This document shows, piece by piece, positions 1 through 64,000 of a stretch of DNA of 64,000 nucleotides. The notes beneath the pieces were generated by a model. It ran no database searches, was not told the DNA's origin, and saw only the letters and a program-made list of their open reading frames with translations. Each line of letters begins with the position of its first letter. The first letter of the stretch is position 1. Made by a program: the position numbers and the translations under genes. The DNA is taken from positions 4,223,624 through 4,287,623 of the forward strand of contig OX457036.1 of NCBI GenBank assembly GCA_949752735.1. The letters run 5' to 3'. The DNA is from Lumbricus terrestris (lineage: Eukaryota; Annelida; Clitellata; Crassiclitellata; Lumbricidae).

Positions 1-818
1 AAAGACGGAAGATCGGATAGTTTTGGATGGACGAGAGATACAGATAGAGAGAGACAAAGAGGGTAACAGAGAAGTATTGCATATTGCAGTGACTGTGACA
101 GAGAGACAGAGAGGCAGAGTGACGAAAGATAATACATCAAAACAGTAGCAGACAGACCAACGATTTGGTCATATTCTGAAAATAAATGCTAATGAAGTTA
201 GTCTCACCTTGTCAACTTGTGCCGTCGATTTTTTTAACCTTAGCGACCGCCATGATCAACCTTTAAGTTAGTCTGCATACCTTTAAATCGCTACTTAACT
301 GCGTTACATAAATAGACCCTAAACCACTTTTATGTTGCTCAGCTGCTTTGACTATTTCCCTTGTTTTACTATAATTCCCTCTTTAAATAATCAGATCTTA
401 TTCAAAAGCTTTATGTCGTTATTTCTTGTCACGTGTCCATGCCATGCGAAACTTCTTTGCCTGATCTTGTCAACCACTGTCTTCCTCTGTATTAGTTCCT
501 CCCTGGTCAGTGATCATCTCATTTCGAATATTATATTGTTTCTCCTATTTCTTCTCAGTATTCTCTCAGTCTCTTCTCATCATTTCTTCGCATGCACCAG
601 CATTCTGATCCAGCACAAGGAATGTCAAGGATCCATATCAAATATGTGCCGCGAAAACAAATGAGCCATACAGCGTCATCCCGTTCATAATTCTTCGTGT
701 ACAATTATTGCTTTAAATATTAGTTTGGTCATTCCAACGAGCGATCAACTATGCTATCTAATTATTTGGCTTTTGTTATCCAAATCCTAAATCCTTTATA
801 CCAAAATTTAAAATTGAA
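1..818. other. Non-coding stretch, no gene seen
   Basis: Apart from unit 1 I see no gene or named repeat. A 110-aa open frame at 332-664 is hydrophobic and low-complexity and has no family motif, so I leave it out. Confidence 0.5.
276..287 (-). promoter_or_regulatory. GGTGT unit 1 (variant)
   Basis: Minus-strand TTTAAAGGTATG. A TATA-like CTATTTATG (306-315, read on the minus strand) lies about 30 nt upstream. Downstream the minus strand reads AGGTTGATCATGG, resembling the unit at 39999-40014. Confidence 0.45.
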
Positions 819-833
819 TTAAAGGTGTTTAAC
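819..833 (+). promoter_or_regulatory. GGTGT unit 2
   Basis: ATTAAAGGTGTTTAACG is an exact AAGGTGTNTAA match. TTTATA at 795-800 lies 28 nt before the GG. About 40 nt downstream, GTGCTACTGTAACAAGC loosely resembles the start of block r1. Confidence 0.65.
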
Positions 834-1820
834 GAGAACGTAAACCAATAGTCGTTTGGTGACCGTGCTACTGTAACAAGCATGCATAGCGATGTTTGAC
901 GACCAACATTTTAATTAATGATACAATATCCAGAAGAGACAGGCAGGCAGACAGACAGCAGATATAAAGAGAAATATGCAGGGAGGCAGCCAGGAATTGA
1001 GGAAGATGAAAGGCAGAGGCAGAAGGATGGGACCGGGGACAGCTACAGAGAGCACAGAATCCAGTTGGAAAGAGAGTGAGTGGGGAGCGAGCAGTCGATG
1101 TCAACGACCATGCGGGCATTGGAATCTGACGTCACTGAAATACAAAAGTTCAAAAATTAGTCAGTTCAGGAATAACAACTTGTTATCAGTTCAATGGCGC
1201 ATAAAACCACGAATTGCTTATGCACGAGCACTCGTTAAAACGCCTTGCGAGGTTCCCTCTCAGAAGCGCTCCCGATTAAATGGACGCCTAGTCGATTGGA
1301 TTGGGTGCACCCCGGATGAGTTACTTATAACCTTGTTCACTTGAAGTCATTAGGTCGTCACCTGCGTTTTAAACGAACCTATTAAATTAAGTTGTGAAGA
1401 AATACATGTACATGAAGCCATGAATCACACAAGACAAATGCTTGAACACCCATTTCACCGCCGGTATCACTATTACATTATCTAAGCGTTTCGCCACATT
1501 TATAAGCAGAAAAAAGACTTCACTGGTTTAGTCAGATTCGTTAATACTGCATCATAACTAAGATGACTAACGTTTCCTCTTTTTCATCCAGCAATAAAAT
1601 TGACAGTTGTGGCGAAGACAGCACCCATTCGTAGTTCAGAGTAAGTCATTATTTTCCAACGTTGCCAGTTTAAAATTGGTGGACTGGAGGTTAAACAGGG
1701 TCGAGGTCATAAGCCTTCTGTCTTTTCCGAAACTTTTATATTTAGTTTAAACAATTTAATCGTCGGAAAGCAGAACAATTGTCCAGATGATCAGTGACAA
1801 CCTGGAAAATTCAAACTCTG
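834..1820. other. Non-coding stretch, no gene seen
   Basis: A purine-rich run at 975-1090 generates overlapping open frames on both strands, with no recognisable protein. No repeat family was identified. Confidence 0.45.
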
Positions 1821-1834
1821 TTTAAGCACCTTTA
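1821..1834 (-). promoter_or_regulatory. GGTGT unit 3, split by a piggyBac-like insertion
   Basis: Minus-strand TTAAAGGTGCTTAAA. The TTAA of this site is the target of the family D element, so the upstream (TATA) side now lies beyond 3066, where the minus strand reads GAATATGTAGC at about the expected distance once the insert is removed. Confidence 0.5.
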
Positions 1835-3066
1835 ACCCTCAAATGACCAACTGGGGTCCCTGGGGACCCCAGCACCGTTTCGACTCGTGTTACTTTTTTG
1901 CTATCCAATATTTTTTAACGACGTTTTATGAATTTGTCACATGGACATCGCTCACTGTTTACGTATAATTAAATCCGGTTTAACTTTTACGGTTATTTTT
2001 TAAATATGAAATATCTAGTGGGGTACCGCAGGACCGCAGCTTTATGATGATATTTCCTATGGAACCGAACGCTATTTTACGCAAAGATATCATGACAGTG
2101 AGAATTGGTCCAGTACAATTTAGTGGAAAAGAATCAATACAGATAATTCTGGAATAGATAGACGTTGGAAAATAACGAATAACGACCATGTCCAGGAGAC
2201 AATTTCGTGCATCATGAAGTACCGGTACATGAGATTTTACATCAAGGCAATTGAGCATCACGAAAAGACTGAACAACGACGAAGTTACTGCTTTCCGTGA
2301 CATCAGAAAAGTGTTTTCTGTTCAATTGAAAAAGCTTTTTTGTTGGTACAAATATGGGAGTGGATGAGGTTACCGTGACAGATGTAACTTCAGGCAGTAC
2401 ATAAAGTCCAAACCCAGCTGCAAGCTTTGATATCAAGGGGATCCAAACAATACAACCCCGCCCATTACCCTCTGCCATTACCCCCAGCCTCTGTTTGTTT
2501 ACATTTAGGTCCAGTGTATAAATGTATATATATATATGTACATAAATTCATACATACATGCATACTTGTGTGCATGTGTGTGTTTATGCATGTATGAAAG
2601 CTTGTATGTATGCATGTATTTATGTACACACCTACATACATGCACTGGACTTACATGCAAACAGAGGGAGGTAATGGCGGGGGTAATGTCCTACGGGGTA
2701 ATGGTGGGGGTAATAGCAGGGGGTCATGGGCCGGAAGGGTAATGTCCTATACCCCTTTTAAATCCATGCCAAAAACATAGTCCTACTTCCTCGCTATGGC
2801 TTATCCCGCATGCTATAGCTGCTTTGTAAGGCGTCCTTGTAACGGGATGGCTGTGTTACTGCGCTATATAAATTGTCCTGATTATTGTTTTTATTATTAT
2901 TACTAACTCATAGAAACAACTGACATTGCTTTTTAAGCATTTTACATATGTTACCTTTGACAATATTGACGCATCAAGCAATGCACGCGTTATTAATTAT
3001 TGGGGTCCCACAGGACCCCAGTTGGTCATATTAAGGAGCAAAATATGTTGGTCGCATGAGGGTTAA
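1832..3066. mobile_element. piggyBac-like element, family D
   Basis: A TTAA target duplication (1832-1835 and 3063-3066) encloses ends that read CCCTCAAATGACCAACTGGG at the left, with CCCAGTTGGTC and GAGGG at the right. Subterminal GGGGTCCC palindromes occur near both ends. TTAA targets and CCCT-type ends are typical of piggyBac. Open frames on the minus strand (1980-2478) show no recognisable transposase, so this is probably a non-autonomous or decayed copy. A second inverted repeat is nested inside. Confidence 0.75.
2455..2760. repeat. Nested inverted repeat with ATAC-rich centre
   Basis: The left arm includes CCATTACCCCCAGCCTCTG and GGTCCAGTGTAT. The right arm repeats them inverted, as ACTGGAC and CAGAGGGAGGTAATGG. 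The centre (about 2525-2645) is degenerate TACATA/TGTATG microsatellite. A GTAATGGNGGGG motif recurs several times at 2671-2755. Confidence 0.55.
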
Positions 3067-4143
3067 ATCCCTTTTCACTGATGCTACATATTCATACCTT
3101 GTGGCAAACAATGCGCTTCCTGGTGGTCCATGTAAAATCGACTTTTGTAGGGTGGAGGTAAACGACATTGGTCGACACAAGGTGTCTCTAATTTAATTAA
3201 ACATTTTCAGCGTGGTCCACGCATTACGTGCATCTACGTGCACGTGTTAAAATCTCCTGAAATGTCGCGTCTTCGTTGCTTATTTACGAGCGTTTTACGG
3301 GATAAAAGCTCCACAGAATAATTATTTATCATTCCCGAAAAAACTTACTCTTCGCCAAAGTCGTATAGAACCCCGAAATTGCTGCCTGGCTATACTATTG
3401 TTGTCACCCATTCAAACGAACAATTATGGTGATGGTGGGTAGCCTATCATACGATGCATTTAGTGCAAATTGAGCAGAACCAATGCCCGTTGAAAGAAGT
3501 GTATAGTTGCATTTTACTAAGTGATCGATTGTTATTGGACTAGTTATTTGGTTTATGCAACGATTGATTTTGATCTAAATAACTTAAACACCTTCATAAC
3601 GTTTTACACCAATAGAATACAATTAGCATCGGGAAAGTGCTATAATACATGTCTTGCAAATGCAATCACTGCAGAACATAAATGAATATAACCAAACAAA
3701 TTGATTTGCACATAAAAATGTTTTTACCATTGGACCTTTAACTTCGCCATTAATGAAACTTGTAACCTTGTAGTTCATGTTATTAACTGTTAACCATTCT
3801 GCTGTTAAATATGAACACTAATGACGATGAACAATAATATTATGTTAAGCCTAAGGCAACGAAAAACGACATTGTTATGACAACGTTATATGGTGTATTT
3901 GGACGCCATGAATTCATTATTACTGCACTGTATAAGCTGTAAATTGTCGTCAACGGCCTTTGATGTCAAACGACGACGTTGAACTTTGGTTTAAATGAGT
4001 GCTATAATACGCCACAAAACTTTCTGTTGTCATAGACTCTGTCAAATATAGATCCATCCATCATGAACGTGTGTGGGGGGATTTATAATTGTGAATAATT
4101 CTGTAATGGGTGAAACAGACATTGAATAGAATGATCTTGATCC
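3067..4143. other. Non-coding stretch with diverged r2 copy
   Basis: No gene seen. Minus-strand 3998-4062 is a diverged r2 block. At about 3937-3985 the minus strand carries AACGTCGTC and CCGTTGACGAC, closely matching the hairpin downstream of the unit at 62171. Confidence 0.5.
3583..3597 (-). promoter_or_regulatory. GGTGT unit 4
   Basis: Minus-strand ATGAAGGTGTTTAAG, an exact core match. The TATA box is weak. Just downstream on the minus strand, GTTATTT and AAATAAC could form a short stem around a 26-nt loop. Confidence 0.5.
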
Positions 4144-4403
4144 TGCTAAATCAGAGGTGTCAAAGAGCTGGCCCGCGGGCCATTTCTGGCCCGCCGACGA
4201 TTTTTTTCTGGCCCTCGGAGCCTTCGGTAAAGATTACAAAATATGAGGACAAAAGCTCATTTTTTATTTTACACTAAATTTAGTCAACGCCAAATACATC
4301 GAGGTTTTTTCTTACTGGCGTCACTTTTGCTCAGACGCACAGCTCTGCGTAGACTGTGCATCCATGGTTTCCTATAATTGGTTCAAGGTTTTCTGCTAAC
4401 AAA

Positions 4404-4970
4404 GGTGTCACGACAACTGGTCTACAGACAACTCGTCTAACGACAAGTGTTCTAACGACAGCTGATCTACAGACAACTGTTCCAGCGCTTGAGAAATGAA
4501 AGCTGGATGAAAGTTTTTAGAGGTGAAATGGAGGCTGGATTGATGAAAAAACGCAAGAGAAATGAAATCTGGATGAAGGTTATTTTACAGGTGAAATAGA
4601 AGCTGGATTGACGAAAATAACGCACAAGAAATAAAAGCTGGATTAATGTATTTCTAAATCTGAAATAGAAGCTGGATTGATGAAAAAACGCTTAAGTTAT
4701 GGAAGCTGGATGAGGGTAACTTTATATCTAAAATAGAAACCAGATTGACAAAAATAACGAGCGAGAAATAGAAGGTATTTGTAAATCTGAAGTAAACACT
4801 GGATGCATGTTGAAATGCATGAATGAAAATCATCTGTCCAGCTTCAATTTAAGCTTTTTTCAAAAATCAAGCTTCTATTTCACCAATACGATTCGTCTGT
4901 AGACCAGTTGTCGTTAGATGAATTATCTGGGGGTCACTTATCGTGGGCCTAGACCAATTGTCGTGGGACC
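4404..4970. mobile_element. 567-bp TIR element nested in hAT copy 1
   Basis: Ends GGTGTCACGACAACTGGTCT and, inverted, GGTCCCACGACAATTGGTCT match at 17 of 20 positions. The target duplication GCTAACAAA is perfect (4395-4403 and 4971-4979). The interior is a degenerate minisatellite of about 80-bp units built on GAAATNGAAGCTGGATTGA. No coding capacity. Superfamily not determined; an 8-9-bp duplication would fit a hAT-like or P-like enzyme. Confidence 0.8.
4490..4850. repeat. GAAGCTGGAT minisatellite
   Basis: Four to five diverged units of about 80 bp, each containing AAGCTGGAT and ending in an AAAAACGC-type run. They form the core of the nested 567-bp element. Confidence 0.6.
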
Positions 4971-5018
4971 GCTAACAAAATTATGAAAGTTAAGAAATAC
5001 TTATAATATTTAAAAATA

Positions 5019-5478
5019 TTGTCAAAATTTAATAAGAAACGAAAAGTGGACATTATATCAAGATCTTTTCGCGATATTTGGACGGATATGTATTTCTTTG
5101 ATGAATACAGCAGTAATTCCGTAGATCTATGTTTAATTTGTCAGAAAAAGGTTAGCGTTGTGAAAAAATACAACCTCCGTAGACATTATGATACAAAGCA
5201 TGGTGATATTTACAGCGGGGGCTGCCGCCGCCTAGGCCAGAGTAATAAAGATAAGATTGAAGAAGAACTTGCCCAAGCATCAGAATGTTTTCAAGACAAT
5301 CGTTCACCAGTCAGTGTCTGCTGTAGTAGCAAGTTATGCAGTTTCTCACATGGTTGCCACAGCAATGAAGCCTTTTTGTCGAGGGAGATTTTGTAAAAGA
5401 TTGCTTGTTGAAGGCTCGGAAATTGTGTGCCGGGATAAAAAGCAGTGTTTTGCTAATATAAGTTTATCACATATTTGA
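5019..5478 (+). pseudogene. hAT transposase N-terminal remnant (BED-type finger), frameshifted
   Basis: The first frame (5019-5396) begins MSKFNKKRKVD and has a zinc-finger pattern C38-x2-C41-x14-H56-x4-H61, as in BED fingers of ZBED/GTF2IRD2-type hAT transposases. Near 5270 similarity passes to another frame (5257-5478), containing SAVVASYAVSHMVATAMKPF and ANISLS, the region that follows the finger in this family. The RNase H-like catalytic part is absent. The frameshift and truncation make it non-functional. The start of the second copy is visible on the minus strand near 32830. Confidence 0.75.
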
Positions 5479-5662
5479 CTCTTTGTATGCTAAAAAGGCA
5501 CCATTTGAGATTTACTTATTCAAAACTTTTCTGGGAATTGGCTGACCAAGCCCGAAGCTCAGATCACTACCCAATTTTGCTCAGAAGCTTCGACACCCTG
5601 GCCCGCCACCTGTTGGAAAATGTTCACACTGGCCCGCCACTAAAAAAGGTTTGACACCCCTG

Positions 5663-6116
5663 TGCTAAATGATGGCTGAATACTTTGATTTTCATATTAA
5701 TGTTGAATATCTAATCTGCTTGTGATTTTATTGGTGAAATATGAATATTGAAAATTGGTTGCAAATATGAGATTATGAGAAATGATAAGAATTGATGTCA
5801 ATCTAACTAAGTCGATGACACGTCATGTGAACTCCATGAAATGTCTAAATTAAGAATAATAACAATACATAAGTGTACATATAATAATACATTATGTGTG
5901 CACGTGTACAAGCTACTTGGAATGGGCTTGCTGTGGAACTTAGCCTATAATAGTGCACAGGTCTCACTCCACAATGTTCTTTTCTAGTCTTAAACCTTTT
6001 ACTATTTGAAATAGGTTGAGTTTAAGCGCGTCTGATCAGATAATCTTCAAGAGACGCTGCAGAAGTGATCCTAAAAGTAAATAAACGAATGATAAGTTGA
6101 ATGATGCAAGTCTCTG
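5663..6116. other. Non-coding stretch, no gene seen
   Basis: A+T-rich sequence without recognised repeats after the hAT target duplication. Confidence 0.4.
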
Positions 6117-6130
6117 TTAGACACCATTTT
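6117..6130 (-). promoter_or_regulatory. GGTGT unit 5 with r1 and r2 upstream
   Basis: Minus-strand AAAATGGTGTCTAACAG, with TATAAA (complement of 6151-6156) about 31 nt upstream. It is the only unit here with both conserved blocks upstream in the same orientation: r2 (6231-6310), then r1 (6353-6463). Confidence 0.65.
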
Positions 6131-6230
6131 AATAATATATTAAAATGCAATTTATACCCATTGCCATCATCTGGACTTTCGATAATAAAAAAACGACCCT
6201 ATATAAAAACTGGTTTAGTACCTTGCTCTT

Positions 6231-6310
6231 AAGTGCTGTAATATGCCGAGCAAATTTCTGTCCAGGGTAACGGCCTCTGTTGTCATAGACCCTGGTCAAA
6301 TCGGATCCAC
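6231..6310 (-). repeat. r2 block, copy b
   Basis: Near-consensus r2. On the minus strand it reads from GGATCCGATTTGACCAGGG to CAGCACTTAAGAGC. CCAGGGT and ACCCTGG pair as a 7-bp stem with a 20-nt loop. It lies about 105 nt upstream of unit 5. Confidence 0.8.
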
Positions 6311-6352
6311 CACCACTGCACTACGTGTTGCTCTACAAACGCTGTTTAGTGC

Positions 6353-6463
6353 ATAACTCCGCTACTGGTTGCACTCTGCCAGTGCCAGTCCCAAGCCTGG
6401 ATAAAAGAGGAGGGCGTTGCTAATGGTCTTTGTTACCACACAGTGACGTTAAACTGCAAATGC
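6353..6463 (-). repeat. r1 block, copy a
   Basis: Full r1. Landmarks in order on the minus strand: GCAGTTTAACGTCACTGTG, GGTAACAAAGACCATTAGC, TTTTATCCAGGCTTGGGACT, GGCACTGGCAGAGTGC, GGAGTTA. Very close to the copy at 14161-14270. Confidence 0.8.
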
Positions 6464-7524
6464 CGCTGCCGCTGTTTAGTGCCATTGCTGTAAAACGTAG
6501 ACCTTCAAAGCTATTATACTCGTCTTCGAGTTCTCTGCTGAGAGAGAGCAGATCCAAAAACGTACAATGGCAACATTCGTCCCAATGCTTAACCTTCTTT
6601 TTCAGTTTCCTGTAGTCTTCCATCATCATCCTATCCAACAGCATCTGTCTGTGTCTTTCTCATTGATCAATTGCGGTACCTTTTTGTTATGGTCAATCCA
6701 ACTGATCTTCTCCGTCTTTAGCCACCCCTATATTTTAAAAACCTCCGGTCTTCTTACATCTTCTTGTCTTATGGTCTAAGTATTTGATCCACAGAGTCAG
6801 TATTTTTTATTATCTTGAGATTTCTACTCAATCCTCATTCTGCATCTCCTTACTAGTCATAAAAGCATCTTAACCCCCATCGCTATTCTTCTCTATGGCA
6901 CTTTGCACCTGTTGTAATTGAACACCCCTCCAAGTAAAAGAACTCTCTAACCTGCTCTACTTTCTTTCCGTAAACTATCTTTCTTTTACGGTTGTTTCAT
7001 TTTCCTGATAATCTCCGTTAATTTTTTTCTTTTTTATGTTTATTTTCTCCGTATTATGCAGAAATAACATTACGACGAAATCTTTTCCACCTTGTCGTAT
7101 TCCTCGCCCGATTACTTTTGGTGCCGAGTATTTTCTTCTATTTTTATTATGATCTTTTGACCCAAATGCAAATTTCTTATGCGTTTTTCATAAAGTCTGT
7201 CCCCAACCGTATAAGTGAATGCAGCAGTTATTCCAGTCTTCTCCGTCAAATGCCTTTCGTCATCAGTTCCCTTCTAATTGTTATTTTTCATCTCATCGAT
7301 GGTTGAAAACACATCTTCCTTCAATGCCTCTGGGCGCAGGTCATCATTGTCGTCTGTAAGTGAATCACCACTTATCTTGTATCACTTATACACCCCCAAA
7401 TAGCTATTTCACTAGGCTATTTAAACAAAATTTACGCTCATTGGTTATCTAATGTCTATTACATTTTGATTATTTTATTGTTAGGTTATTGACATCCATC
7501 ATCGGTTTCCTTTCTTCTGGATAC
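6464..7524. other. Non-coding stretch, no gene seen
   Basis: A pyrimidine-rich + strand (CTTCTT runs) gives short serine/leucine/phenylalanine-rich open frames, with no protein family recognised. Confidence 0.4.
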
Positions 7525-7597
7525 GATGAAATATAATTGTCAGGATGTAAAAACAGGTGCTAACTGAAAAACGAAAAAAACTGAGTTACGATCTCTC
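7525..7597 (+). repeat. Repeat segment shared with 16203-16265 and 60130-60190
   Basis: GAAATATAATTGTCAGGATG through AACTGAGTTACG is nearly identical at about 16203 and recurs inverted and diverged near 60130-60190. It abuts the GC-rich insertion at 7598. Confidence 0.6.
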
Positions 7598-9107
7598 GGG
7601 GTTCAATCTTCTGTTTCAGGGGTACGGGTTACTGGCCGGAGACGCCGCAGCTCCGTTGGTCTGCGGAAGTGTTACAGTTGTATAGGGTGAAAACCCCTGG
7701 TGAAGTATCCGGTTACCGTTTGGCTACACGTGTTAGTGATTCTGCAGGACTTGGGTTGGGCTCCTACCTGCAAGGGAAGCTACGTGTTGCATTCACGATC
7801 CTGCCGTCTTGGCGATCGTTGAGAGTCTTTTGAGCGTAACGTGAAGGTTACGGGTCTTCTGTAGTGGAGAGTGGTGACTCCACGGGTGCGCATGAAGCCG
7901 ACGTGTCGGTGATATACGTTCGATTTAGTAAAGCAGGGGCACCAAGTTCTTCGGGTAATATATATTGGTACAGTAGAGAGTTACCGCTCCCCTCGGGTAG
8001 AGGATAGTTTGTGGCCTTAGCAAACTAGGAGCGTGGGAAGCAGAGTAAATTCTGAGAGTAAAGACCAAGTGTTATTGATGGTTTTTACCTGAGGTCCGTA
8101 ACTGCTGAGTTAGGGCGAACGGCGCCAGTAGAATATAGCGACAATAAATAAGTCTCTTCGGAGACGGGGCTACCCGATACCTGTTCCCCAAGACCGCCAG
8201 GTCTTTTATTTTTTTCCTCCGTTTCCCGTGAAACGACCAGCATCCACCAAGACGCTCTTCCGAGCGCCCGAGAACGCTAAGTCTCGGTGAGGCGCCGGTT
8301 GTTGCCGTTGGACTTGGGACGAGTGAGGCGAGCACTCGGGAAGCGCAACGCGTACTTGGTACACGGCGGCGGTGCGTGTTCCGTGGACAGGCTAAGTGTT
8401 AAAGTCGGGAGTTCGGCCGCTGCCGGTCTCGATTGCTGCCGGGCTTCAGCTCGACTCTGCCCGGTAGCGTGTGAGCAGCGTGAGCCGTCTCTCCGTGGAA
8501 TTCACTGTTACCGAAATGAAAACACGGTCGTGGCGCATCCTCGGCCTGGGGCCGTTGGATTGGTCCTGGTTTCAGGCACTTTGGTTGCCGGGAAAGGGCA
8601 TGCGCTCAGTAGTCCCCGTCGGTGGCGAGGGCTCGGTGGCTGCCCGGTGCAGCATGGTACGCAAGAGTAAAGACGAACAGGGCAAGAAGACAAAGGCCGA
8701 AGGCGCGACGGGTGGCGCACGGCGAGGCCGCTCTGCCGGTGGGACAACGGACCCTGTGTTGGGAGTCGGCCATCCTCCATCTCAGGACGTCGCCTACTCG
8801 GCGACCGCGGACTCGGCAGAGAGCGGGTCCGACGATACGGCGCTGCACACCCGGTCGCAGGCGTCGGTATCAGGGGCTTCTTCGACCGCCAGTGAAAGCG
8901 ACAACGGCGCGCACGGCGCAGACAGCGACTCGGGAGATCCAGGCAATCCTGGTAAGAGCGCGGGTCTCTCGGGTCTTGGGATGTCAGAGACTCTTGATGG
9001 TGCAGGGGCCACCGAGGAAGACCGACCCGGTCAGTCAGAGGCGTTTGCGGCCGACGGCAAGAGGGAAGCGGCGCAGGCGTTGTCTGCTGAGGGTCGGACG
9101 CCACATA
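7598..9107 (+). mobile_element. GC-rich insertion, probable retroelement fragment
   Basis: Base composition changes abruptly from A+T-rich to strongly G+C-rich, then back at about 9108, where the shared repeat resumes. At the corresponding place near 16265-16431 the sequence is different, A+T-rich DNA. The first 700 bp look like an untranslated leader, followed by an acidic, serine/glycine-rich reading frame. I see no LTR, poly(A) tail or target duplication, so the class is open (LINE ORF1 or Gag are the main candidates). Confidence 0.45.
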
Positions 9108-9127
9108 TCCTATGGTGTAGGACGTAG
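8654..9127 (+). pseudogene. Gag/ORF1-like N-terminal fragment
   Basis: The frame is open from at least 8471. I prefer the ATG at 8654 because a basic start (MVRKSKDEQGKKTKAEG) follows at once. Next come a basic/glycine patch and a long low-complexity acidic tract rich in S, D, G and A. No zinc knuckle, capsid or RT motif is present. It stops at 9125-9127 after entering the duplicated sequence (ILWCRT), so it is cut off at its 3' side. Overlapping open frames on both strands reflect G+C bias. Function not recognised. Confidence 0.35.
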
Positions 9128-9512
9128 GTATAATAGTGTGCAGGGTAAGATGGATAATTGAGATTCAAGCTTGCCACAACTTAAGATATCGTTAGAAAAT
9201 TCGAAGCGTTGTTAAATGAAGAAAAGTTCCGGGAAACATCTTCTCTGGGGCACAAGGTCGTAACATATAGAGACGTGTGTATAAATTTACATTTGACAAT
9301 TTAATCGCATTCTAATAATAGTCACCCAATGGCAGACTGGCATATTATTGGCTAATGCAACGTTCAACTTGAACACCTTTATAACGTTTACCACATGGGT
9401 TATAAAAAACATGCATGAGAAAAAAATTATGAATTATTTTAGTACACACGTCCTTTCGATCATCTAAATGATTGTATAATGATCATGCGGAAAATTATAT
9501 AGCGCTAGTTTT
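9108..9512 (+). repeat. Duplicated segment (copy at 16432-16830)
   Basis: From ATATCCTATGGTGTAGGACG to AAAATTATATAGC the two copies are nearly identical, with a few substitutions and small indels. Each contains one GGTGT unit. Homology ends at the TTAA where family A element A1 is inserted. Confidence 0.85.
9368..9382 (-). promoter_or_regulatory. GGTGT unit 6
   Basis: Minus-strand ATAAAGGTGTTCAAG. TTTATAAC (complement of 9399-9406) lies 30 nt upstream. Downstream, AATAATA and TATTATT can pair around a 24-nt loop. The paralogous unit at 16693 is unchanged in the motif. Confidence 0.6.
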
Positions 9513-10496
9513 TTAACCCTCAGGCTACCAAGCTTTTTTGGTAACACTGACTACCAAGGGGGGTGGTTACCACCCCCCTGGATTTTGAGTTTGGTTTGAG
9601 ATATCATAACTTGTAATACACCATTTGATTCAGCATTCATTTCTGCACAAAATGGTATATTTAGGTTTAGAAAATATGAATGTCCCTCGAAATTATGAAT
9701 TTTTTACCATGGGTACCCGTCGATTGCACAAAATGTACACTTACGCATAGGGAATATATTAGATTCTGTGTGTTTTATACAAGATTTATATATAAAAAGG
9801 AGTTTACATATTATAAAGTCCAATATTCAACTATAAAAACTAGTAATAAGTCTGTTTTATGTTCAATAAAAACAAAAAAACATGTTTTAGTCGCTGAAAA
9901 ACGTTTACGCACACATATCGGCTTGCGTTGTAAAAAAACCCAACATTTTCACACATTTTTATTTATTTTGAGCACTTCCGGTCATCAAAAGACAAATTAT
10001 TTAGTATCTTAAAATAGCCCTAAATGCCCTCTACAGAATGGCATAATTTATTTCTATTAAAAAATAAATTATGGATAAGTTATAATAGCAAAAACATGAC
10101 AATTTTATGAAAATAAAACACCTTTATATATATTTTAATTTATTTTGAGCACTTCCGGTTGTCGAAAGACAACTCAGTGAGCAAGGAAATGTAGCCCCAC
10201 ATTCTCTCTATAGAATGGTATAATTTGTGTCTCTTAATATTAAAGCGCGGAAAAGTTACAGACGATATTCTAGGGGGGGGGGGGTATCCACCCCCCTGGT
10301 ACGTTGGGTATATCGGGTGTAACTTTTGAACGGTAGGGGGCATCATCAAACATTTTAGCTCAAAATGTGTCCCAATGAACCCTCTACAGCTACCAATTTT
10401 TTTCAAAATTTTATTCCAGACGGAACGCGTTTGATTTGCGAAAAACCTAGGGGGGGGGGGGTGGCAACCACCCCCCCTTGGTAGCCCGAGGGTTAA
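9513..10496. mobile_element. piggyBac-like element, family A copy A1
   Basis: TTAA at both ends (9513-9516 and 10493-10496). Ends read CCCTCAGGCTACCAAG and, inverted, CCCTCGGGCTACCAAG. Subterminal G-runs pair with C-runs (GGGGGG/CCCCCC). Interior palindromes CACTTCCGGT...GACA recur. No transposase frame, so it is a non-autonomous (MITE-like) copy of about 980 bp. Four more copies lie in the window. Confidence 0.88.
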
Positions 10497-10590
10497 TCCT
10501 GGTTCGCTACCTCCTCCTACCGGTATACTTCAAACTTCGGATAAATCGAAGCCATTTATTCCACTTAGTGAGAATTTGGGTTGAGGTCCT

Positions 10591-10738
10591 CGCGACATTA
10601 TGTCGGCGACATTATGTCGGCGACATTATGTCGGCAACATTTTGTCGGCGACATTGTGTCCTGCGACATGTTGTCTCCACGACATTTTGTCCGCGACATT
10701 TTGTCGGCGACATTTTGTCGTGCGACATTTTGTCGGGC
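10591..10738. repeat. Palindromic 14-mer array
   Basis: About ten tandem units of CGACATTATGTCGG or CGACATTTTGTCGG. Each unit is itself near-palindromic (CGACAT...ATGTCG). The array ends next to a (TTAGA)n run at 10745-10767. Confidence 0.8.
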
Positions 10739-10999
10739 CACCGATTAGATTAGATTAGATTAGATTATACTTCCGACGTGTCATGTAGGCCAGCAAATAG
10801 GGTCCTGCTCACAGCTGCACGCCTCAAAAGGCTGCATTCTCAAGTTTTGCCGAGTCTCTGAGTACATGCGGAATGTAGTCCACTGGCTTTCACAGCGCAA
10901 TGCTTACCAAATTTCTGTCTTGGTCCGGCGCTGTTTTGAGGGTTTGGCCCTTCATACATTATACATGCAGTAGCTGTGTTGCTCCACCAAGCGCGTAGA

Positions 11000-11095
11000 T
11001 GGATGGATGGATCCGATTTGACCAGGGTCTATCACAACAGAGGCCGTTACCCTGGACAGAAATTTGGCCGGCGTATTACTGCTGCACTTAAGAGC
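11000..11095 (+). repeat. r2 block, copy c
   Basis: Preceded by three GGAT repeats, then GGATCCGATTTGACCAGGG to GCACTTAAGAGC. One loop base differs (CTATCACAAC). It lies about 122 nt upstream of unit 7 in the same orientation. Confidence 0.78.
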
Positions 11096-11216
11096 TTTTT
11101 CTTTTAGATGAAAGCGTAGATATAATTATAAAATAAATTTATAGTGAGAGCATCAATGGAGTTCATGGCATCGAAATTTCTGATCCCAGGTAAATATCAT
11201 CATTACAAGTTCTGAA

Positions 11217-11232
11217 ATTAAGGTATATTAGC
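11217..11232 (+). promoter_or_regulatory. GGTGT unit 7 (variant)
   Basis: ATTAAGGTATATTAGC, with TAAATATC about 31 nt upstream. Weak by itself; supported by the r2 copy just upstream. Confidence 0.4.
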
Positions 11233-11850
11233 AGCGCCACTTATCAGTTTACTTAGTCCATTATGTTGCCATTTTCGTGGGTAGCCTACTACAGAGAAAT
11301 CGACGACAACTTACGTCTTGCTTAACTTACTTGTAAGGTAATTCGTCAAAGCTTCTGTAGCCAATGACTTTAGGGCAATCGCCTTCGAAATTTACAAATT
11401 CCTAAGGAGCAAGTCGATTGTCGAGGAGCAGGGTAACAGCTTATTCATGACCGCTGTATCAAGTCAGACGGTTTGTCGAAGAAATGGTTGTCCGTTTGGC
11501 AGAGTAGGCTATATAAGGGACAGCTTAGATGTTCAGGCAATATGTTATCCTGTCGAAGGTGTAAAACGGGTTAAAGATCTCATTACCAGTGTGACCCATA
11601 ATTATAGGCTCTTCTCTCATTCACATGTTTCCTCCGGTTTTTTCACCTAGTCACTGCTGATTGCCGTTAAAGTGAGAATAATTAACTAGATAAACTGTAT
11701 GACGTGTTGTTCAGTTACTGTGGACGTTTTGCAATAATTATGTAAGTGGCATCCAAAGTGGTTCTCGTGGATTAGATTACTTATTTTGCATTTTGATATT
11801 ATGCTCTGTATACCGTATCAATTTACGAATGACATATCTTCACAAACATA

Positions 11851-11887
<37 letters not shown>

Positions 11888-12235
11888 ATATATACATTCA
11901 TTCTGGTGGGGATAATTTTGACCAACATGATGAATTTCAGCGCATAACAATCTCCTCATAGTTTGTCAATCGTTCTATTCAGCCGACTCTCTCTCTCTCT
12001 CTCTCCATCCATCTCCATATGATCCATGTCTCCGATTTGCAATACCAGTACATCTTAGTGACTTAGTCCATATCATAAAGTCGACCATAATATTATTCGG
12101 GTCTGATCAATACATTTCTTTTAAAGTTATTATTTTGTTGGTTGACGTAGACTATAAGTCTATTTGGCAACACGACTAGCAAATACTCATGGGTTTTTTA
12201 AAAAAGAAATTTATATAACTTTTATGATTTAGTTT
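11233..12235. other. Non-coding stretch with (TA)n and (CT)n
   Basis: It contains a TA dinucleotide run at 11852-11894 and a short CT run at about 11988-12004. No gene seen. Confidence 0.5.
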
Positions 12236-12249
12236 TGAAGGTGTCTTAC
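12236..12249 (+). promoter_or_regulatory. GGTGT unit 8
   Basis: TTGAAGGTGTCTTAC, with TATATA at 12213-12218, 27 nt before the GG. Confidence 0.55.
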
Positions 12250-12560
12250 TTTGCCAGGTATTGCAAATCGAAGTCTAAATACACAGCGTCGCCAAGCATC
12301 GTTTAAAATCATCTGGAAGAAAAGATTATTAAAATCCAATACTGAAGCTGAGTCCTTTATCAATTGCCTAACCAGTCAGATTTGGAGTAATGTGCAAAGT
12401 CAAAATAATAGATTATCAATTATTTCATTCTGGGCTATTAACACGCGGTTCATCTACTCCATTTGAATTGTACAATGTACATGAATGGATAGCCTACACA
12501 ACTAAATAGGTCATATCACACGGTTAAATAATCACTGGCTTCGTGGAATGAAAATATGCC

Positions 12561-13597
12561 TTAACCTCGAGTGCCTGAGTGCCTGAGGGGTTCCGACCGG
12601 ACCCCAGTCCGGTTTTTCACGAATAACTCTGGGAGGGTTACTTATTTGCAAACATTCTGTTAGGGCATCCTGAAACAACCATTTGGGCATTGTATAGCAT
12701 TTTCTGAGTGAATATTCTCCAACCCTATTATACCCCACAACCACAGCATATACTAAGGATACCGCAAGATATGCGATTGAAATTCATACAGGCGCATGAT
12801 TACTGGCCCGTAAATAAATGGTCATTATGAAAGAAAGGCCCGTAAAAATGTTGAACTTAGAGTTACTTCCACTGCAGCACTAAAAGGCCTATGTTTGCAT
12901 CACAGACTTTGAAAGTCTGCAATTCTGTGTACCACGGCAGTAATTGCATACAACATGCATGGTTCAAAACGGAGGGCTTAGGAAAGTTTATACAAACGGT
13001 TTCAGCCTTTCTGTCAAGGTTACGCGGATAAATGGCTCAGCTTTTCTTCTTAGCCTGTGGTGTTGCAGACGGTAGAAGTGGCCTTCTCTTCTTACTCAAT
13101 TAACACCACACAGTGAGTCAGTGACGCAGCCGTTCGTACTTCCGCTTCCTCCGCAGTTGTTTGAAAAATACCCCTTTCAATCGTGGCATGGTGTTATCAG
13201 GTCAAGAACCCCTCTGAGGAGTTTCTCTTGAAGCGGTGCTATACCAATCTGCGATTTTCAATTGTGATTACGATTCCGTTCACCGTACAACTGTTCCACC
13301 AATAGCTGCATGCAGACACGACTTACGTTACGGTAGGTTTCCTTCTGTAATTGACGCAAGAAAGCATAGGATGTACATCACGAGATTTTGACATCCTTAT
13401 TTTACACCAGGTGGCGCTATTGTGAAATAGGATACATCAATCGATCGCAAATTCATTTGGGATTATATAGAGCCAAACTCCTGTTATTATAATTATTTCA
13501 ATCTCTTCTAAAGAAATTTACACGAAAGCACCGGGGTCCGCGGATCCCAGCTTGGGCAACCGTGTACCAAAAAATACCTTGGGCACTCAAGAGTTAA
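12561..13597. mobile_element. piggyBac-like element, family E
   Basis: TTAA at 12561-12564 and 13594-13597. The left end reads CCTCGAGTGCC and the right end, inverted, CTCTTGAGTGCCC, with GGACCCCAG/GGGGTCC subterminal palindromes as in family D. No transposase frame. Confidence 0.6.
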
Positions 13598-14093
13598 AAT
13601 GCTGTCGCGGCGATAAGGTTACGACTCCGTGATAGCAAATCCCATTAGCGTCGTCCAACATCTTCTTTCATGCTGTTATAATATTATTACGTCAAACTGT
13701 TTAAATGGTGCAAACGATATTCCAGCATCTTGAACAGTTTTACGTTTGATGTATTCTCAGTAAAACATAATTTAAAGGTGTCCATGAAAATCGCACATTA
13801 TTATTGATCAGCGATGTCATAAGGCTGTATTGATCACGTCGATTTTCCGAATTCTAAGGCAGATTGTTGTCTTCATTGTTTGACCTTCATTTTATCATTC
13901 ACTTCTACTACTGCTATTATTCCTGTATAATGGTAGACTCATTGACATTAACGCAACAGGGTAGACACCAGCTGCCGTCCAGAGTCAGGATAGCGAAAAA
14001 AAATTGTGAATAAAGTAAGAAGCAGAGGCGTGAACTGAGTATTAAGATTTGAGCATAAAATTATTTTACTGTTGATGACAACAGAAATCTGTG
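13598..14093. other. Non-coding stretch with a weak GGTGT unit
   Basis: No gene seen. TTTAAAGGTGTCCATG at 13771-13786 is a partial motif match without a clear TATA box. Confidence 0.4.
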
Positions 14094-14110
14094 AACAACG
14101 TCTTTAAACA
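14094..14110 (-). promoter_or_regulatory. Decayed GGTGT unit 10 downstream of r1
   Basis: Minus-strand TTTAAAGACGTTGTTC, with GATTTATACC (complement of 14126-14135) about 29 nt upstream. The GG is changed to GA. I include it because a full r1 copy ends about 30 nt upstream of the TATA box. Confidence 0.4.
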
Positions 14111-14160
14111 TAGTTACCGAGGCTCGGTATAAATCATGCTGAAAGTTTCGACATTCGACA

Positions 14161-14270
14161 TAACTCCGCCACTGGTCGCACTCTGCCAGTGCCAGTCCCA
14201 AGCCTGGATAAAGGATGAGGGCGTCGCTAATGGTCTTTGTTACCACACAGTGACGATAAACAGCAAATAC
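14161..14270 (-). repeat. r1 block, copy b
   Basis: All r1 landmarks are present in the same order as at 6353-6463, with a few differences (GACGATAAACAGC in place of GACGTTAAACTGC, as written on the + strand). Confidence 0.8.
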
Positions 14271-14835
14271 GACGACATTCGACGTTCCTCTCTCTGTAGG
14301 GGATATGTATGACCAGCATATGATCCGAAAATATAAACTTATATAGCATTTTATGCAAAGAATTTTACGGTGTGTAAGGCGAACGGCGAAATATATTGTA
14401 ATAGTATTGCCAATTCCATAGTATTATAACGGAATCATACGACACCAGAATTTGATGTCGTCGACAGGCTTTAATAGACTTTCGTATTTTTTCCTTACTG
14501 TGTATTTCCACGGAAAGTGTTCATGATTACTACGTTACATGTCACCATTCGAACAGGGCAGATAGCTTGGCGATGGATCCCCCGCTGTTGAATTGATTAA
14601 AGAGCGAGCAGGGTCGGTTCCATGGCACAAAATGTCTATGAAACTTCTAAGTTCTTTGCGTTTTTTCATTTATTCATTTTATCATTCATTCTATTCAGAG
14701 AATTTATACAGCGACTCTTCAACAAACCTACACGTAGCGTGTGTTTATTGCTAATATGAGATGAATGTTTATTGTTGATACTGTAGAACAGCAGTCCTAT
14801 TGAACTCACATACTTTGATATAACGCATCACTGCA

Positions 14836-14850
14836 CTTAAGCACCTTTAT
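14836..14850 (-). promoter_or_regulatory. GGTGT unit 11
   Basis: Minus-strand ATAAAGGTGCTTAAG. CATATAGC (complement of 14868-14875) lies 30 nt upstream. Confidence 0.5.
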
Positions 14851-15198
14851 ATTGTGTTATACATGTGCTATATGTTATCAGGCATCAGAGATAATTGTAT
14901 GAAAAACCATTTAATTTACTTTTTTACTCACGGTGCATAATGAAAATTATCTGCAACCAATCAATGAACAGCTAGATACATGTTAAAATAATATATTTGC
15001 GTTAGATTTGGTCAAATATTATTCAAGGTCGATAAGTATTAGCAGAAACTTTATCTAATCTCACTATCTGGCGTGTTTTCTTTATTTTCTTGAGAGCATA
15101 AGATACCGAGGAGCTTCAAATCACATTAGTTGTGAGAAGACTTCGTTTTCAGAAATCGACCGCATTCACTGAATCGAATGTATGTATGAATAGTTGGT
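14851..15198. other. Non-coding stretch, no gene seen
   Basis: A+T-rich, no repeat recognised. A decayed LINE-tail-like segment (TTTATACAGCGACTCTTC) lies just before, at about 14700-14720. Confidence 0.35.
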
Positions 15199-15421
15199 AT
15201 GAGCACGTGATATAGCGCCCATTCAAGATTATAGCTACTCAGATTTTCTCTCTGACAACAGAGCGGACACTGAATTGGAGCTTCACGCCGAAGCGCATGA
15301 CTTTGTGAAGGACTTGCTTAATGTCCGCATATGTAGGCAGCGGCTTAAGGTTGGTTTGAATCCGCAACCTACCGGTCCAAATGCACTAAACAAACCCTTA
15401 CACCCCAACCGCTCCCCACAT
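15199..15421 (-). mobile_element. tRNA-derived SINE, copy S9 (diverged)
   Basis: Minus-strand SINE. A degenerate tRNA-like head near 15350-15420 (B-box remnant GGATTCAAACC) is followed by the body with CTTCACAAAGTC and the tail GGGCGCTATATCA. It is more diverged than the copies at 28.7, 39.5 and 42.7 kb. Confidence 0.7.
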
Positions 15422-15725
15422 TAATAATGAAACATAATTTTGATGATCTTATCGATTAAGAGTAAGTAAAGAATTTTACAAATGAATAGCAATTTCGGAT
15501 TGAATTGGGATCAGGCGACAGCTAACCAATTATGATATGAATAAATATTGGTTGCCTATCAAATCGGTTAAATAATCGATTAGAATCTGATCCAACTGTG
15601 TGACAATTCCGTCCGAGGTCATTAATAATTCTTGTTACAGAAGAGCAAGACAGTATTCATTATCCACGATGTGACAGCAACGTTGTGGTCGATAAATGTT
15701 GTATATACAACGCTTATCGAATCGA

Positions 15726-15741
15726 ATAAAGGTATTTAAGC
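15726..15741 (+). promoter_or_regulatory. GGTGT unit 12 (variant)
   Basis: ATAAAGGTATTTAAGC, with GTATATAC at 15701-15708, 30 nt before the GG. Confidence 0.5.
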
Positions 15742-16189
15742 GGACAATGGATTCTTACAATAGCAGGCATGTCATTTTAATGTTCTGCGACATCGTGTGA
15801 CTACTGTTCCTCCAACGGTCTACTTCGTTCGTTTCTTTATTTGTACATTTATGACAAACCGTCAGAACTGATTTCTATAGCAGATCATTTGATTTAAAAC
15901 TGATCATAAGAATGATTTGTGTTGTAAATGGACAGACACATTGTTGTTTTAAGTTATTCTAAATCTTCTTACAACATTGGAATATAGAAAGCAGAATTGC
16001 CTGTGAAAAATCCTCATCAAAACGGGTGTCCCTTTTTTCAAATAGAGTTGCATTTTCGCTTGTTCGGATGAAGGTTAAATAGCGTGGCGTCCAATCAAGC
16101 ATGAGCGCCAGCGTATTGGGGCAAGAGGGGGCACCTGCCCTCTGGAAAATCGGCACCTATTTGTAGGACTACACAGATACGGTTTCCTT
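15742..16189. other. Non-coding stretch, no gene seen
   Basis: No family motif in the short open frame on the minus strand (15959-16156). It ends in GAAACC, next to the shared repeat. Confidence 0.35.
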
Positions 16190-16431
16190 GCTTCTGGGCA
16201 AAATGAAATATAATTGTCAGGATGTAAAAACGGGTGCTAACTGAAAAACGAAAAAAACTGAGTTACGGTCTATTTGAATAGCACGGCAGAATAGCGATGG
16301 CAGGCATTAGATGTTGCTATAGCGACTGGTTACTACAAACAATACTAATTATTATACTACGACCGGCTGCTTCTTCCTCGTTGGTTGCGAACCTTTAACG
16401 CAGGTCAAAATGGCTAACATTCTCATACTAT
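16190..16431 (+). repeat. Repeat shared with 59940-60200 (inverted)
   Basis: From TTCCTTGCTTCTGG to CTCATACTATATCC this matches, in inverse orientation, about 59940-60210, including GCAGAATAGCGATGGCAG and CTTCTTCCTCGTTGGTTGCG. A more diverged relative follows at about 60320-60500. Probably an unclassified transposon; ends not defined. Confidence 0.55.
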
Positions 16432-16830
16432 ATCCTATGGTGTAGGACGTAGGTATAATAGTGTGCAGGGTAAGATGGATAATTGAGATTCAAGCTTGAC
16501 ACAACTTAAGATATCGTTAGAAAATTCGAAGCGTTGTTAAATGAAGAAAAGTTCCGGGAAACATCTTCTCTGGGGCACAAGGTCGTAACATATAGAGACG
16601 TGTGTATAAATTTACATTTGACAATTTAATCGCATGCTAATAATAGTCATCCAATGGCAGACTGGCATATTATTGGCTAATGCAACGTTCAACTTGAACA
16701 CCTTTATAACGTTTACCACATGGGTTATAAAAGACATGCATGAGAAAAAATTATGAATTTAGTACACACGTCCTTTCGATCATCTAAATGATTGTATTAT
16801 GATCATGCGGAAAATTATATAGCCCCAGTT
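16432..16830 (+). repeat. Duplicated segment (copy at 9108-9512)
   Basis: Second copy of the duplicated block. Here the TTTTTTAAG at its right end has no family A insertion. Confidence 0.85.
16693..16707 (-). promoter_or_regulatory. GGTGT unit 13 (paralogue of unit 6)
   Basis: Minus-strand ATAAAGGTGTTCAAG, with the same TTTATAAC box 30 nt upstream as unit 6. Confidence 0.6.
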
Positions 16831-16919
16831 TTTTAAGCCCAAGGCGTCAGCCGATGACGTATAATATAAGGTAACGTTGACGCAAACTGATCTTAGGTTG
16901 ATAGGTGTAACGCCCTGCA

Positions 16920-16985
16920 TTAACCCTCAACAGCTAACGTGTAAAAACTTGCGTTCCAGCTAACCTGGGGTCTAGCTGGACCCCA
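16920..16985 (+). mobile_element. Orphan piggyBac-like terminus
   Basis: TTAACCCTCAACAGCTAACG followed by GGGGTCTAGCTGGACCCC looks like the left end of yet another TTAA element with a subterminal palindrome. I found no matching right end, so it is truncated or a false match. Confidence 0.35.
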
Positions 16986-17555
16986 TGATTGTATTTTTTT
17001 AAAGCATTTAAGGAAATGTTTTATCGTAGTCATTTTTGGAATAGATCCGTAGATTAGCAAATGTCCAAGTCCATTAACAAGCGAATAAAGTACAATAATC
17101 ATAAAAATGAGCTTTTCTATATCGACCTGTGGTTTTGACCCTGTTCATTTTTGAAAGGGTCACTCCACTCTCTGCCTTAAGAACATAAAAACCTTGCTTG
17201 TTCAGCCGTGGGGTGTAGGGACCCGCTTGATGGTGTCCTTCATTGAATAGACTCTGTATAAAATCTGCGAAATAAATAGTAAATAAAATATCTTTAGCGA
17301 ATTCAACGGTTCATATACTACATCACCCACTCGGCTAGTGTCCGACGTCCGTTATAACGGACAGTATGGAAAGTACTCAAGTTAAAGTACATGTAGGTAT
17401 CGATAAATTAATTCCCAGCCATTTTGCTGCACCAAGTTGTTGAGATTACTGAAACTACAACCTAATTTGTTGGGTTTTACCACTTTTAGGCACAATTGAG
17501 TAAATTAACACACTAAGAATTTCAAGAAATATATTATATCGACGTTAGTGAAGAC
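16986..17555. other. Non-coding stretch, no gene seen
   Basis: Around 17160-17230 there is a faint LINE C-terminal-like trace (CACTCCACTCTCTGCC...). Otherwise nothing recognised. Confidence 0.35.
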
Positions 17556-17571
17556 TTTAAAGGTGTGTAGG
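17556..17571 (+). promoter_or_regulatory. GGTGT unit 14
   Basis: TTTAAAGGTGTGTAGG, with ATATTATATC at 17531-17540, about 29 nt before the GG. Confidence 0.6.
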
Positions 17572-18088
17572 CAGAATGGATTGGAAATGGGGTTGGCACT
17601 CGTCTCCGAAAGCCTCTACCACTCTAATGTCCATTGCAGAGTGCATGGTGGACGACTGAGCCCTCGCCGGAATATGCGAGTCGAGAGACGAAGAGTCGGA
17701 AGGACGGACGGTGGAGGCCACCGACGATATAGGAGATGGAGTCTGCGTAAAAGCACCGTGAGGAAGGCAAATGGAAACCAACTCTCTAAACTTACCGAAA
17801 ACACACTGAAAATGACGAAGGAAAAGAATGCAAGAAAATAGCGTAAGAATGTCGTCTTGTAAGTTGAAACCTGCCAATGGGCAGATAACTTAAGAAAGAT
17901 TTGACTGTGTATAATGCTAGAAGACCTACGAGTCGCCGTTACTTTGAAATGCAGTTTATTGTATTGTATTGTATTGAAGCACTGTTGCACTCTGCTGTCC
18001 TATCCGATCTTACGCGGCAATTAGAGCCTTGCCATACACCAGACTAGTGCAGATTTGATTTCTTAATGCGTCAGTGTATTGGCTGGCA
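17572..18088. other. Non-coding stretch, no gene recognised
   Basis: Overlapping open frames on both strands (17548-17990) are moderately G+C-rich and arginine-rich but match no family I know. A (GTATT)n run occurs at about 17958-17974. Confidence 0.35.
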
Positions 18089-18295
18089 CAGGGCTGTTTT
18101 TAAGGAGTTTTTAGAACTGCACATCCTCTTCTCTCCTTTCTCATCCTCCATGGTAAACTACTCCTAATCTGAGGAAAGTGACCTATTTTTTACTAGTTTT
18201 AACTGCACGGAACGTGATGGAAGTGTTTCTGCAACTGCACAAGTCCATTTAGAACTGCACATTTTGTGTAGAACTGCACGCTAAAAAAAGCCCTG
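18089..18295. mobile_element. hAT MITE, 207 bp
   Basis: Ends CAGGGCTGTTTTTAAGG and AAAAAAAGCCCTG. The 8-bp target duplication GGCTGGCA is perfect (18081-18088 and 18296-18303). The interior repeats AGAACTGCAC several times. A second copy at 37072-38078 is interrupted by a LINE. Confidence 0.9.
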
Positions 18296-18651
18296 GGCTG
18301 GCAGCGATGTTCTCTGCGGCATTGAGAAGGTTCTAAGATTATTTTTGCATTTTCATTGCAATGTACGTCTGTCCTTAGACACCACTTTTTGTAATCGAAC
18401 GAATTTCAATGCAACCGCTCTTGCTACGACCGCATTACGTGGGGCTGTGGCTTTTATCGATTGCTTCATCAATGCAAATTAATTTTACAAACCTGAATAA
18501 TTTCGGAGCAAATAAGATTTGGAATATTTCAAACTCCGTCCATCCACACTTTGGATATCATCTTGCTATAAAGCAAGGTGATATAGACGCAAACACCTAT
18601 GAAACCACAAGAAGTCGCAACACTACTACATATAAATCATGCGACGATCAG
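18296..18651. other. Non-coding stretch, no gene recognised
   Basis: A 104-aa open frame (18409-18723) runs through the GGTGT unit and has no family motif. I treat it as chance. Confidence 0.35.
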
Positions 18652-18666
18652 CTTCAACACCTTTAC
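18652..18666 (-). promoter_or_regulatory. GGTGT unit 15
   Basis: Minus-strand GTAAAGGTGTTGAAG. CTTATATAAG (18683-18692, self-complementary) lies 28-31 nt upstream. Downstream, GTCGCA and TGCGAC form a 6-bp stem with a 24-nt loop. Confidence 0.6.
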
Positions 18667-18723
18667 ATGGTTAATCACAGTCCTTATATAAGCAATTTTT
18701 CGGTTCATGTAGTTATTTTATAA

Positions 18724-19386
18724 TTATATGTAAAGTCTTCACAGATCTGTGCATAAGCCATTTGGAACAATGCTATTACACTAAACAATACAAAGCTTAT
18801 CCATCCAGGAATAATATTTATTACTGCTGGGATAGCATGCCAACTTGTTAAGTGAACTTCGAAGAGTGGTTGCAGCCTTACAACAATCTGTGTTCTGTGC
18901 GAATCAGGTCCATGGACCATCACTGGAAAGAAGAGTATTAGAGAAATTTTCAGATGTGAGATCGGCGCAGAATAGACAAGATCATTATTATTTGGATCAG
19001 AGGTGTTCTAAGTAGTGGAATTTGCAAGAATTTTTTTATTACGGACACTGAAAGAGAAAGACAGCGTAAATGGAGTTTGTTCAAACACAAAGCGTGCTTG
19101 CTAGCGATCGTGCTCATGAAGTGCCAGTCGAAAGAGTGGGAAAAGGAGGCGAACGAAGCAAGATAGTTTTCACATAGTGTCGATAAAGAGAGACATACCA
19201 GCAGACGACATTGCTACGTGAAAAGAGGTTTTATTTGGCCGATCCTCTGTGGTTGAGATCGCCTTCGAGAAATCCTCTGAAAAAGACGCTATACAAATTC
19301 ATGTAATGAATGATGAATAAAAATAAGTTATGTTGACGTCAGCGTCTTTTGTCGTCTTAAAATTATGTTGTTGAAATGTGAATCCA
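18724..19386. other. Non-coding stretch, no gene seen
   Basis: No recognised repeat or coding signal. Confidence 0.35.
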
Positions 19387-19401
19387 TTTAGACACCTTGA
19401 A
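19387..19401 (-). promoter_or_regulatory. GGTGT unit 16 with r2 upstream
   Basis: Minus-strand TTCAAGGTGTCTAAATGG, with CATATAG (complement of 19418-19426) 29 nt upstream. r2 copy d ends about 80 nt upstream in the same orientation. Confidence 0.65.
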
Positions 19402-19478
19402 CTATGATGAATCTGCACTATATGAAAAGACGTGGCGACATAATTATTGCTGAGTTAACGTTGATGCAAAAGAAGAAA

Positions 19479-19566
19479 GCTCTAAAGTGCTGTAATATGC
19501 CGAGCAAATTTCTGTCCAGGGTAACGGCCTCTGTTGTCATAGACCCTGGTCAAATCGGATCCATCC
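19479..19566 (-). repeat. r2 block, copy d
   Basis: Near-consensus r2 with an intact CCAGGGT/ACCCTGG stem. Minus orientation, matching unit 16. Confidence 0.8.
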
Positions 19567-20250
19567 ATTGCTGAGTTGGAGGAGAACATCGAGAATAGTT
19601 AAAAATCTTTTTCTTTTTACAATACGGTAATAATTATGTCCAGCTTGTTCTTATTGAAAAATATATTGTGCATTTGGATATGTGTTTCATATGCCGTATC
19701 GATAAGCGAGTAACATATTTAAATAGTAACATTACATGCGTGCATAAAACTTGTACTCATTCATTCATTCATTAATTCATTCACTTCGTGAATTTATATA
19801 GCATCCTTTCATGAAGCCCATTCATAGACTCACCGAATCTAACCACGCTCATACAAACAAAACTCTAAGGAGTCTGTAAAACATAGATGAGAAAACCGTG
19901 CGTAACAAGCGTGTCTCCAACGGGGGGGGGGTATAATTCCCGACCGATGGACCTTTAGCTGAGAAATAGAGACGCTGAGAGGATGAGTGTCCACACGCGG
20001 AGCCAAAATCATACTCGAGAAAGAACAACAGACACTGGAGAACAGTGCTCATATGGATATGCCGCAGCAAACCCAATGAGACATACACTTGAAATTACAA
20101 GAAAGCCATTTCAACATCATGTTCATCAGGTTTAGCGTTGCAAAATGCAGATGCTTTTTTACTATGTGGAATCCGTGGTTTTACGTATAGCGAAGAAAAA
20201 TTAACTCCAGGTAAAAAAAAATTCAAATATAAAAGTGTTGCTTACCATCG
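19567..20250. other. Non-coding stretch, partial LINE tail
   Basis: (ATTC)n followed by GTGAATTTATATAGC at about 19757-19810 is a decayed LINE/SINE 3' tail in minus orientation. No gene seen. Confidence 0.4.
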
Positions 20251-20266
20251 ATAAAAGGTGTCTAAG
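20251..20266 (+). promoter_or_regulatory. GGTGT unit 17
   Basis: ATAAAAGGTGTCTAAG is an exact core match. AATATAAAA at 20226-20234 lies 30 nt before the GG. Confidence 0.7.
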
Positions 20267-21011
20267 AGTAACAGATACTCGAGAGAACTTTCATGGACGG
20301 GAGATTGGATGAGAAGAAAGAGGAAGACTTGGGTGGATGCTGCTGGAATGGATGAAGCTGGATGGATACTGATTGCTTTCTTCTCTGAAGCAGTGACAGT
20401 ATGCGCGTACATCCGAAACGAGTCACACGAATGGTTATTACACTACACCGATTTTAATCTTTATGTCAGATATTATGTAGACGCAAAAGGTGTTTGAAAT
20501 GTAAGTACGAATATGTGTGTTCAATCATGTTATGGGATTGTTAACCCTCATCCGAACAAGCTAAAATACAACTTAATTTGGACAAGGGGGGGTCTGGCCA
20601 GACCCCCCGTTTTGATGTGGGCTTTTCATAAGAAATAGTAATTTTTATGTGCCAATCTTGTAAGATGATATCAGAGTAACCCAAAACAACAATGTTTCAG
20701 TCTCTTTATGCAATATAAATAAGTTTTATGATGAATTTGAAATTAAATGTTTAGTTACATTAATTGTCACGGTTTGTCATACATGTTCATCGTCGCAATA
20801 GTAGTCCATGCATAAAATTTGGAAATCAAAATAAAGAAACCATAATTTTAGTAAAATTAGTACTGAATGCTCTTATTATCAGAGTCAGCATGACTGTTTT
20901 CTAGAAAATATCTATAGAAGATAATGGAATAGGACTAAACCTAACATGTAAACACGTAAGCTTGTCATACATAGTCCGATAGCTGTTGCTATCTGGTCTG
21001 TATGTCGAATG

Positions 21012-21358
21012 GGTTTGGGTCCACTATTCCGAGGGTCCACTATTCCGAACCCTAACCCTAAACCTAACCCTAAACCTTACTGTGACCCTAACCCTAACTC
21101 ATCCCAACCCTAACCATAACCCTAACCATAACCCTAACCCTAAACCTAACCCACCCCAACCCTAACCATAACCCTAACCCACCCAACCCTAACCCTAACC
21201 CACCCTAACCCAATCCTAACCCACCCTAACCCAATCCTTACCCTAACCCACCGTAACCCTAACCTGGCTAACCACCAAGGATAACGAACAAAATGTAGCG
21301 GAAATTTCTAATAGTGGACCTTCGGAATAGTGGACCCTCGGAATAGCGGGTCGACACC
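21012..21358. mobile_element. Telomere-like insert in B1 (347 bp)
   Basis: An 8-bp duplication GTCGAATG (21004-21011 and 21359-21366) flanks an element with GGTCCACTATTCCGA repeats inverted at its two ends. Between them is a degenerate CCCTAA/CCCACC array (about 21049-21265). The same insert, 27 bp shorter, is in B2; B3 has the empty site. Confidence 0.85.
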
Positions 21359-21434
21359 GTCGAATGATGATGTCTTTCATCTCGGCTGTTACAAAACTGT
21401 CAAAACTATCTTGAATATTCTCAATGTATCCGTA

Positions 21435-21734
21435 TTATTTTATTCCGCGTCTTCTTTTACTGCATTGTGCAACAGAGCATGTCCTCCTGGCATTGCTTTT
21501 GCCCGCCAAAAAAATATGCGGATCTTTACCTATATTACATGTAGGTCTCTCGGCTTCAATAGTATAGACAATTTCGTCATCATTATCTTCACTATCAGGT
21601 CCAGTCTCATCATCGTGTTTATCATCATCTTCAATTTCAACATTGTCTTCATCATAAGAAACATTTGAATGTTGTTCTTCAGGCATTGGCATCTCTTCAT
21701 ATTCACATTCTTTATTGTTGCTCTCACTGTCCAA
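21435..21734 (-). pseudogene. piggyBac-type acidic leader fragment (B1)
   Basis: About 110 residues. It is very acidic (D/E-rich through the first 75), then has ARRTCSVAQC and KRRR near the end. Acidic N-termini precede the DDE domain in piggyBac transposases. No DDE domain follows, and a stop precedes the first possible frame start. The C-x4-C near the end could be the junction to a C-terminal cysteine-rich region after internal deletion; that is a guess. Confidence 0.5.
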
Positions 21735-21944
21735 ACTGTCATCATTGTAGTCTCGGCCGGTATTATCTTCAGAACTTCTATATCCCTAAATCGATTTGGT
21801 CGTTTAAATGTTCTAATTGTAGCTCATTAATATAGGAACAAAGTCATAAAGGCAATCTAAGAAAATATCACTCCTAAAAAAGTTATGCAGCAAATACATG
21901 GAGGGGGGTCTGGCCAGACCCCCCCTTGTACGGATGAGGGTTAA

Positions 21945-22026
21945 GTAAGTAAGTAAGTATGTAAGTAAGTAAGTGAGTGAGTGAGTGAGTGAGTGAGTGA
22001 GTGAGTGAGTAAGTAAGGAAGTAAGG

Positions 22027-22093
<67 letters not shown>

Positions 22094-22112
22094 TAAGTAA
22101 GTAAATAGCCTT
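21945..22112 (-). repeat. (TTAC)n tail of a LINE
   Basis: About 165 bp of TTAC on the minus strand with an internal block of TCAC. It directly follows AATAAAGGCTATTTACTTAC, the LINE 3' end. Long LTYLLTYLL open frames here are artefacts. Confidence 0.85.
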
Positions 22113-22600
22113 TATTTGCATATGTAAGGCGCACATGCATTACATTGTATAACAAAACGAATACATACATTTAAAAAATTGCGATAGATAACAGCAGTTA
22201 AAGTCATGTGTAGCTAAATATAATTGAAAATGCATCTGTTAATAAAACTATTTTTAAACAAATTTGTTTTAACGAGAGGCAGCATGAAAGGATGTCCTCT
22301 CTTGTGGAGTTGACACTTGTCCTCCCGAAGAGGTGGCAAGAACTGGTGAATGCAATGTCCAAAGAATTGAGCTTTCTGGAAGAGCTTCTTGTCTGCTCGA
22401 GCAATCAGTTCTTCCACACTATGAATCTTCTCAGAAATTTTGCCATCATTTTGTTTGACAGCGTTGATGCGCGCAATATCATGTACCGTAAGAAATCCTG
22501 CAAATGAAGGTAGTGCATACATGACTCTAGAATTAACAATCGATTGAAATATTAAGTTCAGCTTCGAGACATACATGTAGACCTTGATGTCTCAGAGGCA
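22113..22600 (-). mobile_element. LINE 3' fragment, minus strand
   Basis: The C-terminal part of a non-LTR retrotransposon ORF2 (22214-22576), a 3' UTR ending in AATAAAGGCTATTTAC, and the TTAC microsatellite tail. 5' truncated. Confidence 0.8.
22214..22576 (-). pseudogene. LINE ORF2 C-terminal fragment
   Basis: About 120 residues containing NSRVMYALPSFAGFL, VHDIARINAV, HSVEELIARADKKLF and KRGHPFMLPL, in the order found at the end of ORF2 in these elements, after the reverse transcriptase. There is a short internal deletion between NAVKQ and SEKIHS relative to what I expect. Truncated and not functional. Confidence 0.7.
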
Positions 22601-22952
22601 TGGTTCAGTAGAAAGTATTGTTGATTTATTATACTAATGATGTAGTTGACATGACTTGAACAAATGGATCCTTGCGCAACGGGAGAGAGTTAGAGGGTGA
22701 TCAATGGTCTATGCAATTGCATAGGAGCGACAAATGAATGTAATGGAAAATGTTGCATGGAAATACACTCTTGGTTGACTGAAGAATTGAAGTGAGATAA
22801 GAGAGAAAAGGAAGGTGTTGTGGAAGGAGATGAAGAAGAACATAACAGTCTCTGCTCATCCACGACAATTATACTCTATACGTTGTCTTCACAGTCAATG
22901 TATATTTTTGGGAAAACTACAAGTTTTGTAATGTACATCTATATTTAGAGAG
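22601..22952. other. Non-coding stretch, no gene seen
   Basis: No recognised feature. Confidence 0.35.
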
Positions 22953-23932
22953 TTAACCCTCGGGCTACCAAGGGGGGGTGGTTGCCACCCCCCTAGGTTT
23001 TTCGCAAATCAAACGCGTTCCGTCTGGAATAAAATTTTGAAAAAATTGGTAGCTGTAGAGGGTTCATTGGGACACATTTTGAGCTAAAAGTTTTGATGAT
23101 GCCCCCTACCGTTCAAAAGTTACACCCGATATACCCAAGGTACCAGGGGGTGGATACCACCCCACCCCCCTAGAATATCGTCTGTAACTTTTCCGCCCCT
23201 TAATATTAAGAGACACAAATTATACCATTCTATAGAGGGAATGTGGGGCTACATTTCCATGCTCATTGAGTTGTCTTTCGACAACCGGAAGTGCTCAAAA
23301 TAAATTAAAATATATATAAAGGTGTTTTATTTTCATAAAATTGTCATGTTTTTTCTATTATAAATTATCCATAATATATTTTTTAATATGAATAAACTAC
23401 GCCATTCTGTAGAGGGCATTTAGGGCTATTTTTTAATACTAAATAATTTAAAATTTGATGACCGGAAGTGCTCAAAATAAATTAAAATATATAAAAATGT
23501 TGGGTTTTTTTGCAACGCGAACCGATATGTGTGCGTAAACGTTTTTCAGCGGCTAAAACATGTTTTTTTTTGTTTTGATTGAACATAAAACAGACTTATT
23601 ACTAGTTTTTATAGTTGAATATTGGACTTTATTATATGTAAACTACTTTTTATATATAAATCATGTATAAAACACACAGAATCTAATATATTCCCTGTGC
23701 GTAAGCATACATTTTGTGGAATCGACGGGTACCCATGGTAAAAAATTCATAATTTCGAGGTGCCTTCATATTTTCTAAACCTAAATATACCATTTTGTGC
23801 AGAAATGAATGCTGAATCAAATGGTGTATTACAAGTTATGATATCTCAAACCAAACCCAAAATCCAGGGGGGGTGGTAACCACCCCCCTTGGTAGTCAGT
23901 GTTACAAAAAAGCTTGGTAGCCTGAGGGTTAA
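22953..23932. mobile_element. piggyBac-like element, family A copy A2
   Basis: TTAA at 22953-22956 and 23929-23932. Same ends as A1 but in inverse orientation. It shares its right TTAA with A3. Confidence 0.88.
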
Positions 23933-24897
23933 CCCTCGAGCTACCAAGGGGGGGTGGTTGCCACCCCCCTAGGTTTTTCGCAAATCAAACGCGTTCCGTC
24001 TGGAATAAAATTTTGAAACAATTAGTAGCTGTAGAGGGTTCATTGGGACACATTTTGAACTAAAATGTTTGATGATGCCCCCTACCGTTCAAAAGTTACA
24101 CCCGATATACCCAAGGTACCACGGGGGGTGGATACCCCCCCCCTAGAATATCGTCTGTAACTTTTCCGCCCTTTAATATTGAGAGACACAAATTATACCA
24201 TTCTATAGAGGGAATGTGGGGCTACATTTCCATACTCATTGAGTTGTCTTTTGACAGCCGAAAGTGCTCAAAATAAATTAAAAAATATTTAAAGGTGTTT
24301 TATTTTCATAAAATTGTCATGTTTTTGCTATTATAACCCATCCATAATTTATTTTTTAATAGAAATAAATTATGCCATTCTGTAGAGGGAATTTAGGGCT
24401 ATTTTCTGATACTAAATAATTTGTTTTTTGATGACCGGAAGTGCTCAAAATAAATTAAAATGTGTGAAAATGTTGGTTTTTTTACAACGCAAGCCGATAT
24501 GTCTGCGTAAACGTTTTTCAGCGGCTAAAACATGCTTTTTTGTATTGATTGAACATAAAACAGACTTATTACTAGTTTTTATAGTTGAATATTGGACTTT
24601 ATTATGTGTAAACTACTTTTTATATATAAATCATGTATAAAACACACAGAATCTAATATATTCCTTATGCATAAGTATACAATTTGTGGAATCGCCGGGT
24701 ACCCAAGGTAAAAAATTCATAATTTCGAGGGGCATTCATATTTTCTGAACCTAAATATACCATTTTGTGCAGAAATGAATGCTGAATCCAATGCTGTATT
24801 ACAAGTTATGATATCTCAAACCAAACCCAAAACCAGGGGGTGGTAACCCCCCTTGGTAGTCAGTGTTACAAAAAAAGCTTGGTAGCCTGAGGGTTAA
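23929..24897. mobile_element. piggyBac-like element, family A copy A3
   Basis: Abuts A2 head to tail with a single TTAA between them (23929-23932). The right TTAA is at 24894-24897. Slightly more diverged than A2. Confidence 0.88.
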
Positions 24898-25040
24898 CAA
24901 TTATTATGTAAAGCAAACATGAAAGACGAAAGTGACTTCTGCCCATAATTTCGAAGAGGAAGATAAGTTATCTAAGTCGCACTTCATTTCTTTTCTCATT
25001 TAATAATTTAATAAGTTGCGGAATATCAACTTACTTTGTT

Positions 25041-26019
25041 TTAACCCTCAGGCTACCAAGCCTTTTTTGGAACACTGACTACCAAGGGGGGTGGTTACCA
25101 CCCCCCCCTGGATTTTGGGTTTGGTTTGAGATATCATAACTTGTAATACACCATTGGATTCAGCATTCATTTCTGCACAAAATGGTATATTTAGGTTTAG
25201 AAAATATGAAGGCACCTCGAAATTATGAATTTTTTACCATGGGTACCCGTCGATTCCACAAAATGTATGCTTACGCATAGGGAATATATTAGATTCTGTG
25301 TGTTTTATACATGATTTATATATAAAAAGTAGTTTACATATAATAAAGTCCAATATTCAACTATAAAAACTAGTAATAAGTCTGTTTTATGTTAAATCAA
25401 AACAAAAAAAACATGTTTTAGCCGCTGAAAAACGTTTACGCACACATATCGGTTCGCGTTGCAAAAAAACCCAACATTTTTATACATTTTAATATATTTT
25501 GAGCACTTCCGGTCATCAAATTTTAAATTATTTAGTATTAAAAAATAGCCCTAAATGCCCTCTACAGAATGGCATAGTTTATTTATATTAAAAAATAAAT
25601 TATGGATAAGTTATAATAGAAAAAACATGACAATTTTATGAAAATAAAACACCTTTATATATATTTTAATTTATTTTGAGCACTTCCGGTTGTCAAAAGA
25701 CAACTCAATGAGCATGGAAATGTAGCCCCACATTCCCTCTAGAGAATGGTATAATTTGTGTCTCTTAATATTAAGGGGCGGAAAAGTTACAGACGATATT
25801 CTAGGGGGGTGGTATCCACCCCCTCTGGTACCTTGGGTATATCGGGTGTAACCTTTGAACGGTAGGGGGCATCATCAAAACTTTTAGCTCAAAATGTGTC
25901 CCAATGAACCCTCTACAGCTACCAATTTTTTCAAAATTTTATTCCAGACGGAACGCGTTTGATTTGCGAAAAACCTAGGGGGGGGGTGGCAACCACCCCC
26001 TTGGTAGCCCGAGGGTTAA
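25041..26019. mobile_element. piggyBac-like element, family A copy A4
   Basis: TTAA at 25041-25044 and 26016-26019. Opposite orientation to A2/A3, same as A1. Only 143 bp of other DNA separates it from A3. Confidence 0.88.
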
Positions 26020-26027
26020 TATATATA

Positions 26028-27172
26028 CAGGGTGGTCCAATAGAAATGCAACAACTTTGACGCCTTATAACTTAAACAATTCTTATCTGAGCGTCTTGTC
26101 CAATATATCAGATTGAACATAATTATCCATTGTATCATTCTGCAAAATATCTAAGAGATACCATTACGACGTAAAACTGCAAGAAAAAAGTCTGAAACTG
26201 AATATGTTAATTCTAAACAATCACTTAGTACTAACAATTAATTACAATTAATATCTTGAGTGGATTAACCATTAGTCTAACAAAATACTCAATATGTCCA
26301 CCACGTGCTTTAATGACTGCATCAACACGAGACGACCACTGATCGATGGCTGAGTCCACCAGTGCTTGCAATGGGTTATTTCAGCCCAGCAGCAAAGAAT
26401 CACTTCTTTCAAACGTTCAGCGTCACGTATCGGTTCACGTTAGACCAGATGCTGAAGACAACCCCAGATCGAATAATCAATCGTGTTTAAATCCGGACTG
26501 TTCAGTCGCCAGTTATCAGGTTCAATTTACTCTGGCACGTTAGCGTTCAGATAGGCAACCGTCTATGACGTGAACGATGCGCCGGCACTCCATCTTGCTG
26601 AAAGATGTAACCATGCATCAACTCCAGACAGTTGGCCAATATCACGTAGCCGTCCTCTTGCTAGAGTACTTCATAGCAGTAATAAGCACTGTTCACCTTA
26701 GCCTTTGGAGTAATAAAGAATGGCACCGTCTTTACAAGCTTTGAAACAGCCAACAACACCATCACACTTTGTGAAAAGTGCTTCCTGCCCTTCAGAAGCA
26801 GAGCAGACGCAGCCACACGACGCTTAAAGCCAACAAATGACTCAAGAAGCGAACGACAGATGAAAAGATCGACAGACGAGAAGATCTTCACGGTTCAGAC
26901 GCCAACAAACACTCAGAACGACTGTGTGTATGCAAAATAAGCTTTTTGACATTATTATTCAGTTTCAGACTTTTTTGCAGTTTTACGGTAAGAAAATGGG
27001 ACTTCGAATATTAATATCATTATCTCAAAACGTCGTAATGGTATCTCTTAGATATTTTGCAGAATGATACAATGGATAATTATGTTCAATCTGATATATT
27101 GGACAAGACGCTCAGATAAAAATTGTTTAAGTTATAAGGCGTCAAAGTTGTTGCATTTCTATTGGACCACCC

Positions 27173-27174
<2 letters not shown>
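26028..27174 (-). mobile_element. mariner element with long terminal inverted repeats
   Basis: TA target (26026-26027, 27175-27176). The ends begin CAGGGTGGTCCAATAGAAAT. The inverted repeats extend about 140 bp almost perfectly, then a further 35 bp after a 44-bp interruption in the right arm. It encodes a decayed transposase on the minus strand. It starts 8 bp after family A copy A4. Confidence 0.9.
26280..26891 (-). pseudogene. mariner transposase remnant
   Basis: Landmarks in order on the minus strand, across frames: VSKLVKTVPFFITPKAKVNS, then YIFQQDGVPAHRSR (second catalytic Asp), then NWRLNSPDLNTIDYSIWGCL (third catalytic region), then WWTQPSIS/GHIEY-like codons. Stops and frame changes separate these pieces, and NPID has become NTID. 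The N-terminal DNA-binding part is not seen, so the copy cannot be autonomous. Confidence 0.8.
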
Positions 27175-27206
<32 letters not shown>

Positions 27207-27238
27207 ACATGGAATACTGTTAATCATTAGGGAAAAAA

Positions 27239-27253
27239 CTTAGACACCTTTAC
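27239..27253 (-). promoter_or_regulatory. GGTGT unit 18
   Basis: Minus-strand GTAAAGGTGTCTAAG is an exact match. GATTATAGAT (complement of 27271-27280) lies about 31 nt upstream. A run of six T follows directly. Confidence 0.65.
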
Positions 27254-27480
27254 ATATCCTACAAATATCTATCTATAATCGTATTTCGTGTTATCCAAGC
27301 CGATTAAATCAATTATTTGATGCTAAGGCATATTGTGGAACTTTGTGGTGCGGAAAAATGGCGGCTCTGAAAGATGTGCTCCAGCCAAAAGTACAGACAA
27401 ACATTTTGCGCTGCATACGAATACCCATCTAATTTTTACGGCGAACGTTCTAAACAGGGAGGATTATCATTTCATTCGTA

Positions 27481-28446
27481 CCGTAAAACGGGGTTACTTT
27501 GCCCTGCTGGGTGACTTTGGCCCAAACTGACTAAGGAGTTTTGATGCATTCTGCGTGCCACACAATATTTGAAATTGAACTTCTTGTTACGTATTCTTGA
27601 AAAACAAAGCCTTAGCTTCGCTTTTAACGAGTGTTTGTTAATTTTGGACATTTGAAAGATATTATTTATCATCAAACATCGTAAATGTGCAAAATCCTTA
27701 ATTTAAACGACGTGTATACTTTACTGTGTAGAAATGTTTAAACGAATTTTCAGTACGTGACTACGGGTTGTATCGGTTGTTTACTGATATAGTACAAATG
27801 TGGCATGCTGTTTGAGGAATTAATTCGATTGGAATATTTTTGGGATGGACGTTTTAGTTTTTGGGGTGACTTTGGCCACTTTTTGGGGTCACTTTGGCCC
27901 GGCTTATAATATTCTAATTTTCCAGTTCTTACTCTATATAACGAACTTTTAAAAGCCTTTTTGCATGTAATCATATATTTAGACTGTTTAACTTCTTAAA
28001 AACTTGAAATAATGAAGTGAACGATTATGAAACAAACTTTTGCAATAATTTCAGTAATTTCACGGTAAAATTCATGTGTTTCTTTTGTATGCATCACTAT
28101 ACTGGTATCAATACATGACAGTAGTGCAATATAGTTTTTAAAACATCTGTTGTGGGCCAAAGTCACCCCACTGTAGGTACATTATTGTTACAGCTGATGG
28201 ATCAATGTTAAATACTTGCACTAAGCATATGGGACAAAGTCACCCCGACCCACGGGGTGACTTTGTCCACACACACAAAAATAAAATAAAAATATTTATG
28301 TCCAACATATGTAAGAAATAAGCACATGTTCTATTCTATCAACCCCATGTCTTCCTTTAACACTTTGCTCAAGCTCATTGCTCTGTTGTGGGGAAGTGGA
28401 CAGAAGTTTTCCCGAAAATTTGGGCCAAAGCAACCCCGTTTTACGG
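27481..28446. mobile_element. TA-flanked TIR element with GGGGTGACTTTGG repeats
   Basis: Ends CCGTAAAACGGGGTTACTTTG and, inverted, CCGTAAAACGGGGTTGCTTTG, flanked by TA (27479-27480, 28447-28448). GGGGTGACTTTGGCC or its complement recurs at about 27508, 27860, 27885, 28155, 28232 and 28257. No transposase frame. TA targets suggest a Tc1/mariner-type enzyme; not certain. Confidence 0.7.
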
Positions 28447-28680
28447 TAATTGATTTTTGACCAGACTCCAAAATGTCTATTGATAAAATTAGTCAATACT
28501 TTCAACATAATTAGTTATGGCTCGACGGCTTTTCGGCTACGATGTGCGCTTATTTACATAAACTACGACCCCGCAGTCAATACTGACCTCTCATAAATTC
28601 TTGTTTCCTGCTCTTTCTTCGCTGCCTCAATGTCACCAGGCAGCTCTACACTGGAAGCTCATTCTAATAATAGATATTGT

Positions 28681-28916
28681 GGGGCGCGGTGGTGTAGTGG
28701 TGTAGTGGTGACGTCGTTGCCTTGAAGCCAGAAAGTTCGAGGTTCGAATCCACCTCGCCGCGTAAGGACCTTGGGCAAGTCCTTCACTCACAATTGCTCA
28801 GCGCTTCGGCGTGAAACTCCGATGCAGTGTCCGCTCTGCATTCGGGAGCGCCTCTGAGTAGAGCGAGCTTGAAGGGCGCTATAACAAGTGCATATACGAA
28901 CAAACAAATATAAGGT
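28681..28916 (+). mobile_element. tRNA-derived SINE, copy S1
   Basis: The tRNA-like head has an A-box region (GGTGTAGTGGTGACG, with a small local duplication) and a perfect B box GGTTCGAATCC at 28741-28751. The body begins CCTTGGGCAAGTCCTTCAC. The 3' module GGGAGCGCCTCTGAGTAG...GGCGCTATAACAAG matches the LINE tail at about 49535-49580. Not a tRNA gene: the acceptor half is missing and the sequence is repeated nine times here. Confidence 0.92.
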
Positions 28917-29368
28917 CGTTGGTGTTAACGAAATTGTTTCCACGCCACAGCAAGCAATATTCGTTTTTAAGATTTTGTTATATCATGTGATTAAAGGCAA
29001 GAAGAAAGCTCTGTGAAACAAATTAATATGAGAGCAGTCAAAGGCGCCACATCCTGGGACTACGGTATTTTAGATGAGTAGACACGACTTGACATGACAC
29101 GAATTCAATGGTAGGCCTATATGCATCATTTCATTTTATATTTTTCATATGGGGTGGGGGTTTCAGGCACCCAGAACACTCCCTAGCTACAGCCTTGGAT
29201 GAGTCGAGGTGATGCTTTTAATCGAATGTTTAACACAACGTTCGACATAAATGACCGTTCAAAATAATTCATGATATCACACTGTAATCATAGCCTTCAC
29301 GTTATTATGCAGTGAGAAAAAAGATTGAGCCTGTAACAGTACAACAACACTGCCATATCGAGAATGAT
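28917..29368. other. Non-coding stretch, no gene seen
   Basis: No recognised feature. Confidence 0.35.
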
Positions 29369-29457
29369 TGGATGGATCCGATTTGACCAGGGTCTATGAC
29401 AACAGAGGCCGTTACCCTGGACAGAAATTTGCTCGGCATATTACAGCACTTAAGAGC
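29369..29457 (+). repeat. r2 block, copy e
   Basis: Near-consensus r2. It is followed at about 29487-29511 by CCCTTCTCTTTTATCCAGGC, the middle of block r1, and then by unit 19. Confidence 0.8.
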
Positions 29458-29592
29458 AAGACTCTTGAATCTTTTTTTAGTTTTGCCCTTCTCTTTTATC
29501 CAGGCTTCGGAATTGAACATGCTGAGAACATCCAGTCGCGAACAATAAAATCTTTGAGCGAAATGGAATACATACATTATCGTCGCACACGA

Positions 29593-29608
29593 TTTAAAGG
29601 TGTGCAAG
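29593..29608 (+). promoter_or_regulatory. GGTGT unit 19
   Basis: TTTAAAGGTGTGCAAG. The TATA-like CATACATTAT (29571-29580) is weak. r2 copy e ends 136 nt upstream. Confidence 0.5.
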
Positions 29609-29689
29609 TGGATACAGTCAGAGTTTCTTTTAATATCTTTGACCCTATTGTTCCACGTTAAGTTCATCTTGTGGCTACCATTGCAACTT

Positions 29690-29780
29690 TATTTATTTTA
29701 TTTAATTCAGAAATTTATATAGCGCCTCTTCAAGATAGGCTACTCATAAGATCTCCCGGTTCCCCGCTGTCGGACTGCAA
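29690..29780 (-). mobile_element. LINE/SINE 3' tail fragment
   Basis: ATTTATATAGCGCCTCTTCAAG, the complement of the shared tail module. Its end merges into a perfect 10-bp stem with 6-nt loop at 29765-29790 (CGCTGTCGGA/TCCGACAGCG). Confidence 0.55.
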
Positions 29781-29794
29781 TCCGACAGCGTCGT

Positions 29795-29945
29795 TCATTC
29801 ACTGTTGCTTGTCCTACAACTTGGAATGGTCTCCCTGTTACACTGCGCTTAATTCCCATAATTACCAGGGGTCACTCCACTCTGTTCATTAAGAATCTCA
29901 AACCTGTCTTATTAATTTTAGTCGTGGTTTGGCCGGGAGCGCTTG
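29795..29945 (+). mobile_element. LINE ORF2 C-terminal fragment (L8)
   Basis: Reads approximately TTWNGLPVTLRLIPI and FIKNLKPVLL, the last 50 residues of the CR1/L2-type ORF2, followed by GGGAGCGCTTG. Heavily truncated. Confidence 0.55.
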
Positions 29946-30080
29946 CAAAGAAGACTTTACAATTGAGTCCCAAGAACTATTAGGGTGTTGAAGCCACCAC
30001 CTCAGTCCCCCCGGCAATTCTCACCCTGGATTCAAAACGAATGGCACTCGATCAATTCATTAAAATTAGAAGGGTCGATT

Positions 30081-30305
30081 ATGTATGTATGTGCACTTGT
30101 CATAGCGCCCCTTCAAAGTTACGACTCAGAAGCGCTCCCGACGACAGCGCTGTCAGCGCGGACACTGAATCGGAATTTCACGCCGAAGCCATTGCGAGTG
30201 AAAGACTTGCCCAAAGTCCCTCGAGGCGAATTGAGGTGGATTCGAACCTGCAACCCTCCGGGTTGCAAGACAACGAACAAAACCACTTCACAACCGCGGC
30301 CCACA
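30081..30305 (-). mobile_element. tRNA-derived SINE, copy S7
   Basis: The complement has B box GGTTCGAATCC, CTTGGGCAAGTC and tail GGGGCGCTATGACAAGTGC. Minus orientation. Confidence 0.85.
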
Positions 30306-30554
30306 AGAATTACGTGGTCGCTATATATAATAGCATGTTATAAGGTCTATTAACTGGAACTTTATTGGCGGTCTAAGCCATTTGAATGGTCGTAAAAAAG
30401 ACGTTCACCTATGCATTTTTGCTGCTATCACAATCACATAAACCCATGAACCACTGCCATGGAGGGACTTATATTATTTTACCAAATAACAGTGTGTTTT
30501 TGGTCAGGCTGAATTTTGTACAGTTAAAATAAATGCTAAGTCGAGTCTACAGAC

Positions 30555-30570
30555 CCTACACACCTTTAAA
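30555..30570 (-). promoter_or_regulatory. GGTGT unit 20 with r2 upstream
   Basis: Minus-strand TTTAAAGGTGTGTAGGG. The nearest TATA-like box (TATAGAAT, complement of 30593-30600) is slightly far at about 37 nt. r2 copy f ends only about 50 nt upstream. Confidence 0.55.
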
Positions 30571-30620
30571 TCGAATTCTCAAGCAGCTTGATATTCTATA
30601 CTATTGACCGCTTCAAAAAT

Positions 30621-30709
30621 AGCTCTTGAGTGCTGTCATACGCCGAGCAAATATCTGTCCAGGGTAACGGCCTCTGTTGTCATAGACCCTGGTCAAATCG
30701 GATCCATAC
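30621..30709 (-). repeat. r2 block, copy f
   Basis: Near-consensus r2, with ATATTTGCTC where others have AAATTTGCTC. A diverged partial r2 (CCACTGTTGTCGTAAGCCC) follows at about 30738-30795. Confidence 0.78.
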
Positions 30710-30891
30710 ATGCCTCAAATGAGCAGTGTTATGCCAAAATTAAAAAATTCCCGTGGAAAACGGCCACTGTTGTCGTAAGCCCACGTCAAATCTGTACCCC
30801 TCCGCGTCAAGATTTTGATGTTGCTTCCAGGCTGCTAGAAATTTGTTTCACTGCATTGTTCATTTTTCTGTACTGTCGTCAGCGGCAATTG

Positions 30892-31045
30892 ATGTATGTT
30901 TGTTTGTTTGCGCACTTGTTATTGCGCCTCTTCAATCTATTTACTCAGAGGTGCTCCAGACTGCAGCGTGGACACTGTTTTACGCCGAAGCGATGAACAA
31001 TTGCGAGTGAAGGACTTGCCCATGATGTCATGGGGCGACGTTAGA
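30892..31045 (-). mobile_element. tRNA-derived SINE, copy S8, head missing
   Basis: The tail and body modules are present (GGCGCAATAACAAGTGCGC, TTCATCGCTTCGGCG on the minus strand). The tRNA-like head is lost beyond about 31045. Confidence 0.75.
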
Positions 31046-31437
31046 TTTTGGAATAATAATGAAGTTTCTAGTGTTGTTAGTGTCACGAGTACAGACAAGT
31101 CTGCTTTTAGAAAAACGTCCTCTGTAGATGAAACTAAACATATATTTATAATATATACATGCATGTATATTATATGATTATTATTGCTATTATTAGTCGT
31201 CGTTTTGTATAATAGCCTACGGTAGATGCTCCTTTCCTGATATCTCTGCCTTTGTGGTCTCTAGTCTCGCGTCTCGGGCTCTCGGTATCCGGATTGGGTG
31301 TCTTGATCGGGTTCTGCGCACAGCAGCACTTTTTATTTTATAGGTCGCATCCCTAAATATGATCAAGTCACGGAGTGCATGCGGAATACACTCCACTAGC
31401 CTCTATTCCACAGCGAATCTAAATATGGTCAGGTCTC

Positions 31438-31598
31438 AATGAATGAATGAATGAATGAATGAATGAATGAATGAACGAACGAACGAACGAACGAACGAAC
31501 GAACGAACGAACGAACGAATGAATGAATGAATGAATGAATGAATGAATGAATGAATGAATGAATGAATGAATGAATGAATGAATGAATGAATGAATGA
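31438..31598. repeat. (GAAT)n / (GAAC)n microsatellite
   Basis: About 160 bp. GAAT dominates, with a central GAAC block (31471-31518). The same motif ends LINE tails at about 49582, 51470 and 52790, so it probably began as a LINE tail. Confidence 0.85.
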
Positions 31599-31614
31599 TA
31601 GGGTGTCTATACAT

Positions 31615-31780
31615 CAGTCTGGCGCCGCATGGAGGGTCAAGCTCCCATGTACCTGCAGGAGCTCTGCTTTTCCACATCTGGTGTCCAGCGGCGATCTGAT
31701 CTCCGACCAAGCTGAACTCTTGTCCCCTCGCTCACGGGCTTCTACAGGGTGGGTCAAACAAGTAATCTCCACGGTCTTTG
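31615..31780 (+). mobile_element. LINE ORF2 fragment
   Basis: Contains GQAPMYLQELC and, in a shifted frame, SDQAELLSPRSRASTGWV, resembling the region between LHWLP and LWN in neighbouring LINE copies. The 3' part (CGCTCACGGGCTTCTACAGG) recurs at about 39336-39390. Confidence 0.5.
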
Positions 31781-32221
31781 GCCTATGTTTTGGTCAAAAC
31801 TAATAATTTTCAAGCAAATTTCGAAACTTGAGTACCAAACTAAGAACTTTGAATTGCATACGGACAGAGAGATGGAGCCATTGAAGTTGTTCAGTCACGA
31901 ATGTAGAGATGTGGGAGAATCGATGAACTCGGGTTGTCGGTCTATAGCAGCATTGAATGCAAATTTGTTGAACTAATGCGCGCCCTTTCCTTCCACCCTC
32001 AATTTATCGCTATACAATATACATAACGTCCTTTAATTTTTTTCTGGTTTTTTTTTGGGGGGGTCAAAGTGAAGGTTTGACCGTTTAACGTATTTAAACG
32101 GTCCCTCCTGCTCCAATGGCTTACAGAGGGTTAGCTCGTGCCAGAGGCCCTGTAGCAGGGGTATACTATAATAGGTAATAGTACCTACTATCATTGCACT
32201 GATGCTAAGCCAGTAGTAATA
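31781..32221. other. Non-coding stretch, no gene seen
   Basis: No recognised feature. Confidence 0.35.
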
Positions 32222-32296
32222 CCCTAGAGCAGGGGTGTCAAACCTTTTTTAGTGGCGGGCCAGTGCGAACATCTTTCAACAAGTGGCGGGCCAGAG

Positions 32297-32713
32297 CAGT
32301 GGCGGATCCAGAACGTTTGAAAGGGGGGAGGGGGCCAAAATTTTCGATCTTGGGCAAGGATAAATTTCTTCTTTAGTCGCCGGAAAATCTGATGGATTTT
32401 TAGTCGTTTGTCCGATTTTTGAGCCCATTTTCCAGAAAACCCATGCCATTTTCCACATCAAAAAAGTTGACTTTTTTAAAAAGTCATTCGGCCAAAATTT
32501 CGAGCAAAAAGCCCATTTCCTAGAAAAACCATGCCATTTTTTCCCATCAAAAACGCTGATGACTTTTTTTAGTCATCATAGACTACTTTTGTAAGGTCAG
32601 CCGAACTGATGGGGGGGGGGAGCACGTCCACTTTCCACACCAAAATGGCTTGTGAGAAATAAAGACTTTTCTAAATGGGGGCCATGGCCGGTTCCCCCCT
32701 TGGATCCGCCCTG
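32297..32713. mobile_element. hAT MITE nested in copy 2
   Basis: Ends CAGTGGCGGATCCAG and TTGGATCCGCCCTG. Duplication GGCCAGAG/GGCCAGGG, 7 of 8 matching (32289-32296, 32714-32721). About 417 bp, non-coding. Confidence 0.8.
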
Positions 32714-32938
32714 GGCCAGGGTGTCGAAGCTTCTGGGCAAAATTGGGTATTGACCTCATCCAAATATCGCGAAAAGATCTTGATTCAATGTACTCTTTTC
32801 GCTTCTTATTAAATTTTGACAACATTTTGAATATTATAAGACTTATATTAATAAGTGTTTCGATCGTAGCTTTCATACTTTTTTAACAGACAACCAACTG
32901 GAAACCATACATATACACAGTCTACACAGAGCTGGGCG

Positions 32939-34223
32939 CAGGGCCGGATTAAAGCATGTTCGACATGTTCGGCCGAACAGAAGCCCCCACACTTTAGGGG
33001 GCCCCCACAGATGCAATAATATTTTTTATCACTGTTAATCATGATAGTGAAAATGAGTAAAATATCTCGGAGCAAGTTGTCAAATTATTTGAAAACTATT
33101 GATTTTAGCATAATATAGACTTACAATTTTTGAGCATCTGTGGGGGCCCTTATTATAGCTTCCAGTTCCAAGCAGACTTATCTTAAAATCGGCCAGAAAT
33201 TCTAGCAAGGGCTTTCAGTTTTAACTAGCCTCTCTCTCTCTCAGTTCCTTTCATTCCTTTCGGAACATCGGGCGACAAGATTTCTCCATTCTGCACGGTC
33301 GGCTGCGACATTTGCTGCTTCGCTCCAGCCTACTAGCCTACTTAGATCTATAGGATTTTAGACACTTAATTACCACCTCTTCCGATCGAAATTCAAGTGA
33401 TATGCAACGCATTTATGAAATGGCATCATTATACACTCTTTGCTTTTACGAATTAGGTCTAGGCCTACTACCGGTACTTGCGTAAACGCGAAAATATAGG
33501 CCTATATTAGTGTGTAATCAGTGGCGGCGCTACAGAAGGACAAATCATGGCAAATGCCCTGGTACAAATCCTTTGCCTTGGTCCTTGTCCTGCCATATAA
33601 GACTGCCAGAATATTTTCCCTGCCAAGAATTTATTTGGGGCATAAATCGCTTCTGCACAAATTTACTTGTATGACTGCCCTGACTATGGATGCCCTGTTT
33701 TAAAAGTCCTATTCTAATATTCTTATACGGTAATAGATGAATACTTTAACACTAGACTGGAACATAAAAAGACATGTTCATATTGTACAAAGAGGGATCG
33801 AATTACCAACAGTGGCGGTGTCAGGATTTCAGTTTTGAGGGTTGAATCCTCACGGAGGAAATTTTACGTTCTCATCCGCAAAATTTTCTGCCGACCTTTT
33901 TTAGTCATCCGCTCGAATTCTCATGAAAATTTTTCGTTTTCATCCGCCAAAATTTTTGTCATCAGGTCGAAAATCGTGGAAACATTTCAGTTTTATATGT
34001 TTAAAAACCCCGGATGGCCTTTTTAGCGCCCGGGTTGCCTTTTATAGAGGTTAGCCCCTAGTCCCCCTAGCGCCGCCACTGATGATTACTAATAGTCGAG
34101 TATTGATTTGTTGAATATAACACGTTTTGTGTCAATTGTGTGTTCTTTTTTCAGTGAGTCTGTAAGGATGGGGCCCCCACAGTTTTACCGAACAGGGCCC
34201 CCACATTTGTTAATCCGGCCCTG
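32939..34223. mobile_element. Second hAT nested in copy 2
   Basis: Ends CAGGGCCGGATTAA and TTAATCCGGCCCTG, a perfect 14-bp inverted repeat. Perfect 8-bp duplication GCTGGGCG (32931-32938, 34224-34231). About 1285 bp, with further CAGTGGCGG-type ends inside. Confidence 0.92.
33519..34081. mobile_element. CAGTGGCGGCG-type hAT MITE(s), innermost
   Basis: CAGTGGCGGCGCTA at 33519 and TAGCGCCGCCACTG ending at 34081 form a perfect 14-bp inverted repeat. The flanking 8-mers do not match. A second left-type end, CAGTGGCGGTGTCAGG, occurs at 33810. Two related copies may have recombined. The interior resembles the MITE at 61217-61437. Confidence 0.6.
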
Positions 34224-34509
34224 GCTGGGCGTCTAAGCAAAAGTGACGTCAGTAAGAAAAAACGTCCATGTGTATGGAGCTGACTGTAAAATATAAAAAT
34301 GTGAACTTTTTTTCTAAATTTATAATCTTTAGGGAAAGCTCCGCGGGCCAGAAAAAAATCGTCGGCGGGCCAGAAATGGCCCGCGGGCCAGCTCTTTGAC
34401 ACCTCTGCCCTAGAGTATATAAAGTTTCACTTTGATTTTGGCCAAAAGGTCTAGAAGCGGTAAAATTTCAACTATTTTTGATGCTTATATAGGGTCGGTC
34501 AGACGCATG

Positions 34510-34524
34510 AAAAAGTATCTAACG
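34510..34524 (+). promoter_or_regulatory. GGTGT unit 21 (variant lacking one G)
   Basis: AAAAAGTATCTAACG, with TTATATAG at 34485-34492, 28 nt upstream. TATATAGGGTCGGTC is shared with unit 31 (TATATAGAGTCGGTC), suggesting a common origin. Confidence 0.5.
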
Positions 34525-34850
34525 ATATCATATTAGCGTGTGTTTAGAGAAATTTACGACAGCTAGAAGCTTTTAATTTGATCTTGTACGTGCCTTACAA
34601 TTTTTCCCAATTAACGCTTTATATCTTAAGCTATTTATAAAGAACGAATGGCATGTTATGCGCAGAAGTAGAATATTCCCTGTCTAATCTGTGTTAAAAT
34701 TGACGTGATACAGGCGCCATTAAGTCTAGCGGCGGCTTGGGGGAAACGTCGTACGTCGTCAATGGAAACCATTATTGCATTTTGATCCGCATTGTGTGCG
34801 GGATGTGGACATTTACAACCGAAATAACATCAATTCTCAAACACGTGAGT

Positions 34851-34885
<35 letters not shown>

Positions 34886-35042
34886 AATTATGTTTTCTAA
34901 TATGATAAGAGTTTATGACTTGAAATGATTAATTACCCGTCTATTTAATAAGCATTAATAATATTCGTTAGCCTTAGCGCGCGTCGACACTACTACAAAA
35001 TGTACCGAAATTGCAGTATTTTTACGCTAACTTTAAATTGAA
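34525..35042. other. Non-coding stretch with (AC)n
   Basis: CA dinucleotide run at about 34856-34883. No gene seen. Confidence 0.4.
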
Positions 35043-35058
35043 ACTAAGGTGTGTAACG
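35043..35058 (+). promoter_or_regulatory. GGTGT unit 22
   Basis: ACTAAGGTGTGTAACG is an exact core match. The TATA box is weak (AGTATTTTTACG near 35015). Confidence 0.5.
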
Positions 35059-35749
35059 TTACTCGTTAATAGTAATTAGTCTCATAATGTGTGAACCGAT
35101 AATAATATTAAATTACTAGCTGGGGTACCCGGCGTTGCCCGGGAAATTTAGGATTCGATCGCTCCCGGCCACAAACCCACCCCATCCACCCCACCTCACT
35201 CCGACCTTCACCGGTACGCCATCCGTGAAATTTGGGTTTTCGAAACATGTCCCTTTCCTTGACTGCCCGGATTCAATATAAAATCATTCTTCTTACCTGT
35301 AAGATTTTTTGGGTCAAGCGCCTCGCTACCTTTGTGATCTTATTAGGAAGCCTTTCTCTGCTACCGTTGGACGTCCTCTCCGCTCCTTTGACCGTCATGA
35401 TCTTCTTGTACCACGATCTCGGACTGCCACAGCCCAACATCGCGCCTTTGCCTCTGTCTGCTCTTTACTGTGGAATGGCGCTCCTACTATTATTCGTGCT
35501 CAGATTTTATCTGGAGGCTTTCCCTTTTCTGCCCGTTGTCTTAAGACTTTTCTTTATCCAGGAGTTCTTCGCACTGGGAGCGCGTCTGATTAACCCTCAT
35601 CCGTACAAGGGGGGTCTGGCCAGACCCCCTCCATGTATTTGCTGCATAACTTTTTTAGGAGTCATATTTTCTTAGATTGCCTTTATGACTTTGTTCCTAT
35701 ATTAATGAGCTACAATTAGAACATTTAAACGACCAAATCGATTTAGGGA

Positions 35750-36097
35750 TATAGAAGTTCTGAAGATAATACCGGCCGAGACTACAATGATGACAGTTTG
35801 GACAGTGAGAGCAACAATAAAGAATGTGAATATGAAGAGATGCCAATGCCTGAAGAACAGCAATCAGATGTTTCTTATGATGAAGACAATGTTGAAATTG
35901 AAGATGATGATAAACACGATGATGAGACTGGACCTGATAGTGAAGATAATGATGACGAAATTGTCTATACTATTGAAGCCGAGAGACCTACATGTAATAT
36001 AGGTAAAGATCCGCATATTTTTTTGGCGGGCAAAAGCAATGCCAGGAGGACATGCTCTGTTGCACAATGCAGTAAAAGAAGACGCGGAATAAAATAA
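35750..36097 (+). pseudogene. piggyBac-type acidic leader fragment (B2)
   Basis: The frame reads GYRSSEDNTGRDYNDDSLD and onward through a D/E-rich stretch to CSKRRRGIK. No ATG lies in frame near the start, and a TAG precedes it. Almost identical to the B1 frame. Conservation of the frame in two copies reflects recent common origin and does not by itself show function. Confidence 0.5.
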
Positions 36098-36173
36098 TAT
36101 GGATACATTGAGAATATTCAAGATAGTTTTGACAGTTTTGTAACAGCCGAGATGAAAGACATCATCATTCGAC

Positions 36174-36493
36174 GGTGTCGACCCGCTATTCCGAGGGTCC
36201 ACTATTCCGAAGGTCCACTATTAGAAATTTCCGCTACATTTTGTTCGTTATCCTTGGTGGTTAGCCAGGTTAGGGTTACGGTGGGTTAGGGTAAGGATTG
36301 GGTTAGGGTGGGTTAGGGTTGGGTTAGGGTGGGTTATGGTTAGGGTTGGGGTGGGTTAGGTTTAGGGTTAGGGTTATGGTTAGGGTTATGGTTAGGGTTG
36401 GGATGAGTTAGGGTTAGGGTCACAGTAAGGTTTAGGGTTAGGTTTAGGGTTAGGGTTCGGAATAGTGGACCCTCGGAATAGTGGACCCAAACC
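36174..36493. mobile_element. Telomere-like insert in B2 (320 bp)
   Basis: Duplication CATTCGAC (36166-36173 and 36494-36501). GGTCCACTATTCCGA repeats at both ends are inverted. A TTAGGG/GGGTGGGTTA array runs from about 36269 to 36457. B3 has a single CATTCGAC at 57022-57029 and no insert, so this site can be read as filled versus empty. Confidence 0.88.
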
Positions 36494-37129
36494 CATTCGA
36501 CATACAGACCAGATAGCAACAGCTATCGGACTATGTATGACAAGCTTACGTGTTTACATGTTAGGTTTAGTCCTATTCCATTATCTTCTATAGATATTTT
36601 CTAGAAAACAGTCATGCTGACTCTGATAATAAGAGCATTCAGTACTAATTTTACTAAAATTATGGTTTCTTTATTTTGATTTCCAAATTTTATGCATGGA
36701 CTACTATTGCGACGATGAACATGTATGACAAACCGTGACAATTAATGTAACTAAACATTTAATTTCAAATTCATCATAAAACTTATTTATATTGCATAAA
36801 GAGACTGAAACATTGTTGTTTTGGGTTACTCTGATATCATCTTACAAGATTGGCACATAAAAATTACTATTTCTTATGAAAAGCCCACATCAAAACGGGG
36901 GGTCTGGCCAGACCCCCCCTTGTCCAAATTAAGTTGTATTTTAGCTTGTTCGGATGAGGGTTAAGTTGTACTGTGAGAGGCGCTTTATAAATCCCAAAAT
37001 AGAATAGAATAGAATTTATATAGATTTGTACAGCTTTTGGCATTTTATAACGCTTTTTAATGAATATCTCGCATGGCTGTTTTTAAGGAATTTTTAGAAC
37101 TGCACAAACCCCTTCTTTCTCTTCCCATC

Positions 37130-37950
37130 TCTGAATCCATATAAGACGCAGCTCATTTGGTTTGGCACTCGCCAGCAGCTTTTTAAGCTTGATTTGGCCC
37201 TTCTTAAAGAGAGATTTCCCCACTTTACTTTCCAATCAAGTGTTCGAGACCTTGGAGTAGTCCTGGACAGCATGCTTACCTTTGCTCCACACATTGCCAG
37301 TCTCACTCGCTCTTCCTACTTTCATCTCAGGCAGCTTAGGGCCATCCGTCGCTCTGTCTCCTCCTCTGTCTTTACTTCAATTGTTCATGCCTTCGTCTGT
37401 TCCCGAGTTGACTATAATTGTAATTCGCTATTGGTTGGCTTTCCTAAAGTTCGTCTCTACCCTCTTCAGTCTGTCCTAAACTCTGCGGCCAGACTAATAG
37501 CCCGGCTTCCTCGCTATTCACACATCTCTGTTTTTATGTTTGACCATCTTCATTGGCTTCCCCTTATTGCTAGGATACAACTCAAAGTGCTGACATTAAT
37601 CTTCCAGTCATGTACTGGCCGAGCTCCCATGTACATGTACCTCCGTGACCTCATCCATCTGCCGACCTCGGCCACTTCTCTTCGCCCGCTACGCTCCTTA
37701 GATCGGCATGATCGCTTCGTCCCGCGAGCTAGGACTACCCTAGCTAAAAAGCGTGCCTTTGCTCTCATTGGCCCGGCATTGTGGAACCAGCTTCCTCCTT
37801 CAACTCGTTCCTCCATATTAACTGGTGGGCCTAATGCCTCTTTTCGGTGTCTCAAGACTACTTTTTTCTCTCTTGGTCTAACGTACTGGGAGCGCCTCTG
37901 ATTGGTTGTGAGAGGCGCTTTATAAATTTATACATACAATACAATACATC
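37130..37950 (+). mobile_element. LINE 3' fragment (L1), CR1/L2-type
   Basis: 5'-truncated LINE inserted into the MITE. ORF2 C-terminus, then the 3' tail GGGAGCGCCTCTGATTGG, GAGGCGCTTTATAAATT and an (ATACA)n run. This is the best-preserved LINE reading frame in the window. Confidence 0.88.
37194..37901 (+). pseudogene. LINE ORF2 C-terminal region (235 codons open)
   Basis: After the polymerase core. Motifs by residue: VRDLGVVLDSMLTF (17-30), SRVDYNCNSLLVGFP (70-84), AARLIARLPRYSHIS (98-112), LHWLPLIARIQLKVL (119-133), RAPMYMYLRDL (143-153), RFVPRART (174-181), ALWNQLPPSTR (195-205), FRCLKTTFF (217-225). This order is typical of CR1/L2/Rex-type elements. The FADD catalytic motif lies upstream and is missing, so it is a dead 5' truncation. 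The ATG is just the first in the open frame. Confidence 0.85.
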
Positions 37951-38118
37951 GTCCATGGCAAATTACTCCAAATCCGAGGACAATGACCTTTTCACTAGTT
38001 TTAACTGAACAGAAGTGCTTCTACAACTGCACAAATCCATTTGGAACTGTACTTTTGTGTACAATTGCTAAAAACCTGAAATCTCTGTTATATAATTATA
38101 TAACTCGGTTTTAAAATT

Positions 38119-38136
38119 TTTTAAAGGCGTCTAATG
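38119..38136 (+). promoter_or_regulatory. GGTGT unit 23 (variant)
   Basis: TTTTAAAGGCGTCTAATG, with TATAATTATATAAC at 38090-38104 covering the -25 to -35 region. Downstream, TTTTAACGACC and GCCGTTGACC resemble the segment after the unit at 62171. Confidence 0.55.
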
Positions 38137-38799
38137 CAAGGAAAAATGTTTCACAAGTCCGCTTTTAACGACCAACCATAATTCTCAAGTCGGCTGCCGT
38201 TGACCAAAATATTATACAAAAAATTCCGAAAGAACGAGCGAAAGAACGAGTTATATATGTCGGATAGTTAGTTCAACGAGACTGCTGTCAGTATACTTTC
38301 TATTTGACGTTACTCTGTTATAACAGAGATCATTGGCGTAACCCTCCTCCTTCATCGACGTTTGGTCCTGGCACCACCAAACAATTGCATCACCTGCGCT
38401 CAATGTCCAACTCATCCACGATAAGTACACTGAACGTACAGTATACGGCGTACACTTTCGGTGAGAATATCGGACGGCAAGGAAGGTGACTGGCTACTCA
38501 CGATCATTATGCCGAGGTTAAGAAACTGAGGTCGTTAACACTTCATACCATGGATGCCTCAGGTTTAGTCTCAAGAAATGTTTCTCCTCTGATTTTCAAT
38601 CGCACCTGTGTTCAGGACTTGTGCCAATGCCAGGCTTATTATTTTATAATAACTGGAAGACGTTGACCTGACAGTGAAGCAAATTAAAATGAAAAAATAC
38701 TAAAAACTTTGTTTCCTAACGATCTAAAATACTTTGATGCGAAGATACTATCGCACGTAATTCGCTTCACACGAAAATCAATTAATGATTATGATTCTG
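38137..38799. other. Non-coding stretch, partial r1-like trace
   Basis: ATTGGCGTAACCCTCCTCC ... GGTCCTGGCACC at about 38330-38385 resembles the middle of r1 (+ orientation), strongly diverged. No gene seen. Confidence 0.35.
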
Positions 38800-38815
38800 C
38801 TAGACACCTTTAAAT
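38800..38815 (-). promoter_or_regulatory. GGTGT unit 24
   Basis: Minus-strand TTTAAAGGTGTCTAGC, with TTATATATAG (complement of 38831-38840) about 30 nt upstream. Confidence 0.65.
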
Positions 38816-38965
38816 TATAAAACAACATTTCTATATATAATCGATTAACTAAAAACTATAGCTCTTGGACATTTTGAGATTTACAGAACACTATCAGACT
38901 TTATATTACGCAAAAAGCAATGTGATTAATGTAGACTACTGTAAGGTACACAATTGTGAGACAAT

Positions 38966-39202
38966 GTGAGGTGCGTTGGTGTAGGGGTATTTTGGGTGCC
39001 ATGGAGACGGAAGGTTGCGAGATCGAATCCACCACAAGCCACCGCGTATGGAACCTGGGCAATTCCTTCATTCGCAATAATTAATGCTCATGCGTTTGGA
39101 GTGAAACTCCGATTATGTATGCGCGCTGTAGGCGGGAGCGCCTCTGTGTATATTCTTGAATTAAGGGGCGCTATTGCAAGTGTTCACAATATACATACAC
39201 AT
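38966..39202 (+). mobile_element. tRNA-derived SINE, copy S4 (diverged)
   Basis: Head with GTTGGTGTAGGGG and a decayed B box (GATCGAATCC). Body CCTGGGCAATTCCTTCA. Tail GGGAGCGCCTCTGTGTA ... GGGGCGCTATTGCAAGTG. Confidence 0.82.
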
Positions 39203-39512
39203 GGTTGCCTGTGTTGCTTCTGTGACGTCATCAGATCTGTAGAAGCTTTTGCTGGCTTTTTCAGTCAGATATTGCCCTGCAATGATGTGTGAATAAAATT
39301 TTTGTGTGGAAGTCACTCGTGATGAATCTTGTCCGCTCGCTCACGTGCTTCTACAGGGTGGGTCAAACAAGTAATCTCCACGGTCTCAACATTGCTAAAT
39401 CAATATTTGGAACGGCAAGATTGGATGGGTTAGATGGAGATTGGAGATGTTTGGTACCTTGTGGATAAGTTGAGAATGGAATGGGAAAAGAAGGACCTGG
39501 GTCCCCAACATG

Positions 39513-39742
39513 TGGGGCGCGGTGGTGTAGTGGGTATGTTTGTCGCCTTGCAGCTGAACGGTTGCAGGTTCGAATCTACCTCAAGTAACCGCTTAGGGAC
39601 CTTGGGCAAGTCCTTCACTTGCAATTGCTCAGCGCTTCGGCGCGAAACTCCGATGCAGTGTCCGCGCTGTAGTCGGGAGCGACTCTGACTAGGGCGTTTG
39701 AAGGGGCGCTATAATAAGCGCGCATACAAACATAAACAAACA
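39513..39742 (+). mobile_element. tRNA-derived SINE, copy S3
   Basis: GGGGCGCGGTGGTGTAGTGG head, B box GGTTCGAATCT, CCTTGGGCAAGTCCTTCAC, and tail GGGAGCGACTCTGACTAGG ... GGGGCGCTATAATAAG. Confidence 0.9.
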
Positions 39743-39998
39743 TGTACCGGGGCTCCAGGGCCCCTTACGTGCCTCACTTCACAACATCATTGCGTTAGGT
39801 TTCAAATTGCAGTTGAACGAAAGTTTGTCGTTACAGAGATACTTAGCGCTGCTCCCCATATGATTCAGCATAGGAATGGCACTACCAAAGCTACAATGAA
39901 TAGGTTAATTAAAGCTCCAACGGTTATACTTTAACCGTTAGCAGTATCCAGTCGTAGTTGCAACATTAGTCGTACTTGTAATGAGTATGATCAACCTT

Positions 39999-40014
39999 CT
40001 TAAACACCTTTTAT
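39999..40014 (-). promoter_or_regulatory. GGTGT unit 25
   Basis: Minus-strand ATAAAAGGTGTTTAAG is an exact match. CTTTTATAAA (complement of 40031-40040) lies 29 nt upstream. AAGGTTGATCAT follows on the minus strand, as after unit 1. Confidence 0.68.
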
Positions 40015-41027
40015 AAAGATATAGACACAATTTATAAAAGTGGCAATTGCTGAACAATTCAATAAAAGATAGATAAAAAGGCTTACTAATAAAGAATATC
40101 AAATTGAGCGGAAATGACTTATTGCAGCAGTTATAAGTACACCAATGTAAATAAACTTGGTCCAAGTAATACGGCCACATTTAGGACTTGATATTTTCCA
40201 GCCAGACGGAGAAACTAAAATTTAACTAAAGCGCTTACGTGTACGGAAAGCGTATTTAAACGTCTACATACATGAATTGCTTTTAGATATTGTCCCACTT
40301 TCGAGGCAGCTCGCTCAGATCACATTGTGTAGGCCGTGGTGCATTTTAGATACTGCGATATATAGAACATGTTGATTAGCAATAGCACTTGATAATAATA
40401 ATAATTGTTTGCATTACGTTACATTACTACGTAACAATTTATAAACACTGTGGATTAGTTAAATTGAGTCAATCTGATATACTCTGCATTCAAATTATTC
40501 ATTCATTCATTCATTCATTCGAGTATTTATATAGCGCCTCTTCAAGAAAACTACACAGAGGCGCTCCCGACTCCAGTACGGACAAACGGAACATTATTAG
40601 TATCTGTGAAAACGGGGATTTGAAGAACTTTCGACTTTGTGGCCTAATATGTGTATTTCCGGTTGGTAAAAAATTATAAGATTACAAGCTCACTCACTCA
40701 ATCAATCAATGTGGCTTCATGCCGAGGATGTATTGATCACTCAGATGAAACCAGTAGTGGCTTTTATAATTGCCACCACTATAAATTCTACAACTTCATC
40801 AGCACAATGGCCACTGGCGGGGCAGAAAGTCGCCCATCTTTCCCATTATCTACATGCGCTATAAAAATAGCTCCTTTCTGTTGTTCTGTAGTATGGATCA
40901 CCTCTAAGTAATTTCCCTGAAGAGGTGCCGCAAAAAGACTTGAATGACGTAATTTTAATTTTCATTAGTGGGTTTAAGTTTATTTTGATCATTTGCGTTT
41001 TACTACAGAAAAAATGAAAATCTAAAC
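40015..41027. other. Non-coding stretch with LINE tail fragment
   Basis: (ATTC)n plus ATTTATATAGCGCCTCTTC at about 40495-40590 is a minus-strand LINE tail. Nothing else recognised. Confidence 0.45.
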
Positions 41028-41055
41028 TTTATATATAACATTGTTTACACAGATT

Positions 41056-41070
41056 CATGGGTGTCTTAAC
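41056..41070 (+). promoter_or_regulatory. GGTGT unit 26
   Basis: CATGGGTGTCTTAAC, with TTTATATATAAC at 41028-41039, about 30 nt upstream. GACATGATTCTGCATG and TTGACGACAG follow, similar to segments after other units. Confidence 0.58.
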
Positions 41071-41268
41071 TTACGATGACATGATTCTGCATGCGAGCGC
41101 TTGACGACAGTGTATGGATAAGAATGTGTATGGTGGGTAAATCACGCGCTGCGACATTATGTAATATTTCTACTATTGTTCATTCTTTCACCGAGCTTTT
41201 AGACTAACAATTATGGGGGTGTCGCCATCATCTTCTACTTATTAATTATGGAGTGACTTAACAAACTT

Positions 41269-41490
41269 GTTTGCATGTGCACTTGTTATAGCGCCCCTTC
41301 GAGCACTCTACTCAGAGGCGCTCCCGACTGCAGAGCGGACACTGCATCGGAGTTTCACGCCGAAGCGCTGAGCAATTGCGAGTGAAGGACTTGTCCACGG
41401 TCACTACGTGGCGACTTGAGGTTGATTCGAACCTCGAACCTTCCGGCTTCAAGGCAACGACGCCACCACACTACACCACCGAGCCCCACA
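41269..41490 (-). mobile_element. tRNA-derived SINE, copy S5
   Basis: The complement shows GGGGC head, ATGGTGTAGTG-like A box region, B box GGTTCGAATCAACC, and tail GGGGCGCTATAACAAGTGC. Confidence 0.88.
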
Positions 41491-41728
41491 ACAGTGCAGA
41501 CACAGCAGTGGCGGAGTTGCGAAGGTAGATAATGACGACATTGGCATCAGCGATTGGTTTCAACAGATTAAAGAGATATCTTGTGACGTCGATCGAATGC
41601 ATTCTCTTTATCTGCCCTTTAATGTGCGCGATATACACTCAATAATGACAATAATTTGATTTTTTGGAACAACAAACAATGAAATAAACCGTTTTATATA
41701 CTGTAATATGCACTAATTACTAAGCTAC
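41491..41728. other. Non-coding stretch, no gene seen
   Basis: No recognised feature before unit 27. Confidence 0.3.
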
Positions 41729-41744
41729 ATAAAGGTGTCTAAGC
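41729..41744 (+). promoter_or_regulatory. GGTGT unit 27
   Basis: ATAAAGGTGTCTAAGC is an exact match. TAATATG at 41704-41710 lies 30 nt upstream, with TTTTATATAC about 10 nt further. Confidence 0.65.
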
Positions 41745-42117
41745 AGAGCGCAGCATTATAAGTGTATTGCCGCATTTAATTATCTTGTGACGGTCAGGTT
41801 CACTGACGTAGAACATGCATTCATCCTCAACGCATCAAGCATTTTACTGAGTGGTGGACTCGAGCTTAGCGACATCTTACGACGACGAAAAAATTCACGT
41901 TATATCAAATAAAATAAGATGTAGGCAGAGACAGAAGAAATTTGGGAATTCTTCCAATGAGTGGAGCAGCGGAGCGCAGAATCCGATCTAATCGTCCTAT
42001 AGAACCACAATAAGAGGTCAAGTGAATCAATCAACAATGGCTAATTCGATATAATGTGGCATGTCGTATCAAATTTTGCATTTGAATGCTTGCTGAGACA
42101 AATTATGACATGATTAG

Positions 42118-42133
42118 CTTACATACCTTTAAA
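42118..42133 (-). promoter_or_regulatory. GGTGT unit 28 (variant)
   Basis: Minus-strand TTTAAAGGTATGTAAG. CATTTATATG (complement of 42151-42160) lies 30 nt upstream. Downstream, CATGTC pairs with GACATG and ATTTG with CAAAT. Confidence 0.6.
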
Positions 42134-42257
42134 CATTATTACATCTGTCCCATATAAATGATTTTCACGAAAAAAATTGAATTAATTTCTGTCTTTGTCA
42201 TGCGTCGATAATTATGACAATTATTATAGATCAACTAAGGAAACTCAGGCAAATATA

Positions 42258-42322
42258 TCAATCAATCAATCAAAATTTATATAGCGCCCCTTAACGATCG
42301 CTACTCAGAAACGCTCCCGGCC
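42258..42322 (-). mobile_element. LINE/SINE 3' tail fragment
   Basis: (CAAT)n then ATTTATATAGCGCCCCTTAA and GCGCTCCCGGC: the shared tail module in minus orientation. Confidence 0.6.
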
Positions 42323-42404
42323 GAGATCAAGGAAAAAGGTGTGATAGTTTGTGAGATGCTGCATAGTCAAGGGAAACCCATTCCAGCAGCAGTGTTTAAT
42401 CTAG

Positions 42405-42505
42405 TCCCTCTGCTCTGGGGGAGGGTGGTACGCATTTCTGGGGAGCGGGCGATCGCCGAGGCGCGTTACTCCGAGAGGGGGAGGGGTGTTGGAGGAAGAA
42501 GTGCC
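42405..42505 (+). repeat. G-rich repeat shared with 48133-48235
   Basis: GAGCGGGCGATCGCCGAGGC then ACTCCGAGAGGGGGAGGGG has a diverged counterpart at 48133-48235 (GAGCGGCCAAAG, GTCGCCGAGGCACG, ACTCCGAGCAGGGGAGGGG). Element type unknown. Confidence 0.55.
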
Positions 42506-42719
42506 CTCCTTATCAGAATTTTTTCGCATGTTAAGCTGTCATCATAACAAAATTGATATACTTTTCAGTGCTAATATGAGTGGCCAAAAATTTCAATAAA
42601 ATATTATAGAATCTTCTTTTGATGCCTTGTAAAATGATTCCAACTCTTCGCTGATGATACCCATTACCCAAGCTTAGACTTATATTCATTCCAATCTATC
42701 AGAAGCCTTCATATACTGT

Positions 42720-42937
42720 GGGGCGCGGTGGTGTAGTGGTGGCGTCATCGCCTTGAAGCCGGAAGGTTCGAGGTTCGAATCCACCTCACGTCGCCGCGTA
42801 GGGACCTTGGGCAAGTCCTTCACTCACAATTGCTCAGCGCTTCGGCGTGAAACTCCAATGCAGTGTCCGCTCTGCATTGGGAGCGCCTCTGAGTAGAGAG
42901 AGCTTGAAGGGGCGCTATAACAAGTGCACATACATAC
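42720..42937 (+). mobile_element. tRNA-derived SINE, copy S2
   Basis: GGGGCGCGGTGGTGTAGTGG head, perfect B box GGTTCGAATCC, CCTTGGGCAAGTCCTTCAC, and tail GGGAGCGCCTCTGAGTAG ... GGGGCGCTATAACAAGTGC. One of the best-preserved copies. Confidence 0.92.
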
Positions 42938-43066
42938 TGTGTGCCAGACGTGTCTCGATATCGACGTTCTTTTCACTTGAAAGTTGTCATCCCCGTGAAT
43001 TTAGTATCTCCCAACATAATAACATGGTTATCTGTGAGCTTCTGGTTGTTCTCTTTCTCATGATCA

Positions 43067-43084
43067 GATTATATACCTTTAAAT
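43067..43084 (-). promoter_or_regulatory. GGTGT unit 29 (variant)
   Basis: Minus-strand TTTAAAGGTATATAATC. TATATTTTACCG (complement of 43096-43107) lies about 30 nt upstream. CTGATCATGAG follows. Confidence 0.52.
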
Positions 43085-43333
43085 ACCATATCATCGGTAA
43101 AATATAATTGATCTTCGCAAAATGAATATGGTTGTGAATGACAGCATGACTTGTGCATTGTTACCAATCGAATTGACTATTGTTGCTCGATCGATGCTGG
43201 TCTTCCATTGAGGTCCTGGGACGATTGCATCTGATTCTGAGCTTGACTGCTCTGCTCAACGAACGAATTCTCAAATAATTCGCCTCTGTCTCTGTCTATG
43301 TCTGCCTCTCTCTCCCCCATCTCTCTCGCTCTC

Positions 43334-43364
<31 letters not shown>

Positions 43365-43529
43365 ATCTGTCTGTTTGTCTGTCTGTGCCTGCATGCGTTA
43401 TGTATTGCGCTGATAAGGTCTATCTGTAGCCCAACGCATCAGGTATCGATTTGCTGATCAGTAGTGTGAGTGGTACACGTAGTTGTAGTTTAACGACGCG
43501 CTGTGATTGCAATTTATTTTTCATTCACT
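43085..43529. other. Non-coding stretch with (CTGT)n
   Basis: CT-rich and CTGT repeats at about 43283-43390. No gene seen. Confidence 0.45.
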
Positions 43530-43734
43530 TCTCGCATTTGCTATAGCGCCTCTTCAAGCTCCCCTCTACTCAGAGGTGCTCCAGACTGCAGTGTGGACAC
43601 TGCATCGGAGTTTCACGCCGAAGCGCATGAACAATTGCAAATGAAGGACTGCGGAGGCGGCATGAGGTGGATTCGAACCTGTAACCTTCCGGCTCCATGG
43701 CACCGAACTCACAACTACACCACAGCACCCCACA
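43530..43734 (-). mobile_element. tRNA-derived SINE, copy S6
   Basis: The complement shows B box GGTTCGAATCC and tail GAGGCGCTATAGC. The body has a deletion between the CTTCATTTGC and AATCC modules. Confidence 0.82.
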
Positions 43735-43876
43735 AATGATCATTGGTGTCGTCCTCCTCGTTTATACAGCCTGGGTCTGGCACTGGCATAAAGGGAAAAA
43801 AGTGGCGGAGTTAAAGTAAAGAGCATGAGCGTAGAAGATATTATTATACCTTGGCAGCGTCTCTGTGTATCAGTAA

Positions 43877-44009
43877 GCCCATCCTAGATTTCTGCCCAGA
43901 GCAACGGCCAATTTGTCATAGGCCGTGGTCAAATTTGGATCCATCCAAGTTTTTTCGAGGGCAACTGCCTCTGTTGTTGTAAGCCCCCGTCAAATCTATA
44001 TCCATCCAT
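43877..44009 (-). repeat. Two diverged r2 copies in tandem
   Basis: 43877-43946 keeps AACGGCC and TTGTCATAG with CCACGG/CCGTGG in the stem. 43947-44009 is more diverged (CAACTGCCTCTGTTGTTGT). Here, unlike elsewhere, r2 lies downstream of a GGTGT unit (44008-44022). Confidence 0.55.
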
Positions 44010-44022
44010 CGACACCTTTTAA
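44008..44022 (-). promoter_or_regulatory. GGTGT unit 30 running into r2
   Basis: Minus-strand TTAAAAGGTGTCGATGG, with CTAAATAG (complement of 44038-44045) 29 nt upstream. The GATGGATGG that starts the r2 block follows the motif directly. Confidence 0.5.
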
Positions 44023-44189
44023 TTTGTAACACACTGGCTATTTAGTGCTATCAATTACACCATTCAGGATTAAAAACAAAAGTAAAAATTATTGAAAATA
44101 TTACAGATTATTCAAACGATTGAACGCATGAAATTGAATGCCATTATTGGGGTGGAGTGGTCGCTAACCACTATTGCCATTTGCCACTA

Positions 44190-44330
44190 TAGTTGGCCAT
44201 AGTGGTTAGCGTGATGTACGGTCAATCGAAAGGTTGGGGATTCAAATCTTCACCAGGACAGAAATTTGTGCCGAGATTTCTACTCCACCTCGGGAGTCAT
44301 CCACTTCAGCTGTACTGAGTGCACTGACCG
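44190..44330 (+). mobile_element. Second type of tRNA-headed SINE (fragment)
   Basis: CATAGTGGTTAGCGTGATG (A-box-like) and GGTTGGGGATTCAAATC (B-box-like), followed by a body unlike the other nine SINEs. Only one copy in the window. Confidence 0.5.
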
Positions 44331-44934
44331 TATGCTGTACATACGCTGTGTGTGGGAAGAACAGTATAGCTAATCATGCGAGAGGATTGACCAACCAACT
44401 TGAGGCTGATCTCTTTTTTCTTAGCATCGGAGACTATGTACAAAGGCAATAATTATTTTATGTTCCACGCTTTAAATAAACGGAACAGGTCGAAGTTTTA
44501 ATTGCCAAGTTTTAAAATAACGCCATTGAATGTTCAAATGTGGAGAGAACTGAGCTCCCTGCTTAAACGTGATTATAATAGTTCTTATATATAGTCATTG
44601 GACTCTCCAATCTCTTTAGTAGGCTATTTTTAGATCGGTAGGATGGCTGAAATTTACCTCATAACTTTCTTCTTAGCCGTCAGAAACGATCTTTAGTTCA
44701 TGAAAAGGTTTAGCACTTAATGTTTCTTTTCCATTGAGTACATAACTGCAAAGCAAAGGACGGACTTGTGGTCTTAACGAGTTTCTATAGCTCTGAAGAT
44801 CGTCACGTTTAACAATTCCTCTGCTTGCATGTATACCATACGCTTTTATCCGAAGACCTCTCTAACACGACGTTGAATCCAAAAGTACATCATTTCCAAC
44901 TGCATACCTACCTCAGTTCATTTCTAAGCTGGCC
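44331..44934. other. Non-coding stretch, no gene seen
   Basis: No recognised feature. Confidence 0.35.
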
Positions 44935-45175
44935 AGGCTTAGTGTCAGTTTCATATTTGGTGGGTTTTAGGGGTGGAGCAGGCTTGTAAGGCTAAGTTTT
45001 AGTTTTTGTTTGGGTGGTTTTTTGGGTGGGGTTGGGCGGGGAGGGCCTAGTTTTAGTTTCATTTGTTTTTGGGGGTGGGTATTTTTCCCCGGTTGGACCC
45101 CTCCAGTTTTAGGACCCTCCCGTTTTATCCCCCCAATTTTAGTTTTACTTTTACTTTTAGTTTTAGAACCCAAGT
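44935..45175 (+). repeat. G/T-rich strand-asymmetric tract
   Basis: GGGTGGTTTTTTGGGTGGGG, GGGCGGGGAGGG and repeated TTTTAG units on the + strand, then a C-rich part (CCCTCCCG, CCCCCC). Could form G-quadruplex or slipped structures. Open frames on both strands are low-complexity. Confidence 0.55.
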
Positions 45176-45240
45176 GTAGGCTCTTCAGCCATAAGAAGTT
45201 AATTATTGTTGTAATTTATATAGAGTCGGTCGCATCCTTT

Positions 45241-45258
45241 AAAAAAGTGTATAAGAAG
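45241..45258 (+). promoter_or_regulatory. GGTGT unit 31 (variant lacking one G)
   Basis: AAAAAAGTGTATAAGAAG, with TTTATATAG at 45215-45223, 30 nt upstream. Shares TATATAG(A/G)GTCGGTC with unit 21. Confidence 0.48.
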
Positions 45259-45669
45259 ATCACTAGCTGCCCGTTTGTTTATTAAGATTTTCTCGCTGAC
45301 AGTGACAATGAGTTTGACTGTTGGAAATTCAGTTGAATTTTAGCTAATTAATGCGATAAATATGAGAAGTCTACAATAACGACAGGAAGAATTATAGAGA
45401 GAATTGTAAGTTACCTATGCAGTGCATGCTAAATTGTCCGGTACGCTGGCGCCATTTATGCTGGCCTAGCGGCAGACTCAGGTATAATAGCGTCCCTGGA
45501 TACGATTATTGTGCGGCGTTGCTAAGATGATTAATTTATGCGTAAGACGCTTTCGTGTCTGTTTATGTGTCTCTCTATCTGTCCTTCTCTGTAGGTCTAT
45601 GTATCTGTCGGTCACTCTGCCTTTCTTTTATATTTCATTTGTAAACAAAATGGATAAACTGACCGGTTT

Positions 45670-47199
45670 TTAACCCATTTTGGACCAAAACTTTATTAAG
45701 CAAAATTTTTAAGAACTGTGTTGATATTTTGGACCTAAAAAATTATGTTTGAACGTATGCATATTGTTTTTTGACAAATCTCAAATAACATATGCAAAAC
45801 GGCATATGTTCGTTTTACGAACATTGGGCTAATAGGCTACTGACAACATGCGCCATATCGAACAAGCATGAAATGCCATTGCAACACAATAAAGTGTTTA
45901 AAATGGATAACTGCAGAAAAAATCGTTTGAAATGCAATGTTTTAAGCTGCAAATAATGTACTCACATACATGTATCCGTACATATATACAATTATACATG
46001 CATACATTCATGATACATGCATACACACATATGTACGCACATCCGAACTTACGTACATACATACATGCATGAATACAAGCATACATGCATACTTACATAC
46101 ATACATCCATACATGCATTCATTCATACATACATTACGTACATACATGCATGCATACATGCACACATACATACCTAAATACACCCATACATACATATATG
46201 CATGCATGCATAAATACATACACAGTTACATACATACATACATCATCCATATATACATACATATTATACATACATACATATATGGGCCTACATGCATACA
46301 TGCATACATACATGCATACATACATACATACATACATACATACATACATACATGCATACATATATATACATACAATGCCATACATAGTACATACATACAT
46401 GCCTGCATGCATGCGTGCATAAATACAAGCATTCGTATACATACATACACACATTCATACATGCGTGCATACATACATACATAGATACACACATGCATAC
46501 ATGCATACGTACATACATATACACATGTATACATGCATACCATAATACGCAATTGTGAGTTGGTTTATATGTATACATTCACAGTTGCATACATACACAC
46601 ATACATTACATACATGCATACTACATACATACATACTTACATGCATACATACATGCATACATACATACATACATACATACATACATACATACATACATAC
46701 ATACATACATGCATACATACATACACAATTGTGAGTTGGTTGATACATGACTTGTAGCTAATACAGGCGTATGTAAATCAACGTTGACTAGACTTGACGC
46801 GTCAGTAGCCTATTGGACCAATGTTCGTAAAACGAACATGACCCAGATATGAATTTTTTACAACTCCATTTTTTACAGTAAAATTATGCAAATCACATGT
46901 GCTTTGTGCAAAATATGTGCACTTTTTAAATGCCCATCAACTTTTGCGATATCACACATCAGACCAAAATAACAACTTTGCAAACAAAGGACGGCGAACA
47001 TACGTAGTTTTGCAGTTTTTGGCATAAGTTAAGATCAATTCAAAACTTGAAAAACTATAATTTTTTGCATTCCATCCGACAAATCAGTCTTCCTACTGAC
47101 ATAAAAGCACCTGTACCGGAGATTATGTGATGGTGTCACCCAATGTGAGATCTTCAAAAAAGATGTTCGTAAAACGAACGATGGTCCAAAATGGGTTAA
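45670..47199. mobile_element. piggyBac-like element, family F
   Basis: TTAA at 45670-45673 and 47196-47199. Perfect 14-bp inverted ends CCCATTTTGGACCA. The palindrome ATGTTCG(TTTT/TAAA)ACGAACAT occurs at 45806-45824, 46821-46839 and 47163-47180. The core is a CATA microsatellite. No transposase frame. Confidence 0.85.
45962..46745. repeat. (CATA)n microsatellite
   Basis: About 780 bp of ACAT/TACA tetranucleotide with frequent G and C variants, inside family F. ACAATTGTGAGTTGGTT recurs at about 46549 and 46726. All six frames look open here; none is a gene. Confidence 0.92.
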
Positions 47200-47515
47200 T
47201 GCAAGTCTCTCAGCGCATCCACTACAATATTGTATCTTTTACGCTCAACACCTTACGAACCTCTCGACTGTTTTACATTCGCCAAGTATTCACCATCCAT
47301 CCAAGCGCCGCTCGAATCTACTATAGCTCATTATCATATCTTATCCTACCTCGGCCTCCTTCCCACGCTCTCGGAGACTCGGACTGCTACAGCCCAGCAT
47401 CGTGCCTTTGCTTATGTTGGCCTTTTGCTGTGGAATGGCTTCTCTACTATAATTCGTATACATATCTTATCTGGAAGCACTGTTGTTACAATATTTAGCG
47501 GAAGAGTTAAACTCT
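47200..47515 (+). mobile_element. LINE ORF2 C-terminal fragment (L6)
   Basis: SQRIHYNIVSFTLNTL, then in another frame SETRTATAQHRAFAYVGLLL and WNGFSTIIRIHILSG. Begins at the right TTAA of family F and has frameshifts. Confidence 0.68.
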
Positions 47516-48132
47516 AATTAATGACTGTCACTCTTTATTTAATAAGTAAACACCATTTTAAATTATTACACTCTTCTTATAATTAAAGATGCAAGAGCTG
47601 TTCAGCATTGTGAGCCCAGGAATAAGTTGACTACAGTCAAAATGCCATTTAAATTAACGATCAATTTAAAAATTCGTTCCCCGGTTTTAAAGTAAAATAA
47701 TAATAATCTGATATCGTAATTATATTAGATAATTATATATAACTATATATATAATTATATATAATTATATATATATAATTATATATACAATTATATATGT
47801 AGACTGGCATGTGCTTTTTATGCCATTCGTCTGTCACTTCAAATATATTCACTGATTACTATTTCTATATTTATAATTGTTTCGTCTTCTTTCTTATTAC
47901 CGCTAGTCTTACTCATCTGCTGTAGTTTTCTTTGGTACCCATTTTCTGTTCACCTGCTATACATGTATACTGTATACCTGCTATCAATATGTTATATCCA
48001 TGCTATCCATCGCGTAATCTTATGCTATTCACCTTTTTCGTTACTATTCGTCCACCACTTACGCGCTATCCATCCTCCATTTGCTTGCTATTCAGCTTGT
48101 ATTTCAATGCTATCCATAGGAGGAGACTTGGT
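47516..48132. other. Non-coding stretch with AT palindromes
   Basis: ATATAATTATATAT-type palindromic repeats at about 47722-47800. No gene seen. Confidence 0.4.
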
Positions 48133-48235
48133 CCTGGCTCTGGGGATGGGGTAACGAACGAGCGGCCAAAGAACGGTCGCCGAGGCACGAAACTCCGAGC
48201 AGGGGAGGGGTTTGGGGAGGGGATGTGCCACCTCC
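48133..48235 (+). repeat. G-rich repeat shared with 42405-42505
   Basis: Diverged partner of the 42.4-kb copy. AAGACTGTAATTTTAATTAAG-type repeats follow to about 48360. Confidence 0.5.
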
Positions 48236-48633
48236 CCAAGATGGAAACTTTTTTATTTCCGCTCTGCAATGGTAGCATTTAATTAAGACTGTAATTTTAA
48301 TTAAGCTGCTCATAATTTAGAGTCTTAAGACTGTCATCTCAATAAAACTGCCCATAATTTCACTGCTGGAAGATATGGTTTAAGAGTTCAACAAATGTCA
48401 CCTCCCAATTGTTTTTAATTCTACATTGTTGTCTAAATAGTATCGAATCTGGATCCATCCAACAAATCAACTGCGATGATTTGAAGATCTATGTAGGAGA
48501 CGTTTTTAGATGATTACGACGACCGTATTAGAATGCAACTCACCACACCCGAATAAAAGAACAACGCGACATTATTTATTCATCATTCTACATCAAAATC
48601 GTGGTAAGTGAAATGGGATTAGTATTGTTTGTG
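48236..48633. other. Non-coding stretch, no gene seen
   Basis: A trace of the r2 end (AATCTGGATCCATCC) occurs at about 48445-48460. Confidence 0.35.
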
Positions 48634-48742
48634 TATTTGCAGTTTAACGTCACTGTGTGGTAAAAAAATCATTAGCGACGCTCTCCTCCTTTATCCAGGT
48701 TTGGGACTGGCACTGGCTGAGTGCAATCTGTGGTGGAGTTGG
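48634..48742 (+). repeat. r1 block, copy c
   Basis: TTGCAGTTTAACGTCACTG, GGTAAAAAAATCATTAGCG, TTTATCCAGGTTTGGGACT, GGCACTGGCTGAGTGC, GGAGTTGG. Followed 57 nt later by unit 32. Confidence 0.8.
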
Positions 48743-48798
48743 ATTAGAATTGCGTTTGGAATAAAAATGTGGTTTAAGTGCATTAAGGTACCAAGCTG

Positions 48799-48815
48799 TT
48801 TAGCGGTGTCTAAGC
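48799..48815 (+). promoter_or_regulatory. GGTGT unit 32 with r1 upstream
   Basis: TTTAGCGGTGTCTAAGC. No good TATA at -30 (AATAAAAATG is at about -45). CAGTTTAACGACAGTG, the first bases of an r1-like block, follows 25 nt later. Confidence 0.55.
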
Positions 48816-49127
48816 AATGGTAGTAGTTTCAGTTTAACGACAGTGTTCAACAACAAGCTCTGCAGCAATCTCTTTGATATAGACTTGGAGAGTTAAGACT
48901 AAAACAAGATTAGTAGTTGTCAGTGTTTAGCAGCATACTGTTACCACCGTGGAAATTAACGACTATAATTTAACTCACATACAATTCTTTACTCACAAAC
49001 AATTCTTTGTTGTTTCCCATTCGTACACACTCAAACAGCCATCAGTTAGAATAGGGATATAGATTACGGTTCTGATTGTTTGAAAGTAATGGCGAACATG
49101 CACATGTAGCGATAAAATTAAACGTTT
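48816..49127. other. Non-coding stretch between two units
   Basis: r1-like start then unrelated A+T-rich sequence. The two units are 331 bp apart, the shortest same-strand spacing among typical units. Confidence 0.35.
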
Positions 49128-49143
49128 CGAAGGTGTCTAAGTG
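49128..49143 (+). promoter_or_regulatory. GGTGT unit 33
   Basis: CGAAGGTGTCTAAGTGG is an exact core match. TATA weak (GATAAAATT at about -20). Confidence 0.52.
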
Positions 49144-49299
49144 GTATGCAAGTTTTCTTAGTTTTTAAACGATATTTTGTATTAAACGTCAGTTTATTGC
49201 TGCAGACTCATTACTGAGGTTCATTCGCAACATTCCTCAGAAGATATTCGTCTGGAAAAGTGTCGGTTAACTGCTATGATGTGTCGTTGCTACGTGTGC

Positions 49300-49600
49300 A
49301 AGTACATGCATGCCTGTGTTAAGTGTTCGGACTGGTCGGTCCCTACGCTCGGCTGATAAGGAAGTACTCTTTGTCCCGTTTGCTCGTACCTCCACCATGC
49401 AAAGTCGTGCTTTTTCTGTGGTTGGCCCAGTGGTATGGAATGCCCTCCCACTTGAGCTGCGCCTGTTCCCTAGATCACTATCTGACACATTCTATAAGTA
49501 CTTAAAAACTGTTCTGTTTGTCCGTACTGGAGTCGGGAGCGCCTCTGAGTAGTTTCCTTGAAGAGGCGCTACATAAATACTCGAATGAATGAATACATGA
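49300..49600 (+). mobile_element. LINE 3' fragment (L3)
   Basis: Open frame 49310-49552 with RSLRSADKEVLFVPFART, RAFSVVGPVVWNALPLELR and YKYLKTVLFVRTGVGSASE. The tail is GGGAGCGCCTCTGAGTAG, TTGAAGAGGCGCTACATAAA and (GAAT)n. This 3' module is the one copied by the SINEs. Confidence 0.85.
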
Positions 49601-49602
49601 AT

Positions 49603-50990
49603 CGTGACCTTCACTGGCTCCCGATCTTTGCCCGAATCAGACACAAGGTCTTGCTCCTAGTTATCAAGTCCCTGCAGGGCTTAGCGCCTAAATACCTGTG
49701 CGACTTAACCCTCAGGCTACCAAGCTTTTTTTGTAACACTGACTACCAGGGGGGGGGGGTGGTTACCACCACCCCTGGATTTTGGGTTTGGTTTGAGATA
49801 TCATAACTTGTAATACACCATTCGATTCAGCATTCATTTCTGCACAAAATGGTATATTTAGGTTCAGAAAATATGAATGCCCCTCGAAATTATGAATTTT
49901 TTACCATGGGTACCCGTCGATTCCACAAATTGTATACTTACGCATAAGGAATATATTAGATTCTGTGTGTTTTATACATGATTTATATATAAAAAGTAGT
50001 TTACATATAATAAAGTCCAATATTCAACTATAAAAACTAGTAATAAGTCTGTTTTATGTTCAATCAAAACAAAAAAACATGTTTTAGCCGCTGAAAAACG
50101 TTTACGCAGACATATCGGCTTGCGTTGTAAAAAACCCCAACATTTTCACACATTTTAATTTATTTTGAGCACTTCCGGTCATCAAAAAACAAATTATTTA
50201 GTATCAGAAAATAGCCCTAAATGCCCTCTACAGAATGGCATAATTTATTTCTATTAAAAAATAAATTATGGATAAGTTATAATAGCAAAAACATGACAAT
50301 TTTATGAAAATAAAACACCTTTATATATATTTTAATTTATTTTGAGCACTTCCGGTTGTCAAAAGACAACTCAGTGAGCATGGAAATGTAGCCCCACATT
50401 CCCTCTATAGAATGGTATAATTTGTGTCTCTTAATATTAAAGGGCGGAAAAGTTACAGACGATATTCTAGGGGGGTGGTATCCACCCCCCCCTGGTACCT
50501 TGGGTATATCGGGTGTAACTTTTGAACGGTAGGGGGCATCATCAAACATTTTAGCTCAAAATGTGTCCCAATGAATCCTCTACAGCTACCAATTTTTTCA
50601 AAATTTTATTCCAGACGGAACGCGTCTGATTTGCGAAAAACCTAGGGGGGGGTGGCAACCACCCCCCCTTTGGTAGCCCGAGGGTTAATGTGTAAGCCTC
50701 TTTCTGCAAGATCTTGACGCGCTTTTGTTTTGCTGACCGCTTTGGTCTATTTGTACCTAGATTACGAGCCTCATTAACCCAGCATCGGGCTTTTGCTATT
50801 GTAGGTCCTATAATTTGGAACCACCATCCTCCTGAAATTCGTGGCAGGATTCTTATAGGAAATTCACCTCCAATTTTCGCTGCTTGAAGACATTTATCAT
50901 CTCATGGGCCTGTCACGTTGAGAGCGCTTCTGAATAGCTCTGCTGTGAGAAGCGCTTTACAAGTACTTGGTTAAATTAGATTAGATTAGA
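49603..50990 (+). mobile_element. LINE 3' fragment (L4) interrupted by family A copy A5
   Basis: DLHWLPIFARIRHKVLLLVI and SLQGLAPKYLCDL run up to the TTAA at 49705. After A5 the frame continues as MCKPLSARS. A later frame gives HRAFAIVGPIIWNHHPPEIR. The 3' tail is GAGAGCGCTTCTGAATAGC, GAGAAGCGCTTTACAAG and a (TTAGA)n run. Confidence 0.82.
49705..50688. mobile_element. piggyBac-like element, family A copy A5
   Basis: TTAA at 49705-49708 and 50685-50688. Excision leaves TGCGACTTAATGTGTAAG, which keeps the LINE frame (C-D-L-M-C-K). Same orientation as A1 and A4. Confidence 0.92.
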
Positions 50991-51109
50991 TTAGGTATCT
51001 AAAGCACCGAAAATCAGCCGATGTCATATCAAACTCAAACCGTAATCAGGTCATATCCAGCAGATAATAATTACTAGCCAGATATGGAGACCAATTTACA
51101 AGACTCTGT

Positions 51110-51495
51110 TAAACATGGGTTTAAACATAGCTGCATTGGTATGGCGATGTTGTCAGGGCCTCGCCCCAATTTACCTCAGAGAGCTATGCAGCTTTACATT
51201 GGGTATCCAAGGACGTCGTCAGCTACGCTCTGTTGATAAAGGAGTCCTCTTAGTTCCTTTTGCTCGAAGTACTACTATGAAGAATCGAGCCTTTTCTGTG
51301 GTTGGACCAGTGGTCTGGAATGGCCTTCCTTTTGTGCTACGCCTACACCCTGGGACTCTACCAGTATCCTTCCTTACTAAACTTAAAACTATTCTTTTTG
51401 GGCGCGCTGGAGTCGGGAGCGCCTCCGAGAAGTTTTTTCTTGAAGAGGCACTAGTATATAAATGTCCGAATGAATGAATGAATGAATGAATGGTA
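51110..51495 (+). mobile_element. LINE 3' fragment (L5)
   Basis: Frame 51115-51477: RCCQGLAPIYLRELC, RQLRSVDKGVLLVPFAR, RAFSVVGPVVWNGLPFVLR, LTKLKTILFGRAGVGSASE. The tail GGGAGCGCCTCCGAGAAG, TTGAAGAGGCACTAG and (GAAT)n. Same subfamily as L3. Confidence 0.85.
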
Positions 51496-51559
51496 CCCTC
51501 TGGACGATTTCTGGGCATCAATAGCCACAATTTTGGTTTTTTTTAGGGGCCCGTCACTT

Positions 51560-51738
51560 CATGATCCTTCGACTAGAAAATAGTTTCATACATGTACATG
51601 TCATCACTTTTGTTCGGGCGGTAATTTTGTGACATTTTCTGAAGATTTCGTTCGGACGACTAAAAAAGGTCATCAGTTTTTATCGGACGGGAAAACTGAA
51701 GAAACACCCCCGAAATAAAATCCTGGCTACGGCCTTGT
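51560..51738. mobile_element. Partial hAT MITE
   Basis: CGGACGACTAAAAAAGGTCA and AAATCCTGGCTACGGCCTTG resemble the interior and an end of the CAG-ended MITEs at 33.8 and 61.3 kb. No left end or duplication found. Confidence 0.4.
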
Positions 51739-53378
51739 CTTTTTACTACAGCAGAGTCGGGTAGGACAGCGTCATTGTTTGCCCGTACAATAAAATCATA
51801 ATTATTGCTTCAGTAAACAACGTTTTATGGGTGTTTTTGGAGTGCACATATTGCACGCTTTGTAGTCAGAAACTTTACCCTAGAGAAAATAGATTTCAGG
51901 CCACGTTATTATGTAAGAATCAGCTTGAAACAGTTTGACATAAATTTTCTGCATTGAGATGTGGAACAGTAACATTGCAAGTTTTACATATTATTTTTAT
52001 TGTTTCACTTACGTTTTCTAATGGGGAAAACGAAGCCGTGAAGTTCCTAATTTTATTGACAGTGCTAATGACGACGGAAACTGCAAGATGTCGCCAAACA
52101 CGGATTTACTACTAATACTCATGATGGTCTGTTCACTGTTCATATTGATAAATTTCCGTCTATTTACTTACTTTCTGCTCTTCATGCATACATTGCACAG
52201 ACCTACAGCCAGCGTTTGCATTGAAACTCTAAACAACCGTTGACTGGTGACAGAAATAGTTAATTAGACTCTGTTTAATTCCTGATCAATTAGTTATTCT
52301 CAACTGATTTTGACTAATTAGATTGGTTAGAGGAAGTCGTTAACATCTTGAGATAACTAACACGGGCGCAGAGTCTTTTGAGGTGTCAATGAACTCAAGT
52401 CTGACTTTGCAGATGAGCTGTGAGTTGCATCCGACGTAAGTGGACATTCATTGTCATCTACTGTAACAACATTTTGCTGTACAATAGACTGATGACGACA
52501 CACGCGAGGCAAGGCTTTGCTAACCTGAGGGGACAAATACAGCAGAAAATAAGTTTATAACATCTGTTGACTAATTAAAAGCGACATGAATGCGTCACCT
52601 TCATGGTAAGTTGCAGTAGTAGTGGCTGCAGTTTAAGCTCACTGTGTGAGAACATAGATATCTATGAATATATGAACGTATAAATGGATGATTTAATGAA
52701 TGAACGAGAGACAGAAAGAAAGCGTGAATGAATGAACGAATGAACAAACGAACGAATGATTGAATGAGCGAATGAATGAATGAACGAATGATCGAATGAA
52801 TGAATGAATGAATGAATGAATGAATGAATGAATGAATTTTTCATAGCCCATGATTGAATGTGACCCTATACGATTGCCTCATTTTCTGTGATCCATATTG
52901 TCATAGTATGCACATGTATGTTTCTTTCTCATTCGTTTCTGGTTTCCTTTCGGTTGGTTTGCACTATATATTAAACTCTTGTTCCAAATCGATTCAAATT
53001 ATTGGAATGCGCAGCTAATCAATCAAAAATAACAATTTATTTCAAACAAAGCATTCAAAAAAGAATTCAAATTCGATTCGTGCTGCAGCTTGTAACATCT
53101 GTTGATGTGTGTTTCGATTATTTGACTATCTAATCGATTACTTAATCAATTACAATTTATTTGAACAATTTCCAATGTATGTGTAAAATTGACCATTGAC
53201 GAAAATAATTATTAGAACCTCGATATCATCAGCTTACCACGTCAGGGCTCACTTTGTAATAGTTTTCAGCTCTCAATATTGAGGTTTTTAAGCGAGCAGT
53301 GAGAGCTGGTTTCCTACATAACGTAAAATAATATGTGAGCTGGGTGAACCAAAATTTGACGGGTTAACCAAAAATGAC
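51739..53378. other. Non-coding stretch with (GAAT)n
   Basis: GAAT/GAAC runs at about 52695-52835. TGCAGTTTAAGCTCACTGTG at 52628-52647 is the start of an r1-like block with nothing following. GAGGTGTCAATG at 52380 is a weak motif hit without TATA. No gene seen. Confidence 0.45.
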
Positions 53379-53439
53379 GTGAACACCGCGGAGTGGTGGG
53401 GGTGGATGATTAGCTTCGGCTTCTGCTCTTCACGTGTTC

Positions 53440-53805
53440 GAAAACCGATGGCGTCCCAATTAGCTCGGCTATTGTTCTTGGATGCTCAAGCTTACTACAG
53501 AGCAAGTCTATCGGCGTGCCGAAGCTTCACCGGAGCTCTTGAGTTCCATCAAGGCTCGTAAACTCTACTATTTCGGTCATGTCATCAGGCTCCCTCAGGA
53601 TTGCGTGGAAAAAGCCATCATGCTGGGTCACGTGGAGGGATATCGACGCAAGGGCAGACCGCGTATTAGCTGGATTGACAATGTTCTCTCTTGGTCTCAC
53701 CTGTCCGGATCCCATCTCCTCGCCGCTGCACGCGATAGACAGCAGTGGAGAGCTATAATAGTCCATGCATGTGGCCAACCGTCGCGCAGCGACGTCGGTG
53801 ATTGA
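53440..53805 (+). pseudogene. LINE C-terminal fragment (GRPR-W type)
   Basis: Frame 53482-53805 contains SSIKARKLYYFGHVIRLPQD, KAIMLGHVEGYRRKGRPRI, SWIDNVLSW and AARDRQQWRAIIV. This ARKL..GHV...GRPR..W..D...DR..WR pattern is the C-terminal end of one group of invertebrate LINEs, different from the LHWLP group. 5' truncated. Confidence 0.72.
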
Positions 53806-53817
53806 CATGACATGACC

Positions 53818-53885
53818 AGTCTAAAGCCTGGATAAGAGAGGATGGCGATGCAACAAACGGTCTTTGTTTTCATTCAGTGGGGCGA
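53818..53885 (-). repeat. Partial r1 block
   Basis: Minus-strand AACAAAGACCGTTTG, CGCCATCCTCTCTTATCCAG and GCTTTAGAC. Cut off on its downstream side by the LINE fragment, so no unit follows. Confidence 0.6.
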
Positions 53886-54250
53886 ATAGTTGAGAACGCA
53901 GTAATTGGATTTGTCAGGCATTTTTGTTCACCTGCAAATTCGGGGGTGTGGGGTTGGGTCGGTGGTGGGTAGGGTCGGGTGATTCTATTGTTTCTTTGTC
54001 TAGCTGTAAGGTTTCAGGTGAATAACATCGAGGCTGTGTCGCAGGTCTGAACCTAGTGATTTTTGTTTTGCCCCACCCAGCCCCTTGGTGAGGGGATGCG
54101 CCCGCCCATTCACTTGGCGGTGCTGGTGGCAAGGTTTCATGTCAATTGCAGCACAACAGTTTCTATGGACGTGCATTCTGCACAAACATTCACACCCACA
54201 TGCATGTACATGCATACATTCTATTATTAATTTATAGTTTATACATGTAG
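53886..54250. other. Non-coding stretch, no gene seen
   Basis: G-rich tract at about 53940-53985. No recognised feature. Confidence 0.35.
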
Positions 54251-54596
54251 CAGTGGCTTGCAACCTTTTTTACTTTAGGGCCACTTTTTCTAAGATGGAA
54301 GACACGATTACCACTTTTTATTAGTTGAAGGACATTAGTGGCCACAAGGCTGACATTTAATTAAATAAAAGTATATGAAATTGTTTTAATTGAATCAAAA
54401 CAGAATATTTCTTTATTTAAAAACGTCTTAATAACAGAATTTTTAATAGAAAATAACTATGTGCTTTATGCTGTCCGAATTATTCATTTTCTCGTATTCT
54501 TTTGTTGATTCTTTTGAGAGATGGAGGGCCATTTTTTAGGCTTAGCGGGTCGCTTTTGGGGCGCGGACAACGGCTTGGAAACCACTGGGTTTTAGA
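54251..54596. mobile_element. hAT-like MITE
   Basis: Ends CAGTGGCTTGCAACC and GGCTTGGAAACCACTG, with internal TAGGGCCACTTTT and GGCCATTTTTTAGG. The flanking 8-mers do not match, so support comes from the ends only. Confidence 0.55.
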
Positions 54597-54708
54597 TTTC
54601 TTATAATAACAAACTCTTTCCTTCCTATGAAGCGACTCAAGAAGAACCACGGTACAATTAACCATCACAACAGAAATTACACAATATATAGCGATAGATG
54701 ATGACTAT

Positions 54709-54725
54709 TGAAAGGGTGTCTAACG
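54709..54725 (+). promoter_or_regulatory. GGTGT unit 34
   Basis: TGAAAGGGTGTCTAACG, with ACAATATATAG at 54681-54691, about 30 nt upstream. Confidence 0.62.
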
Positions 54726-54957
54726 AGGACATGATATTAGGTAATTCTATTGTTCTATTTCATATTAAACGTTGGCTATTTTGTGGTCAATAATTCATCA
54801 TCGTCGTCGTTCATTATAATCTTGTTCTTTTGTTTTACAAAATAGACATTGGTAATTAATTGCAAAGTAAATGCATTCATTGAACAACAGAGGATCTGAC
54901 GAAAAAGAAGGATTTGACTAGGAATGTTATCCGGAGGAAGGAAATCAAGTGTTCTAA

Positions 54958-55120
54958 TCTAATCTAATCTAATCTAATCTAGTAAAACATCTGTAAAGCG
55001 CTTCTCACAGCGGAGCTATTCACCGTCACAGGCCCTTGAAAAGATTAATTTTTTCTAGCAGCGAAAAGACGCAGATGAATGTCCTACAAGAATCCTGCCA
55101 CGAATTTCAGAAGGCGTTAC
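54958..55120 (-). mobile_element. LINE 3' tail, minus strand
   Basis: (TCTAA)n, then GTAAAGCGCTTCTCACAGC and ATCCTGCCACGAATTTCAG: the complement of the L4 3' end at about 50830-50990. Confidence 0.75.
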
Positions 55121-55131
55121 ATTAAAAAAAT

Positions 55132-55132
55132 A

Positions 55133-55210
<78 letters not shown>

Positions 55211-55216
55211 TATTAA
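55132..55216. repeat. (ATT)n microsatellite
   Basis: About 80 bp of TTA trinucleotide, almost uninterrupted. Confidence 0.9.
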
Positions 55217-55704
55217 ATTGAGATGCAATAATGCGTCGGATGCAGCAAATCAGGTCACGGACAACTTTGACACATTTGAAATAAAATTGTCCTATACTGT
55301 ATTAATATAATTTTCGTTCAACGGATGGCTTAACGTTTTAATATCCATTCTCATGATGTTAGCCATCCTTACAACTCGTTCTAACCAGATCATCCTGGAT
55401 CTTCTTAATTTCGACCATCTCTTTCAAAAGTCCAATCAGATTGCATAAAGTGGGCGAGTAAATGGGGAGGCGCGATTTTGAACACTGCATCATAAGAACA
55501 GAAGCGCTTCCAGTGGATTCTGTGATAGATGATTTCATTATAATTTTTTTATAAAGCTTTCACGCATGACAGGAATTAACGACAAGAAAATTCTGACTGC
55601 ATGTCTGTTACGTAAGCGACCATTTCCAGGGAATTATAGTAAGACGACTGAGTCAACCAAACTGCTACATAACCTAGCTTAATAAATGAGGATGCGAGAG
55701 TCAA
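55217..55704. other. Non-coding stretch, no gene seen
   Basis: No recognised feature. Confidence 0.3.
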
Positions 55705-55727
55705 TTTATATAATGCTTTAGATACTA

Positions 55728-55744
55728 TTTAAAGGTATGTAAGG
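55728..55744 (+). promoter_or_regulatory. GGTGT unit 35 (variant)
   Basis: TTTAAAGGTATGTAAGG, with TTTATATAATG at 55705-55715, 28 nt upstream. Confidence 0.6.
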
Positions 55745-55904
55745 AGTTTAATTTCATTAGCATAGGCCCTATATATATTTTCATAATGTAACCAAATCGT
55801 ATAGCGCGGCCTGGACGGTCCTCTCCATATGGCATATAATTTCATCAGTTTTGCTGTCAGCTCTTTACTTCTCTCTGTCGCTGTGTGTCCCTCTCTTTCT
55901 ATCT

Positions 55905-55933
55905 CTGTCTGTCTATCTGTCTATCTGTTTGTT

Positions 55934-56004
<71 letters not shown>

Positions 56005-56006
56005 AA
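55905..56006. repeat. (CTGT)n microsatellite
   Basis: CTGT tetranucleotide of about 100 bp in a CT-rich context. CLSVCLSV open frames are artefacts. Confidence 0.9.
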
Positions 56007-56091
56007 GTCTGTCTCTCTGCCATATTCTGGCTACTGCATCATTAAAATGCTGGTTGTCAAACAGCGCTGTCAATAGCTTGGAACACTTCAG

Positions 56092-56107
56092 TTGTACACC
56101 TTTAAAA
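56092..56107 (-). promoter_or_regulatory. GGTGT unit 36
   Basis: Minus-strand TTTTAAAGGTGTACAAC, with TACATATG (complement of 56122-56129) about 30 nt upstream. Confidence 0.5.
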
Positions 56108-56450
56108 TGAGATTGAAATGTCATATGTAAAATTGAATTACTTAATTGACAAGTACTCGCGTTGTCATCTGTTATCCTGAGTCTCTCCATTGCACCATTT
56201 ATCCTTCTCCTGTGGCTCAGCTGCCATTATAATGAATGTGGACAAAACCCATGGACCCCGAGGTTCAAAGGGCTTCCGAACATTTTAAGAAAATTTCACA
56301 CGCTTTTCCGTGACTCTGCCGTTTACGACCATTGTAGTCTGTAGGCAAGAGAAGCATCAAGATGCGATACAAAAGATCACAGACATTGGTTACGTATGTG
56401 TGATGTATGTGTATAGGACTTTAGGGGTCACTTTATGTTTCGAAGTAAGC

Positions 56451-57501
56451 TTAACCCTCATCCGCACGAGGGGGGGTCTGGCCAGACCCCCCTCCATATA
56501 TTTGCTGCATAACTTTTTTAGGAGTGATATTTTCTCAGATTGCTTTTAGGACTTTGTTCCTATATTAATTAGCTACAATTAGCACATTTAAACGACCAAA
56601 TCGATTTAGTGATATGGAAGTTATGAAGATAATACTAGCCGAGATTACAATGATGACAGTTTGGATAGTGAGAGCAACAATAAAGAATGTGGATATGAAG
56701 AGATGCCAATGCATAAAGAACAACATTCAGATGTTTCTTATGTTGAAGACAATGTTGAAATTGAAGATGTTGATAAACACGATGATGAGACTGGACCTGA
56801 TAGTGAAGATAATGATGACGAAATTGTCTATACTATTGAAGCCGAGAGCCTAAATACAAGTAAAGATCCGCATAATTTTTAGCAGACAAAAGCAATGCCA
56901 AGAGGACGTGCTATGTTGCACAATGTAGTAAAAGAATATGCTGAATAAAATAATACGGATACATTGAGAATATTCAAGATAGTTTTGACAGTTTTATAAC
57001 AGCCGAGATGAAAGACATCATCATTCGACATACAAACCCGAAAGCAACAGCTAACGGACTAGGCCTATGTATGATAAGCTTACATGTTTACATTTTAGGT
57101 TTAGTCCTATTCCATTATTTGTTATAGATATTTTCTAGAAAACAGTCATGTTGACTCTGATCATAAGAGCATTCAGTACTAATTTTACTAAAATTATGGT
57201 TTCTTTATTTTAATTTTCAAGTTGTATAGATAGACAACTATTGCGACAATGAACATGTATGACAAACCGTGACAATTAATGTAACTAAACATTTAATTTC
57301 AATTTCATCATAAAACTTATTTATATTGCATAAAGAGACTGATACATTGTTGTTTTGAGTTGCTCTGATATCATCTTACAAAATTGGCACATAAAAATTA
57401 CTATTTCCTATGAAAAACCCACATCAAAACGGGGGGTCTGGCCAGACCCCCCCCCCTTGTTCAAATTAAGTTGCATTTTAGCTTGTGCGGATGAGGGTTA
57501 A
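56451..57501 (+). mobile_element. piggyBac-like element, family B copy B3 (no insert)
   Basis: TTAA at 56451-56454 and 57498-57501. Same ends and acidic frame as B1/B2 but more diverged, with the frame disrupted after about 73 codons. It lacks the telomere-like insert: a single CATTCGAC stands at 57022-57029. Confidence 0.9.
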
Positions 57502-58541
57502 ATGACCCACGAACAATCAGTTGTGCACGAAGCTAAGTTCATCTAGTACCCACCATATACAATCAAAGTTGAGATGCGAAAAGAAAGACTCAGAGTGGAC
57601 CTTGCAGAACAAGTACAGCGAAAAAGAGAGCTCGTTGCAAAGCGAGGGTCAGCAGCCGATATGGAACGGTTCCACTTGGTGGCAGTATCATGGACGGAGT
57701 TTATCAGGGGTTGGGGGGCTAGGCCCCCAAGAAGACCCAGATTCATTTTTTACCGTGTAAATGGTATCTTTTGCCGGGCTTAGCCCCCCACGCATAGGTG
57801 AATCACGTCCTAAGAGTTTGGGGGACCAAAATAATCACGTCCTAAAAGTTGGGGGACCATAATAAAGTTAGGGGACCACTCAAAAGTTGGGGGACGCGTC
57901 CCGTGGGTCCCATAGGACGGTTGCGCCTATGCCCCCACGAAGGCTTTAGCCCCTCCAAGAACGGAGACCAAACTCCGCCCTTTGGGCAGTATGGTGAAAA
58001 GGGGCGATGAGCTGAGTGAGTGATGAGCCATGCAGTGTACTCAGGTTACTCAGGGCACGGTAGAAGCAGAACAAGACCCAACATGTACACATTGTACAGA
58101 CAGAAAACGAGCGATACGTCACATTGTTGTTTCCGTATATTTGTGCTAGAGTAGGCTACTGTAGGCTTCAAGTCAGTCCAAAGCAGCACAGAAATGTTCA
58201 AACTCAAACATAAACAGCATAAAAAAGGCTTAATAAACTTTGAGCAATTTCATTCATCAAGGGTTGAGGTCTCATTACACATCGGTACATGAAATTATTG
58301 CCCGGCAAAATTGGCCCGACTTATTATTGTGCATCACGGTACGCAGGTCTAGACTAATGGTTATTACCATGTCAGAAATCGACTTTAAGTCGGAAGTTGG
58401 TGGTTTTTCTGCCAAGTCGGGTCAAATCGCTTTGGTTCTTGAGACCAGTGCCGGAGGAGAAGGATTCAAGGTTTATCGACAGCTTATGACAACATCGGCG
58501 GCTACCGTCCATATAGCATAGCTTTGGGAAATTAAAAAGTC
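57502..58541. other. Non-coding stretch with G/C-run repeats
   Basis: GGGGGGCTAGGCCCCCAAG at 57713 and CTTAGCCCCCCACGC at 57779, with GTTGGGGGACC repeated at about 57850-57900, suggest an unclassified repeat. No gene seen; open frames lack motifs. Confidence 0.4.
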
Positions 58542-58566
58542 GTATATATTGCGCCGCTAAAACATA

Positions 58567-58582
58567 CTTAAAGGTGTCTTTG
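58567..58582 (+). promoter_or_regulatory. GGTGT unit 37
   Basis: CTTAAAGGTGTCTTTG, with GTATATATTG at 58542-58551, 29-31 nt upstream. Confidence 0.6.
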
Positions 58583-59035
58583 AGGTGTGTTAAATGAACG
58601 AATGGTACGTGATTTTAGCAACTTATTATGACAACAACTGTCTTTGAAGACCATATAAATTTTTGGGCTTAAGTGACCGCCTACGATTCCGATGTTATTC
58701 AGGCAAGCGTAAACTTGTAAACTGGCCGTTTTGTCATAGAATAACTCGTTTAAAGTCTAAGGTACATTACAACTGCCCATTCAGAATTTTCTACAGTTAG
58801 ATTTAAATAATTTATGTTTGTTTGTGAATACTGCTGCAGCACATTGTATAATTTTTCTGACGGATCATCTTATCGAATAAACATTATTAACTGAATCGCA
58901 ATTGCTGTTAAACACTGAATATTAGTGAGTCTGGGAAATGCTGGTTTGTTGACTTTAAATGTTGTATATTGGACTCAAGGAATTCTGTGCTTTACTCCAC
59001 AATGTCTGCATAAATTTGCACTGCAATCTTTGATT

Positions 59036-59124
59036 TGGATGGATCCGATTTGACCAGGGTCTATGACTACAGAGGCCGTTACCCTGGACAGAAATTTGCT
59101 CGGCATATTACAGCACTTAGGAGC
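59036..59124 (+). repeat. r2 block, copy h
   Basis: Near-consensus r2, preceded by GGAT repeats. One loop change (CTATGACTAC). 108 nt upstream of unit 38. Confidence 0.8.
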
Positions 59125-59231
59125 AAGGTACTTTCATACGACGACTAATATTTATTGGAATATAAAAGTGGCTGGTCGTTGTGGAAGAAAAAAACCACCG
59201 TATTACGCCTTATATATAATCTATAACCATG

Positions 59232-59251
59232 TTTTAACGGTGTATAAATGG
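59232..59251 (+). promoter_or_regulatory. GGTGT unit 38 with r2 upstream
   Basis: TTTTAACGGTGTATAAATGG, with TTATATATAAT at 59210-59220, 28 nt before the GG. Confidence 0.62.
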
Positions 59252-59410
59252 TCAGATGGATACCTACGCCAAAATGCGGAGAGCCATTAATTTTGTCAAT
59301 AAAAAGTCATCAGATTTTTTCTGGCGAAGATCACTGACAATTTTGCAATATTGGCCATGAGATGAATTAAACGTTGAAGAATTGAAATGATATAAGAAAT
59401 ATCGTATCCA

Positions 59411-59425
59411 CTCGTACACCTTTAT
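59411..59425 (-). promoter_or_regulatory. GGTGT unit 39
   Basis: Minus-strand ATAAAGGTGTACGAG, with AATACATAGC (complement of 59441-59450) about 30 nt upstream. Confidence 0.48.
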
Positions 59426-59689
59426 ATCACTGAATACGACGCTATGTATTCGATGTTTCTTATAAAATTTTGGTTCACTTATCAGACCGTAATTGACTAT
59501 TTTAATTGTTGCAAAACGTCACACTGTCAAATAAACAAATATTACTGTAAATTATATGTTATTTTATTTTGCAAATTAGACGTAAGTGAATGAGTCGTGA
59601 TGGAACTATGCTGTAAAAATTATTTTCATGGGGCATTCATCCTTTCTACTCATCGTATTATGATTAAACTCTAACCCAAAGGTTCATAT

Positions 59690-59940
59690 GGGTCTTGCCC
59701 CCAAAATATCTGACTAATGTTATACTTCGTCCTCACTCAGCTTCCTTCCACCGCCCACTTCGTTCATCCAACAGACTTGACCTCTGGAACTGCTATGCCT
59801 CAGTCTCGATCATTTGTTTCAATTTATCTTTCTCTTTTGAAGGATCTTTCATCTTCTGTTCGCTCTACACTTCTATCTGGCGGTCCCTCCTCTGCTTTGC
59901 CTCTTCTTAAAACCTGCTTCTTCTCACGGGGCCTATACCT
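59690..59940 (+). mobile_element. LINE ORF2 C-terminal fragment (L7)
   Basis: PPKYLTNVILRPHSASFHRP then, frameshifted, SRSFVSIYLSLLKDLSS and SALPLLKTCFFSRG. Abuts the repeat at 59940. Confidence 0.7.
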
Positions 59941-60210
59941 ACGTCCTACGCCATAAGATATAGTATGAGAATGTTATTCATTTCGGCCTGCGTTAAAGGT
60001 ACGCAACCAACGAGGAAGAAGCAGCGAGTCAGAGTATAATAATTAGTATTCTTTGTAGCAACCAGTGGCTAGCAACATCTTATGGCTGCCATCGCTATTC
60101 TGCCGTGCTATGCAAAAAGACCGTAACTCAGTTTTTGTGTTTTACAGTTAGCACCTGTTTTGCAACCTGACGATTATATTTCATCATATCCAGAAGCAAG
60201 GAAACCCTAT
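59940..60210 (-). repeat. Repeat shared with 16190-16431 (inverted)
   Basis: From GTCCTACGCCATAAGATATA to TATTTCATCATATCCAGAAG. A more diverged relative (CGTTAAAGATATGCAACG..., CTAGTGGCTAGCGACATC) follows at about 60320-60500. Confidence 0.6.
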
Positions 60211-60221
60211 CTGTATAATTA

Positions 60222-60292
60222 CCCTGAAAAGGTAAAACACAGTAACTGGTAAGCTATTACAGTCATTGTTACTGTGTTTTACCTTTTCAGGG
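60222..60292. repeat. Perfect 25-bp inverted repeat
   Basis: Left arm 60222-60246 (CCCTGAAAAGGTAAAACACA then GTAAC) and right arm 60268-60292 are perfectly complementary, with a 21-nt loop. It could be a small MITE or a hairpin RNA source. No target duplication is obvious. Confidence 0.85.
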
Positions 60293-60626
60293 CAGCCTGA
60301 GATTAATTAATTATTATTATTATAGTCCTACAACATAGACTAGAGGCCTATTACGGGAGTGCTAGCTATTGCGTTAAAGATATGCAACGAACGACGAAGA
60401 AGAAGCGGGTTGTAGGATTATAAATAGCAGTCTTAGTAGTAACTAGTGGCTAGCGACATCTAGTGGCTTCCAACGCTATTATCAACGACCTTAGATTAAG
60501 GAACTGTAAAGGTACAAAGTTTCGACAATTGGATGGCAGATTTCGATCGATTGCGTTACTACTGAGAATCATGTCATTACGATGCTGGTATTTGCTGCTT
60601 TATATTTATAAATTTATCTTCTTATA

Positions 60627-60645
60627 GAAGAAGGTGTGTAATCCA
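60627..60645 (+). promoter_or_regulatory. GGTGT unit 40 followed by a 15-bp hairpin
   Basis: AGAAGAAGGTGTGTAATCC is an exact core match. TATATTTATAAATTTA (60601-60616) covers the TATA position. A strong stem-loop begins 8 nt after the motif. Confidence 0.65.
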
Positions 60646-60652
60646 GTGCACG

Positions 60653-60702
60653 TTATCTTCTACATAGTTGTTACAAAAGCATTTGCTCTATGTAGAAGGT
60701 AA
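60653..60702 (+). ncRNA. Candidate hairpin RNA downstream of unit 40
   Basis: Arms TTATCTTCTACATAG (60653-60667) and CTATGTAGAAGGTAA (60688-60702) pair over all 15 positions (14 Watson-Crick, one G-U), with a 20-nt loop. The 5' arm begins 20 nt after the GG of the motif. The stem is short for a canonical microRNA precursor. The RNA is an inference. Confidence 0.4.
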
Positions 60703-60893
60703 TGAATGTGTACTTAATTGCATGGACGCCCATATAAATGTTTGCAGGAGGGCAAAAGACGAAGGTCATTGGTCACAGCTAATATTTTTTGCAGCAAGAG
60801 GTTGAAAATGCAGTGCAGAGAATTAAGAACATGCGTGGGTATAGTGGTTTCCTAATGCAAACTTCTCAGTTTCACTTTTCATTTTTAATATGA

Positions 60894-60990
60894 TTACACT
60901 GTGTCCCAATAAATCGAGACCCCTTTTTATAATGTGAATAAAACAGGCAAATCTTAATCGATTTTCAAAATTTCAGTGGGACACAGTGTA
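60894..60990. mobile_element. 97-bp mariner-type MITE
   Basis: TA-flanked. Ends CACTGTGTCCCA and TGGGACACAGTG form a perfect 12-bp inverted repeat. Non-coding. Confidence 0.82.
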
Positions 60991-61089
60991 GTTTTTAACG
61001 CGAATTCTTTTGACTAGCACTACCAGAGTACGTTCAGTTGTGCAGCTTCAAGAATTCCTATTCGTACCAAGTTAGCGTTTTATGAGTTG

Positions 61090-61198
61090 TTGCGTAAGTT
61101 TAAAGATTCTGTGTGATAAGAAAGATCATCAAAGTCGCCCCCATATTGCATTAAAGATTGGGACTGGCGCTGTTAGAGTACGAGCAGCGGCAGAGTTT
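61090..61198 (+). repeat. r1 block, copy d
   Basis: Diverged r1: GTAAGTTTAAAGATTCTGTG, GATAAGAAAGATCATCAAAG, GATTGGGACTGGCGCTG, GCGGCAGAGTTTT. A MITE inserted at 61217 separates it from unit 41. Confidence 0.7.
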
Positions 61199-61216
61199 TC
61201 CCTATCAAGCCACGAG

Positions 61217-61437
61217 CAGTGGCAGCGACAGGAGGGTGTAGGGAAGCCGGGTCCCCCCCTCCCTGAAAAGACCATCCGGTTCTTTTTGACATGTAAAACT
61301 GAAGTTTTGGCGGATGAAAATGGAAGATTTCGACCGGATGACTAAAAAAAGGTGTCAGAAATTTTGGCAGATAAAAAATTAAATTTCCTCCGCGAGGATT
61401 CAGCCCTCCTAAAACTTAAATCCGGGTGCCGCCACTG
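61217..61437. mobile_element. hAT MITE, 221 bp
   Basis: Ends CAGTGGCAGCGACAGG and CCGGGTGCCGCCACTG. Duplication GCCACGAG/GCCACGAA, 7 of 8 (61209-61216, 61438-61445). The interior resembles the element at 33.8-34.1 kb. Confidence 0.82.
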
Positions 61438-61586
61438 GCCACGAACCTTATGAAGACGAATGAGAGGCGAATTGCAATAATCAAATCGAGAACATACAAC
61501 ATTCATCCAATTTAGTTTTCGTTTGATTAATACTCGTTTTATTCCGGTTTCGATTGCTGCAACTTTTTTTTCGTTTGCTTTCGTTA

Positions 61587-61602
61587 ATGAAGGTGTCTAA
61601 TG
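61587..61602 (+). promoter_or_regulatory. GGTGT unit 41
   Basis: ATGAAGGTGTCTAATG is an exact core match. No clear TATA. Copy d of r1 is about 170 nt upstream once the MITE and its duplication are removed. Confidence 0.52.
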
Positions 61603-62143
61603 TTTCTTAATTGCCTTTTTCTAGTTTCAGTTGACGAAAACAACAGTACAGATGACCAATCAGCCGAATTTCCATCCGAAATATTACGTCTCCATACTCT
61701 CAGTCTCTCAATGATAACAGTGATAGTATCAACGGCCCACTAACACACCTTCAAAAACGTTCTAAATTCCAATATTTTATAATTGAAATTCTTGGTATTA
61801 TAAGAACATTCCATTAATTGAAAGGTAGTATGTTAGTAGTTGAACTTTTCGTCTAGTTTTCTGTCCCAACAGCAGGCTTATGATCATGGTCATTCCTTAC
61901 GAAGCTGGTCGCGTCCTTAAGATTCCGATAATTATTCATCTGCCATTATCTAGTACAGCATCATCTGTCGCGTTCATTATCTTGTTTGCATTATCCTTAA
62001 ATTTTCTTACTTTCGAATCTTCTTGCAGCGTGTGTCAATTCCACTTTTTTCGTCGCTCAATTATCAGGTTTCTTTCTTCTCAAGTCATTCCTAACACTTC
62101 TGCAACTTTTCGTCTGTCAACATAACCAATTAGCAAATCCCGT
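61603..62143. other. Non-coding stretch, no gene seen
   Basis: The 81-codon open frame at 61880-62125 has no recognisable motif. Confidence 0.35.
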
Positions 62144-62170
62144 TAATATATTTAATTAAGTAATAGCGAT

Positions 62171-62186
62171 CTGAAGGTGTGTAATC
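62171..62186 (+). promoter_or_regulatory. GGTGT unit 42
   Basis: CTGAAGGTGTGTAATC is an exact match. TAATATATTTAA at 62144-62155 lies about 30 nt upstream. 60-100 nt downstream, GTCGTC and GACGAC flank CTGTGACATCAATGGCCGTT, nearly the same as at 3937-3985 (minus). Confidence 0.65.
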
Positions 62187-62404
62187 AAACGCAAAGAAAG
62201 ACAGGATGCAAACAGTGATAAGACTTATTAATATTCAGAAGTTTAACGTCGTCCTGTGACATCAATGGCCGTTGACGACAAAACAGAAAATTAAAAAAAT
62301 GCATTAAAGATAAATTTCTAGCATACAACAAAAGCTGACAAAAGTGATTCAACAAAGTTTATTGTCATCATCAACTGCTTCTACGACTACAGCCGATGCA
62401 AAGT

Positions 62405-62940
62405 GAGATTTAAAGGAGAGGTGGGAGAATGTGACAGGAGTACGACAAGGATGTGTATTATCACCATTGATTTTCGCCTTGGTTGTGGATTTGGCGATGC
62501 CGGGCTGAGGTAGCCTAGGTGAATGAGCAAGGTTGACTTATCTCGACTTTGCAATTAGCAAATCCCTTTAATATATACTTATTTAATAGCGATTTAAAGG
62601 TGTGTAATTCAGATATGTATTATGATAAGGAATTATGATATTGTCCTGTTTAGACGATACATGGAGATGCATGGAAGGACTTATATCCAAAACGCAAGCC
62701 GAGGCGACAAAAATACAACTTGCCATTAACCAAGAGAAGACAAAGATCATGAAGTTTGGAAGATAGAATGAGGATGATAGGATTGTGATCGACGGCAGAG
62801 CGATGAAAATAGTGGACTCTTTCTGCTACCTAGGCAGCCAAATGGCAGTAGATAGTAGCTGTGACAGGAAAGCAAAGATGCGCATAGGGAAGGCAAACTC
62901 TGTTTTGGGAGGCTTTATAAAGTTATGACAATCTCATCTT
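62405..62940 (+). pseudogene. LINE reverse transcriptase fragment split by a GGTGT unit
   Basis: VTGVRQGCVLSPLIFALVVD (palm region), then ARLTYLDFA stops at 62551-62553. After about 81 inserted bases the similarity resumes with DIVLFRR. Later come INQEKTKIMKFG and DSFCYLGSQMAVDSSC. The inserted piece contains unit 43. The active-site FADD box is exactly what the insertion breaks. Confidence 0.78.
62593..62610 (+). promoter_or_regulatory. GGTGT unit 43, inside a LINE
   Basis: TTTAAAGGTGTGTAATTC is an exact match. AATATATAC at 62570-62578 lies 29 nt upstream. From AATTAGCAAATCCC to GGTGTGTAAT it is homologous to the unit at 62171. Confidence 0.68.
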
Positions 62941-63648
62941 GACCCGTGCATTTGATACTAGGCAAACCTGAATTGATTGCTATAAGAATTATTGCTAAAG
63001 CTTCCTGTAATACTCAGCCCTTTTATCGTCAACTGAACTTCCTAAGATAGCCCAAATTAATGCAGACAGGTACAATGATACTCTGCACATGTACAATAAA
63101 TTATTATGACAAAAACTTCTTCCACATGCATTCTCATCCTATTTCAGGGAACTATTCGTGTCGCCACGACTCTCACCCAATTGAAATTCAAATTCGTGCA
63201 GACAAAATGAATAATTAAAACAAACGAGATTATCAAGCACAGTTTAATTCTATTTATTTTGAGTTAAGTGGCAGATATCCCAATAAACCGCCATTGAATC
63301 TCTTTTTTCCTTACCTGTCACCATGTTATAGCAATGAACACGGTTTTCGGTTGGCTATTATAGTACATGCATGCACCATTATCAGCATCACTTCCATCGT
63401 TTGGCCTGTTGTTCCTTAACATACGCAGCAACGCACTGTGAATCATCATAATAATTGCCAACCACCATTAATCTCTGCGTGTACTGATTCTGAGTGTATC
63501 AGTGTCTGTCCACTTTTGTTCACGAGATCAATTATACGCAAAATGTTGAATTGAATTGCAATTAAATTTGATAAACGAAGAAACTAATCGACACCTATTC
63601 CAATTACGTTCCGTGTTTTACTACTTTATAGCAGTGATGAATCGCGTC
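62941..63648. other. Non-coding stretch, no gene seen
   Basis: No recognised feature. Confidence 0.35.
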
Positions 63649-63663
63649 ATAAAGGTGTCTAAC
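63649..63663 (+). promoter_or_regulatory. GGTGT unit 44
   Basis: ATAAAGGTGTCTAACTGGG is an exact match. TTTATAG at 63625-63631 lies 28 nt before the GG. GGATGGATC and GTTTAACGACAG follow within 40 nt. Confidence 0.68.
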
Positions 63664-64000
63664 TGGGTGGATGGATCGCGAGTTTAACGACAGCTAAATG
63701 GCAACCAAGGTTTTTGACATCCAAATACGCACGGGGTACCAGTAGTCGAGTTTGCATGTCCTGCAACCGTGCAGAATCGAATCATCTCCATGGTTAACTA
63801 ACTGGTCTAGAATGGACTACACCAGGAGTTGCGTCTGCTTTCGCGAAGTCTTACCGAAACAATTTCTATTCAACTCAAAAACTGCATGTTTTGCTGTTTC
63901 TTCCGTGCTTGGGCCATGACCACCTTCTAATTGACCCTTGACGAGGCCTATAGAAATGAATGATTGATATTTTTGCTCTTTTTGCTCTAGTTGCAGCTCG
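63664..64000. other. Non-coding stretch, no gene seen
   Basis: No recognised feature to the end of the window. Confidence 0.3.

Follow-up and report, generated by a model that had tools for sequence, protein, structure and literature searches.

We suggest that the promoter array in the window analysed here (the whole stretch of 64,000 nt of genomic DNA) probably consists of individually transcribed piRNA-like genes with snRNA-type promoters of RNA polymerase II (Pol II), and that it lies outside the nematodes. We consider it somewhat better than an even bet that, in an animal other than a nematode, piRNAs come from tens of thousands of single genes on TATA-bearing Pol II snRNA-type promoters in megabase clusters. 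The identity, orientation, spacing and clustering of the proximal sequence element (PSE), the enrichment of TRNT/YRNT and the lack of an excess of ORFs or RNA structure can be read from the DNA; the piRNA nature of the product we infer, as we do short capped transcripts, PIWI loading and silencing.

Results

In agreement with a first-pass annotation, a motif recurs across the window on both strands. Using a matrix trained on the window itself and with transposon copies kept in, we found 56 motif sites compared to 1-7 in each of ten simulated windows; the 14 exact AAGGTGTNTAA matches were counted again, while 20 Markov-2 simulations gave 0-2. A position weight matrix fitted to the window gave 55 sites above 14 bits versus 0-3 per Markov-3 window (n=10). 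For a smaller set, we discarded by hand 21 of 69 sites above 9 bits, namely transposon copies and sites that were weak or of low complexity; this left 48, and 47 once one segmental duplicate (16704, a copy of 9379) had been dropped. The median spacing is 950 nt, and the gaps noted earlier at 20.3-27.2 and 49.1-54.7 kb are present (spacings of 6,995 and 5,583 nt). The motif had been described as too short, the conserved element being ~33 bp, and the sequence between box and motif, said to be unconserved, is weakly conserved.

Genome-wide, motif density is also above control. The exact core has 4,502 matches (2254 forward, 2248 reverse) versus 830 for the reversed control and is clustered, and the PSE+TATA pattern has 118 matches (some sites counted twice) versus 0. 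Approximately 70 of the 86 distinct places among the 100 matches listed fall in blocks, drawn once the places had been seen, that total ~41 Mb of 1,056 Mb. The units are clustered on the megabase scale on both strands, as are type-I piRNA loci, and their number is roughly estimated at tens of thousands (~29,000).

Read on the opposite strand, AAGGTGTSTAAG is CTTASACACCTT, the PSE of the U6 and U2 snRNA genes of the same genome. When the window-trained PSE matrix was summed over six U6 promoters, it peaked at -57 with a score of 39.6 (next position, -58.7; mean -142, sd 35), and over four U2 promoters it peaked at -51 with a score of 48.1 (next, -27.4). Taken singly, only four of the six U6 genes have the -57 site at rank one; it is at rank two in L018 and tenth of 135 in L016, and a seventh U6 copy, L019, is without a PSE site. 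By these position-specific peaks, the element is the same as in bona fide snRNA genes of its own genome. A SNAPc-type (PSE) snRNA promoter class for the array units is well supported, and SNAPc and Pol II would be expected to occupy the units.

The TATA box lies at a preferred distance from the motif, as had been proposed: 28 of 56 PSE sites have it at 20-24 nt, whereas a control offset gave 2 of 56 and the simulated windows gave 0-1 each. TATA scores above 5 occur on the transcribed strand in 22 of 47 sites (3.5 expected), and the opposite direction scores higher in only 10, 12 and 17 of 47 units with matrices of 9, 8 and 15 columns, respectively. With offsets of 18-33 allowed and a TATA score above 3, 71 of 101 units have the first T at +21 to +23 and five have it at the U6-like offset of +27 to +29, i.e. 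the units do not have the spacing of Pol III type-3 genes. The PSE-to-TATA distance of 22 nt and the predicted start ~51 nt from the PSE are the values of the genome's own U2 genes (Pol II), which have TATAG/TATGTAAG at +22 from the PSE reference base, and differ from those of U6 (Pol III). The units are listed in Table 1.

At +25..+32 from the TATA box, a start-site window picked after the columns had been seen, TRNT occurs 112 times in 157 units versus 53 expected (control windows ≤78) and YRNT 155 times versus 97 (control windows ≤120). TRNT ranks first among the degenerate tetramers ranked at the predicted start, where TRNA, TRNC and TRNG are not enriched. T is raised at R+2 (47% vs 31%). 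Against the piRNA reading, it is likewise raised at R+3 (42% vs 28%), and the start region is T-rich. Nematode piRNA precursors are marked by TRNT/YRNT at their start in the cited excerpts (PMC6436959; PMC11262695), and YRNT, as in type-I loci, is enriched at the predicted starts of the array. Also against the piRNA reading, the U6 and U2 starts of the same genome are not YRNT. In the other C1 loci, one of three subsets, the TRNT count of 18 was not significant (mean 12.3, maximum 23). A weak GC dip lies 26-30 nt past the putative U (0.32 vs ~0.37).

The units have no excess of ORFs, and RNA of the transcribed side is less structured than random (z +0.19 vs -0.41). Each locus thus appears to combine a single short promoter with a non-coding, unstructured product, as in type-I piRNA loci. 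One captured hairpin-RNA family, f1, is antisense to units far more often than sense (30:2 of 45; ~10 expected each way).

Table 1. PSE units of the window and antisense copies of the hairpin-RNA family f1.
Feature	Position	Strand	TATA (first T)	Predicted start	Remark
PSE	265..290	+	307	~336	
PSE	815..840	-	800 (TATAAAGG)	~771	
PSE	1814..1839	+	without TATA		
PSE	3576..3601	+	weak, 3618	~3647	
PSE	6109..6134	+	weak, 6149	~6178	downstream: antisense f1, twister-P1 match
PSE	7378..7403	+	7418	~7447	
PSE	9361..9386	+	9401	~9430	duplicate of 16686-16711
PSE	11213..11238	-	weak, 11196		downstream: antisense f1
PSE	12231..12256	-	12217 (TATATAAA)	~12188	
PSE	13768..13793	-	weak, 13751	~13722	
PSE	14360..14385	-	14345 (TATATAAG)	~14316	
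PSE	14829..14854	+	14869	~14898	
PSE	15722..15747	-	15707	~15678	
PSE	16686..16711	+	16726	~16755	
PSE	17553..17578	-	17540	~17511	
PSE	18645..18670	+	18685 (TATATAAG)	~18714	
PSE	19380..19405	+	19419	~19448	downstream: antisense f1
PSE	20248..20273	-	weak, 20231	~20202	
PSE	27232..27257	+	weak, 27270	~27299	
PSE	29590..29615	-	weak, 29574	~29545	downstream: antisense f1
PSE	30548..30573	+	weak, 30588	~30617	downstream: antisense f1 x2
PSE	34505..34530	-	34491 (TATATAAG)	~34462	
PSE	35039..35064	-	35024	~34995	
PSE	38117..38142	-	38102	~38073	
PSE	38792..38817	+	38832	~38861	
PSE	39992..40017	+	40033 (TATAAAAG)	~40062	
PSE	41725..41750	-	weak, 41710	~41681	
PSE	42111..42136	+	42153 (TATAAATG)	~42182	
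PSE	43061..43086	+	43103	~43132	
PSE	44000..44025	+	44039	~44068	
PSE	45237..45262	-	45222 (TATATAAA)	~45193	
PSE	48796..48821	-	weak, 48780	~48751	then twister-P1 match 48745-48677
PSE	49123..49148	-	weak, 49108	~49079	
PSE	54706..54731	-	54690	~54661	
PSE	55258..55283	+	55300	~55329	
PSE	55725..55750	-	55712 (TATATAAA)	~55683	
PSE	56084..56109	+	56124	~56153	
PSE	58564..58589	-	58550	~58521	downstream: antisense f1, diverged
PSE	59230..59255	-	59216 (TATATAAG)	~59187	downstream: antisense f1
PSE	59404..59429	+	weak, 59443	~59472	
PSE	60624..60649	-	60610 (TATAAATA)	~60581	
PSE	61583..61608	-	no clear TATA	~61542	
PSE	61733..61758	+	weak, 61776	~61805	
PSE	62167..62192	-	62150	~62121	start near GCTAATTGGTTATG (resembles sequence preceding a U6 start)
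PSE	62590..62615	-	62577	~62548	
PSE	63645..63670	-	63630 (TATAAAGT)	~63601	
f1	6224-6316	-			antisense to a unit
f1	11000-11096	+			antisense to a unit
f1	19478-19571	-			antisense to a unit
f1	29365..29458	+			antisense to unit 29590-29615
f1	30621-30714	-			antisense to a unit
f1	30716-30808	-			antisense to a unit
f1	58454-58548	+			antisense to a unit
f1	59032-59125	+			antisense to a unit

Discussion

In the model that we propose, the PSE sits opposite the AAGGTGT strand, SNAPc would bind CTTASACACCTTTAAAT and TBP would bind the TATA box, the first T of which is 22 nt beyond the PSE reference base. Pol II would start ~51 nt past this base, as at the genome's own U2 genes. The product would be a short RNA, neither coding nor structured, with transcription beginning at a pyrimidine-purine step that has a U two nt on. 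Most likely, each locus would yield its own piRNA precursor, trimmed at the 5' end like nematode type-I (21U) piRNAs, from units crowded on both strands into multi-megabase clusters.

The first-pass annotation had read the array as many small transcription units with a common core promoter, perhaps comparable to nematode type-I loci in layout. The layout and the promoter hold at the level of sequence, while the polarity does not, and the piRNA-like layout is supported because the motif is the genome's own snRNA PSE, and the snRNA/SNAPc motif is also the origin of the piRNA motifs of nematodes, as described in the cited excerpt (PMC6436959). As far as the cited excerpts go, type-I loci, with their Ruby motif and USTC/SNPC-4, share with the array one short promoter per unit that is akin to the snRNA PSE, unit numbers in the thousands, megabase clusters, a YRNT start and diverse non-coding bodies (PMC6436959; PMC11262695). 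By contrast, the array has a full PSE of the U2/U6 kind, CTTASACACCTTTAAAT, instead of the GTTTC half-motif and lacks the Ruby motif; it also carries a TATA box, its clusters lie on at least five large contigs and its products are predicted. In Plectus sambesii and P. murrayi, the piRNA motif is nearly the same as the snRNA SNAPc motif; however, these are nematodes with piRNA loci described in the excerpt as lacking TATA (PMC6436959). The host of the array is very likely no nematode. It has an exon of the cilia gene DRC4/GAS8 (PF13851, E 7e-24), which argues against a nematode host since nematodes are not known to have motile cilia.

The choice of polymerase bears on the first alternative, in which the units are Pol III type-3 (U6-like) genes for small ncRNAs of another kind. 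We regard this as unlikely. In vertebrate snRNA genes, a PSE with a strong TATA box is the Pol III combination, and the Pol II piRNA reading is weakened because the units carry this pointer to Pol III. The U6-type promoters of the genome combine a TATA box with a PSE core like that of the array, the start sequence of one unit is U6-like (62174: GCTAATTGGTT), and the first TTTT past the predicted start comes later than random in 39 window units (median 159 vs 89.5 nt). However, the PSE of the U6 genes is 6-7 nt farther from TATA and start, whereas the array equals the U2-type promoters in both distances and in the PSE core ACACCTT. It differs from the latter in its stronger TATA, in having no snRNA downstream and, after ACACC, in TTTAAAT compared to TTTTTAT or TTTTTTT. 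No termination signal was found: T-runs have no fixed-distance peak except for an A+T-rich stretch near the start, although a terminator at variable distance would escape such a test. Moreover, unit bodies are neither shared nor structured.

Similarly improbable, and marginally more so, is that SNAPc drives short RNAs other than piRNAs, of another Argonaute class or of some other short capped kind, from the same promoters and clusters. The YRNT start, the clustering, the diverse bodies and the antisense f1 all fit piRNAs, while the promoter sequence evidence accommodates both equally and PIWI loading is a prediction.

Less probable still is that the units are remnants of a mobile promoter-bearing element, i.e. 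an snRNA-derived SINE or retrocopies. This alternative, raised in the first-pass annotation, is unsupported for the whole set because most unit bodies have no homology to one another: of 1,081 transcribed-side pairs, 18 reach a score of ≥40, and 16 of these 18 are f1. An upstream external promoter is not normally carried by an RNA-copied element, and unit-to-f1 distances vary from 4 to 396 nt. In its favor, f1 is present at many units, seven loci have it joined to a fragment of U6, and local duplications exist (9379/16704). The original polarity, with AAGGTGT at the start site and TATA upstream, is scarcely credible and was evidently wrong because the real U6 and U2 snRNA genes here place the PSE upstream in the other orientation and TATA between PSE and start; TATA and motif read better on the opposite strand, and the TATA spacing also speaks against it, even if the TATA-to-motif distance would also fit a Pol II initiator and weak conservation reaches +18.

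The units have the appearance of very small non-coding RNA genes, thousands in number, each with its own promoter and gathered in large clusters. Among the top matches of literature searches, recruitment of SNAPc/snRNA promoters for mass small-RNA production was found in nematodes only. If our reading is true, piRNA production took over the snRNA machinery on two occasions, or one-promoter-per-piRNA transcription predates nematodes, and units with antisense f1 would be captured anti-element guides. The array raises the question of whether polymerase choice depends on TATA and spacing, and offers a test of how clusters gain transposon-targeting sequence. A PSE array with U2 spacing and YRNT would be a genome-only signature for such loci elsewhere and, if found in an unrelated animal, the origin of the one-promoter system would become testable by comparing PSE arrays across phyla.

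Organization of the array in the window

The array of short motifs that the first-pass annotation described across the window is confirmed as such: AAGGTGTNTAA has exactly the 14 matches originally counted, compared with 0-2 in simulations (n = 20), an iterated matrix detects 69 sites above 9 bits, and a TATA box recurs at a fixed place. We kept 48 of these sites after removing 21 by hand as transposon copies, low-complexity sites or weak sites; the copies of a transposon family with AAAGGTGTTTTATTTT inflate naive motif counts and were left out. A site at 16704 was removed as a duplicate, and the marginal sites 4154 and 17904 belong to the set of 47 but are absent from the tabulated units. In column profiles of the window sites, the TATA box lies at -28 to -22 relative to the first A of AAGGTGT, and weaker columns flank the core (GT at -15/-14 and GA.C at +14 to +17). 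The units are found on both strands with a median spacing of 950 nt. Because a duplicated segment took one unit along, local multiplication of units is possible. In two copies of a dispersed element, internal telomere-like AACCCT repeats adjoin GGGTCCACTATTCCGA repeats (21048-21264 and 36268-36457).

The polarity originally assigned to the units, with TATA upstream of AAGGTGT, is reversed because TATA scores better on the opposite strand. With a general TATA matrix, the AAGGTGT strand has the higher score in 10, 12 and 17 of 47 units using nine, eight and fifteen columns, respectively, and in the opposite-strand reading the first T of TATA lies sharply ~22 nt from the motif. The order on this strand, CTTASACACCTTTAAAT, ~16 nt and TATATAAG, is, judged by sequence, the order of proximal sequence element (PSE) and TATA in snRNA promoters.

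Features of the window and blocks enriched in PSE+TATA places (C1 is contig OX457036.1; C13 to C17 are other contigs of the assembly)
Feature	Sequence	Position	Strand	Remark
Duplication	window	9105-9404 and 16430-16729		99% over at least 300 nt; one unit copied
Transposon family	window	23160-25812, 9868-10283, 50066-50478		copies with AAAGGTGTTTTATTTT
Dispersed element	window	20541-21945, 35625-36964, 56450-57453		~1 kb or more
Type-P1 twister ribozyme match	window	14157-14225	+	E 1.3e-11
Type-P1 twister ribozyme match	window	6350-6418	+	E 3.6e-10
Type-P1 twister ribozyme match	window	48677-48745	-	E 4.8e-6
Block	C1	3.1-5.9 Mb
Blocks	C13	2.6-8.7 and 41.1-43.0 Mb
Blocks	C14	7.5-13.0 and 41.5-43.1 Mb
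Blocks	C15	2.8-16.5 and 35.8-37.7 Mb
Block	C17	35.2-40.2 Mb

Relation to the snRNA promoters of L. terrestris

The window occupies C1:4,223,624-4,287,623 of the genome (1,056 Mb, 331 contigs). A search of this genome gave 16 U6 matches, including seven full-length ones at 115-118 bits, and 46 U2 matches, for four of which the upstream regions were analysed. When a scoring matrix trained on the window alone was slid over these upstream regions, the summed score for six U6 genes was highest, 39.6, at -57 relative to the U6 start (runner-up -58.7); for the four U2 genes the maximum, 48.1, lay at -51 relative to the U2 start (runner-up -27.4). Scored singly, four of the six U6 genes have the -57 site at rank 1, L018 has it at rank 2 and L016 at rank 10 of 135; the U6 copy L019 has no such promoter and was excluded from the sum. 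We used this positional test instead of a comparison of PSE scores with random stretches, which was set aside because the pool is enriched in real sites. Examples are GTTAGACACCTTCATTT...TATATATG at the U6 gene L022 and TTAAGACACCTTTTTAT...TATAG at the U2 gene L107. The U6 and U2 peaks show that the array motif is the organism's own PSE, and the promoter class of the array is very probably snRNA-type.

On contig C9 (29.54-29.81 Mb), a run of closely similar U2 genes forms a tandem-like cluster. In the U6 locus L018 there is also a dynein regulatory complex subunit 4 exon (Pfam GAS, E 7e-24; PDB match, 5e-18). This is a motile-cilium gene, and nematodes are not known to have motile cilia, which makes a nematode host very unlikely.

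Predicted start site and putative transcripts

From ~317 kb of own-genome DNA, window included, we collected 199 non-redundant units, 157 of which have a TATA score >2 and 220 nt of downstream sequence. Among the degenerate tetramer classes ranked, TRNT ranks first in enrichment between +25 and +32 from TATA, a stretch picked after column inspection (112 vs 53, z 8.1; at most 78 in control windows), and is present in 52% of units compared with a control-window average of 29%. T is elevated at R+2 (47% vs 31%) and R+3 (42% vs 28%) in the 157 units, with R+1 and R+4 flat, and TRNA, TRNC and TRNG are not enriched at the predicted start. TRNT is clear in the window, with 19 against a mean of 9.0 and a maximum of 16, and likewise on other contigs (75 vs 32.9, max 48); it is not clear in the remaining C1 loci (18 vs 12.3, max 23). 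Between TATA and start, TTTCG occurs 12 times at +8 to +21 (1.0 expected; 98 units) and AATTG 13 times at +18 to +35 (2.5 expected). According to PMC6436959, nematode piRNA precursors begin at YRNT, two nucleotides before the 5' U of the mature piRNA.

The unit bodies are mostly non-homologous: 18 of 1,081 transcribed-side pairs score at least 40, 16 of them via f1, a hairpin RNA family, and one via a twister repeat. The three twister matches are below the Rfam gathering score, and diverged copies of the twister-bearing repeat lie elsewhere. With the gathering cut-offs applied, Rfam gives no match in the window. PMC7761336 mentions RTE retrotransposons that carry a truncated twister at their 5' end.

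Three candidates were dropped: protein-coding units, as on neither side does the longest ORF from the start region surpass random expectation; a general class of structured RNA genes, as the transcribed-side RNA is less structured than random; and Pol III terminators at a fixed distance, as the units examined have no T-run there. A 3' box in GTGTSTAAG and sites for T-box factors were further conceivable readings that we set aside.

The f1 hairpin is ~90 nt long and shows covariation, with both partners changed in five of 11 pairs and a score exceeding all 500 shuffles, in a set of 11 sequences of which six are near-identical. There are 11 copies in the window at E <1e-9, and 83 loci, nearly all chosen around motif places, which biases f1 proximity upwards, contain 39 matches with E of 0.01 or lower; a search of viral and prokaryote collections gave no match to an f1 core word. 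Of 45 copies scored (five of 50 were omitted because they lie near locus ends), 30 are antisense to the predicted transcript within 400 nt downstream of the PSE and two are sense, with ~10 expected each way from density, and this 30:2 ratio is free of the locus-choice bias. Three units contribute two antisense copies each, and the window copy 3990-4064 is counted in both orientations. At seven closely similar loci (L023-L029; C14, 9.1-12.7 Mb), f1 is fused in the same sense to an internal U6 fragment, and an antisense PSE-TATA unit follows.

Genome-wide distribution

A genome-wide scan, which the first-pass annotation had proposed as a check, also reveals an excess: the exact core AAGGTGTNTAAG has 2254 + 2248 matches compared with 398 + 432 for the reversed control, and a strict PSE+TATA pattern 54 + 64 (some sites twice) compared with 0 + 0. 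The ~3,670 excess cores, together with the exact core in six of 48 window units, suggest a genome total of roughly 29,000 units, extrapolated from this single window. Among the 100 PSE+TATA matches listed, ~70 of 86 distinct places, tallied by eye, fall inside blocks covering ~41 Mb of the 1,056 Mb that were delimited after the places were known. Along C1, exact-core places become denser, from four within the initial 1.7 Mb to 31 at 3.5-3.88 Mb, where the 100 matches listed end. Five 10-kb stretches hold 27 PSE sites, 19 with TATA, a density biased upwards because the stretches surround known motif places; 13 loci around U6/U2 matches (40.7 kb) hold nine, including three that are the snRNA genes' own. 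In viral contigs, the PSE-TATA pattern gives seven single matches (L001-L007).

Discussion

U2 is transcribed by Pol II and U6 by Pol III, and the two differ in spacing: counted from the PSE reference base, the TATA-like box of U2 begins at 22 nt and transcription at 51 nt, while the TATA of U6 begins at 27-29 nt and transcription at 57 nt. In 101 non-redundant units with TATA >3 bits and offsets of 18-33 allowed, TATA lies at 21-23 nt in 71 and at 27-29 nt in five, i.e. the array geometry is U2-type, and from this spacing we read the polymerase as Pol II. The main counter-argument is the TATA box of these units, which in vertebrates favours Pol III.

Our best reading of the products is that they are probably piRNAs. 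Among the matches listed in the open-licence PubMed Central literature on piRNA promoters, there is no comparable PSE array outside nematodes.

The same-sense fusion of f1 to U6 suggests that the modelled f1 strand is the RNA strand. The f1-unit arrangement could alternatively arise from insertion targeting by the f1 element. If instead the antisense bias reflects what the units produce, then, given the suggested RNA strand, f1-bearing units may produce transcripts antisense to a small mobile RNA, as piRNA-type loci would.
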